Assembly (NCBI GenBank): GCA_009746045.1
Contig: RPFO01000312.1
Coordinates: forward strand, 2,103,279 to 2,167,278
Length of the DNA stretch: 64,000 nt
Origin: Mesostigma viride
Lineage: Eukaryota > Streptophyta > Mesostigmatophyceae > Mesostigmatales > Mesostigmataceae
Reading direction: 5' to 3'
The position numbers were made by a program, and so were the translations under genes. Shown here one piece after another: positions 1-64,000 of the stretch (its first letter is position 1; every line of letters begins with the position of its first letter). Below the pieces are notes generated by a model. That model was given only the letters and a program-made list of their open reading frames with translations. It ran no database searches and was not told where the DNA came from.

Positions 1-751
1 AGAAAGAGCATGAATAATGAAGAAAGAATGTGCTACACAAGCTAGAACGTATATATAAACGTCAAATATCGATTGGAAAACGATAACTCAGCTTTACCAG
101 GCATGGATGGCGTTACCTTGGCCCAGGCGGTGGCCGCAAAATGGCGCATTTCGGCACACCAAAGTTGTGCAGCATGGTCGCTGGATTCGGCGATTTCTGG
201 CCACCCTTGCACGTTTACGACTACCATGTATCATAAAAAGTACAAAGAAACCGATATATCCTTTAAAATACGCCGGAAAGTTATTGCTGTCAACGTTTCT
301 ATCGTCCGGCCTGATCGCAGTTTTTTCCAGCAAGAACGCTGCCGACACCTATCAAATGGCATTCCCGCGAACCAAAAATTGGCCTGTATCATCTTTAGGA
401 CGTATAAAATCAATTTCCTGAGTTTGGTCAGAAAATTCGAACGAAAACGTAAATGCCATGCGTGTGCGCAAGCCGCCATGGCCAGGTCGTCGTTTTCCGG
501 AATGCACGTTCTACGTGAAAAAGTACCCTGACCCCTTGTACTTTGACCGGCCAGAACACCTCTATAACTTTGTCAGAAGTATGCAAACCCTAGTACCATG
601 CTGTGAGGAAAATTATAAACTTTCGATCTTCTCAGCTAAACTTTTCCTAATTCTCAATAGTTTTCGCGGCATTTGGTCCCCCGAGAAGGGGCCGACGTGT
701 CGGCTGTAACTCAGTTTTAGGCGGAAAATCGGCAGCCAGACCATTTAGGGG
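1..751 (-). mobile_element. piggyBac-like TTAA element, copy 1 (cut by window edge)
   Basis: This stretch is the reverse-oriented counterpart of the first 750 bases or so of the elements at 39363 and 54741. The terminal inverted repeat is at 741-751 (CCATTTAGGGG on this strand). The duplicated TTAA expected next is not intact: the following bases read CTAG. The rest of the element lies before the window. Short open frames in it are shared with the other copies, but that only reflects copy similarity; no transposase is recognisable. Confidence 0.75.
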
Positions 752-754
752 CTA

Positions 755-829
755 GGATCCGGAGACGTCCGTCCTATAATCAGCGAAAGTTGGTGCGAGA
801 GGTCCCCAGTTCGATTCCGGTCGGATTCA
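755..829 (+). pseudogene. tRNA-like remnant
   Basis: A B-box match (GTTCGATTCC) sits at tRNA-like spacing from a 3' arm at 822-828. That arm can pair over seven positions with 755-761, one of them G-U. The T stem keeps only three of five pairs and no anticodon arm folds, so this is at best a degraded tRNA or a tRNA-derived SINE head. Chance is not excluded. Confidence 0.2.
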
Positions 830-1796
830 TTTGCAAATCGCGTTTTCCGCGTTTTCCGCGGACCGGCACTGAACGCGAATGGTTTTCACCTTTGCGGCGT
901 GCCAAATCAGAATACTAGAACGGGCAGCCGTATAATGGTTGAAATATCGAAATTGCATTAATTCTGGACCTTATCAGGACGCACGTGGGCCTGCACCATG
1001 ATGCAGAGAAATCACGTAGACAGCGTCACGTGTGGCCTACTGGCCTGTTGCGGCAGTGAGAGAAGCTTGGGCGCCCTCCCTCCTTCTCGCAGTGTATAAG
1101 GGTCGAAGGTTCCTTTATTGGGACCCGGCACGTGACGTTAATTAATCAGGATGCAACAGTAGAAAACTAAACAGATGTTTATAACGCAGTATTCAATTAC
1201 AGGGAGCATATGCTCAAGACAGATAACTAGAGCCAGTGACTCCTGATGCGCGAGCAGCAGAGTGTCAGGCTCGCACCGCTGACAACAAGGCCATGGGATT
1301 TGATGTTACGTGATTCGAGGAAGTTGGATATCCTGTGAAGCAATCGCCACAGTGGAAATGTCTTACTGGGTTGCGAGAGATTATTCCATGCAATTTTACG
1401 ATGTAAATATTTTTTAAATACAAAAAACACATTAATGGATTTAATTTGTAAAACGAGAAACGAGAAAAAAAGGGAGGAGCCAACAGTAGAGCCGAGTCTT
1501 GCCGTCATGGTGTGTATGCCGGTTTCGGGAATTTCCGCAAAAAAGCGGCGAGAAACTGGACTAATCTGCGTTGTCCTTGCCACCCAATGTGCCGCCAACA
1601 TAGTAAAAAGCTTATTATCAACCATGCACTAAACGCATCTTGATGGCCGTGCCACATGACAGCCACAAAAATTCCCGCGAAAACTGGCGAGATCCACCTG
1701 CCACCATCGCCGTCGTCTTCACCTTCGTCCCGCGAAATGGCCTGATTTCAGTGGTATATTTTTGCATAGTTCGATCACGCGGCTTCCTCCACCCCA
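830..1796. other. intergenic, no recognised feature
   Basis: I see no splice-bounded coding exon or RNA gene here. A 132-codon open frame on the minus strand (1227-1625) has no motif I recognise and low-complexity stretches, so I did not call it. Confidence 0.5.
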
Positions 1797-1875
1797 TCCA
1801 TCATGGAATATGTGCTACATGACCTCCCCACGGAGGCATGTTATAATTTAATTTAATTTAATTTTAATTTTTGCA
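1797..1875 (+). mobile_element. 5'-truncated LINE 3' end
   Basis: It carries the 3' motif TATGTGCTACATG, a short hairpin (CCTCC, loop CCAC, GGAGG), GCATGTTATAA and an (ATTTA)n tail. The same 3' end recurs at 2284, 2361 and 4343. Only the last tens of bases of the parent element are present. Confidence 0.6.
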
Positions 1876-1995
1876 TGCAGCTGTCACCAAAAAAATACCA
1901 GGATTTTTTCTTGAATTCTATTGGATTTAACTAGCATGTGTTCAGAGTCTCAGACCGAAAATCTCATGTTTACTAGGTTTGCCATGTGTCAGATC

Positions 1996-2045
1996 ACAAC
2001 GCGATACATCGCGTTGTAACCCTACAACGCGATGTATCGCGTTGT
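1996..2045. repeat. perfect 22-bp inverted repeat with 6-bp loop
   Basis: Arm 1 is 1996-2017 and arm 2 is 2024-2045, its exact reverse complement, separated by AACCCT. Each arm is itself almost palindromic (ACAACGCGAT followed by the reverse complement with two central mismatches), so four ACAACGCGAT-type half-sites lie in 50 bp. It would form a very stable hairpin or a four-site protein-binding array. Confidence 0.9.
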
Positions 2046-2262
2046 AAAAAAACACGGGTTAAGTTACGGCCTGAAGTTCATTGTAGTGTGCCGCACTACG
2101 GGTGGAACATAGGGCTGATCTGGCCACTGTCCATGTCCTCGGCAGCAATCGTTGCACTATTCCTCGGACATACATCTATCGATTAAAATTATAATCTATC
2201 GATATATTGTCGAGGCAAGCAACAAATAGTCTATCGATATATATCCCAATATCGCCAATATT
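2046..2262. other. AT-rich stretch with repeated TCTATCGAT motifs
   Basis: The motif TCTATCGAT occurs three times between 2172 and 2241, twice followed by ATAT. No coding signal is visible. The stretch lies between the palindrome and the LINE insertion nest. Confidence 0.6.
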
Positions 2263-2272
2263 ACCTCTAGAT

Positions 2273-2420
2273 GGCGGTTCAGTGCTACATGAACTCCCCA
2301 CGGAGGCATGTTATAATTTAATTTTAATTTAATGGCGGTTCAGTCACCACCCACCCCCACCCGCCCAGGGAATATGTGCTACATGATCTCCCAACGGAGT
2401 CATGTTATAATTTAATTTAA
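2273..2420 (+). mobile_element. short 5'-truncated LINE insertion with 9-bp target duplication
   Basis: It is flanked by direct repeats CCTCTAGAT at 2264-2272 and 2421-2429. It ends in the family 3' motif (ATGTGCTACATGA, hairpin CTCC-CAAC-GGAG) and an (ATTTA)n tail. It is interrupted by a second insertion of the same family at 2284-2331, so without that insert it is about 90 bp long. Confidence 0.65.
2284..2331 (+). mobile_element. 48-bp LINE insertion nested in the previous one
   Basis: The 13-bp target duplication ATGGCGGTTCAGT flanks it at 2271-2283 and 2332-2344. The insert is only the family 3' end (GCTACATGAACTCCCCACGG, then GTTATAA and a short ATTTA tail). It is an extreme 5' truncation typical of target-primed reverse transcription. 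Confidence 0.8.
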
Positions 2421-2596
2421 CCTCTAGATATCAGTCACCAAAATCATTTTTGCAAAATCCGGCCACGAGGTAGCCATGGCTGTCGGAGCTCATAACTTTC
2501 ACGTTTGAGCACCGAATTTAGCCGTGAATATCACTATCGCTTCGTCTTTCTAAGACGCACATGCTGATATAATTTTCTGAATCTAAAACGCAATAT

Positions 2597-3961
2597 ATGG
2601 CGAACAAACGCGCCCCGACGCAACGCAGCCTGGCGGCCGCGCTCGGCAATGACAATACGTCTGCAGCCCCGGCTGCAGCTTCGCCATCAGGTCCGGCAGG
2701 CGGCGATGACACTAGTCGTGCACTGGTGGTCGTCCCGCAACCCCCGGCCGGGCTTAACGCCTCGCCATCTGCATCGCCTGACCCCAAGCGCACCCGCCCA
2801 GCCGACGACACAGGAGGGTCTTCACGCCCCCAATACACAGAACCGAGCTTTCGTCCCCGGCCTTTCAAGGTCGCAGATTACGACTGGGCCACCATTTCTC
2901 CGACCGATGCTATGCGCTGCATCTTCTTCAGGGATTACGCTTCGCTTAACGACCTGTGCCTCCATCTCTTCTCCACCAACCGCCTCCTCGCCCCGGACGG
3001 CAGCCGCGTGGGCAACGTCTACTGGATCTGGTCGGCGGCTACCGCCCCCGTCTCCAGCACGCCATTCTCAACTCCCTTCTCATGCGCTCTGACGCCGAGA
3101 TCTGGGCTTCACCCCTTTCCGCCCCCACCCTCCGCTCCATCCTCACGGAAGCCTTTCAGCAGCACGTGACCCCCCTTGCTGCCGACATAGCAGCAATCGG
3201 CGGCACGCTGACTGCTGAACTTCCTCACATTTCCACCGCCGCCGCCTCCACCTCCACTGCCATTTCCGCCTCCACTGCCGACATCAAAGCCCAGCTCCTC
3301 GACCTCGACCACCGCCTTCAAGCCACCGCCAACGCCCTTGAGAGCTTGCATGACACCGCCGGCCTCACCGCCCAGGCGGTAAAGGACATCGCCGCCCAGC
3401 CGGCATCTGCTGGCTCGGCCGGCGATGCTCCCTCCACCTGGGCGGACTTGCTTAAGCAGCACACCACCTCCACCACCTCCACCATCTCGGCACAACTCAA
3501 GCAACAAGCCCTCGACCTTCGCGAGGAAGCCGACATCGCCCGGCGCAGCCACAATGTCATCGTCAAGCACTTCGACCAGCCGGCAGGTGAGACCTCCACG
3601 AGCCTTCTTGAGGCATTTAAGCGCGACATTCTTGCCCCCATGCTACTCACTGGTGAGCTGGACATGTCGGCTGTCCGCCTCCCCCGCGCGCGGGGGAAGG
3701 CTGGCCCGGCACCCGTGCTCCTCACCTTTTAAGTACATGGCGGACAAGCTGTCGTTCCTTAAATGCCGCAAGAAGCTCTCGAGGACTCGCTTCACGCTGG
3801 ACGACGACTTGACCCTGACCCAGCAACAGCGGCGACGCGAGCTATGGCCGACCTACCTTCAGCTCCGGCACAGCGCAGGGGGGAAGCCGGTATACTGGAG
3901 GGGGGCGGTCATCCACGTTGACCACAAGCCCTGGCAGCCCCCTCCTGCCACCTCAGACTAG
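2597..3961 (+). pseudogene. LINE ORF1p-like protein, broken by two frameshifts
   Basis: The start codon at 2597 opens a Pro/Ala/Ser-rich N-terminal part (residues 1 to about 100). After a frame change near 3040 comes an Ala/Thr-rich, heptad-like stretch with IKAQLLDLDHRL. A conserved C-terminal part follows with HNVIVKHFD and VRLPRARGKAGPAPVLLTF. After a second frame change near 3730 it continues with YMADKLSFLKCRKKL, LDDDLTLTQQQRRREL and a short Cys-free end before the stop at 3959-3961. The order coiled coil, RRM-like segment, then a domain with 'DLT..QQ..RREL' matches ORF1 proteins of L1-type LINEs, which bind RNA and chaperone nucleic acids. The two frameshifts mean this copy cannot make the full protein. 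Base composition is clearly more GC-rich than the surroundings. Confidence 0.75.
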
Positions 3962-4377
3962 GGAATTCATACCAGTAGTGTAGATTAGTCAGGCTTAGCC
4001 TAGCATGTGGCCCACGCGCATGTGCGCCCATAATGGCCCCCATGGATGTTGTCTACAGAATTTAGCCAAGCCCTGCCTATAACGGGACCCATGGATGTTG
4101 CATTAAGAATTTCGCCATGCTATGCCATGCAGAGAGATGCTCTCTGTAGAGAGGCCATGTCCTAGCTCTTGTATAGCCATGATGATCTTCCCCACCTATG
4201 ACAGGCTCCCCTTCGCTGGGTGTTGCCTGAAACTCTGGGTGGTGCAGGTGCCCTAGTGCACCTAGAGCAAGTGTTGTTTACATTCCCACCCTTGCAGGAA
4301 GTAGCTTAGAATGTATGATAGGCCATATGCCCCTTCTCTGGGCTATGTGCTACATATACTCCCAACGGAGTTATGTT

Positions 4378-4565
4378 ACAATACAATACAATACAATTCA
4401 ATACAATTCAATTCAATTCAATTCAATTCAATTCAATTCAATTCAATTCAATTCAATTCAATTCAATTCAATTCAATTCAATTCAATTCAATTCAATTCA
4501 ATTCAATTCAATTCAATTCAATTCAATTCAATTCAATTCAATTCAATTCAATTCAATTCAATTCA
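4378..4565 (+). repeat. (ATTCA)n microsatellite, LINE tail
   Basis: About 35 near-perfect pentanucleotide units follow GTTACAATACAATACA. It ends exactly at the downstream target duplication, so it is the 3' tail of the element. The other family members end in (ATTTA)n instead. The Gln-Phe-Asn-Ser-Ile open frames across it are an artefact of the repeat. Confidence 0.9.
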
Positions 4566-4577
4566 ATATCAGTCACC

Positions 4578-4814
4578 GACACACACATAGTCATGTATGT
4601 CCGACGGTACTGACTACGAATCATTATCGGCAACGATTGACAATAGCTGTAGGTACTCTTTTGCTCGTATCTTTTACCTATCTATCCTTTCGCCGGTTTG
4701 CTTAGTACGATAATAGATAGTTCATTGATTGCCAATTTATTGTGTACGGCGACTCCAATAGAAGGAATGCAAGAATGTACTATCAGGCTTGCAATACATC
4801 TTTTTTTGGCAAAA
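4578..4814. other. intergenic, no recognised feature
   Basis: AT-rich sequence between the LINE insertion and the satellite downstream of the LRR gene. I see nothing coding in it. Confidence 0.5.
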
Positions 4815-5495
4815 CCACGCAGGGTTGTCATGTGAGGACCATGGGGGTACTATGTCCCAGCTCTTGTTCGCCCCACGAGCCAGTAAAACCAGTTCCCCCC
4901 TGACCTGCCACGCAGGGACCGGTCACTTTATGGTCAACACACAACACAAAGAAAACCCATATTTACCACAAATCCCCCCTCCCCCCCCTCCAAAAAAGGT
5001 TTGTCATATGAGTACCATGGGGGTACTATGTCCCAGCTCTTGTTCACCCCACGACCCAGTAAAACAGTTCCCCCCTGACCTGCCACGCAGGGACCGGTCA
5101 CTTTATGGTCAACACACAACACAAAGAAAACCCAGATTTACCACAAATCCCCCCTCCCCCCCCTCCAAAAAAGAAGGTTTGTCATATGAGTACCATGGGA
5201 TACTATGTCCCAGATCTTGTTCACCCCACCAGCCAGTAAAACCAGTTCCCCCCTGACCTGCCACGCAGGGACCGGTCACTTTATGGTCAACAGACAACAC
5301 AAAGAAAACCCAGATTTACCACTTTACCACAAATCCCCCCCCCCCCCCAAAAAAAAAGAAAAGAAAAGAAAAGTTGTCATATGAGTACCATGGGGGTACT
5401 ACGTCCCAGCTCTTGTTCACCCCACGAGCCAGTAAAACCAGTTCCCCCCCGACCTGCCACGCAGGGACCGGTCATTATATGGTCAACAGACCACT
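4815..5495. repeat. four-copy tandem satellite, period about 176-195 bp
   Basis: The landmark GTACCATGGG (GACCATGGG in the first copy) recurs at about 4839, 5015, 5193 and 5388, each followed by tact(a/g)tgtcccag-like sequence, GACCTGCCACGCAGGGACCGG and a poly-C/poly-A junction. The array ends a few bases from the stop codon of the minus-strand LRR gene, so it occupies the likely 3' untranslated or termination region. Period changes come mostly from the C/A tract. Confidence 0.9.
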
Positions 5496-5510
5496 ACATT
5501 GACCAGGCTG

Positions 5511-5881
5511 TCATGCCTTCTGAGTACAAGTGTTGCTCAACACGCCCGGGACGTAATTACCCGTGCACTTGCTGCTCCCATTGCAATCCTGGTCGCAGCT
5601 CTTGCACTTATCCTGGAATGTTCCGCCCGAGGGACCAGAAGTCTTGCGAGTTCCACCTGCACAACAGCACACACCGTGCTGCTGACAGGGGTTGCCACCT
5701 GCGCTGCTGCACCAGGGTCCCTGGCAATCCTTGATGCACGCGCAGGTAACACCCGTCCAGCCCTTGCCCTTGCAGTCTTCATTGGCGCAGAAAAAGTCGC
5801 AATCCACATTAGCAGGATTGGGCTTGCAGGAGTTGCCGCAGCAGCACTTGCCCGGGCCGCAATCGGACTGCGCATGACATG
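5511..5881 (-). CDS. exon 23: C-terminal Cys-rich domain and stop
   Basis: Acceptor tacag and phase-1 entry; stop TGA at 5511-5513. It encodes about 123 residues dense in cysteine pairs and triplets (CHAQSDCGPGKCCCGNSC, then CKGKGWTGVTCACIKDCQG, then CCCAGGTRKTSGPSGG, ending NTCTQKA). The cysteine spacing differs from the 53-residue repeats, so this is a separate disulfide domain. I do not recognise the family. No hydrophobic tail or GPI-like signal follows, favouring secretion. The intron before it (5882-6493) holds nothing recognised. Confidence 0.8.
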
Positions 5882-8800
5882 CTGTACATGCATGTAAATT
5901 GGCAATCGGAAAAATATGGATTTGGTTAAGTGGCAAAGAACTATGAATCCAGGCAGCTAGCAAGTAGCAACAACACACATAATTGAGAAGATCGCATCAT
6001 TGTAGCTAATCTCGACAACCTATTTCATCAATTCTTTCTGAACCTTCCTACCCTTGAATTTCTACTCCCTAATGGTCCCCAAGGGTGGCTGTCTAAAAGC
6101 CTCTGCCCCAGCACATCAATTCCACATCAAGATATAATAATAATGCTGGCTTCTCTACCGTACTAAAAAAGCCAGGCATGGTACGCCCACCCAAATGTAT
6201 GCCCTCTCTCTCATTACAATTCTTGGCATTACAGTAGCCACCAAAGGATTCCCAAGTTAAAAGCATCTTTATAGCTTCACATCACAATAAGTAATCGACA
6301 TGAAAACACGTATTAATGTATCAAAGGCTGGCCTTATCATAGATGTACAAACGCCCAGAAAAACTCAGATTACAAGTTCAATGTGCCGCCCCATACGAAA
6401 GCATACCGTGATCCTGTAAAATTACGATACCTCGACTGTATCCTTCGCTTGCTAATGGAAAAAACATATTCACACACCAGCAGAAATGCTTACCACAAGG
6501 AATGTCCGTGGAGATGCATCCGCCATACTCCTCATAGCACAAATCAAGGGTGCAGGGGATGCCGTCATCACAGGTCACTGAGATCCCTGCAACGCAGCCC
6601 TTGGCCGCATCGCACGTCTCCGCACCGTTGCAAAACAGGCCGTCGCTGCATGGCGCATCCTCCTCCACGTGCACACACGTATCCTGGTCCTCATCGCAGC
6701 TGTCTGTGGTGCAGGCCACTCCGTCGCCACAGTCTGGAGGGGTGCCCGCAACGCAGCCCTTGGCCGCATCGCACGTCTCCACACCATTGCAAAACAGGCC
6801 GTCGCTGCATGGCGCATCCTCCGCCACGTGCACGCACCTATTCTGGTCCTCATCGCAGCTGTCTGTGGTGCAGGCCACTCCGTCGCCACAGTCTACGGGG
6901 GTGCCCGCAACGCAGCCCTTGGCCGCATCGCACGTCTCCTCACCGTTGCAAAACAGGCCGTCGCTGCATGGCGCATCCTCCACCACGTGCACACACGTAT
7001 CGTGGTCCTCATCGCAGCTGTCTGTGGTGCAGGCCACTCCGTCGCCACAGTCTGGAGGGGTGCCCGCAACGCAGCCCTTGGCCGCATCGCACGTCTCCTC
7101 ACCGTTGCAAAACAGGCCGTCGCTGCATGGCGCATCCTTCGCCACGTGCACACACGTATTCTGGTCCTCATCGCAGCTGTCTGTGGTGCAGGCCACTCCG
7201 TCGCCACAGTCTGGAGGGGTGCCCGCAACACAGCCCTTGGCCGCATCGCACGTCTCCTCACCATTGCAAAACAGGCCGTCGCTGCATGGCGCATCCTCCA
7301 CCACGTGCACACACGTATTCTGGTCCTCATCGCAGCTGTCTGTGGTGCAGGCCACTCCGTCGCCACAGTCTGGAGGGGTGCCCGCAACGCAGCCCTTGGC
7401 CGCATCGCACGTCTCCTCACCGTTGCAAAACAGGCCGTCGCTGCATGGCGCATCCTCCGCCACGTGCACGCACCTATTCTGGTCCTCATCGCAGCTGTCT
7501 GTGGTGCAGGCCACTCCGTCGCCACAGTCTGGAGGGGTGCCCGCAACGCAGCCCTTGGCCGCATCGCACGTCTCCTCACCGTTGCAAAACAGGCCGTCGC
7601 TGCATGGCGCATCCTTCGCCACGTGCACACACGTATCGTGGTCCTCATCGCAGCTGTCTGTGGTGCAGGCCACTCCGTCGCCACAGTCTACGGGGGTGCC
7701 CGCAACGCAGCCCTTGGCCGCATCGCACGTCTCCTCACCGTTGCAAAACAGGCCGTCGCTGCATGGCGCATCCTCCACCACGTGCACACACGTATTCTGG
7801 TCCTCATCGCAGCTGTCTGTGGTGCAGGCCACTCCGTCGCCACAGTCTGGAGGGGTGCCCGCAACGCAGCCCTTGGCCGCATCGCACGTCTCCTCACCGT
7901 TGCAAAACAGGCCGTCGCTGCATGGCGCATCCTCCACCACGTGCACACACGTATTCTGGTCCTCATCGCAGCTGTCTGTGGTGCAGGCCACTCCGTCGCC
8001 ACAGTCTGGAGGGGTGCCCGCAACGCAGCCCTTGGCCGCATCGCACGTCTCCTCACCGTTGCAAAACAGGCCGTCGCTGCATGGCGCATCCTTCGCCACA
8101 TGCACACACGTATTCTGGTCCTCATCGCAGCTGTCTGTGGTGCAGGCCACTCCGTCGCCACAGTCTGGAGGGGTGCCCGCAACGCAGCCCTTGGCCGCAT
8201 CGCACGTCTCCTCACCGTTGCAAAACAGGCCGTCGCTGCATGGCGCATCGTTCGCCACGTGCACACACGTATTCTGGTCCTCATCGCAGCTGTCTGTGGT
8301 GCAGGCCACTCCGTCGCCACAGTCTACGGGGGTGCCCGCAACGCAGCCCTTGGCCGCATCGCACGTCTCCTCACCGTTGCAAAACAGGCCGTCGCTGCAT
8401 GGCGCATCCTTCGCCACGTGCACACACGTATTCTGGTCCTCATCGCAGCTGTCTGTGGTGCAGGCCACTCCGTCGCCACAGTCTACGGGGGTGCCCGGAA
8501 CGCAGCCCTTGGCCGCATCGCACGTCTCCTCACCGTTGCAAAACAGGCCGTCGCTGCATGGCGCATCCTCCGCCACGTGCACACACGTATCGTGGTCCTC
8601 ATCGCAGCTGTCTGTGGTGCAGGCCACTCCGTCGCGACAGTCTACGGCGGTGCCCGCAACGCAGCCCTTGGCTGCATCGCACGTCTCCACACCGTTGCAA
8701 AACAGGCCGTCGCTGCATGGCGCATCCTTCGCCACGTGCACACACGTATCGTGGTCCTCATCGCAGCTGTCTGTGGTGCAGGCCACTCCGTCGCCACAGT

Positions 8801-11800
8801 CTGGAGGGGTGCCCGCAACGCAGATGTAGGACAAACACTTCTCCTCACCGTTGCAGAACAACCTGTCGCTGCAGTCAGCGTCTGACATGCATTGTGGCAT
8901 AGTGGCTACGAGGAACCCAAGTGCGCCGCAGCCACATTCAAGCACACAGTTTGGTATGCACACAATCACAGGAGTCAGTGCATTACTGTATTTGTGTCTC
9001 TGCATAAGAGAGGGAGACACCAACATGGGAGTGTAAAACTGAAATTCTAACATAACCCAGAAGTGCTTGTGACAGAGTACGCCCCGGAATTTGTGAAATT
9101 GCTAAGTACTATCTAAAATGAACTAGTAACTTTTGTCTTCATACTTCTAGGTTTGTACTGGGTTGCAATCACGCTTCTAATGACCCAACTTAAAACGAGG
9201 CATCAACTTACGCAGTGAATGACAGTAGCGCCCACTATTCCAGCCTTACCAAAACAGGAAGGCTCAGCTACCAGTGCTAGCCATGCCACCCATGCACCCA
9301 TGCACGGCGTGGAATTGGGTCAACACATGCCACGCTGAACAAGGGTCAACCAATCTCTCTGTAGACGAGTGACTTACTTTGGTTGGCATCGGCATTTTCC
9401 TGAACGTTGGTTTATATGCTACAGGACTGATGATCATTAATGAAAATGTACAAGAGTTCGAACACAGACACAATTAAACTATTAGACTGGTTAGGTGCTC
9501 AAGGTAGGCTAAAGGTTTATGGCAGCTACTTCCTGCCACTTCCACTAGATTACATATCTGGCTTCTTATTTAAGCCTGTCCGCTCAGAAGCTAAAATATG
9601 AGCAAAGCTTGACAAATGATAGGCGTGTGCAGGTGAACACTGGATCAGTGTACAAGAGTGCAAGCATGCAGGTAATTTATTCCGTTAGCAACTAGTGTCA
9701 AAGTTAAGTCACATAATACATGCCCTCACCTGCCCGCCGGGCCAACATCAGTGATGCACTAGTTCAACCTCTTATATATTATACCTTGATCGATTATAAG
9801 GCACCCACTTGTCCTATTCACCAGCCTTGCACACGTATAGATGCTGGCTCGGTTGCTACTCGCTTCCACACAGCAACTTGCAGCGTACAATTGGATCGAC
9901 GAACACCACGTGGTAAATTACTTGGCAAAACTATGTCATAAGAAAAACTAGTGAGTCGCACTATACGAAGGGGTATATCTTGCTACCAGCGATTGGTACA
10001 GAAAACATTTGATTATTGAGATGTTGGTAGGAGCATATCTTGTAATGGTACACCATGAAAAAAGATTGTGCAGTATATTGTGATTGTACAGATAGTGTCA
10101 CGCCAACCTGTGACTTCAATAGAAAGTCAGTCTACCTGCCATGCTGTGCGTATACCATATAATATTTAGGTCGCCGAAATGCACATTACGTGATATCTGG
10201 GTACAACCTTCTTGATGCGTGGAAACTGGTCTGGCAGGCCTTAGCGCAAAATGTAATTTAGATGCGTCATTCCTTATCAATACGTCCATCCAGTAACACA
10301 TTATGTCTATGCGACAACACATGAAACAAGTATGACTACGATAGGAAAATCAATGAAGTCTGGAAGCAGCTTTCAGACTGATAGCCTCTACAGCATTCAC
10401 TATCAGGCCTACTAGATACAGAGGGATAGCTTACGCCAGCACAAACTCAGAGAAACTTGCACTTCGATTGATAACATGAGACACAAGAGAGCAGCATTTC
10501 TGATGCAAGATTGCTATGATACTAGTGTAAATGCAGGTCGCAATTGTTGTATCTGCATGAAAGCTCATCACCCCCAGACTACAATCCGTGCTGAGACAGT
10601 CGAGCTCTTGGATCTGGGGGACTCGTGAACAACACAGGGAGAACTGCAACAGCCAATATCTGTGTACTTTGCAACCAAATACGCCAATACGTGATATTTA
10701 ACCTGAATAAGATGAAGATAAGGCTGCAAGCATGCATACTTTTCACAAATTAGTCACAACCAGACATAACAGTAACCAAGCCCCTGGATAAAGCAGCATT
10801 AGGACGTACCCAGGCATGTGACGTTGCCCACACAGAATGGGGTACTTGGATCGCAATTCCAGTTTGGAGTTAATGGTGCGACAGCTCCGCTGAAGCATCC
10901 TGCAGCATAGCAATGCCAAGCCCGTAAGATGGGGAATAAACAAGACACAGGCAAATAAGTTACATAGCTCTTGAAAGAAAATGCAAACTATAACACAAGA
11001 AAGCCTGGTAGAAGTAACACGGCAGACTGCCAATGCAGAAAGATCATCAACGCAACCAATACTAACATAGTTCTGCAGCTCCAATTTGCCATACCTGGCG
11101 GAACAAGCTTTCCAGAAGGAGCTGCCACATCAGCTCCCCATAAATCTACCCTAGTTTCTGGAGCATGACTCCCTCGGCATGATGATCTTTTGGCATTACT
11201 CCAGGATCCAGTGTCCATATGTATGGGGTAGCATCCCATAACCCAGGACATTCAGACAGACAGTGCTGTCATCTATGACATATAATTTGATAGGGTAAGT
11301 TTAAACAGGAAAAACCCAAGAGATACGTACCCTTAACGTAATTCTCTAACCACTAGACAAATAAAACACTGCTCTCTTGAGGCACCTCCCATGTACTGAG
11401 CTACCCCATGCAGCTTAACTCCAGTCCTCGAAAGAAGAAGAGGTTTCAGCGTGAATGCCCTCCATGAAGGCAGAAGGGACCGCTGCTGTTGGCTTTGGTC
11501 CATGGTAGAGAAGCTATTCACGGCAAGCGGGCGGAATGCAGATGTTTGTAGCTGCACCTAAGCCTTGCAGATGTTTCCATAACCATAAAATTATATCATT
11601 ATCATGTTTTGTATGAAGTATATGAACCTGCCGATGCGTGATCTCATAAGTGGGCCCAAAAAAGTTGTACTTGCATCTAAGAAAATGATGCCGTGAACAG
11701 ACAGGTAGATTAGTTTGTTATCTTGTGCTGCTCATGTTGTTTGGGTGCTACTCTGCGCACGATGTCATATCTTCTCCTGTTCAGTTGTCCTTGTTGTGCA

Positions 11801-14800
11801 GTGTTGCCCTAATATCCATTCAAAAACCACTGCCCTCCTTGTTCTCTCCCAGTGCCCACACCAACAACCAACCATGTCAATCGCAAACATAGCCTTCATG
11901 TACTGCAACAGCAAGTAGCTCATTGATGTGGGTAAACCCTGGGGGGGCTGTGGTGAGTAAACCCTGGGTAGACGTCTACAAACCCTTGGGCCCCGGAAGG
12001 ACCCGCTGTGCTTTTCTTCTGAAACCCCGCCTTCATGAAGTCTCGTCAGTCTGGAGGCGGCACCTTGCCTGAAACTTCTCCTTTGTTGGAACTAATCAAG
12101 TAACGTGCGCTTGCAACCTTACGTTAAAGCTTTCGTCGTCCTAGCCCATTTTCGGAAGACATTCGCCGCAGGCTTCCTCAGGACTTATGCTTGCAGAGAT
12201 GCACAAATTATTTGGATGGATGGATGGATGGATGGGTTACAGTTTGACGTGCGTTTTCCCCAAACCAAATCCTTCAAACGTTCTTCGTCCGTACCATCTT
12301 GGCCGCAGATTCAAAGTGTTTGCGTACATTATCGCCGTTCAAGTACTTGGTGCCAGAGGAAGTAGCCACCTCACGCGCTGTCCAAATAAATTGCCTTCGC
12401 CCTTTCTTCGAACCTTTGGTTCTTCCGAAAATGGGCTCCGACTGAATAAACCCGGAACAAACTTTGCACAAGCCTGTCGGGCGACTTCATGCGTCCAAAA
12501 GAGCAAATTTGCTATCTACTTGAGCTTTGCATTAAGCTAAGACAACAAGGCTTCACATTTAGATGACCTGGACTACATAGGAGGATGCCTCTGTTGTATA
12601 ATCGCAATGTGTCTGCTGTCTAGAATTTGAGGGCACTCACGATACCTGCAGCATGGCTTGCCCAGCAAGCACGCTCTATCACACTGTGGCTTACCTGTTA
12701 GGTGGTGAGAAGGACGAGTTTCTCTGCACCCTTAATGCGCAGTGGCAACAGTGACAAAAAGCATTTCAGTCCTTGTTATGACTTCAAATTCCATGCTTCC
12801 CATTGGATGAAGCGCCTGATGAAGGAATGAGTATAGTTTCCTAATGACAGAAACCTCTGGGCGGCAAAGTGCCATAAACAATACACAAGGTCGTCAAACT
12901 TACTAGGACAAGTGTTGTTGTAAGTGCCAGTCCTGCCTAGAGTACGCCCAGGGGGGTCGGGTCCGCAAATCAGAGGGTTGCCACTTACAGCCCTGCAAGG
13001 CCAGGGTAACGTATGAAAGGAATGAATTCAACAGCACTTAGGAGAGGTGAAGAAGATTCATGAGAAGTGAGTGGAAAAAGAGGATGAAGGGGGCCGAGGA
13101 GCAAACACTATTGGTAAGCTTACTTTAGTGAGCCAGAATTCTGCTTGCATCAGGGCAAAATGTGCCCAATTGCTTTGGGAAGGGGCTTCAGGTGACAGCA
13201 ATCAACTTATTTAGTTACCCATAAGCAACTTACGTAGTTAGTAATTACACGTTAGATGCAATATGTAACTGAAGTGAGAGCAAACTTCACCTACAACCTG
13301 TGAGGCGGTTCAGAGAAAAATAATTCTGGATGAAGAATCCAAAGAAATACGTCAGACTCCCTGTATACCGTGTGGACAGCTGAACTAGACAACATTCAAC
13401 CCACAGGAGTCTCAACGATTACTAAAATGTTGGATGCGGCGTGCATCCAGCGGTCCACAGACTGTTGGCGGACTGATAGCATTGTATAGAATGATCATAT
13501 TCTTTGTTGGGTAGAGTGCAATCAGCGATTTTTTGTCTCATACTGGTGTTCTCAGCTCTTATGTTGGTCGAGAAAGTCAACCGGGAAGCAGACGAACACA
13601 CACCAAACAAAGACGGTGGGATGAACAGGAAACTTTAAACACTTTTCTTTGCGGCCTTCCATCAGCGCATTGGTACATAGAAGCTAGTGTTAACAATTCC
13701 TGACACTCATCCTAGTGGGGATTCTAACCCATGGGTGATGGTAGACAGGTATTTCTATGAACCCTAAACAGACATCAGCACTAGGCCAAGAAAAGTATAT
13801 GCAGACTTTTGCTAACCATGTGACTACAGAGGTACTAAAATTTCAAAGTCAATAATGAGGACGAGGAGCCCGCTGAGGTCAACCTAGATTAAGACCTACA
13901 TTAGGCCAAGCTAGCCTAGCTCCACCTGAGCACGCCCGGATGGGCCCCTACGGATGGGCCCCGGCGACTCAGACGCGGCAAATAGCTTGGTACTTTCTCA
14001 CTCTGAAACTGCTTATGCAAGTTACCACTACGTAATCCTGCTATGGAAAATAAACCTTCCTGACAAGCTCATGGCATGGAAGGGGCGCTGCGAAACTTAA
14101 ACTGCAACATCTCAAGCAAACACAGTCAACTTCAAGCATGCCCTCCTGGGTAGTCAGTTTTCAATTCACAGACTACACAGCATTCGCGACTTAGCAGGCA
14201 AGCACGTAAATCACACCCTAAACCTATCCACCCTTTTGAGCCATGCGATCCCGGCGTAGTTACGCATACTTAAATAATCGCTTAAGGCACAGATGAAATT
14301 ATTGTAAAGCAACCTTAAATGTGCTCGGCATTTTCAATCTGTGAGCAAGTGGCTCAGGCAGGGAAAAACATGTCGTACAGAGTTGGCATGGTGAGAAAGC
14401 GTCCGTTCGAGGGGATACTGCCAACCAGCGAGTTGGATTGAACAAGTCTGTGGCAGAGACAAGCAGTTGACATCATGCGTATACATGCACAAACAAGGCC
14501 AGCGCAGAAAGGGAAGATTTTTGTCAGTGATCAAGTTCTGGCTCATCGATCCGACTAATCAACTGCCAGCCCCTGGCAGGAGCCAAATCGTGGTTCTTTG
14601 AACGTGAGCTGCTTTGCAATGATATCGAAGGGAAGCCGTTGCAGCTCGTTGACCTCAAGTTCCACGGTTAGTAGAGAATATATGCAGCAATTTTGACATG
14701 CAGCTCACGCAGCTCAGTTTCATGTTCACACCCAGGGCTGCATTTGAAAACAGATGCCTAGGAGACTTTTCCATATACATACATGCATGCATGCATGCTC

Positions 14801-17800
14801 TTTCTCATGGTTGGTCATTGCACGACAGTGTGCATAATAAACCCTGACGGTCCTACCAGCTTGTCTCGTGCCATGACTAGCATCTATGGCTACCTCATTC
14901 GAATGAGTACTTGATAGTAATAACATATTTGCACAAATCATTCTCAATCACCGTCACACTCGTACAAAGTGAACTTGGCATAGATGTTCATTCTGTGTTA
15001 ATCTATGAGCATAACTGCATACCTGGTTCTATGCATAATACAGAGACATTAACTTAATTGGATGCATTTGGGGGCTAGGATAAGGAAAAGATTTATGTGC
15101 ATGCGTCGCATGTTGCTATAAAGACCTGGAAAAGTACCTGCACACAACACTTGAATTGTACAGGATCCATCAACAATGGGCGTGTTGTAGGCACACAAGT
15201 GTGTATCAAAAGACCGCAAAAGTATCTGCTCCTGACAACTTAGTGGGTTTTCCCAGATCCAGGTGCGCAGTAAACCCCTAGGTACAGTGAGCCGTGCTAG
15301 ACATTCCATAGAGTAGGGCAGTTAAATGCAACATAACAATCGAAGGAATTGTGTTCTTTGGAGAGACAGCACACCCCAGCGAGCTCATCAATCATTCGGG
15401 CTCTGCCTCATCCTTGACAAAGGCTTTTTCTCGCTAAGTTGTAGATATGTGCAGAATGACCTCCACAGATTCAAAGGTACATATGGATATATGGAGCTCA
15501 ACAGGCACCACGAATGTCTTACAGGCTAACCAGAGACGGCAAGTTTCCCAGCGTATCCGGGATGGTCCCGCTTAGTTTCATCGAGTCCAGAACGCTGTGT
15601 TGGGAAGCCAGAAGCATTCCAGGGCGTTGCATGCAACCCAAAAAGACCAGACGCGAAACTGCTCAGTTGTTGGGATTCACGCGACTGCCAAAGGACACAC
15701 GCAACGGAAAAGTAGAAAGGAGCTTTAAACCATCTTTGCATTACTGGAATGTATTACTATCAGATATGCGTTGATGAAGCTATCAAACCTGTTGTTCTTC
15801 AGGCCAACAGATACAGGCTATATATCAAACACTAAGCCTCGCCATGCACCTGCCCAACAGCCCTTCTTACCACACTAAATTTGCCCAAGTAATGCAATTT
15901 AAGGTGTCACCAGCCTACTTCAAGATTGAACAGGCAGCACGCAATCTCATGTTACCTTGAAATATTAACGTTCTGGAGTTACCAATTCAGAAATCACAAA
16001 TTAAATACCCACTTTTTGAACTTTACATCGGTCATATCATTTTCTCGGCCTGGTGACAAACATGAAATGATGATAACAGGCAACCAGTATCAGATACGGT
16101 TCCTACCACACACATGCGTTACAAAAGGGGAATCCTGATACAAGGATTGCCCCATGCAACTATGATCGTCCACGTCCAAGCGCTGTGGAAAAGCTTTCCC
16201 GACCAGAGAGAGGTGCAAGTTGTGTTGGAGCTTCAAGATCAAATAAACTAGCTATGTTGTTCGCCACTCCGGTTGCCCTTGAATGGATGCTTGGCTAAGT
16301 AGCCTCGGACAGACCAGTTGCACGAGGCAGCGAACTGAAGCAGGCGTGGCAGAAGGTTTTTCTCGAGGGAATTTTCCATGCGCACTGCAACAGTAATCCT
16401 TGAAAGTGTGAGTGGTCACCTCACTATGTGCAAGCTTAGCAACTGCTCAGAAGGCCTTGGTCATGACTGCACTACACAATGCAGTAGGTAGTTGCGCTGA
16501 ACCTGCCTGCCTCGTTCCTCCACCAGCTGCCACCTGGCGCTCTCCTGCTAAGCACGGCACCTGGGAACTTTAGCGCAGGTGTGTGTGGGCGTGAGTGTAC
16601 AATGCATGATCTAAGTACTACCAAAAGGCAAGTCTGCAGGATGTCAAATTGTCCCGAGTAATTAGAATTAGATTCTTGGCATTAATTAAAATTAAAATTA
16701 GTCTTGGCATGGGATGTTGCGTGGCATAGCCACAACACAACCGTCGCGCAGAAATTCTTTTCAACGGTGACAGTGCCTGGGTTCCAGTGGCCAACGAAAC
16801 TTTCATTTCAGTCCTATGGGGCAGCAAAACCAATTGCAGCGGGATCTCAATGTCGAATGTGTTAAATTTCAGCACAGCACTACGAACCCCGAAGCAACTA
16901 CATACAGAAACTGTCAGTCACAACGCAATAGCCGGTTTTGAAGAAAAAAAGTGCGCTTTTCGTAGGATCAAATTTTCATTTCCAACAAACAGCAAAGCAA
17001 CTACCCACTTGTCGATTGAGCGATTACAAGATTTGGCAGAGATCTGCCCAGGGTGCTGGCCAATTAGTTCAGTTAGTACGGCGGTGAACAATTCGGTGTT
17101 CAGGTGGTGAGTTGACGTGGGCGATCAACTCCTCGACCAGCCCATTTACGGCTCTGCTCCCTGCGCCAGCATAAGTTTGCTCCACAAAAGCCCTCGATTG
17201 CTGCAACATAACCCAGCACGCTAGTGACAACTTCCAACAGTATGTAGTGTACGATATGGAGTATAGGGTTGCACCACCTTCCAAAGTAATGACATCTAAC
17301 GAAAGGCCACTGGGACTGTGCTGGCCACTTAAAACAATCCTGTTTTTTTGGCATTTTGACATATTTGAAAGCGACGTGCAAGGTTAAAACAGTTCGTCTC
17401 TGTACATGTACGTCCAAAAAACAGGCCACTCAAATGCATGATAAATAAAGAGCAATCTTGTCAATCACCATCTGGCAATTCTTGTTTCCACGCTAGGAAT
17501 TTTCTACCTAGACAACTTCAAATTAAATAAATTAATGCTCACATAGTAGTCAATGAGGTCAATGTCGCCAGCTCAGGGGGGATGAAGCCGCTCACTTTGG
17601 TATAGCCCACATGCCTGCAAGCAGGAACAAGTAACAATAGAGAGAAGAAATCAGCAGCCCCAGACAAACAGCATGGGTGCCAACTCATGTGGAGGGCCTA
17701 ACAGACACAAGTGAGCCTACGCAATACGTGCCTGGAACTCCATGGTTTCAGCCAGGCGTTGGCAAGGTGCCACGCGCATGGTTTGCTGGAATTCGACAAG

Positions 17801-20800
17801 GGACATGTCTTTTAGGTGCTGGATTTAATGCTTTTGAAGATAAAATACGATGAAGAAAACTAGTAGGAACTTACCTGGTATTAATTATGTGAGGAATGTG
17901 TTTCCATCGGCCAGTCTTTTAATTAGGAGCTGTTGGCAGGTGAATGTGGTGTACTACGAGCTTTGATATAATGTGGCCGTATCCGACTCCTAGAATAAGT
18001 GCAAGCAAGCAACAAATGACAGTGCTGATGGCTTCTTGTAATATCCTTCCGCCACAGACTGGTCATGCTTGAACTGCCTGGCTTGTACCCAAGATGCCAC
18101 AAATGGCCATATCAGACGAGTTTCCTGCCGAATATCATCCACAAGCCCTTAAGTCCGATAAGTCGGAAGAACCATCACATTTGATGGAAAGGGCCAGGCC
18201 AGTCTAGAGGTGCGTACACCAAGGTGAGTCGGAGCCAGACTCTTGCTTTAGGATGTCTACCCACTAGGCACTGTCAAAACTTGGCATACATTGCATCTGC
18301 CAATAGAAACAGTCTGGAGATATTGGCACACGAATTTCCAACATAAAACAATAAATCAAGCAAACCATCCGCTAAATGATTGCACCACCCATGCCATGTC
18401 GAAAAATGGGCGAGTACTTAAAAAAATCAATAACATATTTGCACAAATCATTCTCAATCACTGACAGTACACACATCGGTACAAAGTGAACTTGGCATAG
18501 ATGTTCATTCTGTGTTAATCTATGAAGGGTTTTTAGGAAGCGTCAAATTGTTGACTTTTTGCCCTGACCCTTCTGTCAAAATGTTGATGATTTGCCCCAC
18601 CGTTGCATCAAAGTTTGACGTTTTTTCCCACCCGTGGAACCAGGGTCCAACAAAATTACTGCTTTTTGGATGGGGGGCTGGCCAGGGCCTGCCAATTCGG
18701 GAAATAACTTGCAAACTCAAGCGTTGTCATATTGATAAAGAAGGGCGCCGGGGGGTGATGGCCACAATAACTTTGTTTTCAGTAAGTCATCTAAGCCGGC
18801 GGACCTTACTCCCACAGTACGCTGCTGTATCCAAAGGCGCAGGGCTTTTGCTTTCTTAGTGCCCATTATGTTTTCCTCCACATCAACTGCCTCGTCACGC
18901 TGTAACCTCGCCCACTTGGCACGACGGTGCCTACCCTGCCTCTCATCTGCCAAACTTCGACCAATATCCACGACATCTAGTTTAAGCCAGTTCACCCAGT
19001 TAGCAAGCTAACGATGGAGCAGACTTGACACACACCACATCTTCATTTTGCCATTCTTTATCGCAATATTAAATGCACGAAGCAATTATTGGAAACAGCC
19101 TATCGCAAGCTGCAACCATGAAATCATCGCTATTGCCTGCATTTGCCCTTGGCTGCTGCGTCCTTCCTGCACTGCCTTTTAACATTTTAAGTTTTACGTG
19201 AAGAATGTCAAACTGTCCACGGCGAGGAGTTTCAGCCTTTACCATGCACGGCAAACAAACTTGGCTCGCACCGTAGCATTTACCTTACCAGACAGCGAGG
19301 GTAGTACGAGGTAGCACCGTAACACGGGTATATTGCAGAAGTACATAGGAATACTTTGTACATAGTGGCTGACGCCGCGCCCATACCCTCGCAGTCCAGT
19401 TGACGCCGCGGCCCTAGTGTTCGAAACCCGCGGTTGACGCACAACCGCTTTGTGCACGTCAAAATGTTGACAAATCGGCAAATTTTTTGCTTCAACGTGT
19501 TGACGTTTGACGTTTTACCCTGAAATGTTGACGTTTTATGGCGAAATTTAGTTTTTCCGTCAACAATTGACGAAATCGTCACCTTAGCAGAAGCACTGAT
19601 AAGCATAACTGCGTAATTAGTTCTATGCACGATGCAGGGACATTTACTTAAATGGATGCAGTTGGGGGCTAGGATCAGGATAAGGTTTGTGTGCATGCAA
19701 CGAATGTTACTATGAAGACCTGGAAAAGTACCTGCACACAACACTGGAATTGTACAGGATCCCTCAACAATGGGCGTGTTGTAGGCACACAAGTGTGTAT
19801 ACAAAGACCGCACAAAAGTATCTGCTCCTGACAAGTGGGTTTTCCCAAAATCAGGTGCGCAGTATGTAAACCCCTAGGTACAGTGGGCTGCCTGAAACCG
19901 TGCTAGACATTCCGTAGAGTAGGGCAGTTTCATGTCAAATAACAATTGTGAAGGCATTCTTTGTGAAAGTATTCTTTGGAGCGACAGCACATCCCAGCGA
20001 TCTATGCACATCCCAGCTATATATCGCGAGCTCATCAATCATTGGGGCGCTGGCAGCCTCATCCTTGGCCTGTAAATGTCTTGCTTTGTGAAGTGCTGCA
20101 GCTGTGTTCAATGACATCCAAAACTGGGAACATATGGATACATGGAGCTAAACAGGAACCACGAATGACTTACAGGCTGACCAGAGACTTCAAGCTTCCC
20201 AATGGTGGCATTGTTCCGCTTAGTTTCGTCACAAACAGCCACCTGTGGTGGGCAGCCAGAAGCATTCCAGGGCATTACATGAAACCAAACAGAACAGACG
20301 CCCAACTGCTGAGTTGTTGAGATTTGCGCACCTGCCAAAGGGCACGCACATCAGTACAATTTTTCTGGATTAGGTAGTATTTAAGTTGGCAGTTGATTTA
20401 ATCTTAAGTTGTTGATTAAGGTAACTAGTGGGGTGAACCTGCATGGTGTAGCCACCCTCAATGCCGACTTGCACGTAGCTCTAGCTCTGTTTTTCTTGTC
20501 CTTCTTCCTCGGGAAACGAGAACGTTGATTAAGGTAAACTAGTGGGGTGAACCTGCATGGTGTAGCCACCCTCAATGCCGACTTGCACGTAGCTCTAGCT
20601 CTGTTTTTCTTGTCCTTCTTCCTCGGGAAACGAGAACGTAGATTAAGGTAAACTAGTGGGGTGAACCTGCATGGTGTAGCCACCCTCAATGCCGACTTGC
20701 ATGTAGCTCTAGCTCTGTTTTTCTTGTCCTTCTTCCTCGGGAAACAAGAACGTTGATTAAGGTAAACTAGTGGGGTGAACCTGCATGGTGTAGCCACCCT

Positions 20801-23800
20801 CAATGCCGACTTGCACGTAGCTCTAGCTCTGTTTTTCTTGTCCTTCTTCCTCGGGAAACGAGAACTGCAATCAAACGGGTGTGGCTAGGGGGAGCTCACT
20901 CACGGCTTTTGTCATTGCCCACTTACTGCTTTATAATCACATGTTGGTGGAGAGTGGGAGTACAAAAATGTAAACCTTGCACCAGATGCCAGTTGTCACA
21001 TGTGAGTGCATAAAATGTCAGCATTAAACATTACCTAATCTAGTAGACTATACCCAGAGGCGAGAAGTGGTCATCCCTCCATTCTATTCTACTCTATTCT
21101 GCAGGAGAAACAGCCCCCCCACACCGTCTTCAATGACGGCAGCACCATGGAAATGAAATAGCACAGGCGCCATGGTGGAAATGATACATCACTGGCAAAA
21201 TACAGGCTAAACTCACAACATGAGCCATATCTTCCAACATGTCTTTGGCTGGCAAATCATGATTAGGACCTCTGTGAGAACTCTAACGCCTAGCTAGGTC
21301 GGATTACTTAACCACATAGAGTTATAACTGAATTAATCATCATATTACAATTCTGGATTACCACCATTTCAACGCAAAAGCCGTGCTGGGGATCCCAGGT
21401 GGAAACCATTAGCATCCACTGCTTGTGGCTCCGACTTAATAAGCAAAGAATTTCCATCTTCATTAGCGATGCATGTAAAGATGTTGGCAACATTGAGTTT
21501 CGGTCAACATGAGTGAAGTCCGAAAAGACAGCTAGCCCAGACAACCAGTGTCTAGACCACTACTGGTGGACTGGGGACCTGCACACCACCAACAAACTGT
21601 GGGAGTGCTAACCCCTCCATGAAGAGCTTACAAGGTTTTCAAGGACGGTAGAAGGCCAAGCTCAACTGGAATGGAGCCACTCAGCGAAGTCCAATCCAAT
21701 TCACTGCGCCAGGACAAAAAGTAAGCCGTAGGAAGCCAGCACAATCCAAACACTGGTCATTCCAGAAAGAAGCTGCATCTCACAACCGTTGTTGGGTGGC
21801 AAATCATGCATGACTGGGACCTGCCAACAGGGCAGGCAATTCAGCTGCATGAACTATCCTACAACAACGGCAAAAAAAGTTTGTGTATAGCAAGCATGTG
21901 GAGAAGCAGGTGCAGTAGGGCAGAAATATACATATGTTACGATTAGAAGTAAACAAAAAGCAAACTTTCATAGCTTGCTACAACAAACGCAGAATACATG
22001 GAAATAGATCATGAGTACACTCTTCACGCACTAGGTTGCGTGACGCTTAGGATGCAGGCTTGGCTCTTTGCAGAGGCGAACCACAGCTGCTACGAGGGCT
22101 GTGGATTGCGGCCGAGGTACTTTGGCCAAGTGACTAGCGGAAATTAATTTACCTAAAGCGAGCCTTGGGCTGTGGAGGTGTCTCGCGGATGAGGAATCAC
22201 ATGCGGCCAAGTTTGAGTTTATGAAACGCAAACAATTCTTCATGCTTTATGCGCAAGTGGATAAAATTGCGTGAATTATAGCATACATTCAATGAAAAGT
22301 CTGCTTTTCATTTAGTATACAGCAGGGAGTTAAAGTTTGGCGGGAGTCTCTGCTGCATGTATCGTACGCCTCAGATATTTACTCCAGTTCCAGGCCGTGC
22401 TGGTAGCTACGTACTCGGATGTTGCGTTGGGGTTCAATTCAATAAACCGTTACTATATGTCAAACAATTTTCTCATAGCCGAGGGAGATTAATATGTTGG
22501 GGCAGGTGTCCAGCACACATACTAGGAGGGCAGCTTGACGTTAAGCTGATGTAGATTGTGTAATGCTACTGTAGACCATGAAAGCAAGCAATACCTAGTG
22601 GCGAGCGGAAAACTTGTAGCTGTAGAAGAATCGAGCAACGAAACAAGGGAGATGGCCGACGTCAACACCACCAAAACCGACTAATTAAGTAGAAAAGCGG
22701 CAACCAATACCAACACTTAAATCATGTCAAGGTACTACTTGACATGGTGAAACATGTCCCAATATCAGGGAGGTGGATATACTTGGGTGGGTTGGCCCAC
22801 CTACTCTTGAGTTGATGTCTCACATAAGTTGGTGTCCCAACCACCTGAATTTCGTGTCCCACCTACCTTAATCCTGAGATTTGTATCCCAGCTGAGTTAA
22901 TAACCCAGAAACCGAGCAAGGTGCCATGCAAAAACCACAGGAAACTCAGGGTCAAACTGATGCGTCCCGAACCCAGCGTGCCAGACCAAAAATAAGCTAA
23001 CACAGATTTGGTATATGGGACAGCACATCACCCAGTGGGCTACTGTAATCAACCACTCGGGCTCAGCCTTGGCCTGGGCAGGCTTTGCTTAGTCCTACAT
23101 GTGTGCTCAACCTCTGGGACACAACGGGGTACATGGATAAATCCATATATGGATGTATGGAGCTCAACGAGCATCATGAATGTCTTACAGGTCAACCATA
23201 GACGTCAAGCTTCCCAGCGCAGTCGGGATGGTCCCACTTAGTTTCATCGAATACAGCTGACTGTGGTGGGCAGCCAGAAGCATTCCAAGGCATTGCAACC
23301 AGAAAGAACAGATGTGCCATGCATGAGCAGCAAAGCTGTTGTGGTTTGATAGCCTGCAAAGGGACCCCCTCATCGGCAAGGTCACAGGATCCCAAAACCG
23401 TGCTAGTTATTTACGGCAACTAGGCAGGAGAATGCAGCCACATTGCATTAGCCAAGAGCAGTTGCTCACTCAACATGCATCTAGAAGGAAGCTTCTGTCT
23501 TGACCACTAAGATGACTTGGCCACTCTTTCATCCACCATCCAAGCAGCAAAAAGTGTTTGACAGGCACGGCACTGACAAGCTATTTAACACCATGGGTGG
23601 ACAGCTAGCTAGATGCGCGGGTGATTCAAGATCCATGATTGGCCTTGATATAATGATATATGGGATGAATGCCATGTTTTTATGTCAGGGGTGTAAAAAA
23701 CTCACCGGATTTGCCCTTTTACTGTTTCTTTGTTCTGCATCGACGCATGGTTTGTAAAATGGAGGATTTTAGGTTTGTATGGATAAAAAATACAAAAACC

Positions 23801-26800
23801 ATATTTTGAACTTCCAGTAAACAAAGACAGGCTAGATATCAAACGTCTAGCTTTGCCGTTAACTCTCAAGCATTTCTTATCGCACTAACTGCGCCAAGTA
23901 TACTACAAAAGGTGAGTAGATTGCACCTTATGTCAGCTGCCAGAAGTGAACGCAAGGAAAAGAGGGAAGGGGATTTCCCTCTATCTGCCCTACCCTTGGC
24001 AACCCTATCCTATACTGAACTATTTATAACTCAATAATGCACCAAAGCATGTTTAGATATTGACGTTTGGGTGAGTCATGTTGTTGGTCACGTTTTCATG
24101 TTCCTTGGGTGCTGTTTCTAGCACCAACCCCTAGGGGGTACCGCACACATGGGTTATGTGGCATATAACATGCATCAGAGACTCGCTGGAATTTTATTTG
24201 AAGTCAATGATAAAAAAGGCATTCATGAAAACAAGCACAAATGTACTAGCTAGAAAGAAGAAGATGCCCAAAACCAGCCTGCTTGAACCCACTGAGCTTT
24301 TGAAAGAGTTTTACTAGCATTGCAAGCAATAAGCCATAATCAATATATGTAGGTATGATTATGCAAGATCAACATATATACAACTCAACGTTAAACGCAG
24401 CCGCTGCACAAATCTAGTTATCACTATAGCGGACGGCTTTCGCGTTCAGCCACTCCCCCGCCCGACGTACAGTTGTTCTAACGAATCAGCTGTGATAAAT
24501 TAACTTACAACCAATAAAAAAAAGGTCACACCCCGGCATGCACCCCGGCGTCCATATTACCAGGGTTTGTCACCGTTACGACCAGGTGGGCAAATTCGCC
24601 TCAGGAAAATACAGGCAGGTGCCGAACCGTGCGATGTCATTGGTTCTCGAGCGCCAGGTGTAACTGTCGCAAACCTGCAAACTGTTCTGCGCTTCGACCC
24701 AAACTCGATCCAGTCAAAACCGTTACAAACTGTTGGTTGCGACCAATCGGCTGCTCCGCTGCCTGCTTTTGCCTGCTTTTGGTGCGCAGCCGGTCCACCC
24801 TTGCGTTTTCCTGCTTTTGGTGCGCAGCCGGCCTGCCTCTCGGGTCCGGGCTTCTGCGACCAAACATTCTGCGCTTCGACCAAGCATTCTTCCAGGCAAC
24901 AAAACGGCTGCCGTAACCCTAAACGGCGCAGTTGGTTTGCGGCAAAACGGCTGCTCCGCTGCCTGCTTTTGCCTGCTGTTCACATGTCCCGCTGCCGCTG
25001 TTGTTTGTGGTGTCTGTGATGACGGCGGTATATGGTTGTCGACAGCCACCTGTTTCAGCCGAGACTCGTCGAGAGTTGTTGCTGGGGCGACGACTGTCAG
25101 GTAACAAATCGGCACCCGGTCCGGCGCTTGGGTAAGCTACGCTTTGTTTGCTGCATTTTGGAACCGGGTCGCATGCCTATTTTGGCTTCGAGGGTGTCCC
25201 ATGCACGTATGCCACCGTCTTGAGCGCTTGGTTTGGCTTTCTGTCAATTGGGAACGCTTTGGCACGTCCTTGCATGCATCACTGTGCTTCGAGCCCGTCT
25301 GTTTGCGTTGTGTATCCGTCATGACTGGGAAAGCAGGCCCAGCTTGCTCGGCATTACCATTCGTTGCGTCACTTCCGAGTTGCAGGTATGCCTCCCGCTC
25401 TTTGTTGCTATATTTCGATGGTGGATAATTTCGAATGCCTTTCCATTCTATGACTTGGACCCAGGCAGTGTTTTTCCAATGTGTTTCAGTCAGCAACAGA
25501 CAGCAACTGGAAGAGGCTCGTCTTACCACTGAAATTTTGTGCAGTGAAGTAAACCTACAATGAATCAAACATTATTGTAGGCCACAATAATGTTTAATCC
25601 AGATCCAGGCCTTGCTGGTAGCAGCAATGTTGTATTCCAGGCTACGCATTAGCTTTAGTAAGCCCTAGACTGTCTCTGACTTGCCTAGGGAACGGCACCA
25701 GTTTTCAAACTGCACCACAAGTGCCCAAATCCAGCCTAGGATATATTTCAAGGCCATACCAGGAGCCAAGCATGCACTTGAGTGGATCTTCCTGGGGGTA
25801 TAGTGGGCGGTCCTAGTTCGAGGCCCCTGTGGTCAACAAAAAGATGAATTGAGCCAACGGATTATTTTGAAGGCATACTAGCTAGCAAGGATTGTCAGCT
25901 CGGATATGGAACTCAGGAAGCAGCGGCTCTCCTTAACCTTGACTCGGGCTGACTTTGTGGCCCTGCAAACCAGGCGCTAGGCAGCATACTCATGAGCCGG
26001 GAGATGCACTCATTGGCCGTGTAGCATAGCCTTAATTGCTTGGCCTGCACATTTTTCGGATATGTTGTTTTTCCCCACCCGCAGGTCCCACCTTTTATAA
26101 ATTAATGTAAATTTATCATTAGTTATATGTAGAGCTTCGTAGGGGTATCGTTGATGGTCATAGTTCAAGGTCACTTGAGCTATTAATAGCAACCCCACTC
26201 AGGTGGGCACAGCGAGTGTGCAATGTGGCACACTTATAATGGATGGTGGACCCTTTCTTTCAATCAATGGGTTGGTATTGAGGGCACATTCACTAACCAG
26301 GATGGCATCCCAGCACTATACATTGTAACTGACCCAGCAACCCACAATAAAGAGCTGAAAATACCCCCCAACATACCCGTAAATATACACCTGACAACAC
26401 CTCTAAATAATAACCCTGACAATAACCCTACAAATAACCAATTCGCTTTGAGCGGGGCTTTGGACAGACGAACGTTGTCAGGTACTGTATGGTAAGTTGC
26501 TATGCACAGCATGAATGTAGATGTGGGTGCTGATCCGAAAAATTTGCACTGAGCCCAAAAATCTTGTGCCCACCAAGTGGACACAAGAAAAACTGGCTGT
26601 CCAAATGAGGCACTAGAACGGCATAAGGGATAAGGGGAGTCATTAGATATGTCCAAAAACAAATCATGTTCTACACATCATGGTGCGTGAATGTTTAGCG
26701 AACTAGACAAAGTAACGGACAGCAAAGGTAAAAAAAAATATTGTCTACCGCAATGTGGCTATTCTTGTTTCCACTTTAGGAATGTTTTACTTTACGATGG

Positions 26801-29800
26801 AAGGCTCACAGGCTAGTCAGTAAGCTCAAGGACCCCAGCTCAGGAGGGATGAAGCCGCTCACGTCGGTAGAGCCCAGATTCCTGCAGGCAGGGACAAACA
26901 ACAATGCACTCGTAAAGAGAGAAGAAATCAGCAGCCCAGACAAACAGCATGGGTGGCAACTCATGTGGAGGGCCTAACAGACACAAGCGAGCCAATGCTA
27001 GTGTGAGTTCCATGGTTTCAGCAAGTCTTCAAGGCAAGGTGCCACACGCCGGGTTTGCTGAAATTCAACAAGGGTCACGTGTATTGGCAATGAGTGAAGT
27101 TAAGAGGATAAGGATCTTTAGACCTGCCAGGGTAATCATTATGGAAGGAAATTGTGTGTACTCAATGCCCATTATTCTTAAGGTAGGAGCTGTTGGCAGC
27201 CAATTGTGGTCTTCCAGCTTGCAGGAGAAATAAGATGTAGAAAGGCGCGACTAGGGCCATGGTTTCTGTGTAAGCCTTGCATCTGCCAATAGAAACGATC
27301 CGAAGGTACTGGCATCGGAATTTCCAACAGTAAAACAGATATTGAGTGCTATTATGCATATTAAACATATGGGGTACATACCCCCCTGCCCTTACCGCTA
27401 CTTGAGCTTGAAGTCGGTATACTCAGTCCTAAAAATAGGATTGAGTTTCAAATGACGTACGACGTGTTAATACAGCACATCAACTAAGGGCATTCTTTTC
27501 CATGCCCCTCTATGGGGCAACAATTTAAGCCAAGAGCAGTTTGATCAGGGTAAGAATGATCAGGGGACAAAACATCTGCGCAAGTTTATCAATCGTTCAG
27601 GCTCACCCTTGGCCTGGAAAGCCTTTGCTCAGTGCTACATACGTTCTCAACCTCAACAACTGGGTACATATGGATATATGGAGCTCAACATGCACTGTGA
27701 ATGTCTTACAGGCTGACCAGAGGCCTCAAGCTTCCCAGCGCAGGTGGGATGGTCCCGGCTAGTTTTGTAGTCGCAAGAGTGCTGTGGTGGGCAGCCAGAA
27801 GCATTCCAGGGCATTGCAAACAGAAGGAACAGATGAGCCATGGATGAGCAGCGAAGCTGTTGTGATTTGCGCGCCTGCCATGGGACACGCTCAGGGGTAA
27901 GGCCACAAGATCCCCAAACCGTGCTATGTAAGTAGTTATAAAAGGCCACTAGGCAGGATCATGCAGCCACTTGGCATTAGCCAATAGCAGTTGCGCGCTC
28001 AACAGACATTTATTTGGAAGGTTCTGTCTGAACCCAACGATGACCCACCGAGGCAGCAAGGTATTCAAAACTAAAAGAGGTCAAGCAACTTAGGACTTGG
28101 CCACTCCTCTATCCACCATCCAAGCAGCCGAAGGCGTTTTTGACAGGCACCGTCGGCACTGACAAGCTATTTGGGTGCACAGCTAGCTAGATGCGCAGGT
28201 GATTAAAGAATGATGATTGGCCTTGATATAATGATAGATGGGACACTACTACATCGATAGATGGGATGCATGGATGGATGTCTCTCTGTTTGGGGTGAAA
28301 AAAACTCACCTCCTATGTGCTCTACACATGTCTGTGAATCTGCTTGAGGTCATGCCTTGTAAGGGGAAGTTATTACGTTTGTGTGGATAAGATCTGAAAC
28401 CCACCAGCAATACTTCAGGCTAACAAATACTGGCTAGATGTCAAACGTCAAGCCTTGCTGCAGTGCTCTTAACAATTTCTTACCGCATTGTCAGAATTTT
28501 CTCCTATGTCCAATAGTAGACATGGTGACAATAAAGATTGAATACTAATAATCATTATATTACGAATTCCTGACTACCACCTTTTCGCTCTGCAAAAGCC
28601 ATGCTGCGGATCCCAGGTGAGGACCAGTAGCGTCCATGGCCACTAGACTTGGACCTAAGGTAAGTGCAACTTAGGTTGCATTGTCCTGGACAGTGCATTG
28701 GTGGCTTCTGCGAAAATGAGAACGGGTCGACGGGAGTCGAATAGAGTCGCACTAAATAAGTGGCTGAAATGTAAGCGTCTGCATGCGCCAATAACCAGCA
28801 CGTACAGCTAACAATGGCATGCTAATCCTAGCACTACAGCACAAGGAAACAAATCTTGGGCTCTTTGTTAGAACAGATGTCCATGGAACCTTTGTACGTA
28901 ACCCATTCCCTGAACATCTAATGTCCGTGAATGCATAGTGAAGAGATTTCACCGCATGTCAGCTGTTTCAAGCAAATACAAGGAATAGACGGAAGGGGTT
29001 TCCCTCTACTCCAACCTATCAATTCAGTGCAGTGCACCGCAGTGCAGTCAATTGCCAAGTAAGGCCAAGCCAGGCAACACAAGTCACGTCAAGTCTAGGC
29101 TGGGCAAGTTTAGGAAAGTCTACGCAATCAAGTTTAGGCAAGTACGCCAAAGAAAATGGCATGGGAGATTGATCACAGCGCCCTGCCAAGCACACAGCGA
29201 GGGATAGGAGGGTTTGAGCCATGGATGTGACGCGGGATGTCATGGCTTCTTGAACGCGGCTTCCCAGCGCGGGTTTCGGATCTGCCTGCCACTTTAAAGT
29301 TTGTTTGATCCACAGATAGCTGTCTATTGCTGCAATCTAGACCCAGCAGGCCAGTGACAATCAACGAAAGTATTAGTATGCGTGAAACTCTACGGTGTGT
29401 AGGGTAACGCCACCATCCTCAGTAATGAGGTACATATAGCGTCGAGCCAATGGCATTGTGCTGGGCTTTTAGTGCCTCGTATTAGCGACAATTATCAAAG
29501 TTTTTTATATTGGGTAGTGTCAAGCCGATGAAAAGAAAATCACGTATGCCAAGTCAACCCAAGGAAAGCATGTCCAGCCTTGCCATGCCATGTCAAGGCA
29601 TGCCAAGACTTGTCCTGGCTGCTCATGTCCTGCTTGCAATGGCTTGTCATGTAATGTCATGCACTGTCTGTCATGGCACGGGCGCATGGCTTTGCAATGG
29701 AATGCAATGCTATCCTTTGCTAATTTATGCGATGCTATTCTATTCCTAGTATTCTATCCCATTATAAGCTAGTATATGAAACAAAAAACTAATCAGTACC

Positions 29801-32800
29801 TCTACCATAGGTCCTCTTCGATAGCAAATTTGTTGAGATAGGCCGCATTTGTTTACCCCTGTGGCTTGGTGTGTTTCTCCTGTCAAACAGGTGACAGCTT
29901 AATATACTCAAGTTTCTTACTGCTAGCATACTGTAATAAAATGAATGTCTTTAGATGATGCGAAAGGGGCAATATCGACAACATCTAAAAATGTTTTGAC
30001 AAAGGGTGAATATTGGCTGGTTGGGTGGATGGATCGCTGAACTGCATGGACACATGGATGAATGAAGGAGATGTTTGTGAACCTCAGGCAGAACATACTA
30101 ATAGCAGGCTAATTTCATTCTCTCTACTTTCTAAGATGCACTCGCTGAAACTTGCTTTAAAACTGTATCATCTGTGTGCTGCCTGAAGTACTTGGACAAA
30201 ACCCTGTCCTGCATGGGGAAGGTGTTTCACGTCCGCAGGAACAAAGGGCTTGACTTGTTTGAGCCAGTATGTTTTCCATGAAATGAACAGGTCAGCTAAT
30301 ACTAAAATCCGATGTGGCACTACATGTATACACCTATGCTGGCATCAGTCAGTACAAAATGAGTTGTTGCTTGCATGTGCAAAGGCTGGGAATTCCATGT
30401 TTTTCACCTACCTGCAAACCCAAATGCAACTTAAATCTCGCAACATCACACTTACTCGAAGGTAAAGCCATGTGTTTACCATTCGTTCAACCACTATCAG
30501 CGGGCAAAAAACATCCTGAAACACTAGTGCTTTGAAAAGTAGAAAAAAGTAACAGTTACCCAAGGATCAAACACTTCAAGAAAACAGACTCTTTGAAATG
30601 CCACTGGTCTGTATGATACAAAAAATGCATTTTGGTTGACCGCAATGCGTCTATTCTGGTTTCCACACTAGGTATGATACTTGACTACTTCGAAATCCAG
30701 GGCTCACATGCTAGCCAGCGAGGGCATGACCGTCATCCAAGAGGGGATGGAGCCGCTGATATTGGTATTTTGAAGAGACCTGCAGGAAGGGACAAAAAAC
30801 AATGGCCATTCGTACAGAGAGAAGAAGTCAGCAGCCCCAGACAAGCAGCATGGGTGCCAACTCATATGGAGGGCCAAACAGACACAGCAAGCCTGTTCAA
30901 GTTAGTTCCTGGAATTCCGTGGTTACAGCCAGACACTGGCAAGGTGCAACAAGCGTGGTTTGCTGAAATTAAACATTAGGGCCAGATGTTCTAGGGTTCA
31001 TTTAATGATAACCTTGGCAAATATGAAGTTCATCATGACTTCACTCAAGTCATGAGGATTAGGAAGTCAAGATTTGCCAAGGTATTCTTTATAAAAGGAA
31101 TATGTTTTCCATACGCCAGTGTTTTATTTGGGAGCTGTTGGCAGCCAATCGTGGCTGTGCACCACAAAGTTGAATTATTGTAGAGCTGCCTAGCAGGTAC
31201 AGAAGTACTAGCCACATGAGTTTCCCCACAGGGGAGCACATGGTTATGAAATTTATTGTGGGGGCGTCCTTGTGTTGTTTGTCGGGCAGGGGAGATGCGA
31301 GCTCGTGTCAACAAGCCATGTATAAAAGTTTTGTCACTAAATTGATATGTAAATCCGCCGTTTCTATTTTTTTTAGCCTCGTGGGTAACGTGCGTCGTGC
31401 GTTTACTTGCTTGGGCGATGTCACTAGGAATGGCTGTGCGCCCATCACAATGCTGGTCGTCTGCGTGCGACATCTTTGTCGCCTCCGCGGACAGAGCCTC
31501 TTTTCCCCAGTGAGACCCGCAGGGTCTTTCCCCGTTCTTTTACTATAGGGGCCCAAAGGGCCCCCTCTTCTTGTCTCATTGATAAAGCATGACAATCATG
31601 ATTGCGGGGGTTGAGCGTGTTCATTGGGTGACAATTGGTAAACATGGGGAAATTACAAAAATAGTGAATAGGTGCTGAAGCTAAGGTCCATTGGAGTACC
31701 TTCATACCATGAGAAACAATTTTATTACAATAAGTGTGTGCAGGCTTTACAAGGAGCCTAGCCACACCATCAAAATCATTGTTCAAGTCATTGTCAAGTT
31801 AGGCCAGTTTCACCATGCTGGGGCCCGGCACTTTCCGCTTTGGTCCAATCTTGTCCCCCAACAGCAGCGAGGGTGGGTGGGTGGGAGCTGCATAAAGGCC
31901 TCCCTACGTGCACCGCACCACTCTATGTACACATGTGCACCAGTACCACAAAGGGGGGGCATGTGTGCCAGTAGGCACTAGTACCGGCGCAACGCCAGTC
32001 CCCTTCTACTCTAGTCCTATGTAGCACAAAAAACAACTCACATGGTGTAGGTGACGTATGGTAGAGCTACGCTACAGGCGGCAGATGGTCCCCCTTTGAG
32101 CCCACCGCAACATAACTATAAAATGAGCAGATAGCTCAGAAAGTATCCATGTTAGCGTTTTCCACGTGGAAGCTCGCCCTAAAACCCTTGGAAACACAGA
32201 CACATATTTTGGTCGCGCATTTTGACACCCCAACTTATGTACAGGGCCCTAGCCAGCTCTCAGCTATTTTTTCCTCAATGCCTTACTGGACCCACAGTTG
32301 CCAAGTTGGCTGATGGTTAGTCTCCGCACGTGGCAGCTTGATATGAGCAATAAAAAAAGGAGTCCCTGCCCGACTTGCAGTTAGCGATAGTCCGGTGGCA
32401 GGATTTAGAGCATCGTCGAATATTACCAGCGCAATATTCGGTAGCCCCCATGAGCTTAGGTTTTAGTTAGCAATAGTCTCGGACTATAACTTTTATGCGC
32501 CCGTATATAATCGTCGCCCATCCTGCGCAGGATGTCTGAGACTATTGCTAACTCTTGCCACTGTGTAGAAGCAGGCATGACATGCTCTAAGCTGCACTGT
32601 ATCTGCATAAACAGAGCAAACGCGGGCTAACTAATTGAACAACAGGTACAAGTACAAATCGAGTTCCATAACTCACAGGAATCTGAGCTTTGTCAGACCA
32701 CTGAATTCATCTGGAATGGTGCAAGATAACCGCACACAACCGTCCACCCGTCTGCGCGGGGACAGAGTGCGAGCAGTAGGAAGCAATAAGAATCAGAACA

Positions 32801-35800
32801 CCATTCAAGAAGGGAGAGACATCCGACAAACGTGGTTTGGGTGGCAAGGTCATGACTGGGGCCTTCCAATCTAGCTGGCAGGCAACTTTGCCCAAATGAG
32901 CTTACATAGTACAGCACCGGCCAGCATAGTTCCTGTACATGTAGTGGGTGTATTTCAGTAATGGGCATTGACCTCACAACTTCTTTTTTATAATTTGGTG
33001 CGAGAAGTACACAACTGTAAAGGAAAAAAATCAGGAAAGGTACAATAATTCATGAATTAAAATTTGTGCGACGCTTAGGATGCGGGTTTGACTCGGTGTG
33101 AAAAGGCAAACTAAAACCGCTCGGAGTGCTGCTGGGAATGCGAGGTACAAAGGGAACATGACTTGCTAAAAGCCGTAGCTATAGCGTGGCCTTGCCTTGC
33201 AAAGGAGAAATCCCAGCGTCACGCCTGAGATGAAATCATTAAAAGCGAACTACTGATTATTTGGGGACATGGCCGATGTGACCACAGCCTATACTGACTC
33301 ATTGGCAAAGAAATGCGGCACCCCATGACCAAGCAACCCATACATTTGGGGAAAAAGCAAAACTTTAAATCCCAGTCCTGTCAGGACACTACTTGACATA
33401 CCTTGATCAAATCTATCCGGGTATCACGTGGGAGGGACATACAACCATCCCCTTCACCAATTTCAACATTGAATTTCAATTTCGGTGTTTTTGCTACATG
33501 CTCCACCGTGAACGTAAGTAGAAGACACTTTACGCATAGCTCACCATAAGTCCGCTCCAAGCTAAGCACATCCTGTTTGCACTAGCCAGCTATCAGCTAT
33601 TTTTTCCTCACTGTCTTACTGGACACAGAGTTGCCAGGTTGGCTTATGGTTACTCTCGATTGCGCGTGTGGCTGCTTGCCTTTTGAGCATTAAAAAAAAA
33701 GTCCCTGCCCGACTTGCCAAAGTGCAGCAGGGGTCACATGCTCTATTAACAGCACCGTATCTGCAAAACCAGAGCATACGTAGGTCAACTCATTGAAAAA
33801 CTTACAATGAAACAAGTCCGATTCAAGTTACAGTACACAACTTACAAGGCTGTCACACTTAAGAGACCACCGAGCTGAGGTGGAAGGCAGCCAGAAAGTA
33901 AGGGATTGCCTGACACCAACCTGCGCCGGGACAGAGTGTGAGCAGTAGGAAGCCAGCAAAATCCAAACACCTTTCAGTGAGTTAACTCTTGGATGGTACT
34001 GAGTCCGTTCTAGTGGCTTGAGTTGAACTTACAGTGTAAGCCACTAGAACGGACGGAGTTTGTGCCCTCTGTAGGACACATGAGGTAAGGTGTTCGAAGG
34101 TCAAGTATGATGGAAGCACCTTCTATGGGACCACACCTCTCTCAGGATCACACATTGACTGTCCAACTCACCACCTAAACAGGGACTGCTGAGCTGGCAC
34201 ACCCAGGGGGGGGGTCTACATCGAGCCAAATTTGAGCTATTTTGGCTGTTTTTCGGGGTCCTTTTTGCTATCTTTCTTGTGCCTCTGTGTGTTTCTTCGC
34301 GAAGTGAATGACCCTATGCCTGGTTGTTAGTAGGAAAAAGTCCCATGCGGTAGCCACGGTCAACTACTGTAACTCGTGTAAACATTCATTTTTGCATTTG
34401 GAAGGCCATACACTCCGTGTGCATGGCCATACTCCCATGGGCGGGCTGCTATTCATAGCAGCCACGGGACATGAATACGGGACCAATAACCTGAACCCCA
34501 AGAAGGTTAACGGTTAAGTTTGCTTTGGTGCAATACTCGCCAACAAATCCCTTTTGGGCCAAGCATTTGTGCAAGTACGCTCAGTCCGTTCTAGGGACTG
34601 AGCTTTTACCACTGCACTGAGAGTAAACCCCTCAACCGTCCTGGCATCAATTTTTTACCTCCAGTTTTTTTGCGTGATCTACTTTTTGGCAGGAATTCAA
34701 GATCTAGATTTGTACTGTGCGTAGCAACTTTGACCAGCTGTTGGACCACACAATCGCTACGTGCCAAAGTAATTAATTAATTAATTAATTACACGCGGTC
34801 CCGTTGGTCCGAAGCCGCCACGGTTTAGTTTGGTCAGGACAGCGGTATGCATGAACGATTCAACCAACACAGCACGGCGTAATAAACATTGGCCATAAGG
34901 AGTGCCACCAAAAAAGAAGCACATTTGACGTTTGACAGCCAAAGAATACGGTAGTAATACACGGAAATTTTGATTTGTAGGATGGCCGGGTTTTCCAAAA
35001 CCATAAACAGTACACTTGGCACTCTATGCTCAGGTACAGGGCATCGATGTACTTAGAACGCACTACGACATTCACTCAAGCGGAAAATTTTTACTAGGAG
35101 TTGGTCGTCCGGACTGGAATATTTGCTTGCGTTCAGTGAGCCCTAAATGTGCACACGTTCCATAGACGGTTGCAGTAGACAAGGTGACGTGTCCTGCCGG
35201 AGAACGGCCACAAACGCCGGAGAACACTGGACGGTTAGCACCAGGGGCCCGGGGGCGAAGCCCCCGTTCTTGTTAGTGCTGACTACACATTAATGGGCTG
35301 AGTCATCCCTAGTGAACGCATCTCAAGTAGGCTTCCTCAGCAATATTTTGTAGGCCTACCCACAAACTAAGCCATCTGTTTCATTTAGCCCCAAACAACA
35401 GTTAGCCCACAGTCCTGGGGACACTCTGTCCCACCTGAGTATGTCCCTCAGATTGTCCCACCCAGAAGGTGAATCACTACGTTACACAATTTAACCCTTG
35501 CACACACAAAGACGCAAGCTGAGATTATTGACCGAGCAGCGGATCAAGTCAACAAACACATTGGGAAAAAGTTGCGGCATGGACAACTCTTCACAATCAT
35601 GTTGTCAAATTAATGCTGGGCATCACAAGGGCAGTGGGTTGGAGTTGGCTGTATAATTAGGGCAGTTAAATACAGCACATCATACAGCAGGCATTCTTGG
35701 TGCGTGCTTTTCCATGGGGCAACAACGACCAACCACAGATTCTAAGAAGGATATCAGGGAACAGCGCACCCCAGCAAGCTGATATAGTGTTCGAGTTTAC

Positions 35801-38800
35801 CTCGGCCTTGGCTAGGTGCTTCGTATGTACTCCATCTCCAAAATTGGGTACAGGATATATTGAGCTCAACATGCACCATTCATGTCTTACACGGTGGCAC
35901 AATTCGTCAAGCCTCCAAGCTCCATGGGGATTGTCCCGCTTAGTTTCGGCAATTGAAACACCCCACTGTGGTGGGCAGCCATGCAGAAGCATTTCGTGGT
36001 GCAACCAAAGGGAAAGATATGAGCAGCAAAGTTGTTGTGGTTTTCGTGCCTGCAAATGAACACGCTCACCAGTACAATAGAAAAGAGGTGAAGGGTTTCA
36101 CGGTCACTGGGCTGGATAATGCAGTCACTGTGCATTAGGTAACCACTGCCAAGACTGGCCTGGCAATAGGAAGGCTCTATCCACCCTTAACGTGATACAC
36201 AAGGCAGGAATGTACTGAAAAGGAATACAAATCAAGAAAGGACTTCAAATGCCATTACATACTGAAATTACCCATCTTTTACCCCCGTATTACCCGAAGT
36301 TGGAGCCCAGAGTGTTCTTCCTTCGCTACATTCATACTGCATGATAGTTTGGCAATGGCAATCTCATGATGCCATGAGTATGATGCCATGAGTATGTTGT
36401 CCTATTATACTCGATGAGGTAAATGAGTTGGGCATGGTTGGTGGCCATGGTGGTGTGTAATATGAATGATCTTGCATGCTTGCAAACTGCTAGCAATCAC
36501 CAGTCAGGACTCGTTAGAAGACTGATAGTTTTTGTGACTTTCAGGCAGCAGCCGTGCCACAATTGAGCCCAGTTTGTTGCCATATTTTACAAACTCTACT
36601 TTTAACAAGAAATGGTGTTTGGACTCGGGTCCAGGTTGTGGGTCCAGGCTTCTAACAAAAATTCAGTCTTAAAATTCAGTGATTTGAAGAATATGGATTT
36701 GGTCCAACGTGATTTTTTTCATGAAAGTCGCAGAGGATTGCAAGATATGGACAGCTATTTCCAACTAAAACAGCGATTTCCACAGCATAACTTCGAGGTA
36801 CCCCCCCTTCTCTTAATGCTACAAGAACTCAAAGTACAAATACCCAGTTCTCTGGAGAGTTTCTACAGTCAACAAGTACAACTTAACATTTAACTAGCTC
36901 AGCAATTTTGCAACTCTGGTTCCATAACAAGTTGATATACACTTCAGTGCTCACAGAGCATTCAATGCGGACAAGGACCCCAGCTCAGGGGGAATGACGC
37001 CGCTCAGTTGTTGGATAGCACCCAGACCCCTGCAGGAAGGGACAAGTAAAAATGCCCGCGTAAAGAGAGAAGAAATCAGCAGCCCCAGACAAACAGCATG
37101 GGTGCAAACTCATGTGCAGGGCCTGACAGACACAGACAAGTGAGCCTACGCAGGCAAGTTGTCAAGTAATTTTACCCTGTGTGCCCAACTGCCTGTTTAT
37201 ATTTAATCTTGGCCGTTATGTGTGTAAACGGAGGTTAATTAAGGTTGCGTCATTATTAATCGCACCCGCCTGCCGTAGTATTTCTGGCCGATAATTAATT
37301 AGGCTAGGTAGGGCTTGCCGTGATATTTCCGGCACAAGTCGTAGCACTGAAAATAGTGCAGTACCGCAAAAGTTATAGTATGCCGAAGTTACAATAATCG
37401 GCACAATACTTTGCGTGTTCAGGTGCCCAATTTACTAAGTCGGTGCTGCAATTTGTACGTCACATACTTTGTAGTGACTAGTACGTTATAATGTCAGCCA
37501 TTGCGTGCTGAACAGTTAGGTCGTCGACTCATGACATGTGGTACGATGTCCTAGTGTCCATGCGCTAACTTCAGTGTACAGTCAGTAAAGTTATGCATGC
37601 CAGCGCCGCCACAATGTGTGTGTGTGCGTTGATAAGGAAGTTGCAAGCTACGTTGCACTCACCTTTCCGGTCCTGGCCATGAGGCTATGGACGTTTTGGT
37701 CCCACCCGGGAACCGCACCATGCCTTTGGCGGTGAGGAACGGTGGTAACCGGTATTATTAAATATGCAATGAAAATTCGTCAACTCAAATGTCCGCAATT
37801 AATTCGAACCTAGGCGTACATTATTCTAACACTAGTGCATGCATTTCCATGATTCAGCCAGACATTGGCAAGGTGCCACGCACATGGTTTGCTAGAACTG
37901 GAGGGGAAATGGAAGGCTTACAGACTAGCCATTGAGATCATCGACCCCAGCTCAAAGGGGATGGTGCCGCTCACTTTGCTACCAGATAGGGTCCTGCAAG
38001 GAGAGTCAAGCATTAATCAACCATGCAGAAGAAAAGATATTAGAGATCAGCAGCCCCAGATAAAAAGAACTAGTGTGAGCCCATGTGAAGCGTCTGACAC
38101 ACAAGTGAGGCTATTGCCTGGAATTCCTTTCTGCCAAAGCTTCGCAACTGGTGATTCTTACATTCAAACGGCCATTGGAAGTAGGTTTGGGACATTTCCC
38201 GGTAAAAGGCATGCATGCATTAGGCCACCATCATTGGAAAATACATGTACGTGAATACAGAGCCCTGTAATTGTACAAGAGGGCGGTGGTTCTGTACATC
38301 TTGATGTATGCCTGTGTGCATTTCAAAGGCAACTAACCATGCATGGATAGAACAAGCAAGTACTAGGCATAGTGCCGGTGCAGAGAGCGCACTGCAGGCT
38401 CTCATGCGAATGACGGTTATCGGTCGTTTCTTGCGACGACGGCACCAACATGCACGGTGGCCCAACTTCTTTATACATTTATTAACTGACATCATTTATT
38501 AGGAGGTGACCATTGGAAAGGTGGTTTTACCCGTGAATACACTCCTAGAGAGAAGGCCATGAAGTTTCTGAAAATTGAAACAGTTAGCGGAAAACGGGTC
38601 TACTATATTGTAGACTGGAGATAAAAAATCAACTTCAAATTTTATATAAGTATCGCACTTGACAGATCTCCGTGAGAGGATTCTTGATCATAACTTATAC
38701 ATCGGAATGTCTGTTTTCAGTTGAGAACGAAGGCCTAAAAGACAGTTCATTTCAGTATTCTTTTTCCCACAGTTTATACGACATTGAGAGTTCGTGATCG

Positions 38801-41800
38801 ACATTGGAGCCGAAGGTCGGTCCTTATTTTGGGGCCTACAGTACAAGACAGATGAAAATGGCTGTCAGCTGGCCCCATTACATAAAATGGGCCAAGTCAA
38901 GATAGGCCAAGTAGGACATTGGTCCAATCTGAAGTTTTAAGTAGTGCAAGCGATATAATAAGAGCACTCAGAATCTGACGTTCGCGTGCCAAGAAGTGTC
39001 AATATTTGGTCGGCAGGGACCAAAAAGTACTCCCAACAACGAATAAAAACTAGATGGCCAAAATGTGCTTTTTTTCCTTTGGTAGACTGGGTTCCCACCA
39101 ACTGTTTCATTCCCAGGCTCACATTTGCCACAGAAAAGCACGGGCTACACTTCATTAGGGTATACTTAAAACAAATCTGCACATGAGTGGATCTTCCTGC
39201 GGATGCAGTGGGTGGTTCAAGGCCTCTGTGGCCTATGAATAGACCCCTATATATAGTGGCCTATAAATAGTGGGGGGTGGGGGGTTGGGTAGTGAAGGTG
39301 TGTAGCTCCCTTACAAAGAATGGTGGACCCCATTTTCCCATGAGTTAACTTAGCCAACAGTGTTAACCCCTAAATGGTCTGGCTGCCGATTTTCCGCCTA
39401 AAACTGAGTTACAGCCGACACGTAGGCCCCTGCTCGGGGGACCAAATGCCGCGAAAACTATTGAGAATTAGGAAAAGTTTAGCTGAGAAGATCGAAAGTT
39501 TATAATTTTCCTCACAGCATGGTACTAGGGTTTGCATACTTCTGACAAAGTTATACAGGTGTTCTGGTCGGTCAAAGTACAAGGGGTCAGGGTACTTTTT
39601 CGCGTACAACGCGCATTCCGGAAAACGACGACCTGGCCATGGCGGCTTGCGCCCACGCATGGCATTTACGTTTTCGTTCGAATTTTCTGACCAAACTCAG
39701 GAAATTGATTTTATACATCCTAAAGATGATACAGGCCAATTTTTGGTTCGCGGGAACGCCATTTGATAGGTGTCGGCAGCGTTCTTGCTGGAAAAAACTG
39801 CGATCAGGCCGGACGATAGAAACCTTGACAGCAATACCTTTCCAGCGTATTTTAAAGGATATATTGGTTTCTTTGTACTTTTTATGATACATAGTAGTCG
39901 TAAACGTGCAAGGGTGGCCAGAAATCGCCGAATCCAGCGACCATGCTGCACAACTTTGGCGTGCCGAAATGCGCCATTTTGCGGCCACCGCCTGGGCCAA
40001 GGTAACGCCATCCATGCCTGGTAAAGCTTAATCATCGGTTTCCTATCGATATTTGACGTTTATATATACGTTCTAGCTTGTGTAGCACATTCTTTTTGCA
40101 TTATTCATGCTCTTTCTTGAGCCTGGCCTGGCCCCTTTCTAAAACACCATTCTTAGATGCTTCCATCAGTCAGTTGACCTGCCACAGGGTGATGGTGATA
40201 AGTTTTAGAGGCTGTATGGGTTTGAATACCTCCATATATGTTTGTTATACATTTCCCACACACATATTGCATGAGTGTGAGGCAGTTGGCTGGTCTCTGT
40301 GGCATCATCAAGCATGTAACCCAACAGGTGAGTAGAAGCTTCCCATTGTCAGCATGTGCCACCAGGTGTGCTGGCCATCACCTGGCAAGCTATAGAAGCT
40401 TAGGCCTAGTTTATCCTTGCTAGGGCAAGCTGAAATAGGCTTAAAATCACTAGTTTGTTGGTGGCTGCCTCCTAGAATGCATGCCTTGCGTAGGGTATCC
40501 GTACCACGTTACCTACGTGCATGGACAAGGTGGCACCTGCACATAGGTGCCATGTAAGGGCAGTGTGATGATGCAGTTATGTTTCCCCATCATTATGGAA
40601 GGGAAATGTATTGTGTGGCATGGTTGGGGGCCATATTAGTAGGTATTAGTAGGTAGTATGCCCACTCCTACCCCCTTGGTTGCTTTTTACCACCGGTACA
40701 CCCCTATGGGCTGTACTGGGTGTAACTGCTGGTATACCCACCCAAATGATGACCCCAATGGCTCAAACTGTTCAGCAACTAATTGTTTATCATCCCTGAA
40801 GTGGTAGGTGCCTAGCTCTTACAACATAATTCAAAATGCACATTCTACCAAAAATAAAAACGCGCGTCTTGACCCCCCTGACTTTGACGGCAGTTATACA
40901 TGGCCTACCCTGCATATATGTAAGGTTGTGATGTACCAACCCGAAGGGCAACTCATGGACATGCTTGGCCCCCAAGGACAGCCATTGGATATGGGTGGGT
41001 TGGATGGCATCTGGTTTGCAAAATTGTGAAGTTACAGCCGATGCATCGGCAGTATTTCTGCCCATTTAGGGGTTAAGGCAAATTAATTTGTTAGGATGGC
41101 CTCCCAGCACTTCCAACTGCCCTAGGGACCCACAAGAAAGAGCTAAAAGGAACTTGTGAGTACGAGTATAGTCAGTTATATTGCAGATTTTGAATGCGTT
41201 ACAAAGCAGGATTGTCATTGTAAGCAGCAAACAGTGCTAACATCTACAGTACTCCAATTACCGGCGTGCCATGAGTACTTGCCCTAACCAGAAGAACTTG
41301 TCAGATATGGTTGGCATGAAGCTATGCGAGCGCGGCGAGTACAGGCTCTCCAACGTTCTCATGCTAGACGGACCACACTTACCATGGATTTCACTGTAGC
41401 GTTTGAGGGGAGGTGCAACTGAGTTCTTGCGTCAGATTGGATCACCAACATGTTATGCTTCACGCAGGGATTCTCCGGGTGTTGCTTAAGGGGACGTGGC
41501 GCGGCGAATATTTTCCGCGCCAAAAAATTCGCGGTACCAGCCGTACCGTGAAAAGTGGGTGCACGGTGCGCGCACCCCTTGCGGAAGTGGCCATGGCGAC
41601 TGCGTTTAGGCGAAACTAGCAATGTAGGGCTAGAGAAATGCAAAAAAAATGCTCGAATGTTGAAGACGATGATTTAATGATGTTGGGTTATGGCGGCAAG
41701 TAGCTGGTTTACAATATCGCTGTTTTCTTTTACTGCCATCGGCATGGGGGGTAAACTGCATTTTTTGGTCGCGCGGAATAAAATAGAATTCGTGATAGCG

Positions 41801-44800
41801 GCAGTAAATTCGCAGTTTTGGGGGTCTTTTCGACCGTGAAGGATGCATTAATATCGGTAGCATTGAATTCCAAACCGAACTGGTGCTTTTCGCTACATTT
41901 TAGGCCATTCTCGGTAAGTAATTGTTCAGGCCTGCGCAGTGCATGTCGGAACCTTCCATGGAAGAACGGCCGTTGTTGCGCGCCTGAGAGAGGGATCTGC
42001 GAGGGCAAGGTATATATTTGTCGCGAATGTTATGTGCTATCAGTTCTTTGTTCTATGAGCCCATCGTTCGAAGGTTTTTGCGTTCTGTTTGGGCAGTTTC
42101 CGCCAGCTAGCTCGCCGTTGCTTGCCGAATACCTGGCAGCTTTAGATTGCTCTCGTTGATGTCGTGGTCAGGGCCGCTTCAGTCGAAGCCTATAGCTTCT
42201 CGGGAAGGTTTAAGGCATTTCATAAAACGTGTTCTGGCAAGGATGGTGTGCGTATGGACGCTTCTTGTTGTGTGAGAGTGACGCACCCTCTCTTCGCAGC
42301 GGCATCACAGCGCTTAGTTGCTGAACGGCTGCCAATGGTCTCGTCACATTTTATCTTGCAGGGGAGGAAGTGTTTTATTGACGATCATGTTGGAGATATT
42401 GCATTTGTGTGACTGCATGTAGATAGCTGCCACCATTGGTTTATTTGAGCTTGCCCTTGATATGATGATGTGAAAAGACTGCAATGTGCTGAGCCAACCA
42501 TGGTTGACATGGTTGACTGCATGCAAGCTTTGTATGCCATGATCTCCTTGGTTCCTTGCCCTCCATAGTTCCAGTTTGTTGCCCATCTCAGGTAGGGCAG
42601 TGAAGGAGTTGTTGCTGTGTTGATTAGCTTGGTTGGCATAAACCTTACACTCTAACCTGGGAGAAACATAGAAAATGCTGGTTAGGCATTTTAATGCCAT
42701 CATCATTATTGCTATTCACATGCTTATATGTCTGGCCATGCTCGAGGGACGGTGAAGGTGTATGAGGTGTGTGGCCACCGCTCTGTACTTTATAACATAT
42801 TCAGCATGTATTTGATGCATGTTGGATGGCATGTGAAGTGTAATTGTGTTTACTTGGTTACTGAGTGGTCCTTAGCGCCTGTCAGGTGGTCGTCTAGGAA
42901 ACCCATCATTGCGTGTCACAGTGAGTCAGTGACCCCAAACCTTGAGCATGTGTCGTCATCAGTGTGCAAGAGTTATTTATATGTGCTTTTGGTCATAGAT
43001 TTGCTGAGTTCTAATCACGAAGTTTACAAGGTAACCTTGGGTTGACTATTGTGTATGCTCTCTTGGCATGTATGCCTAACGATCGTGTTGCTATGCTTGG
43101 GCTGGCAAGGTTGGCCATGCCGAGGGCAGGTGAGGGCAGATGAGGTGCCTAGCTGTTTGCTTATGTTTTGTGATCGAGTAGGGCATGCTTTCAGGCTTTT
43201 TGGATGGAAAACATCATGCCTGACTGGCCTTGTAGAAAGAAAAACCTCCTTTAGCTTATGTTCAGGTTTTAGCACGTTTAACTTTATAACTTGAGCTAGA
43301 CTTGTCGGAATGACCTGGGACTTGGAAGACAGTTGTCCCCCTGTTAGACGGATTTTCGCTGCAGAAAAAAGTATTATTTTGACGTGTTTATAAAAAGTTA
43401 TTCCCAATGTCCGGTAAAAAAAGGGTCGTTTTGCGGGGAAATTAATAACTGTTCGAGGTTTTGCCCTTTCCATGATGTAAATAGCTCAGCAAGCTACAAA
43501 CTCAGGGAACTAAAAACGCTGCAGGCAGTTTTGCAAATAAATGTGTGCATTGGCTGGGGCATACCCAGCCCTAATTAGCGTCTTTTGCTATTTATAGCGC
43601 ATTATTGGCGTATATATGGGGGTAGTACCCCCAACAAGTGCATGGACAACTCACTAGAGATGTTATTTAGTGCCCCCAATCATAACTTAGCATTGTGCAA
43701 ATGAATTTCAAGTGATATTAGCATAGGTCAATTTTTAAGGGTTTTGGGGTGCCACCTCCCCTTAAAATACCTGGTATAAACCAGTTGTTTTGGTGGTGGA
43801 AGAAGCACTAGGTAAATTATTTTTGTGGCAGATGGTAATTTTGCACGATATACTATCAACCAAAATCAGCAAGTCCAGTTCATAACTGAAACAGAGCAAA
43901 GGATGAGCTTTGCTCATTTTATATGTGACACGCAGGCGCCGGGCTCAGAGGGAACTGACCTGCTATAGGTAGCTTAGTACTAGCACCTGTCACGAGGGTA
44001 CTGCACTGGCCAGCCTATCTGTGCGGAAGCTGAGTGTGATCCCCAAGTGCAGGCCTAGGTAGCTTTTGATGTACGGCACTAGACCTTGTACCTGCGCCAG
44101 GCGTGGCGCAACTGTGTTCGGCAGTCGGGCGCAACTGTGATGGTGTATGTGGCGTAGGGAGGCTGATTTGTAGCTCCGACCCACCCACCCACCCACCCAC
44201 CCACCCACCCACCCACCCACCCACCCACCCACCCACCCACCCACCCACCCACCCACCCACCCACCCACCCACCCACCCACCCACCCACCCACCCTCCCAC
44301 CCTCCCACCCACCCACCCACCCACCCACCCACCCACCCACCCACCCACCCACCCACCCACCCACCCACCCACCCACCCACCCACCCACCCACCCACCCAC
44401 CCACCCACCCACCCACCCACCCACCCACCCACGCACGCACGCACGCTGCTACTAGAGGGGCAACACCCTGGGTTCTAGTATGCTGGGATCCCGGCATGGT
44501 GCTACAATAACCAACTTGATAATGATGTCCAATGATTTTGGAGGTGTGGTATAGGCTGTAATTATAAAGACTGGAAGGGGGCTAGGCATGGGTTCATTGT
44601 TACTGACCGTGCTGCAGCTGACTATTTCCTTGACCATCTTGGCTGAAGTACAATTGGGAGAAACAATGCTAGGATGTTCTCTAATTAAAAAAGATGTTAA
44701 GTGGCCAGCCCTGGAGAGGGTCATCCTGAGCATATAAATGGCTAACCCTGCTGACAATGGGATCAATGCCCAAGGAGGAAGCCAGTCCTACGCTGACCAG

Positions 44801-47800
44801 GCCCAGTGAAGCAGCTCAGCAGGAGGGTGGCGCAACTCAGGACCGTGGGGCCGCATGAGGAAATCGAAATCAGGACAGGGGGACAAGGACCCAAAGGGAA
44901 GGGGTGACGACGCAAGTCTGGGGTCAGGAACCAGGGAGGTGGTAGCCATTAAGTGGCTGGCAACCAGGCTGGTGGTTACCAGGGCAGGCAGCAGGGTGAT
45001 AGTGATAGTGGTGGCAGGGCAAAAAGACAGGGCAATGGCAACCAGAAAGGACCCGGTAAGCCAGGTGGCCAGGTTCAGGGTGGCCAGAGAGGCTATGTAC
45101 TTAAGGAGGTCCTTGCCAGGCTCTGGGTCAGCCAGCAACACAAAATGCTTAAACTGTGGCAAAGGAAGGGCCACTGGAAGCAGGAATGCCCAGACAGGAT
45201 AAACTGGGGGGAGCGGCAAATCAGGGCAGAGGTGACTGAATAAGCCACCTCAGTATTAAAAAAAGACGCCCAGGATAGGGCATGCGGAACATGTAAAAAA
45301 AGGATTAGTGGGTTCAACCTCTGCACAGCAACAGGTGTGTAATGAAGTTGTTCTTTCACAGGATTGCTATAAAAAATTCTCTTGTTCCGTGGTGACAGAA
45401 GGGTCCCCAACTGGTGCTGGCTTTCGGAGCCAGGGAGCATCCTTGGGAAGTCCTGAGCACTGGCTCAGGGAGCCAGGGAGCACTACTGCAGCACACTGCC
45501 TGGCTTTGGCAGCCAGGGAGCAGGTGGCTTAAGCGTCCCCAAATTGCCCAACCGTGCCAGGCGTGAAGGCGGGTTGGTAAAATAGACAGGTTGCTTAGGT
45601 ACTCTTATGCTGGATAAAGGCTGCATTATATGTTCGGCCGTTCTGCCCAAGCTAAGATGTTTGCATGGAGTCTGGGTAAGGAGCCACTACGTAAGGCATG
45701 TAGAATAACTGCCAGAATGCTGCCAAGCAACCTGAGTTCCCCTGCATGGGAGCCTGCCAGGTAGAACGTGGATATCTAGGTAGTTATCCCATAAGGGCCT
45801 TGTATCTCTTGGTGGGTGTGGACAGATCCAGCAAGTTCAGATTTCTGCCATCTAGCATCATTTGTTGATAGGTCTGCAGAGCATGTGGCCTGGTTTTGAA
45901 GTGTATAAAAGTGTGCAGGATGACTTGCAGTTACTGTTTGGTCAGGCACGCTGATCAGCTTCCATGTAATTGTTGGTGGTCACTGGAGCGATGGTCAGCA
46001 AGGGGCTGACGAGAGATTCATTAGAAGTACACACAGTAATGCTGGCTGAGAAAACTGTGCTAGTTGTGGCATCAGCCATCGAGAACAACAGTACAGTATG
46101 GTGCATAAGAGGAGAAGCTTTAATAACCACAGGTTCAAACTATTTTCATGGAATAGCTGTGTTCCCTCTAGCTTTGCAGTATGGTTTGCTGTCCAAGGAG
46201 GTGGTGAAAGCCTGCCAGAGGACATTCAGGCAGACCATCAATTTGCCCAGCTAAGACGCAAACACAACCTTGGGTTGAAAATTGGTGACATCTCAGGAAA
46301 GTCTGAAGGTTATGATGTGAAAGGAACCGTCAATGCAGGGCAAGCGGGGCAAATGGCAAGATGGGTGGTGACCCATGTTAACTTTGAGCAGGGTTTTGGA
46401 CGGAAAATTGTTGTCAGGTATGATAAGATTCTAGGCACAGGCTCTAGAACTCAAAAACCTATCAGTGTGATTTCCTCTGGACCCCTAAAACGCGTGCGTA
46501 AAGAGGACACAGGAAATTTTGGCGGTCAAAATGAGGCACGCAAGAATATTATTCACGCTCACGCAAGAATATTATTAGAAGCGTCAAGGTACTAATGACG
46601 TGGGGCAAAACTGACAAAAGCTAAGAATCAAACACTTCAAAGTTCAAGAACACAGACTGCTTGAAATGCCACTCAGGCATGTATGCTAAAAAAAAAGCAT
46701 TATTGTTTACCACAACGTGGCTTATCCTGTTTCCACTCTAGGAATATTGTACTTTACGATGGAAGGCTCACAGGCTAGTCAGTAAGCGCAAGGACCCCAG
46801 CTCAGGAGGGATGAAGCCGCTCACTTGGGTAAAGCCCACATTCCTGCAGGCAAGGACAAATAACAATGCACTCGTCAGAGCGAAGAAATCAGCAGCCCAA
46901 ACAAAAAGCAAGGGTGCCAACTCATGTGGAGGGCCTGACGGACACAAGCGAGCTTATGCGAGTAAGTGTGTCACTGTTCCTTGGTTTAGGGTTTAGATCT
47001 GGGCAAGGTGCCACGCGCATGGTTTACTGTAAATCAACAAGGTGGAATTTGCATGTTTTGGAAATGAGTGGAGCAATACCTTGCATATTATTCTGTGGTT
47101 TCTTATATACATGCAGATGCTAAAGTTTGCTTGAGGTCATTGACAATTACATGCCTCACCTTGGCTACAGTTACTCTTTTCTGTTTGAAATGTGCTTAAC
47201 TCTTGTTGAAGAATGGCTGGACTTCAATCAGACAGGATGTTCTTCGTGAAGTAAAGAATTTATTTTTAACTGGTGTTGCCATTAGAGGATGTAGAACTGG
47301 ATCAATACACTCAAACTGCGATTAGTCAGTACGAATGCAAGGCTAGCAGAAGTGTGCCACTAAAAATGGGATGGTCTCCATGTTGCTACCTACCCTCATG
47401 ATGCTAAAACCTCTTGCCACATCACATTGGGGGGAATTCGCGCCACGTGTATACCATTAAATTCGATTCAGCGCTATCATATAACATATAATCATTTTAG
47501 GACGCCAATTATGCTAACTGCTATAGCTTGCGAATACCTTTCCGACGCTGGGCCAACCCCCTGCATGAAACAGACAAGGGAGGCATGAGATACAACGTCC
47601 TGAAGCTGTGCCGCCAGGTGGTGTGTCGGAACCATATCTTAAGTAGTTACATTTGTAGGCACATGGCAGAACAGGCATTATGTAGTGCCGGGTCACCCAA
47701 GCCAAGGCCTAGGAACCTTGATGTGTGTTACTGTGAGTAGTAAGTGATTGTATAGGTCTGAACAGGACCTGGCAGAGACCGCTGGTCTTGCAGGCTCTGG

Positions 47801-48696
47801 GCAGGACTGATACTAGTCATAGTGACTAATCCAGGTCATTGATCATGTGAGCTGAAATGGACAAGCAGGATATGTTCATGCACTGTCTGTTGATTTCCAT
47901 TACGCTGAGTGTCCTTGGAAGGTAGCCATGGGGTATAAAGCGCGAGCATCGCATGAGTCTCGGCGTCTAACCCCAGTTATGTCCAAGACAAAGCTACCTT
48001 TAACCCTTAAATGGTATCCAACTCGCCCCTACAAATAGGGGCCAGTTTGCACTTTTGCAAGATAATGTCCACAAACCAACATAATAACAATTTTACCGTC
48101 CATATTTGGACCAAAGCCCACACATATATAGAGTTACTTGGGGGTCATGTCAGTGGTCATGTATCAAGGTCCTATGGGTACATATTAAGGACCCCCCCCC
48201 AGGGGGGGGCGCCGAGTGCGAAACTTGACACACCTATAATGCATTATTACAGGCCAAAACAATTCCGTTGCTCCTGTTTTTTTACATGGGTAGCCAGGCA
48301 TGTTTGTTACATGGGTAGCCAGGCATGGCTTCTGAACACTGACATCATTGATTGTCCCAGGGACCCGGTATACGGGCCGAAAAAATTACTACCGTATACT
48401 TTTTGTCGTATATTGAAGTAAAATTTACTAAAGTATACGACACAAAGTATACGGGCCGTAAAACTTACGGCCCGTATACTTGGTGTGGTATGCTGTAGTA
48501 AATTTACTACCGTATACGACACAAAGTATACGGGCCGTAAAATTTACGGCAAGTTTACTTTGTGTCGTATGCCTTACAGGCCATTTTTTACGTACACTTG
48601 GCGTCCACTAGAATTAATGTCACGCTACGTACACGCCGCGTACACCGAACCGAGCCTAGTACGGGGCCGTAACCAAAAAGGACCCCGGTTACGGTC

Positions 48697-48727
<31 letters not shown>

Positions 48728-51700
48728 GTCCCACGCCGCACATGGGCAGCAGAGAATCTATAGTGGCCGATACGGTCTTGTACTTGTCCCGTTCTGGGTA
48801 CGGCACAGGGCGGTTACGTGTTGTTCTTGTTCTTGTTCTTGTTCTTGGTTCCCACGCCGCGGAAGTAAGTTAGTTAGTTGAATCCCACGCCGCGGAAGTT
48901 GAAGTTGTTGTTGTTGTTGTTGTTGTTGTTGTGTCCCACGCCGCGGTAGTGCAGCAGAGATTCTATATTTGCCGAGGGCCGGATAGAACGGTTGCGTGTA
49001 CGAGACTGGTTTCAGGTACGCCCCCGTACCTGTGCTAGTCGAGTTTGCAGGTGGGGAGTTGTGAACCGCCGCGCCGGGCGAGAACGATTTTTCGAATTTG
49101 TCAACGATCACAAGCGTCTGCCCTTGCAACGCTTGCCTCATAATTCGCCGGCCACGCCGATTTGCAGTCGCCAGCCGGTCAGTAGTGGTGAAAGAATATT
49201 TGGACTAAAAGAAATCGCGGGCTTATTGCGCCTGAAGAAGAAGAAAGCCAAAGGCGCACTAGAACAAGCCTTTGGAGCCGCAGTTTAGCATGATTGAGTT
49301 ATCATTTTTCCAGCCATCTACAGCGCTCTCTCCGATACAGCTAGCCTACCAAGGCGTAGTCCTTAGCCAGCTACATCAATTTGTTCGTCTTTGTTCCTTA
49401 AGGAAATTTAAATTTCGTGACATTGTGCGCATGCGGCATTTCACGAAGCTACTGCAATCGCATTACGCTAAACAAAGTAAGCCAATGTTCCTAATCAGCG
49501 CCCGCATATGCATGCCACGTTTAGTCGCAAGGAGTCACATAGACTATCTGTCTCACACTTAGTTAATCATCGCTCATTTGCTTACTGCTCCATGAGGGGA
49601 GCTGTGTACTACTGATTCTCTATCTTTGATGTATGGCAGTCGACTTAATGTCTTTTGCCATTCTTCAGGTTTCCACTCGTTCCCGTCGCTTGACAGGCTA
49701 CTAAAGATGCCTTTGAGTTACGCGACATTTTCGGCCTCGTTTACTCTACACCCGGCACATCTGGGCTACTCATTATGTGCCGATGTCCACCGTAAGTTAT
49801 TCAAGTTTTTTGCCTTGCATGGTTGTCAGTTTTGCTAGGCAATTTCTCCCCACCGAGACCCCTTTTTTCGCTTTGGCAACGCCATGCTATTGTATGGTAT
49901 GCCTTCGTGCCATGCTAGTGGGTAGGTAGGTTCACGTGCTTGTTCGTTGTGAAGAGAGGAATGCGTGTGGGTGGGTGGGTGAACGCGCTCTTTCCTTGTC
50001 AAGGGAGGGATGCATGTGGGGTGGGTGAGTGCAAGTGCTTTTTCCTGTCAAAGGAGGGATGCATGTGGGGTGGGTGGTTGCACGTGCTTGTTCCTTGTCA
50101 AGGGAGGGATGCACGTGGGGTGGGTGGTTGCACGTGCTTTTTCCTTGTCAAAGGAGGGATGCATGTGGGGTGGGTGAGTGCACGCGCTTGTTCCTTGTCG
50201 AGGGATGCATGTGGGGTGGGTGGGTGCACGCGCTTGTTCCTTGTCAAGGGAGAGGTGCATGTGCAGTAGGTGGGTGCACGTGCTTGTTTCTTGTAAAGGG
50301 AGGACTGCATGTGGGGTGGGTGGGTGCATGCGCTTGTTCCTTGTCAAGGGAGGGATGCATGTGGGGTGGGTGGGTGCATGAAATTGTTCCTTGTCGAGGG
50401 AGGGATGCATGTGGGGTGGGTGGGTGCACGTGCTTGTTCCTTATCAAGGGAGGGATGCTTGTGCATTAGGTGGGTTCACGTGCTTGTTTCTTGTAAAGGG
50501 AGGGATGCATGTGGGGTGGGTGGGTGCACATGCTTGTTCCTTAAGTGTCAAGGGAGGGATGCATGCGCGGTGGGTAGGTGCATGCTCTTGTTCCTTGTCA
50601 AGGTAGAGGTGCATGTGGGTGGGTGGGTGCATGAAATTGTTTCTTGTCAAGGGAGGGACGCAGGTGGGGTGGGTGGGTGCACATGCTTCTTCCTTGTCAA
50701 GGGAGGGATGCATGCGCGGTGGGTGGGTGCACGTGTGTGTTCTTTATCAAGGGAGGGATGCATTGCAGTAGGTGGGCCCACATGCTTGTTTCTTGTAAAG
50801 GGAGGGATGCATGTGGGGTGGGTGGGTGCATGCGCTTGTTCCTTGTCGAGGGAGGGATGCATGTGTGCCGCTAGCTTCCCTCCCCTCCCCTCCCTTCTTA
50901 GCTTCCCTCCTTCCTTGCATTACTTAAGTTCCTATAGCTTCCTTCCCCTCTTCTCCCATATCCCATAGCTTAATGCCCTTCCCTTTCCTCCCTCTCCCTT
51001 TGTAGCTTTCCTCCCCTCCCTTTCTTAGCTTCCCTCCTTCCTTGCATTACCTAAGTTCCTTTAGCTTCCGTCCCCTCCCCTCCCATATCCCATATCTTAA
51101 TGCCCTTCCCTTTCCTCCCTCTCCCTTAGTAGCTTTCCGCCCCTCCCTTGCTAAGCTTCCCTCCCTCGTGGCATTACCTTAAGTTCCTTTAGCTTCCTTC
51201 CTCTCCCCTCCCATCCCTGAGCTTCCCTCCCCTTTCCTCCCTCTCCCTTCTAAGTAGCTTTCCTCCCCCTTCCCTTTGTTGGCTTCCCTCCTTCCTTGCA
51301 TTACCGAAGTTCCTTTAGCTTCCTTCCCCTCCCCTCCCATGTCCCATAGCTTAATGCCCTTCCCTTTCCTCCCTCTCCCTTAGTAGCTTTCCTTTCCTTC
51401 CCTTTCTTAGTTTCCCCCCTTCCTTGCATTGCCTTAGTTCCTTTAGCTTCCTTTCTCTCCCCTCCCATCCATTAGCTTCCCTCCCCTTTCCCCCCTCTCC
51501 CTTCTAAGTAGCTTTCCTTCCCTTCCCTTTCTTAGCTTGGGGGCTTCCTTGCATTACCGAATTTCCTTTAGCTTCCTTCCCCTCCTGTCCCATCTTTATA
51601 GCTTTCCTCCCCTTTCGTCCCTCTCCCTTAGTAGCTTTTTTCCCCTTCCCTTTCTTAGCTTCCCTCCTTCCTTGCACTACCTAAGTTCCTTTAGCTTCCT

Positions 51701-54700
51701 TCCCCTCCCCTCCCATCCCTGAGCTTCCCTCCCCTTTTCTCCCTCTCCCTTAGTAGCTTTCCTCCCCTTCCCTTTCTTAGTTTCGCTCCTTCTCTGCATT
51801 ACCTTAAGTTCCTTTAGCTTCCTTCCTCTCCCCTCCCATCCCTTAACTTCCCTCCCCTTTCCTCCCTCTCCCTTCTGAGTAGCTTTCCTCCCCTTCCCTT
51901 TCTTAGCTTCCCTCCTTCCTTGCATTACCGAAATTCCTTTAGCTTCCTTCCCCTCCCCTCCCATCTATCCCTGAGCTTCCTTTCCCTCCCCTTCACATGT
52001 CATGCACTAGTTATATAACCACGATTTCGCAAGGCCCTCTACACATGCATGCTTGTTGTATATAGTAGGTGGCATCTGTTGTTTTATATGATAGTTGTGT
52101 ATCTTAATTGATAGCATCTTAACTAGTAAATTTATTCTAGATTGGGTTCCAAATCTTGATCGTGGGCAATGATGAAGATTATGGCATGTGCTTCTTGTCT
52201 ATTAGGTGTTATCAACTGACCGTCCTTCATGACGTGCTTGTTCCCCTTTGATGTGTATCGCTGTGCGACCTTGTCTGTTACGGACCATACACTTGTGGAT
52301 GTTTACCTAGCCACGGGCGGCTTGAAGATTGATGTTCCTCAAGCGGCGGATGGAGAACTGAGTGCATTGAGTGTGACTTGCGATCGAAGAATGTGTTCCG
52401 CGATCGAGTGCGAATGCTGTTTTAAATCGTGCTCAATAAGTGGCCATATGTGAATGGTCAACGTAGTGTGTTTCTTAGTAGTATGTGTTTCTCCATTAAT
52501 TTGAATGATTGATAATTGATTAATTAATTTAAATTATTGCCACAAAATGCATAACTTAAGCTTCTAATGTTTGCACAATAATGTGGGTTTCCATGAAGTC
52601 AAATGACAATGCAAATCACAATACACTAGGTTGGACAAATCACAAGGTTACGGCCCGTATATTTGTCCAGTATACTGGCCGTAAACTTTTACTACCGTAT
52701 ACTTTTTCTCGTATACTGGCCCTAAACTTTTACTACCGTATACTTTTTCTAGTATACTGGCCGTAAAATTTACTACCGTATACTTTTTCTAGTATACTGG
52801 CCGTAAAATTTACTAGCGTATACTTTTTCTCGTATACTGGCCGTAAAATTTACTACCGTATACTTTTTCTATATACTGGCCGTAAAATTTACTACCGTAT
52901 ACTTTTTCTCGCATACTGGCCGTAAAATTTACTAGAGTAAACTTTACGACCGTATTCGAGAAAAAGTATACGGTAGTAAAATTTACAGCCCCTATACGAG
53001 TGGCAAGTATACGCGTACGAACGCAAACTTTACGGCCCGTATGAATTTCCGTATACGATTACGGGCCGTAAATTTATAGTTTAGTGTCTAGCTGGGTCCC
53101 TACTCAGATCACGGAAATACCTACTGGCATTCGCGCCGCGCCGCTTCCCATCTGCCCTCTATTCGTAGAGGCGAGTTGAACTGCCTACTATAAATAGGGG
53201 ACAGTACCATTTAAGGGTTAAGGCCAAAAGTTTGTGAACAATCAAGCAGGTATAGTAATTTGGCGGGGGCAAGCACACTTACAAGATGGTCAGAGCCGTC
53301 AAGTTGCCCACTTCGGGCGCAAGTGTCCCCGATAAAGTCGGAGCTCTGCATGAGCATAGTTTACCGAACCGAAACATGGCAGAAACAACCCCCTATTCTA
53401 GTTTAATTAGAAACCCTGGGCAACACAGAACATGCCATGGCTAGCGCAGTCTCTTTCATGCCTACATACCTATAGGGTGATCCATTCTGTTCTTGGGCTG
53501 CAGGGCTGGGATGGACCTTCATTGTCCATCAGCACTTACTAGTGTGACCTTGAATTCTTACTAGTGTGACCTTCAATCTAGCACATTCTACAATTGTCAT
53601 GTCCCAAAAAACATGTAACCCAGCCGAAATTACAAATGCTCAGGGTTTACATGCGAAATTTCACAGCCCACCCATGCTGAGTCATGACAAATAGACGGAT
53701 AGAAAAATATCTTAGCACGTAGTGCATTCCCAGAAAAAGTGATTGCTGTACATGACAACAAAATGATAACACATCTGCCTTGTAATGCTGATTGAGTCGC
53801 AGCACTCTTACTCGTCTGAATAAGGACCCCGTCAGACGAGCCCATACAGCTTTATACCAGTAGAATGCCAGTTCTACTTTGCCCATGAGTGACAACATCT
53901 CAAGTGCTGAGCTTGGCCAATGTGTCTTGCTCAAGATTGTCTGGACCACTTTCACCAGAAACAAAGAAGTCGAACTTAACCTGTCCTAGCTACCTATAAG
54001 AGAACTACTTATACAATGAGAATGTAAGCATGACTTGGTTATTAATAACGACCAAATACATTTCTCAGGCTGTTGTTCCGGGCAGTGCAGTCCCTATGTC
54101 AGCAGACCTCCTGCCATCCCTGCTCACTGACTGCATGCCCTGACAAGTAAGGGAATCCCAATCATGAGAGATCATCCACGTCGCATGAGAAATCTCTCTA
54201 ATTATTACCAAATGTCTGTCTGGTGTGTTTCTCCGACAGTGTGCAGACTAAGTGAGAAAACAAAAAACATGTTTATTTCGGGTAAGTGGATAATTGTGTA
54301 GTGTCCAATTATAGACCAGATATGTAACCGGGGAGATAGGTATCAACCAATCCACACATTAGGGAAAAACATGTTTATCACTTGGTTTTTGGTCCATTTA
54401 AACTTAGACTAGGAAGATCTGGAACTAACATGAAGTCAACAGTACAGAGGGTGCTTACTTGTTAAGAAGTACCGAAGTCACCCGGGAGGCGCTGCAAGTG
54501 ACATATGCAAACGTGCAAGGGTCTCCTCCGCTTGTCCAGTTTGCAATTGCAGCATGGTCTAGAAAGCCGCTCTTCATTGCTAGTAGTGCAGCTCTGTCAT
54601 CTGCTGGACTTATCAAAGCATATTTCCACACAAACACACACACACACACAAAAAAAAAAAAAAAAGGTCACAATGTCTTCAACAAAGTAACATTTGAAAA

Positions 54701-57700
54701 TATGGGCAATAAGAGTGGAACCTTGATTTTAATCCAACCCTTAACCCCTAAATGGTCTGGCTGCCGATTTTTCGCCTAAAACTGAGTTACAGCCGACACG
54801 TCGGCCCCTTCTCAGGGGATCAAATGCCGCGAAAACTATTGAGAATTAGGAAAAGTTTAGCTGAGAAGATCGAAAGTTTATAATTTTCCTCACAGCATGG
54901 TACTAGGGTTTGCATACTTCTGACAAAGTTATAGAGGTGTTCTGGCCGGTCAAAGTACAAGGGGTCAGGGTACTTTTTCACGTACAACGTGCATTCCGGA
55001 AAACGACGACCTGGCCATGGCGGCTTGCGCCCACGCATGGCATTTACGTTTTCGTTCGAATTTTCTGACCAAACTCAGGAAATTGATTGTATACATCCTA
55101 AAGATGATACAGGCCAATTTTTGGTTCGCGGGAATGCCATTTGATAGGTGTCGGCAGCGTTCTTGCTGGAAAAAACTGCGATCAGGCCGGACGATAGAAA
55201 CGTTGACAGCAATACCTGTCCGGCGTATTTTAAAGGATATATCGGTTTCTTTTTATTTTTTATGATGATTTGTGGTCGTAAACGTGCAAGGGTGGCCAGA
55301 AATCGCCGAATCCAGCGACCATGCTGCACAACTTTGGTGTGCCGAAATGCGCCATTTTGCGGCCACCGCCTGGGCCAAGGTAATGCCAGCCATGCCAGGT
55401 AAAGCTGAGTTATCGTTTTCTTGTCGATGTTTGACGTTTATACATACGTTCTAGCTTGTGCAGCACATTCTTTCTTCATTGTTCGTGCTCTTTCTTGACC
55501 ATGGCCTGGCCCCTTCCTAAACACCATTCTTAGATGCTTCCCTCAGTCAGTTGACCTGCCACAGGGTGATGGTGATAAGTTTTAGAGGCTGTATGGGTTT
55601 GAACACCTCCATATATGTTTGTTGTACATTTCCCACACACATATTGCATGAGTGTGAGGCAGTTGGCTGGTCTCTGTGGCATCATCAAGCAAGTAACCGG
55701 TGAGTAAAAGCTTCCCATTGGCAGCATGTGCCACCAGGTGTGCTGGCCATCACCTGGCAAGCTATAGCAGCTTAGGCCTAGTTTATCCTTGCTAGGGCAA
55801 GCTGAAATAGGCTTAAAATCACTAGCTTGTTATTGGCTGCCTCCTAGAATGCATGCCTTGCGTAGTAGGGTATCCGTACCACGTTACCTACGTGCATGGA
55901 CAAGGTGGCACCTACACATAGGTGCCATGTAAGGGCAGTGTGATGATGCAGTTATGTTTCCCCATCATTGTGGAAGGGAAATGTATTGTGTGGCATGGTT
56001 GGGGGCTATAATAGTAGGTATTAGTAGGTAGTATGCCCACCCCTACCCCCTTGGTTGCTTTTTACCACCGGTACACCCCTATGGACTGTACTGGGTGTAA
56101 CTGCTGGTATACCCACCCAAATGATGACCCCAATGGCTCAAACTGTTCAGCAACTAATTGTTTATCATCCCTAAAGTGGTAGGTGCCTAGCTCTTATAAC
56201 ATAATTCAAAATGCACATTCTACCAAAAATGAAAACGCGCGTCTTGACCCCCCTGACTTTGACGGCAGTTATACATGGCCTACCCTGCATATATGTAAGG
56301 TTGTGAGAAAACAACCCGAAGGGCAACTCATGGACATGCTTGGCCCCCAAGGACAGCCATTGGATATGGGTGGGTTGGATGGCATCTGGTTTGCAAAATT
56401 GTGAAGTTACAGCCAATGCATCGGCAGTATTTCTGCCCATTTACGGGTTAATCCATGCCCCCTACTACCTACCTTCCTAGTTTACCCCTCCTTACCTTCC
56501 CACACACTAACCAAATGTTTTCGAGCTTTTTTGTGATTTTGGAAGACAACCATGAACCCAAGGTATGAGGGGCCCCACTCCCTGCACATGACTCCTCCTT
56601 CACAACCCCTTTACTCCTTTAGAACCCTGGAACCCCCTCACACACCCCAGAAATAGTCACGTGGCTTAAACGAGGTCCCATCCACCAACCTCGACCCCTT
56701 CATCTGCCCCAAACCACCAGGTGAGCAAACTCAAATTTTTCCCTAATAGAGCAGATCTATAAGGGATGCAGAATTTACCTGAACCCCGCAACAGTTCTCA
56801 ACTCGTGCCTAAGGTGAGACACCAGTTTTCATATCGAATCACAATCGCTCCCACCCAGCCTAATAATTAGTTCCAGGCCATACTAGGAACCAAGCATGCT
56901 ATAGAGCTCGTTGAGGGTATAGTGGGTTGTCCCAGTTAAAGGTCACTTAAGCTACAAATAGCACCCCCCATCAGGGAGGTACAGCGAACTCGTGTGTGTG
57001 ATGTCAAATTCATTATGCATGGTGGTCCCCTTGTTTGAGTTAATTGCCCGTGGGTTTGGTTTTGTAGGCACATTATTGGCCAGGATGGCGTCCCAGCACT
57101 AAACTTGTAACAGCCCCAGGGACCCACAAGATAAACCTAATACTACCCAGCAAAATAACCCCCTTAAGACCCCTGACTCTACACGCTTAAATAAACCTTT
57201 CACTTAAAGCTGGTTTTTGGACGGACAGATGTTGTCAGATATAATCAGTTGCTACAAGTAGAACAGATAAAGATCTCGAATCTGAAAAAAAATCGGCAAC
57301 AACCTTCCTGTGTGATTTGCAGTTAGCCCTCAAACTCGTGCAGATGCACACTGACGAGAAAACTCGCCGTTGAAATATGGCACAAGAATGGTTGAGGGGT
57401 TAAAACTTACCTTTGGACCAGATGTGCTCCCTTTAGGAATTTAGGGGTTGAGGGGTGGATTATCAAGGTTCCCATTTTTAGTCCTAGCGTGAAAAGAAAA
57501 GGACAACAATAATGGGAAATATCTACTAAGGAGTTAAGTTTTTGGAAGTCAAAACTCCAACTAAATTCACATGTCTTGTGCGGTGACGCCAGCAAACAAC
57601 TAAAAAAAGGCAATCATGTTCGGAAAACTGCTTCTAAACACCTAGGAAGAGAGCTCGTCGCACGACATGTGAAAAGATATGCTATTTGCCTGCCTCTGAA

Positions 57701-60700
57701 CATCTCATCCACGAGAAACCCAGAGATTAATCGCCTTGACCCCAATGGGTCCCCATTTCCCGGTGGGTGGGTGGGTGGGTGGGTGGGTGGGTGGCTGGTC
57801 TGTGACCTCTGCTGCAGCGGAATCTAGCGCCTGCTGAAGCCATGAAGGCAGTGCGATGGGGGCAATTGAGGCCTGTTGCCGGCATGCCTTTACTATAAAA
57901 TTCAAGCGAGGTTGACCCCGCCTTTGCTGGTGGGGGGGGCAAGGGCACAAGTGTAGGCCTGGAGACATCTGCAAGGACGAGGGTTCTCAAGTGCACCCGA
58001 GGAACTATTGGCACAAACCCCGACATATATCGTCAAGGGGCAGGGACACCCGTAGTGGCAATAGGGGGGTCACTGTAGAGCGTGGGCAGCAGGCAGAAAA
58101 GCGTCCGGCACAACGTGCTGAGCGGGTTGTGGCCATGGTGGAGAGGTGGGACAAGCCCCATATTGTTGAGGGCCTGAGTGCTGGGCCCAGGCATGATGTT
58201 GCCTGCAAGCTAGATAGTAGATAGCTTGATCTTGACAGCTGTAGCAATGCTACCCATGTTTGCGTCACGCACGCTTATGTAAAATGGCTTCTTTTGTAGA
58301 AAGCCCATTTGTTGGGAGAAAAGGTAATGAGCCCATTTGGTGAGCTATGCTCAGATTACAGTTTCCCTGTGAAAGGTAAAGCGGGGGGGGGAACTGCCGC
58401 AGGTAGGGCACGCAGCCCTACACACAACACAAACAGATGTAACCTTGTGTGCAGAGCACTACATGTCATGAACGGACTAGGCTCAACTGTTTGCACATAT
58501 ATTTTTAGTAACTCCTGCATGATGCAATGGTAGCATGTGAGTGACGCAGGGTGTTGAACTTCGGTTGTACTTAGGGCGGGGAAGTGGACGTGGTGAGAAA
58601 TTCGACGCAAGTGGTCTATACTGCATGATGTGCGTCTCAAATCCCATTTTTGCTTACCCCCTGGGGCTGGCGCTATTTATAGCACCCAAACTAGTCATAG
58701 ATATGGGACCCACACAGGAAATAGGCGCTACCCGCGAACTACCCGGACCAATTTTCGCAGAGTGACCGGTACAGTGACCAACGTGACCAATTAAATTGGG
58801 TGCAGGTCATCAAGCGTGGAAGGCCCCTAAAGCACTTGCCATTTTCCTAATCAAAGAATTGAAGAAAGCATTTTGGGACTTTTTCAATAACATCTGTACG
58901 AACCCATACACCCACATGCTCAAGGCGCGATGTGAGGTGGGTGTGGATGACAGAAGGTCGAGGGCCATTCGTCAACTGGTTGAGGGAAAGTCAAGAGCTA
59001 TTAGTAAACTTTCTGACAGTTGCAAAACCCCTGAGCTGAAACACTGGAGACGCACCAGTTGTCTGAAGAAGGTGCCGACGCAGTTGCGGCTGGTTGTTCT
59101 GCTTGCACAAGTCCACAACCGACATTGCCGGTATAAACACACATGGAAGCAACAATTCACAGTGCACACACTCAAACAATATCAATGAGACAACCAGCGC
59201 AGGCCAGAAATCGGAAGAATGTGTTGTAAGTTCGTGCCAAAACAAAACATAGCATATTGTAGTAAGTGGGCGCACCCTGACAGGGCTAATGGCAAGACCA
59301 GCTAGGCCCTCTTGATGGTGGTATGGAGGATACACATCGCTAAAGTGGTTGGATCCCAAACTTCAAGGATGCCTAAAGGGATCATGGTTACAAGACACGG
59401 GAAAACAATCGTGGAGGATTATCAACCACAGGCATCACTGTGTGGACAGGCTGAAAGAATCCAATGGATTTCCTCAAAATGATGTGATTTTTAACCCCCA
59501 ACCCCTCCAGCGTTAATAAATTGTGCCCAAGGTGAGACACAAGACTCCAAATCGCATCACAAGTGCTCCCATCCAGCCTAACCTTTAGTTCCAGTCCAAA
59601 AGGAACCAAGGATGCCTGTGTAGACAACTTCTTGGGGGTATAGTGGGTAGAGTCCAGTTCAAGACCACTTGGGCATAGCATCCCCGCCTCAGGGGGGTAG
59701 AGCGAGTGTCATTTGGCACACTCATAATGCATGGTGGAACTTTGCTAGAGAGAGTGACGAAGAAGACCTTATGAGTATCCATGTAAAGTTGAGGTTCATG
59801 AAAACTTTCAATAAGAAGTTGTACAGGAGGGCTACTCATCATGTTATGACTTGCATCGCGTTGGTGGGCTATGACTGCAGAGGGTTAGATTGTTAAAATA
59901 CGACTTGGAGAGAAAAGTAGATCATGAAAGAAGGCTGTTGAAAATATGAAATGAAAAGGCTGGGGCTAGGAGATGCAGGGAGGAAGAAGTGAGTCATGTG
60001 CACCCAATTTGGAAAAAAATACAGAAAAATGTTCCTACAGCAGTACTCATGACGCTTGTCATGAGTGTACACTAGCTAAAATAAGGCTGTGGCAAGAAAC
60101 ACCTTAGTATTATTAAGTGAGACAATCATAACGGCTGTGAGACATGCGCACATATGTACATGTAAGGCTCATAAACACTGTTGTACTCATCCTAAGCCCA
60201 GTTTGATCAGACGGGAAAATCAAACTGACTGCAAAAGTCTCAATCAGCACAGCACTATTAAGATCTAGAACATAGTTATTGTGAGAAGTTTGGTACACCA
60301 CGCCCTCAAAACTCCCAAACACATCCTGGCCATCCGAAAAGGCAACAGCTAGCTCCATAATCAACCCGCCTATAAGGTTAGCTTCTCGATTCATATTTTT
60401 CCATCTGCGCGGACTGGCATGATGGTCAGATACTCTGGTTATACAATAGTAGATAGATAACATATCAAGTACTGTTACAACCGCTGGCTTGTTGCATCAT
60501 AGTCTCATATCTTCATGGAACAACCATGAACAGACCAATCGATTCACAACTACAAAAAACAGGTGAGAGGAAGAATATACCTCCTCACTGACATATTTGC
60601 TCACAAGAAAAACGGCAAGACATCAGCCGGTCATATCAAAAAGTTCTTGAACATTGCTGTGGCACAGATTTACACACACAGAGTGGATCACATTGCATGC

Positions 60701-62058
60701 AGAGAAGATGTGCATGATAGAGCTTGGTTTCTGTGACCTTGTGTGATGATCAACGATACAAGAAACTATACAACCTGCGTCAAGCAACCACGGCATGGTA
60801 GCATATCTCATGATGAGCAGAACCCTACAATAGCGGGTAAATGAGTTCTGGTCAGTTAAGCTCATACATCATTATGAACTGAGACACTAGGCCTAGCTTA
60901 CCTCCGAGGTCGTGGAAGAAGTGTAAGCACCATCAACCGCTTCGAAGCTTGAGCTTTCTGCACGGGACATCCATACATTGTGCGCGATGTGTAATACAAA
61001 CGCTTCAGAAATCGTATCACTGTCCCCTTGCGGCCTGGTCAAAGAGAGAGAGTCATTCATAAGTTAGGTACACATCCACATGAAGTTCTACTTAGATTTA
61101 TTGAGAACACAGTCGCGGACCAGCATGGCATGGTGCCACAGAACAACGGATCCTGCTTCATTATAAAGAAGCTAGGCAACATGCATTTAATGACCGTCTT
61201 CTAGCTTCCATGCCAGTTTACAAACTTGTATAACATGTGACCATTTTTTCTAATGATTGGCACACTGCATTTTTACAGTAGAAAGTTGCTTAGAGTAAGA
61301 TTTAGAGACCCTTTTTTGGGCCCATTACGCGGGGTGGGTGAATTGAGAATTTGGTTGCAACAACTACAGGTAACAAGCACTATGGTTCGGCATGAGATGA
61401 CTGTATTTCTAGGCTGTGAAATTACAAAAGAATAGGGTTAACATCGGCTTGATTGAATGTGACGTGACGAAAGCCGCTGGCTACAACAAGACTTGCGAAC
61501 AATCACCATGCTAGATTATGATAGACCACGCGAGAAGGCGGGTCCAGATACCCCCCCCCCCTATACCCCGTAGACCCCCCCTGGATTTTTTTCCAACCGA
61601 TTGCCCTATATTCTACGTTTTCGCTCCGCGAAAAGTTTGCGCGAAATGGTGCCGCAAACTGTTGCCGCGTGCGAGTAGCGTGCCGCGGTGACCGCGATTG
61701 TAAAAACAATTACTATTTATTTCCGAAGGTTCTTTGTACTAGGCACTTCGAATTACCCATGCGGGCGGTGTATCAATATTGGGGGGAAAAGGTTACCTGT
61801 ACTGCCAGTCAGCCCGCGAATTCCTTCATTTGAGGTGCTGGCGCCAATGGAGCTTGCATACTGAAGGTTGCTGCAGAGCGATATCGGGATGAAGCTGGCC
61901 ATCAGTACAGTTGCAATAGCCAGCTGCAGCTGCAGTAGCGCGAGCTTCAGTGTCGGACGTGATCCGCGACCGCCGGGAGACAACATTGGTCGTCGGGCGG
62001 CCATGAGCTGTTGGCTGAAATTAGCCGGAATGGTGCGACGGCGACGATGCGCCATCAA
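5511..62058 (-). CDS. LRR / Cys-rich repeat secreted or cell-surface protein (whole gene, 23 exons)
   Basis: Joining the 23 exons listed below gives one continuous frame of 4,581 nt (1,526 residues plus stop) with GT-AG borders throughout. Approximate layout: hydrophobic leader 38-62; LRR N-cap 88-135; 16 LRRs 136-518; C-cap with NPLICGPDPP 519-548; two short Cys segments 549-599; fifteen 53-residue eight-Cys repeats 600-1403; Cys-rich end 1404-1526. The caps resemble plant SERK/LRR-II receptors, but no kinase and no membrane anchor follow, so a secreted or wall-bound recognition or matrix protein is the likely role (inference). Intron phases are 1 after exon 1, 2 after exons 2-18 and 1 after exons 19-22. 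Weak points: exon 1 is assigned by phase and leader only, additional LRR exons could be missed in long introns, and no transcript is available. The partner or ligand is unknown. Confidence 0.75.
6494..8905 (-). CDS. exon 22: fifteen tandem 53-residue Cys-rich repeats
   Basis: One 2,412-nt exon, phase 1 in and out (acceptor tcgtag, donor TG|GTAAGC). The 159-bp unit carries eight cysteines: CSDGLFCNGEETCDAAKGC, then VAGTPPDCGDGVACTTDSC, then DEDQNTCVHVAEDAP. The first copy (CSDRLFCNGEEKC) and the last (GISVTCDDGIPCTLDLC) have diverged, while the 13 between are nearly identical in DNA, differing at a few recurring positions (P/V before DC; QN/HD; KD/ED/ND). This points to recent unit turnover. 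Repeats of the form 'C.DG.FCNG.E.C' are common in large secreted proteins of myxobacteria and related bacteria, and also occur in some protists (general knowledge). They are presumably rigid disulfide modules outside the cell. Confidence 0.9.
10810..10899 (-). CDS. exon 21: short Cys-containing linker
   Basis: 90 nt, phase 1-1, acceptor ctgcag and donor GG|GTACGT. It encodes CFSGAVAPLTPNWNCDPST then PFCVGNVTCLG, with four cysteines. It joins exon 22 directly (GCC at the junction). The intron toward exon 22 (8906-10809) is about 1.9 kb with no repeat I could identify; a splice-bounded 43-nt stretch near 9379-9420 breaks phase and was not called. Confidence 0.7.
11095..11157 (-). CDS. exon 20: short linker after the LRR C-cap
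   Basis: 63 nt, phase 1-1, acceptor ctccag and donor AG|GTATGG. It encodes TRVDLWGADVAAPSGKLVPP. It contains no cysteine and is open only in the phase-1 frame, which is the one its neighbours require. The assignment rests on splice signals and phase. The intron toward exon 21 is only 195 bases. Confidence 0.65.
12904..12992 (-). CDS. exon 19: LRR C-terminal cap, phase converter
   Basis: 89 nt, acceptor ccttgcag, consensus donor TA|GTAAGT. Entry is phase 2 and exit phase 1. It encodes AVSGNPLICGPDPPGRTLG then RTGTYNNTCP. 'GNPLICGPDPP' directly after an 'IPSNGRF' LRR is the classic plant LRR C-cap (compare N-N-x-x-LCGP in SERK proteins, where the exon break falls at the same place). The exon changes the intron phase from the LRR class (2) to the Cys-module class (1). 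The intron toward exon 20 (11158-12903) has a short (GGAT)n run near 12215 and nothing else recognised. Confidence 0.85.
14379..14447 (-). CDS. exon 18: LRR 16 (last repeat)
   Basis: 69 nt, phase 2-2, acceptor ccacag, donor CT|GTACGA. It encodes LVQSNSLVGSIPSNGRFL followed by TMPTL. The 'SIPSNGRF' ending in place of the usual 'IPxELGxL' marks it as the terminal LRR, as in SERK-type receptors ('VPDNGSF'). The intron toward exon 19 (12993-14378) holds no recognised element. Confidence 0.8.
15523..15594 (-). CDS. exon 17: LRR 15 (class B)
   Basis: 72 nt, phase 2-2, acceptor acacag, donor CT|GTAAGA. Core MKLSGTIPDTLGNLPSL. Flanking intron sequence (ATATGGAGCTCAACAGG on one side, GAAGCATTCCAGGGC on the other) is shared with exons 7, 11, 13 and 15. 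About 600 bases of the following intron (14920-15520) are also paralogous to 18430-20170. Confidence 0.9.
17543..17614 (-). CDS. exon 16: LRR 14 (class A)
   Basis: 72 nt, phase 2-2, acceptor ttgcag, donor AT|GTGAGC. Core TKVSGFIPPELATLTSL. Intron sequence at 17615-17800 (GAGAAGAAATCAGCAGCCCC, then CCAACTCATGTGGAGGGCC) is shared with exons 4, 5, 6, 10 and 12. The intron at 15595-17542 contains no recognised element; 17110-17340 is distantly alike to 29280-29470. Confidence 0.9.
18526..19601. mobile_element. insertion of about 1.1 kb within a duplicated intron segment
   Basis: Sequence on both sides matches the paralogous segment at 14920-15300 without a gap, whereas 18526-19601 is absent there. 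The ends carry GTCAAATTGTTGAC and GTCAATTGTTGAC, and GTTGAC/GTCAA motifs cluster in both terminal 100 bases. A transposon is likely. I see no clear transposase, and exact ends and target duplication are uncertain by a few bases. Confidence 0.55.
20174..20242 (-). CDS. exon 15: LRR 13 (class B, one residue short)
   Basis: 69 nt, phase 2-2, acceptor ccacag, donor CT|GTAAGT. Core TKLSGTMPPLGSLKSL; compared with its siblings it lacks one residue between 'P' and 'LG'. Flanks are class B. The intron at 17615-20173 contains the inserted block at 18526-19601. Confidence 0.9.
20412..20868. repeat. 114-bp minisatellite, four copies
   Basis: Landmark GATTAAGGTAAACTAGTGGG recurs at 20414 (one base deleted), 20527, 20641 and 20755, an exact 114-bp period with very few differences. 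The unit length is a multiple of three, which is why a 140-codon minus-strand frame spans it; no splice or start context supports coding. It lies in the intron between exons 14 and 15. Confidence 0.92.
21632..21703 (-). CDS. exon 14: LRR 12 (class C)
   Basis: 72 nt, phase 2-2, acceptor gcgcag, donor TT|GTAAGC. Core TSLSGSIPVELGLLPSL. Following intron sequence AGTAGGAAGCCAGCA-like at 21720-21760 is shared with exons 8 and 9. Confidence 0.9.
23189..23260 (-). CDS. exon 13: LRR 11 (class B)
   Basis: 72 nt, phase 2-2, acceptor ccacag, donor CT|GTAAGA. Core SMKLSGTIPTALGSLTSM. Class B flanks. The intron toward exon 14 (21704-23188) includes a block at 21780-22700 that is paralogous to 32830-33390. 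Confidence 0.92.
24440..25580. other. GC-rich block in intron between exons 12 and 13
   Basis: Composition differs from the AT-richer intron around it. It holds internal direct repeats: CGGCTGCTCCGCTGCCTGCT at about 24748 and 24948, and GGTGCGCAGCCGG at about 24781 and 24820. Several overlapping open frames occur on both strands without recognisable motifs. Probably an inserted element of unknown class. Confidence 0.4.
25676..26500 (+). repeat. SINE-like dispersed repeat, copy 1
   Basis: It carries GGTATAGTGGG (resembling a tRNA A box) and TAGTTCGAGGCCCC (resembling a B box) at 25796-25828, then TGTGGCACACTTATAATGG and AGGATGGCATCCCAGCACTA farther on. The same ordered blocks occur at 39180-41155 (interrupted), 56806-57290 and 59515-59745. 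The A/B-box pair at short spacing suggests a tRNA-derived SINE. This copy seems to contain a second, more diverged head near 26143. Confidence 0.5.
26810..26881 (-). CDS. exon 12: LRR 10 (class A)
   Basis: 72 nt, phase 2-2, acceptor cctgcag, donor CT|GTGAGC. Core TDVSGFIPPELGSLSLL. It differs at only a handful of positions from exon 4 (46772), along with shared intron flanks on both sides, so these two copies separated recently. Confidence 0.92.
27710..27781 (-). CDS. exon 11: LRR 9 (class B)
   Basis: 72 nt, phase 2-2, acceptor ccacag, donor CT|GTAAGA. Core TKLAGTIPPALGSLRPL. Class B flanks. The upstream intron (27782-30707) also holds blocks paralogous to 21300-21480 (at 28550-28640) and cryptic simple repeats at 29030-29130 and 29540-29700 built on AAGTC/CATGCC-like words. 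Confidence 0.92.
30708..30779 (-). CDS. exon 10: LRR 8 (class A)
   Basis: 72 nt, phase 2-2, acceptor cctgcag, donor AT|GTGAGC. Core TNISGSIPSWMTVMPSL; the usual 'PELGSL' is replaced by 'SWMTVM', giving a more hydrophobic repeat. Class A flanks on both sides. Confidence 0.9.
31513..31564. repeat. two adjacent GC hairpins
   Basis: AGACCC-GCA-GGGTCT at 31513-31527 is followed by GGGGCCC-AAA-GGGCCCC at 31548-31564. Both are perfect. They lie in the intron between exons 9 and 10, in a locally GC-rich block. Confidence 0.8.
32677..32751 (-). CDS. exon 9: LRR 7 (class C)
   Basis: 75 nt, phase 2-2, acceptor gcgcag, donor CT|GTGAGT. Core RLSCTIPDEFSGLTKL. It has a cysteine where most repeats carry the G of 'SGTIP' and a second cysteine earlier (DGC). 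Exon 8 also has a core cysteine, so a disulfide between neighbouring repeats is possible. Confidence 0.85.
33846..33920 (-). CDS. exon 8: LRR 6 (class C)
   Basis: 75 nt, phase 2-2, acceptor gcgcag, donor TT|GTAAGT. Core NPLLSGCLPPQLGGLLSV. Flanks shared with exons 9 and 14. Confidence 0.88.
34003..34603. repeat. pair of perfect hairpins sharing AGTCCGTTCTAG
   Basis: Hairpin 1 has 17-bp arms at 34003-34019 and 34038-34054 (GTCCGTTCTAGTGGCTT and its reverse complement) with an 18-base loop. Hairpin 2 has 9-bp arms GCTCAGTCC/GGACTGAGC at 34579-34587 and 34595-34603. Both contain AGTCCGTTCTAG. They could be the two ends of an approximately 600-bp foldback or hairpin-ended element in the intron between exons 7 and 8. 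This intron also has GGGGGC-GAA-GCCCCC at 35251-35265. Confidence 0.6.
35891..35965 (-). CDS. exon 7: LRR 5 (class B)
   Basis: 75 nt, phase 2-2, acceptor ccacag, donor GT|GTAAGA. Core PKLSGTIPMELGGLTNCA. One codon longer than most class B exons. Class B flanks. Confidence 0.9.
36955..37029 (-). CDS. exon 6: LRR 4 (class A)
   Basis: 75 nt, phase 2-2, acceptor cctgcag, donor CT|GTGAGC. Core QQLSGVIPPELGSLSAL. One codon longer than the other class A exons. Confidence 0.92.
37922..37993 (-). CDS. exon 5: LRR 3 (class A)
   Basis: 72 nt, phase 2-2, acceptor cttgcag, donor CT|GTAAGC. Core SKVSGTIPFELGSMISM. Class A flanks, more diverged than in exons 4 and 12. The intron before it in transcript order (37994-46771) is the longest LRR intron, at 8.8 kb, expanded by transposon sequence. 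Confidence 0.9.
39180..41155 (+). repeat. SINE-like dispersed repeat, copy 2, split by a TTAA element
   Basis: The left part (39180-39362) has GTGGATCTTCCTG and AATGGTGGACCCC. The right part (41077-41155) has GGATGGCCTCCCAGCACTT and CTAGGGACCCACAAGA. The two halves are continuous in the copies at 25676 and 56806, so the element at 39363-41076 inserted here later. Confidence 0.6.
39363..41076 (+). mobile_element. piggyBac-like TTAA element, copy 2
   Basis: 1,714 bp bounded by TTAA on both sides with inverted termini beginning CCCCTAAATGG. It is nearly identical along its length to 54741-56451. TTAA target choice and CCC-starting termini are hallmarks of the piggyBac superfamily (established knowledge). 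No transposase-length frame is present, so it is non-autonomous. Its clean interruption of the SINE-like repeat fixes its borders. Confidence 0.82.
41156..44178. other. intron sequence, unassigned
   Basis: Part of the intron between exons 4 and 5. It contains a GC-richer section (41330-42200) and several open frames of 70-150 codons on both strands with no motif I recognise and no repeats shared with the rest of the window. It could be a remnant of an unknown element. Confidence 0.4.
44180..44432. repeat. (CCCA)n microsatellite, about 63 units
   Basis: An almost pure tetranucleotide tract with two CCTCCCAC-type interruptions near 44294, ending in CGCACGCACGCACG. The minus strand is (TGGG)n and can form G-quadruplexes. 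Long Gly-Trp-Val-Gly frames across it are repeat artefacts. Confidence 0.97.
44850..45243 (+). pseudogene. decayed retrotransposon gag with CCHC zinc knuckle
   Basis: A Gly/Gln/Arg-rich basic stretch (GGYQGRQQGDSDSGGRAK) leads to KCLNCGK in one frame and GHWKQECPDR in the adjacent frame. Together these make a CX2CX4HX4C knuckle, the nucleic-acid-binding motif of Gag, broken by a one-base shift near 45160. Open frames continue to about 46600 without reverse-transcriptase motifs. It is an LTR-element relic in the intron between exons 4 and 5. Confidence 0.5.
46772..46843 (-). CDS. exon 4: LRR 2 (class A)
   Basis: 72 nt, phase 2-2, acceptor cctgcag, donor CT|GTGAGC. Core TQVSGFIPPELGSLRLL. Class A flanks, closest to exon 12. 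Confidence 0.92.
46950..47999. other. intron sequence, unassigned
   Basis: Between exon 4 and the 5.2-kb TTAA element. I see no exon signals or repeats here. Confidence 0.5.
48365..48575. repeat. left subterminal repeat array
   Basis: Several degenerate units built from ACCGTATAC, ACACAAAGTATACGGGCCGT and AAATTTAC. They are the counterpart of the array at the right end and probably transposase-binding sites. Confidence 0.7.
48690..48960. repeat. (GTT)n / (GTTCTT)n runs with CCCACGCCGC spacers
   Basis: GTT runs at about 48696 and 48903 and a GTTCTT run near 48817 are each followed closely by CCCACGCCGC; a further CCCACGCCGC lies at 48882. The same pairing, (GTT)n then CCCACGCCGC then GCCGAGGGCCGG, recurs at 62290-62360 near the gene's 5' end, so the unit is dispersed. 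Confidence 0.75.
49930..50870. repeat. about 50-bp G-rich minisatellite, about 18 copies
   Basis: The unit contains TTGTTCCTTGTCAAGGGAGG followed by GATGCATGTGGGGTGGGTGG and GTGCACGTGC. Landmark GGGATGCAT recurs at about 50007, 50057 and 50157, with further copies at similar spacing to 50850; the unit at 50107 reads GGGATGCAC. Frames across it (Cys/Gly/Trp-rich) are by-products. Confidence 0.9.
50871..52000. repeat. about 126-bp homopyrimidine minisatellite, about 9 copies
   Basis: The plus strand is almost entirely C and T. Landmark TTGCATTACC (and variants) recurs near 50916, 51042, 51171, 51298, 51425, 51550, 51673, 51795 and 51922. Such strand asymmetry favours triplex (H-DNA) structure. 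Confidence 0.88.
52645..53085. repeat. right subterminal array, 40-bp unit
   Basis: About six tandem units with ACTACCGTATACTTTTTCT and TATACTGGCCGTAAAATTT (starts near 52691, 52732, 52772, 52812, 52852, 52891), then a segment in inverted orientation around 52930-53060. Confidence 0.85.
53283..53345 (-). CDS. exon 3: LRR 1
   Basis: 63 nt, phase 2-2, acceptor catgcag, donor TT|GTAAGT. It encodes APTLSGTLAPEVGNLTALTI. It completes the first repeat together with the end of exon 2 (RVTSVLLNK). Three codons shorter than the standard repeat exon, as expected because exon 2 already supplies the first strand. Confidence 0.9.
53346..54458. other. intron between exons 2 and 3
   Basis: No repeat or element recognised. 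A 105-codon minus-strand frame at 53647-53964 shows no known motif and is not needed by the exon chain. Confidence 0.5.
54459..54603 (-). CDS. exon 2: LRR N-terminal cap (LRRNT), phase converter
   Basis: 145 nt, entry phase 1 (acceptor tccag), exit phase 2 (donor AA|GTAAGC). It encodes DDRAALLAMKSGFLDHAAIA, NWTSGGDPCTFAYVTCSASR, VTSVLLN. The pattern 'D..ALLA.K......W....DPC....VTC....RV' is the plant-type LRRNT_2 cap with its two disulfide cysteines. A pyrimidine-rich (T)n(TG)n tract precedes the acceptor. This exon is the strongest evidence that the LRR chain starts here. Confidence 0.9.
54741..56451 (+). mobile_element. piggyBac-like TTAA element, copy 3
   Basis: 1,711 bp, TTAA at both borders, left terminus CCCCTAAATGG, right terminus with one mismatch (ACGGG for AGGGG). 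It is in the same orientation as, and nearly identical to, 39363-41076, and lies in the first intron of the LRR gene. Confidence 0.82.
56806..57290 (+). repeat. SINE-like dispersed repeat, copy 3
   Basis: It begins CTAAGGTGAGACACCAGTTT, carries GGTATAGTGGG and a B-box-like CCAGTTAAAGGTC near 56920-56945, CATTATGCATGGTGG and AGGATGGCGTCCCAGCACTA. This is the uninterrupted comparison that shows the split in copy 2. Confidence 0.6.
57291..59514. other. first-intron sequence, unassigned
   Basis: It holds a short (GGTG)n run at about 57764-57795 and plus-strand open frames at 57991-58224 and 58796-59188 with a basic composition reminiscent of transposon remnants, but no motif I can name. Confidence 0.45.
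59515..59745 (+). repeat. SINE-like dispersed repeat, copy 4
   Basis: CCAAGGTGAGACACAAGACT, GGGGGTATAGTGGG and AGTTCAAGACCACTTGGG, then CACACTCATAATGCATGGTG. Same block order as the other copies, shorter at the right side. Confidence 0.6.
60187..60404 (-). CDS. candidate extra exon Z (alternative N-terminal region)
   Basis: Acceptor gcgcag, possible donor A|GTACAA; entry phase 2 and exit phase 1, compatible with exon 2. It encodes WKNMNREANLIGGLIMELAV, AFSDGQDVFGSFEGVVYQTS, HNNYVLDLNSAVLIETFAVS and a short end. Alternatively the frame runs on to a stop at 60113 and ends a separate gene. The residue mix looks protein-like, but I recognise no family. Splice sites were chosen to fit the phases, which weakens the support. 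Confidence 0.35.
60738..60824 (-). CDS. candidate extra exon Y
   Basis: Acceptor attgtag, donor AG|GTCACA (weak), phase 2-2. It encodes VLLIMRYATMPWLLDAGC then IVSCIVDHHT, a hydrophobic segment. It fits between candidate exons X and Z by phase only. Confidence 0.28.
60902..61034 (-). CDS. candidate extra exon X
   Basis: A strong pyrimidine tract and acceptor (ctctctctttgaccag) and a donor AG|GTAAGC frame a 133-nt stretch. In the phase required by exon 1 it reads RKGTVIRFLKRLYYTSRTMY, basic and without a known motif. The other fully open frame reads a Ser-rich segment ending AVDGAYTSSTTSE. The splice signals are good; the reading frame is undecided. Confidence 0.35.
61797..62058 (-). CDS. exon 1: start and signal-peptide exon
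   Basis: ATG at 62056-62058, donor AG|GTAACC, exit phase 1, exactly what exon 2 needs. A basic N-terminus (MMAHRRRRTIPANFSQ) is followed by a hydrophobic core LALLQLQLAIATVLMASFIP and a plausible cleavage region ISLCSN, then a Ser/Gly-rich stretch (GASTSNEGIRGLTGST). Met19 or Met25 are alternative starts that would give a more typical signal peptide. The link to exon 2 across a 7.2-kb intron is an inference; transcripts would decide it. Confidence 0.55.
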
Positions 62059-62113
62059 ATCGGGCGGGGATTTGAAGCCCGCCTAGCGTGCAGCCAGCTG
62101 TGAACAACAAATG

Positions 62114-62173
62114 ATCAGTTATGATTATATGACTAATCAGTTTATGATCAGTTTTTTATCAGTAAATTATCAG
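62114..62173. promoter_or_regulatory. phased ATCAG motifs upstream of the start codon
   Basis: ATCAG occurs at 62114, 62136, 62147, 62158 and 62169, spacings 22, 11, 11 and 11 bp, with a further copy at 62210 and a CCAAT word at 62193. The array lies 56-115 bp before the ATG of exon 1. One-turn spacing places all sites on the same DNA face, as expected for cooperative binding; which factor, if any, is unknown. Confidence 0.5.
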
Positions 62174-62289
62174 TTATGATGTAAGACGGACGGCCAATTC
62201 AAAAGACTAATCAGAACTATTCGGCAATGGCGGTACTTACATGAGTTTATTCCCGCGCCGGGCGTTGGCGAAGGTGAAGGTCACGTGCC

Positions 62290-62360
62290 GGCTGTTGTTG
62301 TTGGTGTTGTTGATGTTGTTGTTGCCCACGCCGCACATGGATTGGAAATGGCCGAGGGCC
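62290..62360. repeat. (GTT)n-CCCACGCCGC unit
   Basis: GTTGTTGTTGGTGTTGTTGA, then GTTGTTG, CCCACGCCGCACATGG and GCCGAGGGCCGG: the same composite as at 48690-48960 inside the 5.2-kb element. It suggests a dispersed promoter-like or element-derived fragment. Confidence 0.65.
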
Positions 62361-62393
62361 GGAGCAGCATGACGTCACAAACAAAACATAACT

Positions 62394-62729
62394 ATGCCGG
62401 TCGTTGGATATTTTCGGGGAAATGGGTATATTTTATTAGCGGTCGTTGGATATTTTGCTGTGCTCGTGGACTTGGAACCCGTTACTAAATCTCTGTCGGC
62501 TCGAACGGCGTGGGATACAGGCTGGCTAGGCTATAGTGACCCTTATAGTGTCAGCAAGCGCTTCCGGAAACTTGAGAGCGAATCTGGAGAAGCTGAAAGT
62601 ACATTTGCCTGGCAGTTTTTCATGACGGATGCGACTGCGAGTCGAGCGGTCGAAAATTATTTGATCTACTGTCGGTTACAGAAGTACTTTCTGAACCAGA
62701 CAGATATCTCCCAGTCTGTACTACGATAA
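62394..62729 (+). CDS. possible coding exon, divergent from the LRR gene
   Basis: A 111-codon plus-strand frame whose second half has balanced composition (TAWDTGWLGYSDPYSVSKRF, then ENYLIYCRLQKYFLNQTDIS) and ends at a stop. I do not recognise it. Its start lies within the (GTT)n-associated fragment, so it may belong to a transposon instead of a divergent host gene. Confidence 0.25.
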   Translation: MPVVGYFRGNGYILLAVVGYFAVLVDLEPVTKSLSARTAWDTGWLGYSDPYSVSKRFRKLESESGEAESTFAWQFFMTDATASRAVENYLIYCRLQKYFLNQTDISQSVLR

Positions 62730-63717
62730 GACCAATGGAAACGCCTAACGGGATGAACCTAATAGCCCTGCTGCATTGCAAAATCAGCCCGCGTACGGCG
62801 GAGCATGATGTCAGCCATGGCCCGAGTCAGCGCCACCGACAAGCGCTGACGCCAATATGACGTCCAGGTCAACGCCGATATATATTATGATTTTTTTCAT
62901 GTAGGGATATTAACGGTTATGAACGGTTATCATAGAGAGAGAGAGCTTTTGACAGATCTGTAAAGTTAGGGCCCGAAAAATACAGATGGCTAGGCGTATA
63001 TACAGATCCGTTATTTAATTACAGATCTGTACGTAAACTCCGACGTAATGCCCTTACGTCTTCGGGGGTCGAGGTGGGCCATGCATGCGGGCGGTGCGGC
63101 TAGTGGTCCAAATACCTGTAAATTCAAGGTAAATTAGCTAAAATTTAGTCAGCCATGGTTAAGTAAGCTAATGGAATTTGAAGGCACGGTAAAACCAGTC
63201 CTGAAAAGCTATCAGCCCAGTTCTCTCGCGTGTAGATTGTTTGCTTTCTCTACATTTTGTTCGGACGCGTAGTGCATTATCACGGGAAGCATAACGATTG
63301 GTAGCCAACGATGTCGACGTACGCGAAGCCTCTGCTCTATGACGGGAAGGCATCTGGCGTTGCTGCAACTGGAATCAGGCCAGTGCCATGTTAGGCACCG
63401 TGCACGCGGAAATAAGTCACGTTAGATAGCACTGCTGAGGACGAGCTGCGCCTGCCTGCCCATAGTTACCGAGTTTTTCTCGCATCGCACTGCATTATTG
63501 CTGGCCAGACTTTGCTGCCTTTATGCCCGACAGATTGGTTCACGAACCGTTTTAATTTGCTGCGTGCGTGGCTCCTGCCCTTCCATGGCAATGTTTGCAA
63601 TTTCGCACTTTTTCGTTGTGATTGTTGGCACATACTACATAGCCATGCACATGACATACTGCATGAAGGTCGCAAAGTTAGGTATAGTTTCTGCTTGTAA
63701 ATCCTGACGTTATTGCT
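62730..63717. other. intergenic, no recognised feature
   Basis: A mixture of AT-rich and CpG-containing sequence with a short GA run near 62935. Short frames on both strands have no supporting signals. Confidence 0.45.
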
Positions 63718-63939
63718 TCACACACGCTTCCTTGCAATGAAGGCCCTGGCCAAAGCTCGTTGCTTGCCAAAGCCTTCCTGTGTTGAACAGCGGTTCTCAG
63801 TGGGCACATGAAAGAGACGTTGCCAGGCATTGTAAGATTTCCAACCACACGCTTGTCCTGTAACCATGCAATTCATTCCATTTGCGTTATGAAGCTGGCA
63901 GCTTGTGAGCCTGCAACCATTAATTGCAGTTTGGCACAT
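63718..63939 (-). CDS. possible 3'-terminal exon of an unknown gene
   Basis: The open frame ends in a stop at 63718-63720. Its C-terminal half (GWKSYNAWQRLFHVPTENRC, then STQEGFGKQRALARAFIARK) looks like a compact basic domain end. No family is recognised and the upstream part would lie beyond the window. Confidence 0.25.
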   Translation of the reverse strand: MCQTAINGCRLTSCQLHNANGMNCMVTGQACGWKSYNAWQRLFHVPTENRCSTQEGFGKQRALARAFIARKRV

Positions 63940-64000
63940 GTTACAACAAGTAGGCTCCTTGAATTTAGGCTGCTTTCTCGCTTATTTTTGCTGATGCTAC

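Follow-up and report, generated by a model that had tools for sequence, protein, structure and literature searches.

Does one eukaryotic gene join a plant-type LRR ectodomain to an array of Cys-rich repeats that look bacterial, and what would such a protein do? The question is raised by a 64,000-nucleotide stretch of a Mesostigma viride contig (hereafter the window), in which an earlier note, made from the letters alone, had placed a fusion of this kind. We put the probability at roughly 0.6 that the LRR and array exons belong to one eukaryotic gene and that its product is a secreted recognition or adhesion protein, an LRR head carried on a disulphide rod.

Gene model

LRR-like exons were located by pattern and profile, and exons were joined by their GT-AG borders and phases. 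Rebuilt from the DNA in this way, the gene runs on the minus strand from 62055 to 5511 with 22 exons and 21 GT-AG introns in one frame of 1,503 codons (1,503 aa), in which the sole stop is terminal and no internal stop occurs. The start ATG lies at 62055 with an upstream in-frame stop at 62085, and the 21 introns, 612-8,778 bases long, sum to 52,033 bases. Exon 1 ends in phase 1, which is also the entry phase of the LRRNT exon and of the linker, array and last exons; each of the 16 LRR exons, like the cap exon, is entered in phase 2. Taken together, the plant-type LRRs and long GT-AG introns point tentatively to a green-lineage or other algal origin. The earlier note's claim that one gene joins the LRR ectodomain to the Cys-repeat array is thereby confirmed as an observation on an open, phase-consistent frame. 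Where the note counted 23 exons and some 1,526 residues, the present model has 22 and 1,503; the difference probably stems from one small exon or an acceptor choice between 10.8 and 8.9 kb, upstream of the array. The protein reads from a signal-peptide-like start through an LRRNT_2 cap, 16 plant-type LRRs and a C-terminal cap to fifteen eight-Cys repeats and a Cys-rich end, with seven N-glycosylation sequons and 157 cysteines in all. The exons, with what supports each, are as follows.

61797..62055, minus: exon 1, with the start codon and, over roughly residues 38-60, a hydrophobic stretch resembling a signal peptide (Kyte-Doolittle peak of 2.07 at residue 38, 19-residue window)
54459..54600, minus: exon 2, LRRNT_2 cap (DRAALLAMKSGF...DPCTFAYVTC) (LRRNT_2 E 7.1e-10; phase 1 entry fits exon 1; acceptor score only 3.9)
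53283..53345, minus: LRR exon 1, 63 nt (profile, phase)
46772..46843, minus: LRR exon 2, 72 nt, family A (pattern, phase, flanks)
37922..37993, minus: LRR exon 3, 72 nt, family A (pattern, phase; upstream flank matched by a profile built without it, E 2.8e-10)
36955..37029, minus: LRR exon 4, 75 nt, family A (profile, phase, flanks)
35891..35965, minus: LRR exon 5, 75 nt, family B (profile, phase, flanks)
33846..33920, minus: LRR exon 6, 75 nt, family C (profile, phase, flanks)
32677..32751, minus: LRR exon 7, 75 nt, family C (phase, homologous flanking introns)
30708..30779, minus: LRR exon 8, 72 nt, family A (pattern, phase, flanks)
27710..27781, minus: LRR exon 9, 72 nt, family B (pattern, phase, flanks)
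26810..26881, minus: LRR exon 10, 72 nt, family A (pattern, phase, flanks)
23189..23260, minus: LRR exon 11, 72 nt, family B (pattern, phase, flanks)
21632..21703, minus: LRR exon 12, 72 nt, family C (pattern, phase, flanks)
20174..20242, minus: LRR exon 13, family B, shorter by one codon at 69 nt (phase, homologous flanking introns)
17543..17614, minus: LRR exon 14, 72 nt, family A (pattern, phase, flanks)
15523..15594, minus: LRR exon 15, 72 nt, family B (pattern, phase, flanks)
14379..14447, minus: LRR exon 16, 69 nt, least certain LRR exon, unusual donor GTACGA (phase, splice sites, weak PDB match of last LRR and cap)
12904..12992, minus: C-terminal LRR cap exon (AVSGNPLICGPDPP...NNTCP; carries NPLICGPDPP) (last LRR and cap weakly match MIK2 and SERK1 caps)
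10810..10899, minus: small linker exon, four cysteines (phase 1 to 1; donor score only 1.5)
6494..8905, minus: array exon, fifteen 53-residue eight-Cys repeats, that is, thirty four-Cys modules (repeats, bacterial relatives, Dicty_CTDC; acceptor score only 1.9)
5511..5881, minus: last exon, encoding a C-terminal domain rich in Cys (about 122 aa) and ending in the stop codon (phase 1 fits; acceptor score poor, -2.4)

The surrounding DNA is rich in other repeats. A dispersed 754-base repeat is present in three copies (1-754, plus; 39364-40117, minus; 54742-55495, minus), the later two 96-97% identical to the first; these two are intronic (introns 4 and 1) and are alike at 95.6% across 1.7 kb (39363-41076 and 54741-56451). 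Intron 4 also holds a long ACCC microsatellite (44179-44444), and intron 3 holds 50/149-bp and 127-bp minisatellites (49920-51987) and GTATAC-rich 40/79-bp repeats at 48368-48572 and 52655-52945, two sites that match each other in both direct and inverted orientation. Four 114-bp tandem copies (20411-20865, 97% matches) lie in an LRR intron, and tandem 175-bp repeats (4821-5488) lie just past the stop codon, possibly in the 3' untranslated region. Past the gene's 3' end, overlapping open frames at 2568-3961 on the plus strand might encode a mobile-element protein; this reading of the ORFs at 2.5-4.0 kb was dropped, as they had neither a Pfam match nor a plasmid match. Rfam gave no match at gathering scores, and no tRNA was found in the window.

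The LRR head

The head has an LRRNT_2 cap followed by plant-type LRRs, the arrangement that marks a plant-type extracellular LRR domain. LRRNT_2 (E 7.1e-10, 39.5 bits against a cut-off of 20.7), LRR_14 (E 1.8e-22, 80 bits against 40) and LRR_1 (E 7.6e-17) exceed their curated Pfam cut-offs, as do LRR_4, LRR_8 and, barely, LRR_R13L1-DRL21. With the cap located in exon 12992-12904, the order given in the earlier note (LRRNT cap, 16 LRRs, NPLICGPDPP cap) is borne out. Among the best 60 of 165 matched sequences, the nearest solved structures are plant receptors, namely GSO1 (4e-93), FLS2 (1.2e-89) and MIK2. The caps had also been called typical of plant SERK/LRR-II receptors. Plant-type they are, but the likeness is not specific to SERKs: the LRRNT fragment is nearest to TMK1 (9e-11, in two weak stretches), then to 9uob_A (2.4e-8), BAK1 standing lower in the ranking (1.3e-4), and the last LRR with the cap weakly matches MIK2 (1.1e-3) ahead of SERK1 (6.4e-3). 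SERK membership was not adopted, since the cap fragments do not single out this group.

The 16 LRR exons measure 72 nt (nine), 75 nt (four), 69 nt (two) and 63 nt (one), all multiples of three. A profile trained on 12 of them scores its training exons at 46.0-62.6, while the best scores outside the model are 18.9 on the plus strand and 10.8 on the minus strand. The four untrained exons score 26.7 (53345), 17.0 (32751), 13.3 (20242) and 10.7 (14447), so that the profile by itself does not separate the last three from background; homologous flanking introns support 20242 and 32751. The asparagine position of LxxLxLxxN is never N in the 13 repeats counted (T six times, P and M twice each, S, Q and V once each).

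Multiplication and divergence of the LRR exons

Self-comparison of the window reveals that exon-sized blocks were duplicated along the gene together with their introns, indicating, from sequence comparison, that the LRR exons multiplied as exon-plus-intron units. By their flanks, the exons fall into families A (six), B (five) and C (three). Flank profiles for families A and B, each made from five members (family C was not profiled), matched the window 21 times (A upstream six, A downstream five, B upstream five, B downstream five). All 21 matches adjoin a model exon, 20 being profile members and one, beside 37993, being new, which supports the exon calls. Wherever in the window a family A or B flank could be recognised, no dead exon copy lay next to it.

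That last result bears on whether the gene is decayed or not expressed, which we regard as very improbable. As decay would have it, LRR exon 20242 is one codon short and the array opens with a degenerate repeat; against this, 22 of 22 exons are open, 21 of 21 introns are GT-AG and every LRR exon length is a multiple of three. Given lengths divisible by three and a uniform phase 2 entry, any LRR exon could be skipped without loss of frame, and isoforms that skip LRR exons are possible.

The homologous introns beside the LRR exons serve as an internal clock, and they suggest that the concave-face codons have outpaced neutral DNA. Divergence was compared in pairs of 72-nt exons, covering five family A and three family B exons (8 of 16); family C and pairs of unequal length were omitted. 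Among three disjoint pairs, concave codons 1, 3, 4 and 23 differ at 21 of 36 positions and the flanking introns at 101 of 529 (p 7e-7); concave-face codons in these pairs differ at 56-63%, about three times the 19% of the introns. Over five spanning edges, the same codons differ at 29 of 60 and the introns at 195 of 906 (p 1e-5), and codons 1, 3, 4 and 6 likewise give 29 of 60, against 54 of 285 for the remainder of the exon. Across three codon definitions and three pair sets, one of them a 13-pair set whose pairs are not independent, the exposed codons differ at 48-63%, the introns at 19-28% and the rest of the exon at 19-26%. For the disjoint pairs, exposed codons against introns give p 7e-7 to 3.5e-6, while the rest of the exon never differs significantly from the introns (p 0.057-0.62). 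These are comparisons of exon and intron rates rather than a codon-model test, and the codon positions and pairs were picked after the alignments had been seen, the positions being those that the LRR fold defines.

Substitution rates point the same way on the upstream side, where intron K is below dN of codons 1-6 in three groupings, the first of which forms part of the second (0.11/0.37, 0.25/0.82 and 0.31/0.58). Downstream intron K is closer to dN (0.33, 0.62 and 0.30). Over the few sites available in codons 1-6, dS varies erratically (0, 0.54 and 1.52). The excess of concave-face divergence is as would be expected of diversifying selection on a putative binding face, and that is how we read it.

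It could also arise if the product were mainly a structural matrix protein with a fixed wall polymer or protein as ligand, in which repeats are gained and lost neutrally and the concave excess reflects relaxed constraint and biased sampling. The rest of the LRR exon does diverge at about the intron rate, which points to weak constraint overall, and EcmA of Dictyostelium, a protein of Cys-rich repeats, is described as a matrix protein (PMC4406040). Relaxed constraint alone, however, cannot lift codons above the intron rate, and the exposed codons stand above it throughout (48-63% versus 19-28%). We therefore consider a mainly structural role unlikely and prefer a head shaped by recognition.

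The Cys-repeat array

The array exon contains fifteen FCNG-containing repeats, spaced 52 residues apart once and 53 residues thirteen times, of which the first and last are degenerate. This agrees with the fifteen 53-residue eight-Cys repeats previously noted. Tandem Repeats Finder reports a 159-bp unit in 14.1 copies with 96% matches and no indels, and each 53-residue repeat consists of two four-Cys modules of alternating types.

Relatives of the repeat occur at 69 prokaryotic loci, including three from archaea, with a best identity of about 62%. The closest bacterial arrays share the 53-residue period at 52-62% identity: gap-free alignments of 168-169 residues were obtained with L001, L002, L003, L004, L005 and L026, spacings of 53 residues recur within L001, L002 and L026, and the best stretches of L001, L002, L003 and L026 reach 57-62% over 168-169 residues. 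In these last four, LRR families are absent from the Pfam matches, and a regular expression found no LRR in 55 bacterial ORFs, a similar pattern missing most of the window's own LRRs. NCBIfam has no match for the array or two bacterial relatives, and a sequence search of the repeat against the PDB gave one irrelevant match (E 0.7).

The repeat also has eukaryotic connections. Dicty_CTDC (PF00526), the family carried by EcmA and EcmB, scores 40.3 bits on the whole array ORF (6378-9101) against a Pfam cut-off of 27; a 387-aa part of the array scores 19.9 bits, below the cut-off. Among the bacterial ORFs, L002 passes with 41.9 bits, L001 and L003 are under the cut-off and L026 has no match. The array ORF also exceeds the cut-offs of DUF5975 and PaaX-like_Fer-like with no single stretch passing, and we ascribe both to the composition of a repetitive protein rich in cysteine; the Dicty_CTDC score is in part open to the same objection. 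Since Dicty_CTDC passes its cut-off and Entamoeba lectins are the top Foldseek matches (below), the repeat is not solely bacterial. Its description as familiar from bacterial surface proteins thus stands as far as the prokaryotic loci and the shared period go, and a strictly bacterial origin is not sustained. The eukaryotic comparison, for the repeat as for the architecture, covered solved structures and family libraries. Acquisition of the rod from bacteria is possible, though unproved.

The fold of the repeat module was predicted with a pLDDT of 87 as two hairpins per repeat. When this model was searched with Foldseek, all five matches at E <=0.001 were Entamoeba Gal/GalNAc lectin heavy chains (best 1.3e-5). 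This lectin is described as containing a chain of four-Cys pseudo-domains in which the first and last cysteines pair (PMC12948311). In the present repeat, C5 and C8 are the first and last cysteines of the second module. Across 65 ungapped units from 22 bacterial rows, C5 and C8 are both lost in 20 and both kept in 43, and C8 alone is lost in two; the two are lost together from the unit in L026, L004, L007, L009 and L024, a bacterial and one Binatota-independent set of arrays. This pattern of loss suggests that C5 and C8 pair as a disulphide, and it fits the first-last pair of the lectin pseudo-domains. We infer that the other cysteines form disulphides as well.

The joint between head and array

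The LRR-to-array junction is the weakest link of the model. The linker donor scores 1.5, the array acceptor at 8905 scores 1.9 and the last-exon acceptor scores -2.4, compared with 7.0-13.8 for the LRR exon acceptors, which the splice profile flatters because it was derived from the same gene and its duplicated exons. That these weak sites sit exactly at the joint is what one would see if two adjacent genes were present, one for an LRR protein that stops near 12.9 kb or in a 3' exon that escaped notice, the other for a Cys-array protein that starts near 9.0 kb. The array ORF is moreover open upstream to 9101, and in it a methionine is followed by a fairly hydrophobic stretch (ALTPVIVCIPNCVLECGCGALGFLVA), by eye a possible signal peptide. 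Of the two candidate array acceptors, the better one at 8999 (4.9) is in phase 0, the wrong phase for the linker exon; 8905 was used because its phase 1 fits.

Other observations speak for continuity. Three consecutive junctions (12904/10899, 10810/8905 and 6494/5881) match in phase. With splice thresholds set by the linker exon itself, the minus strand yields 33 open phase 1-1 segments that score at least as high as the linker, and 22 of these are Cys-rich: 21 lie in the array and the other is the linker, the one Cys-rich candidate outside it. The plus strand has 12 open phase 1-1 segments and none is Cys-rich. Read unspliced, the cap exon runs into a stop after about 42 more residues, without a kinase. 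Taken together, two genes seem to us rather improbable, and head and array presumably share a transcript.

In the gene model, what follows the LRRs is the array, not a kinase or membrane anchor, in keeping with the earlier note. HRD, DFG and APE are kinase motifs; none was found in six frames of the 64-kb window, in a search that would miss motifs split by introns. After residue 90 of the gene model, the 19-residue hydropathy never exceeds 1.39, versus 2.07 in the signal-like stretch, so no second membrane-like stretch was detected. We set aside the idea that the gene really ends in a kinase or membrane anchor, as neither strand of the window holds an unsplit kinase motif; a kinase split between exons or lying outside the window is possible. 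For this gene model, then, the transmembrane segment and kinase of an LRR receptor-like kinase (SERK/LRR-II) are missing.

The last-exon domain has no Pfam match, and against the PDB it gave one weak amphiregulin-like stretch (E 0.011); its fold, predicted without an alignment, was uninformative (pLDDT 54). A viral origin was discarded, because the Cys repeat and the last-exon domain have no confirmed relative in viral_contigs and the last-exon domain has none in phages.

A probable secreted LRR head on a Cys-rich rod

With no kinase or second membrane-like stretch detected, a secreted or wall-associated recognition or matrix protein, as had been proposed, is the best reading, and within it we favour recognition or adhesion. 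The LRRNT-capped solenoid of 16 plant-type LRRs would bind a ligand with its concave face. Thirty disulphide-locked four-Cys modules would form a rod that keeps the head off the cell or anchors it in wall or matrix, and the Cys-rich tail would be the third part of a protein secreted whole and free of membranes. The head may have grown by exon-plus-intron duplication, with the concave-face residues diversifying afterwards, as in a receptor or decoy for a changing partner, be it a microbe, a self/non-self determinant or a mate.

If the fusion is real, two extracellular modules otherwise met apart, in plant receptor heads and in bacterial or slime-mould Cys rods, occur in one secreted protein, and the gene would allow a test of whether recognition specificity evolves through LRR exon duplication and diversification as in brown algae. 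A further reading is tentative and in our view doubtful: an exon-modular, fast-diversifying secreted receptor of an alga-like eukaryote, whose LRR exons can be skipped or duplicated and whose rod came from planctomycete- or myxobacteria-like surface proteins and was then amplified. Were it true, this exon-modular receptor on an acquired rod would establish a novel class of proteins for extracellular recognition, using the one-LRR-per-exon design independently of brown algae.

Comparison with known systems

Among the literature matches listed, none names an LRR and Cys-repeat fusion of the present kind, which is no proof of absence. The architecture, which the earlier note called new, is a candidate novelty. 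We know of no LRR in the heavy subunit of the Entamoeba Gal/GalNAc lectin, and the Cys repeat does not match this lectin by sequence in the PDB. Its Cys-rich arc and the present rod may have in common a chain of four-Cys pseudo-domains of 20-35 residues with antiparallel strands; the lectin pseudo-domain is described with three such strands (PMC12948311), whereas our model has hairpins.

With the Dictyostelium CTDC-repeat proteins, the array shares tandem Cys-rich modules of about 24 residues and a score above the PF00526 cut-off. It differs in that two alternating module types form a 53-residue unit with an LRR head attached. EcmA and EcmB of Dictyostelium are described as matrix proteins of Cys-rich repeats, EcmA probably reinforcing the stalk (PMC4406040). 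The eight-Cys, 53-residue unit itself is common to Planctomycetota, deltaproteobacterial and myxobacterial proteins (L001, L002, L003 and L026), of which L002, L003 and L026 have signal-like starts by eye. Copies within these four are on average 41-46% identical, versus 93% among 13 copies here.

The head shares with the plant LRR receptors TMK1, GSO1, FLS2, MIK2 and SERK1 the LRRNT_2 cap, the LxGxIP-type LRRs and an NPLxCG-like C-terminal cap. In contrast to them, no membrane span or kinase was found for the present protein in the window, a Cys array stands in their place, and the LxxLxLxxN asparagine is never N.

One-LRR-per-exon genes are known from other lineages. Tetrahymena LRR genes consist of tandem 90-bp phase 2 exons of one size, expanded by duplication; the LRR length is different, and the portion of the report available describes no such Cys array (PMC6564038). 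In brown-algal LRR-ROCO genes, as reported, each LRR of 23 amino acids lies on a 72-bp phase 2 exon, exon shuffling is intense, four concave-face sites (14, 16, 18 and 19) are under positive selection and the products are proposed immune receptors (PMC11378527). The design is close to that of the present gene, in which nine of 16 LRR exons are 72 nt, the others 63-75 nt, and all are in phase 2. In our own alignment of the consensus, those four sites occupy the structural positions of codons 23, 1, 3 and 4, the codons whose excess over introns here (not a codon-model result) resembles the brown-algal selection. The brown-algal proteins are LRR-ROC-COR GTPases, whereas the present protein has an LRRNT_2 cap, a signal-like start and a Cys rod, and no ROC or COR is among the Pfam matches of residues 1-631, the C-terminal part or the array ORF. 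The place of the intron also differs in our alignment, the brown-algal exon ending after NxL and the present exon inside the strand, which favours an independent origin of the arrangement in the two lineages.
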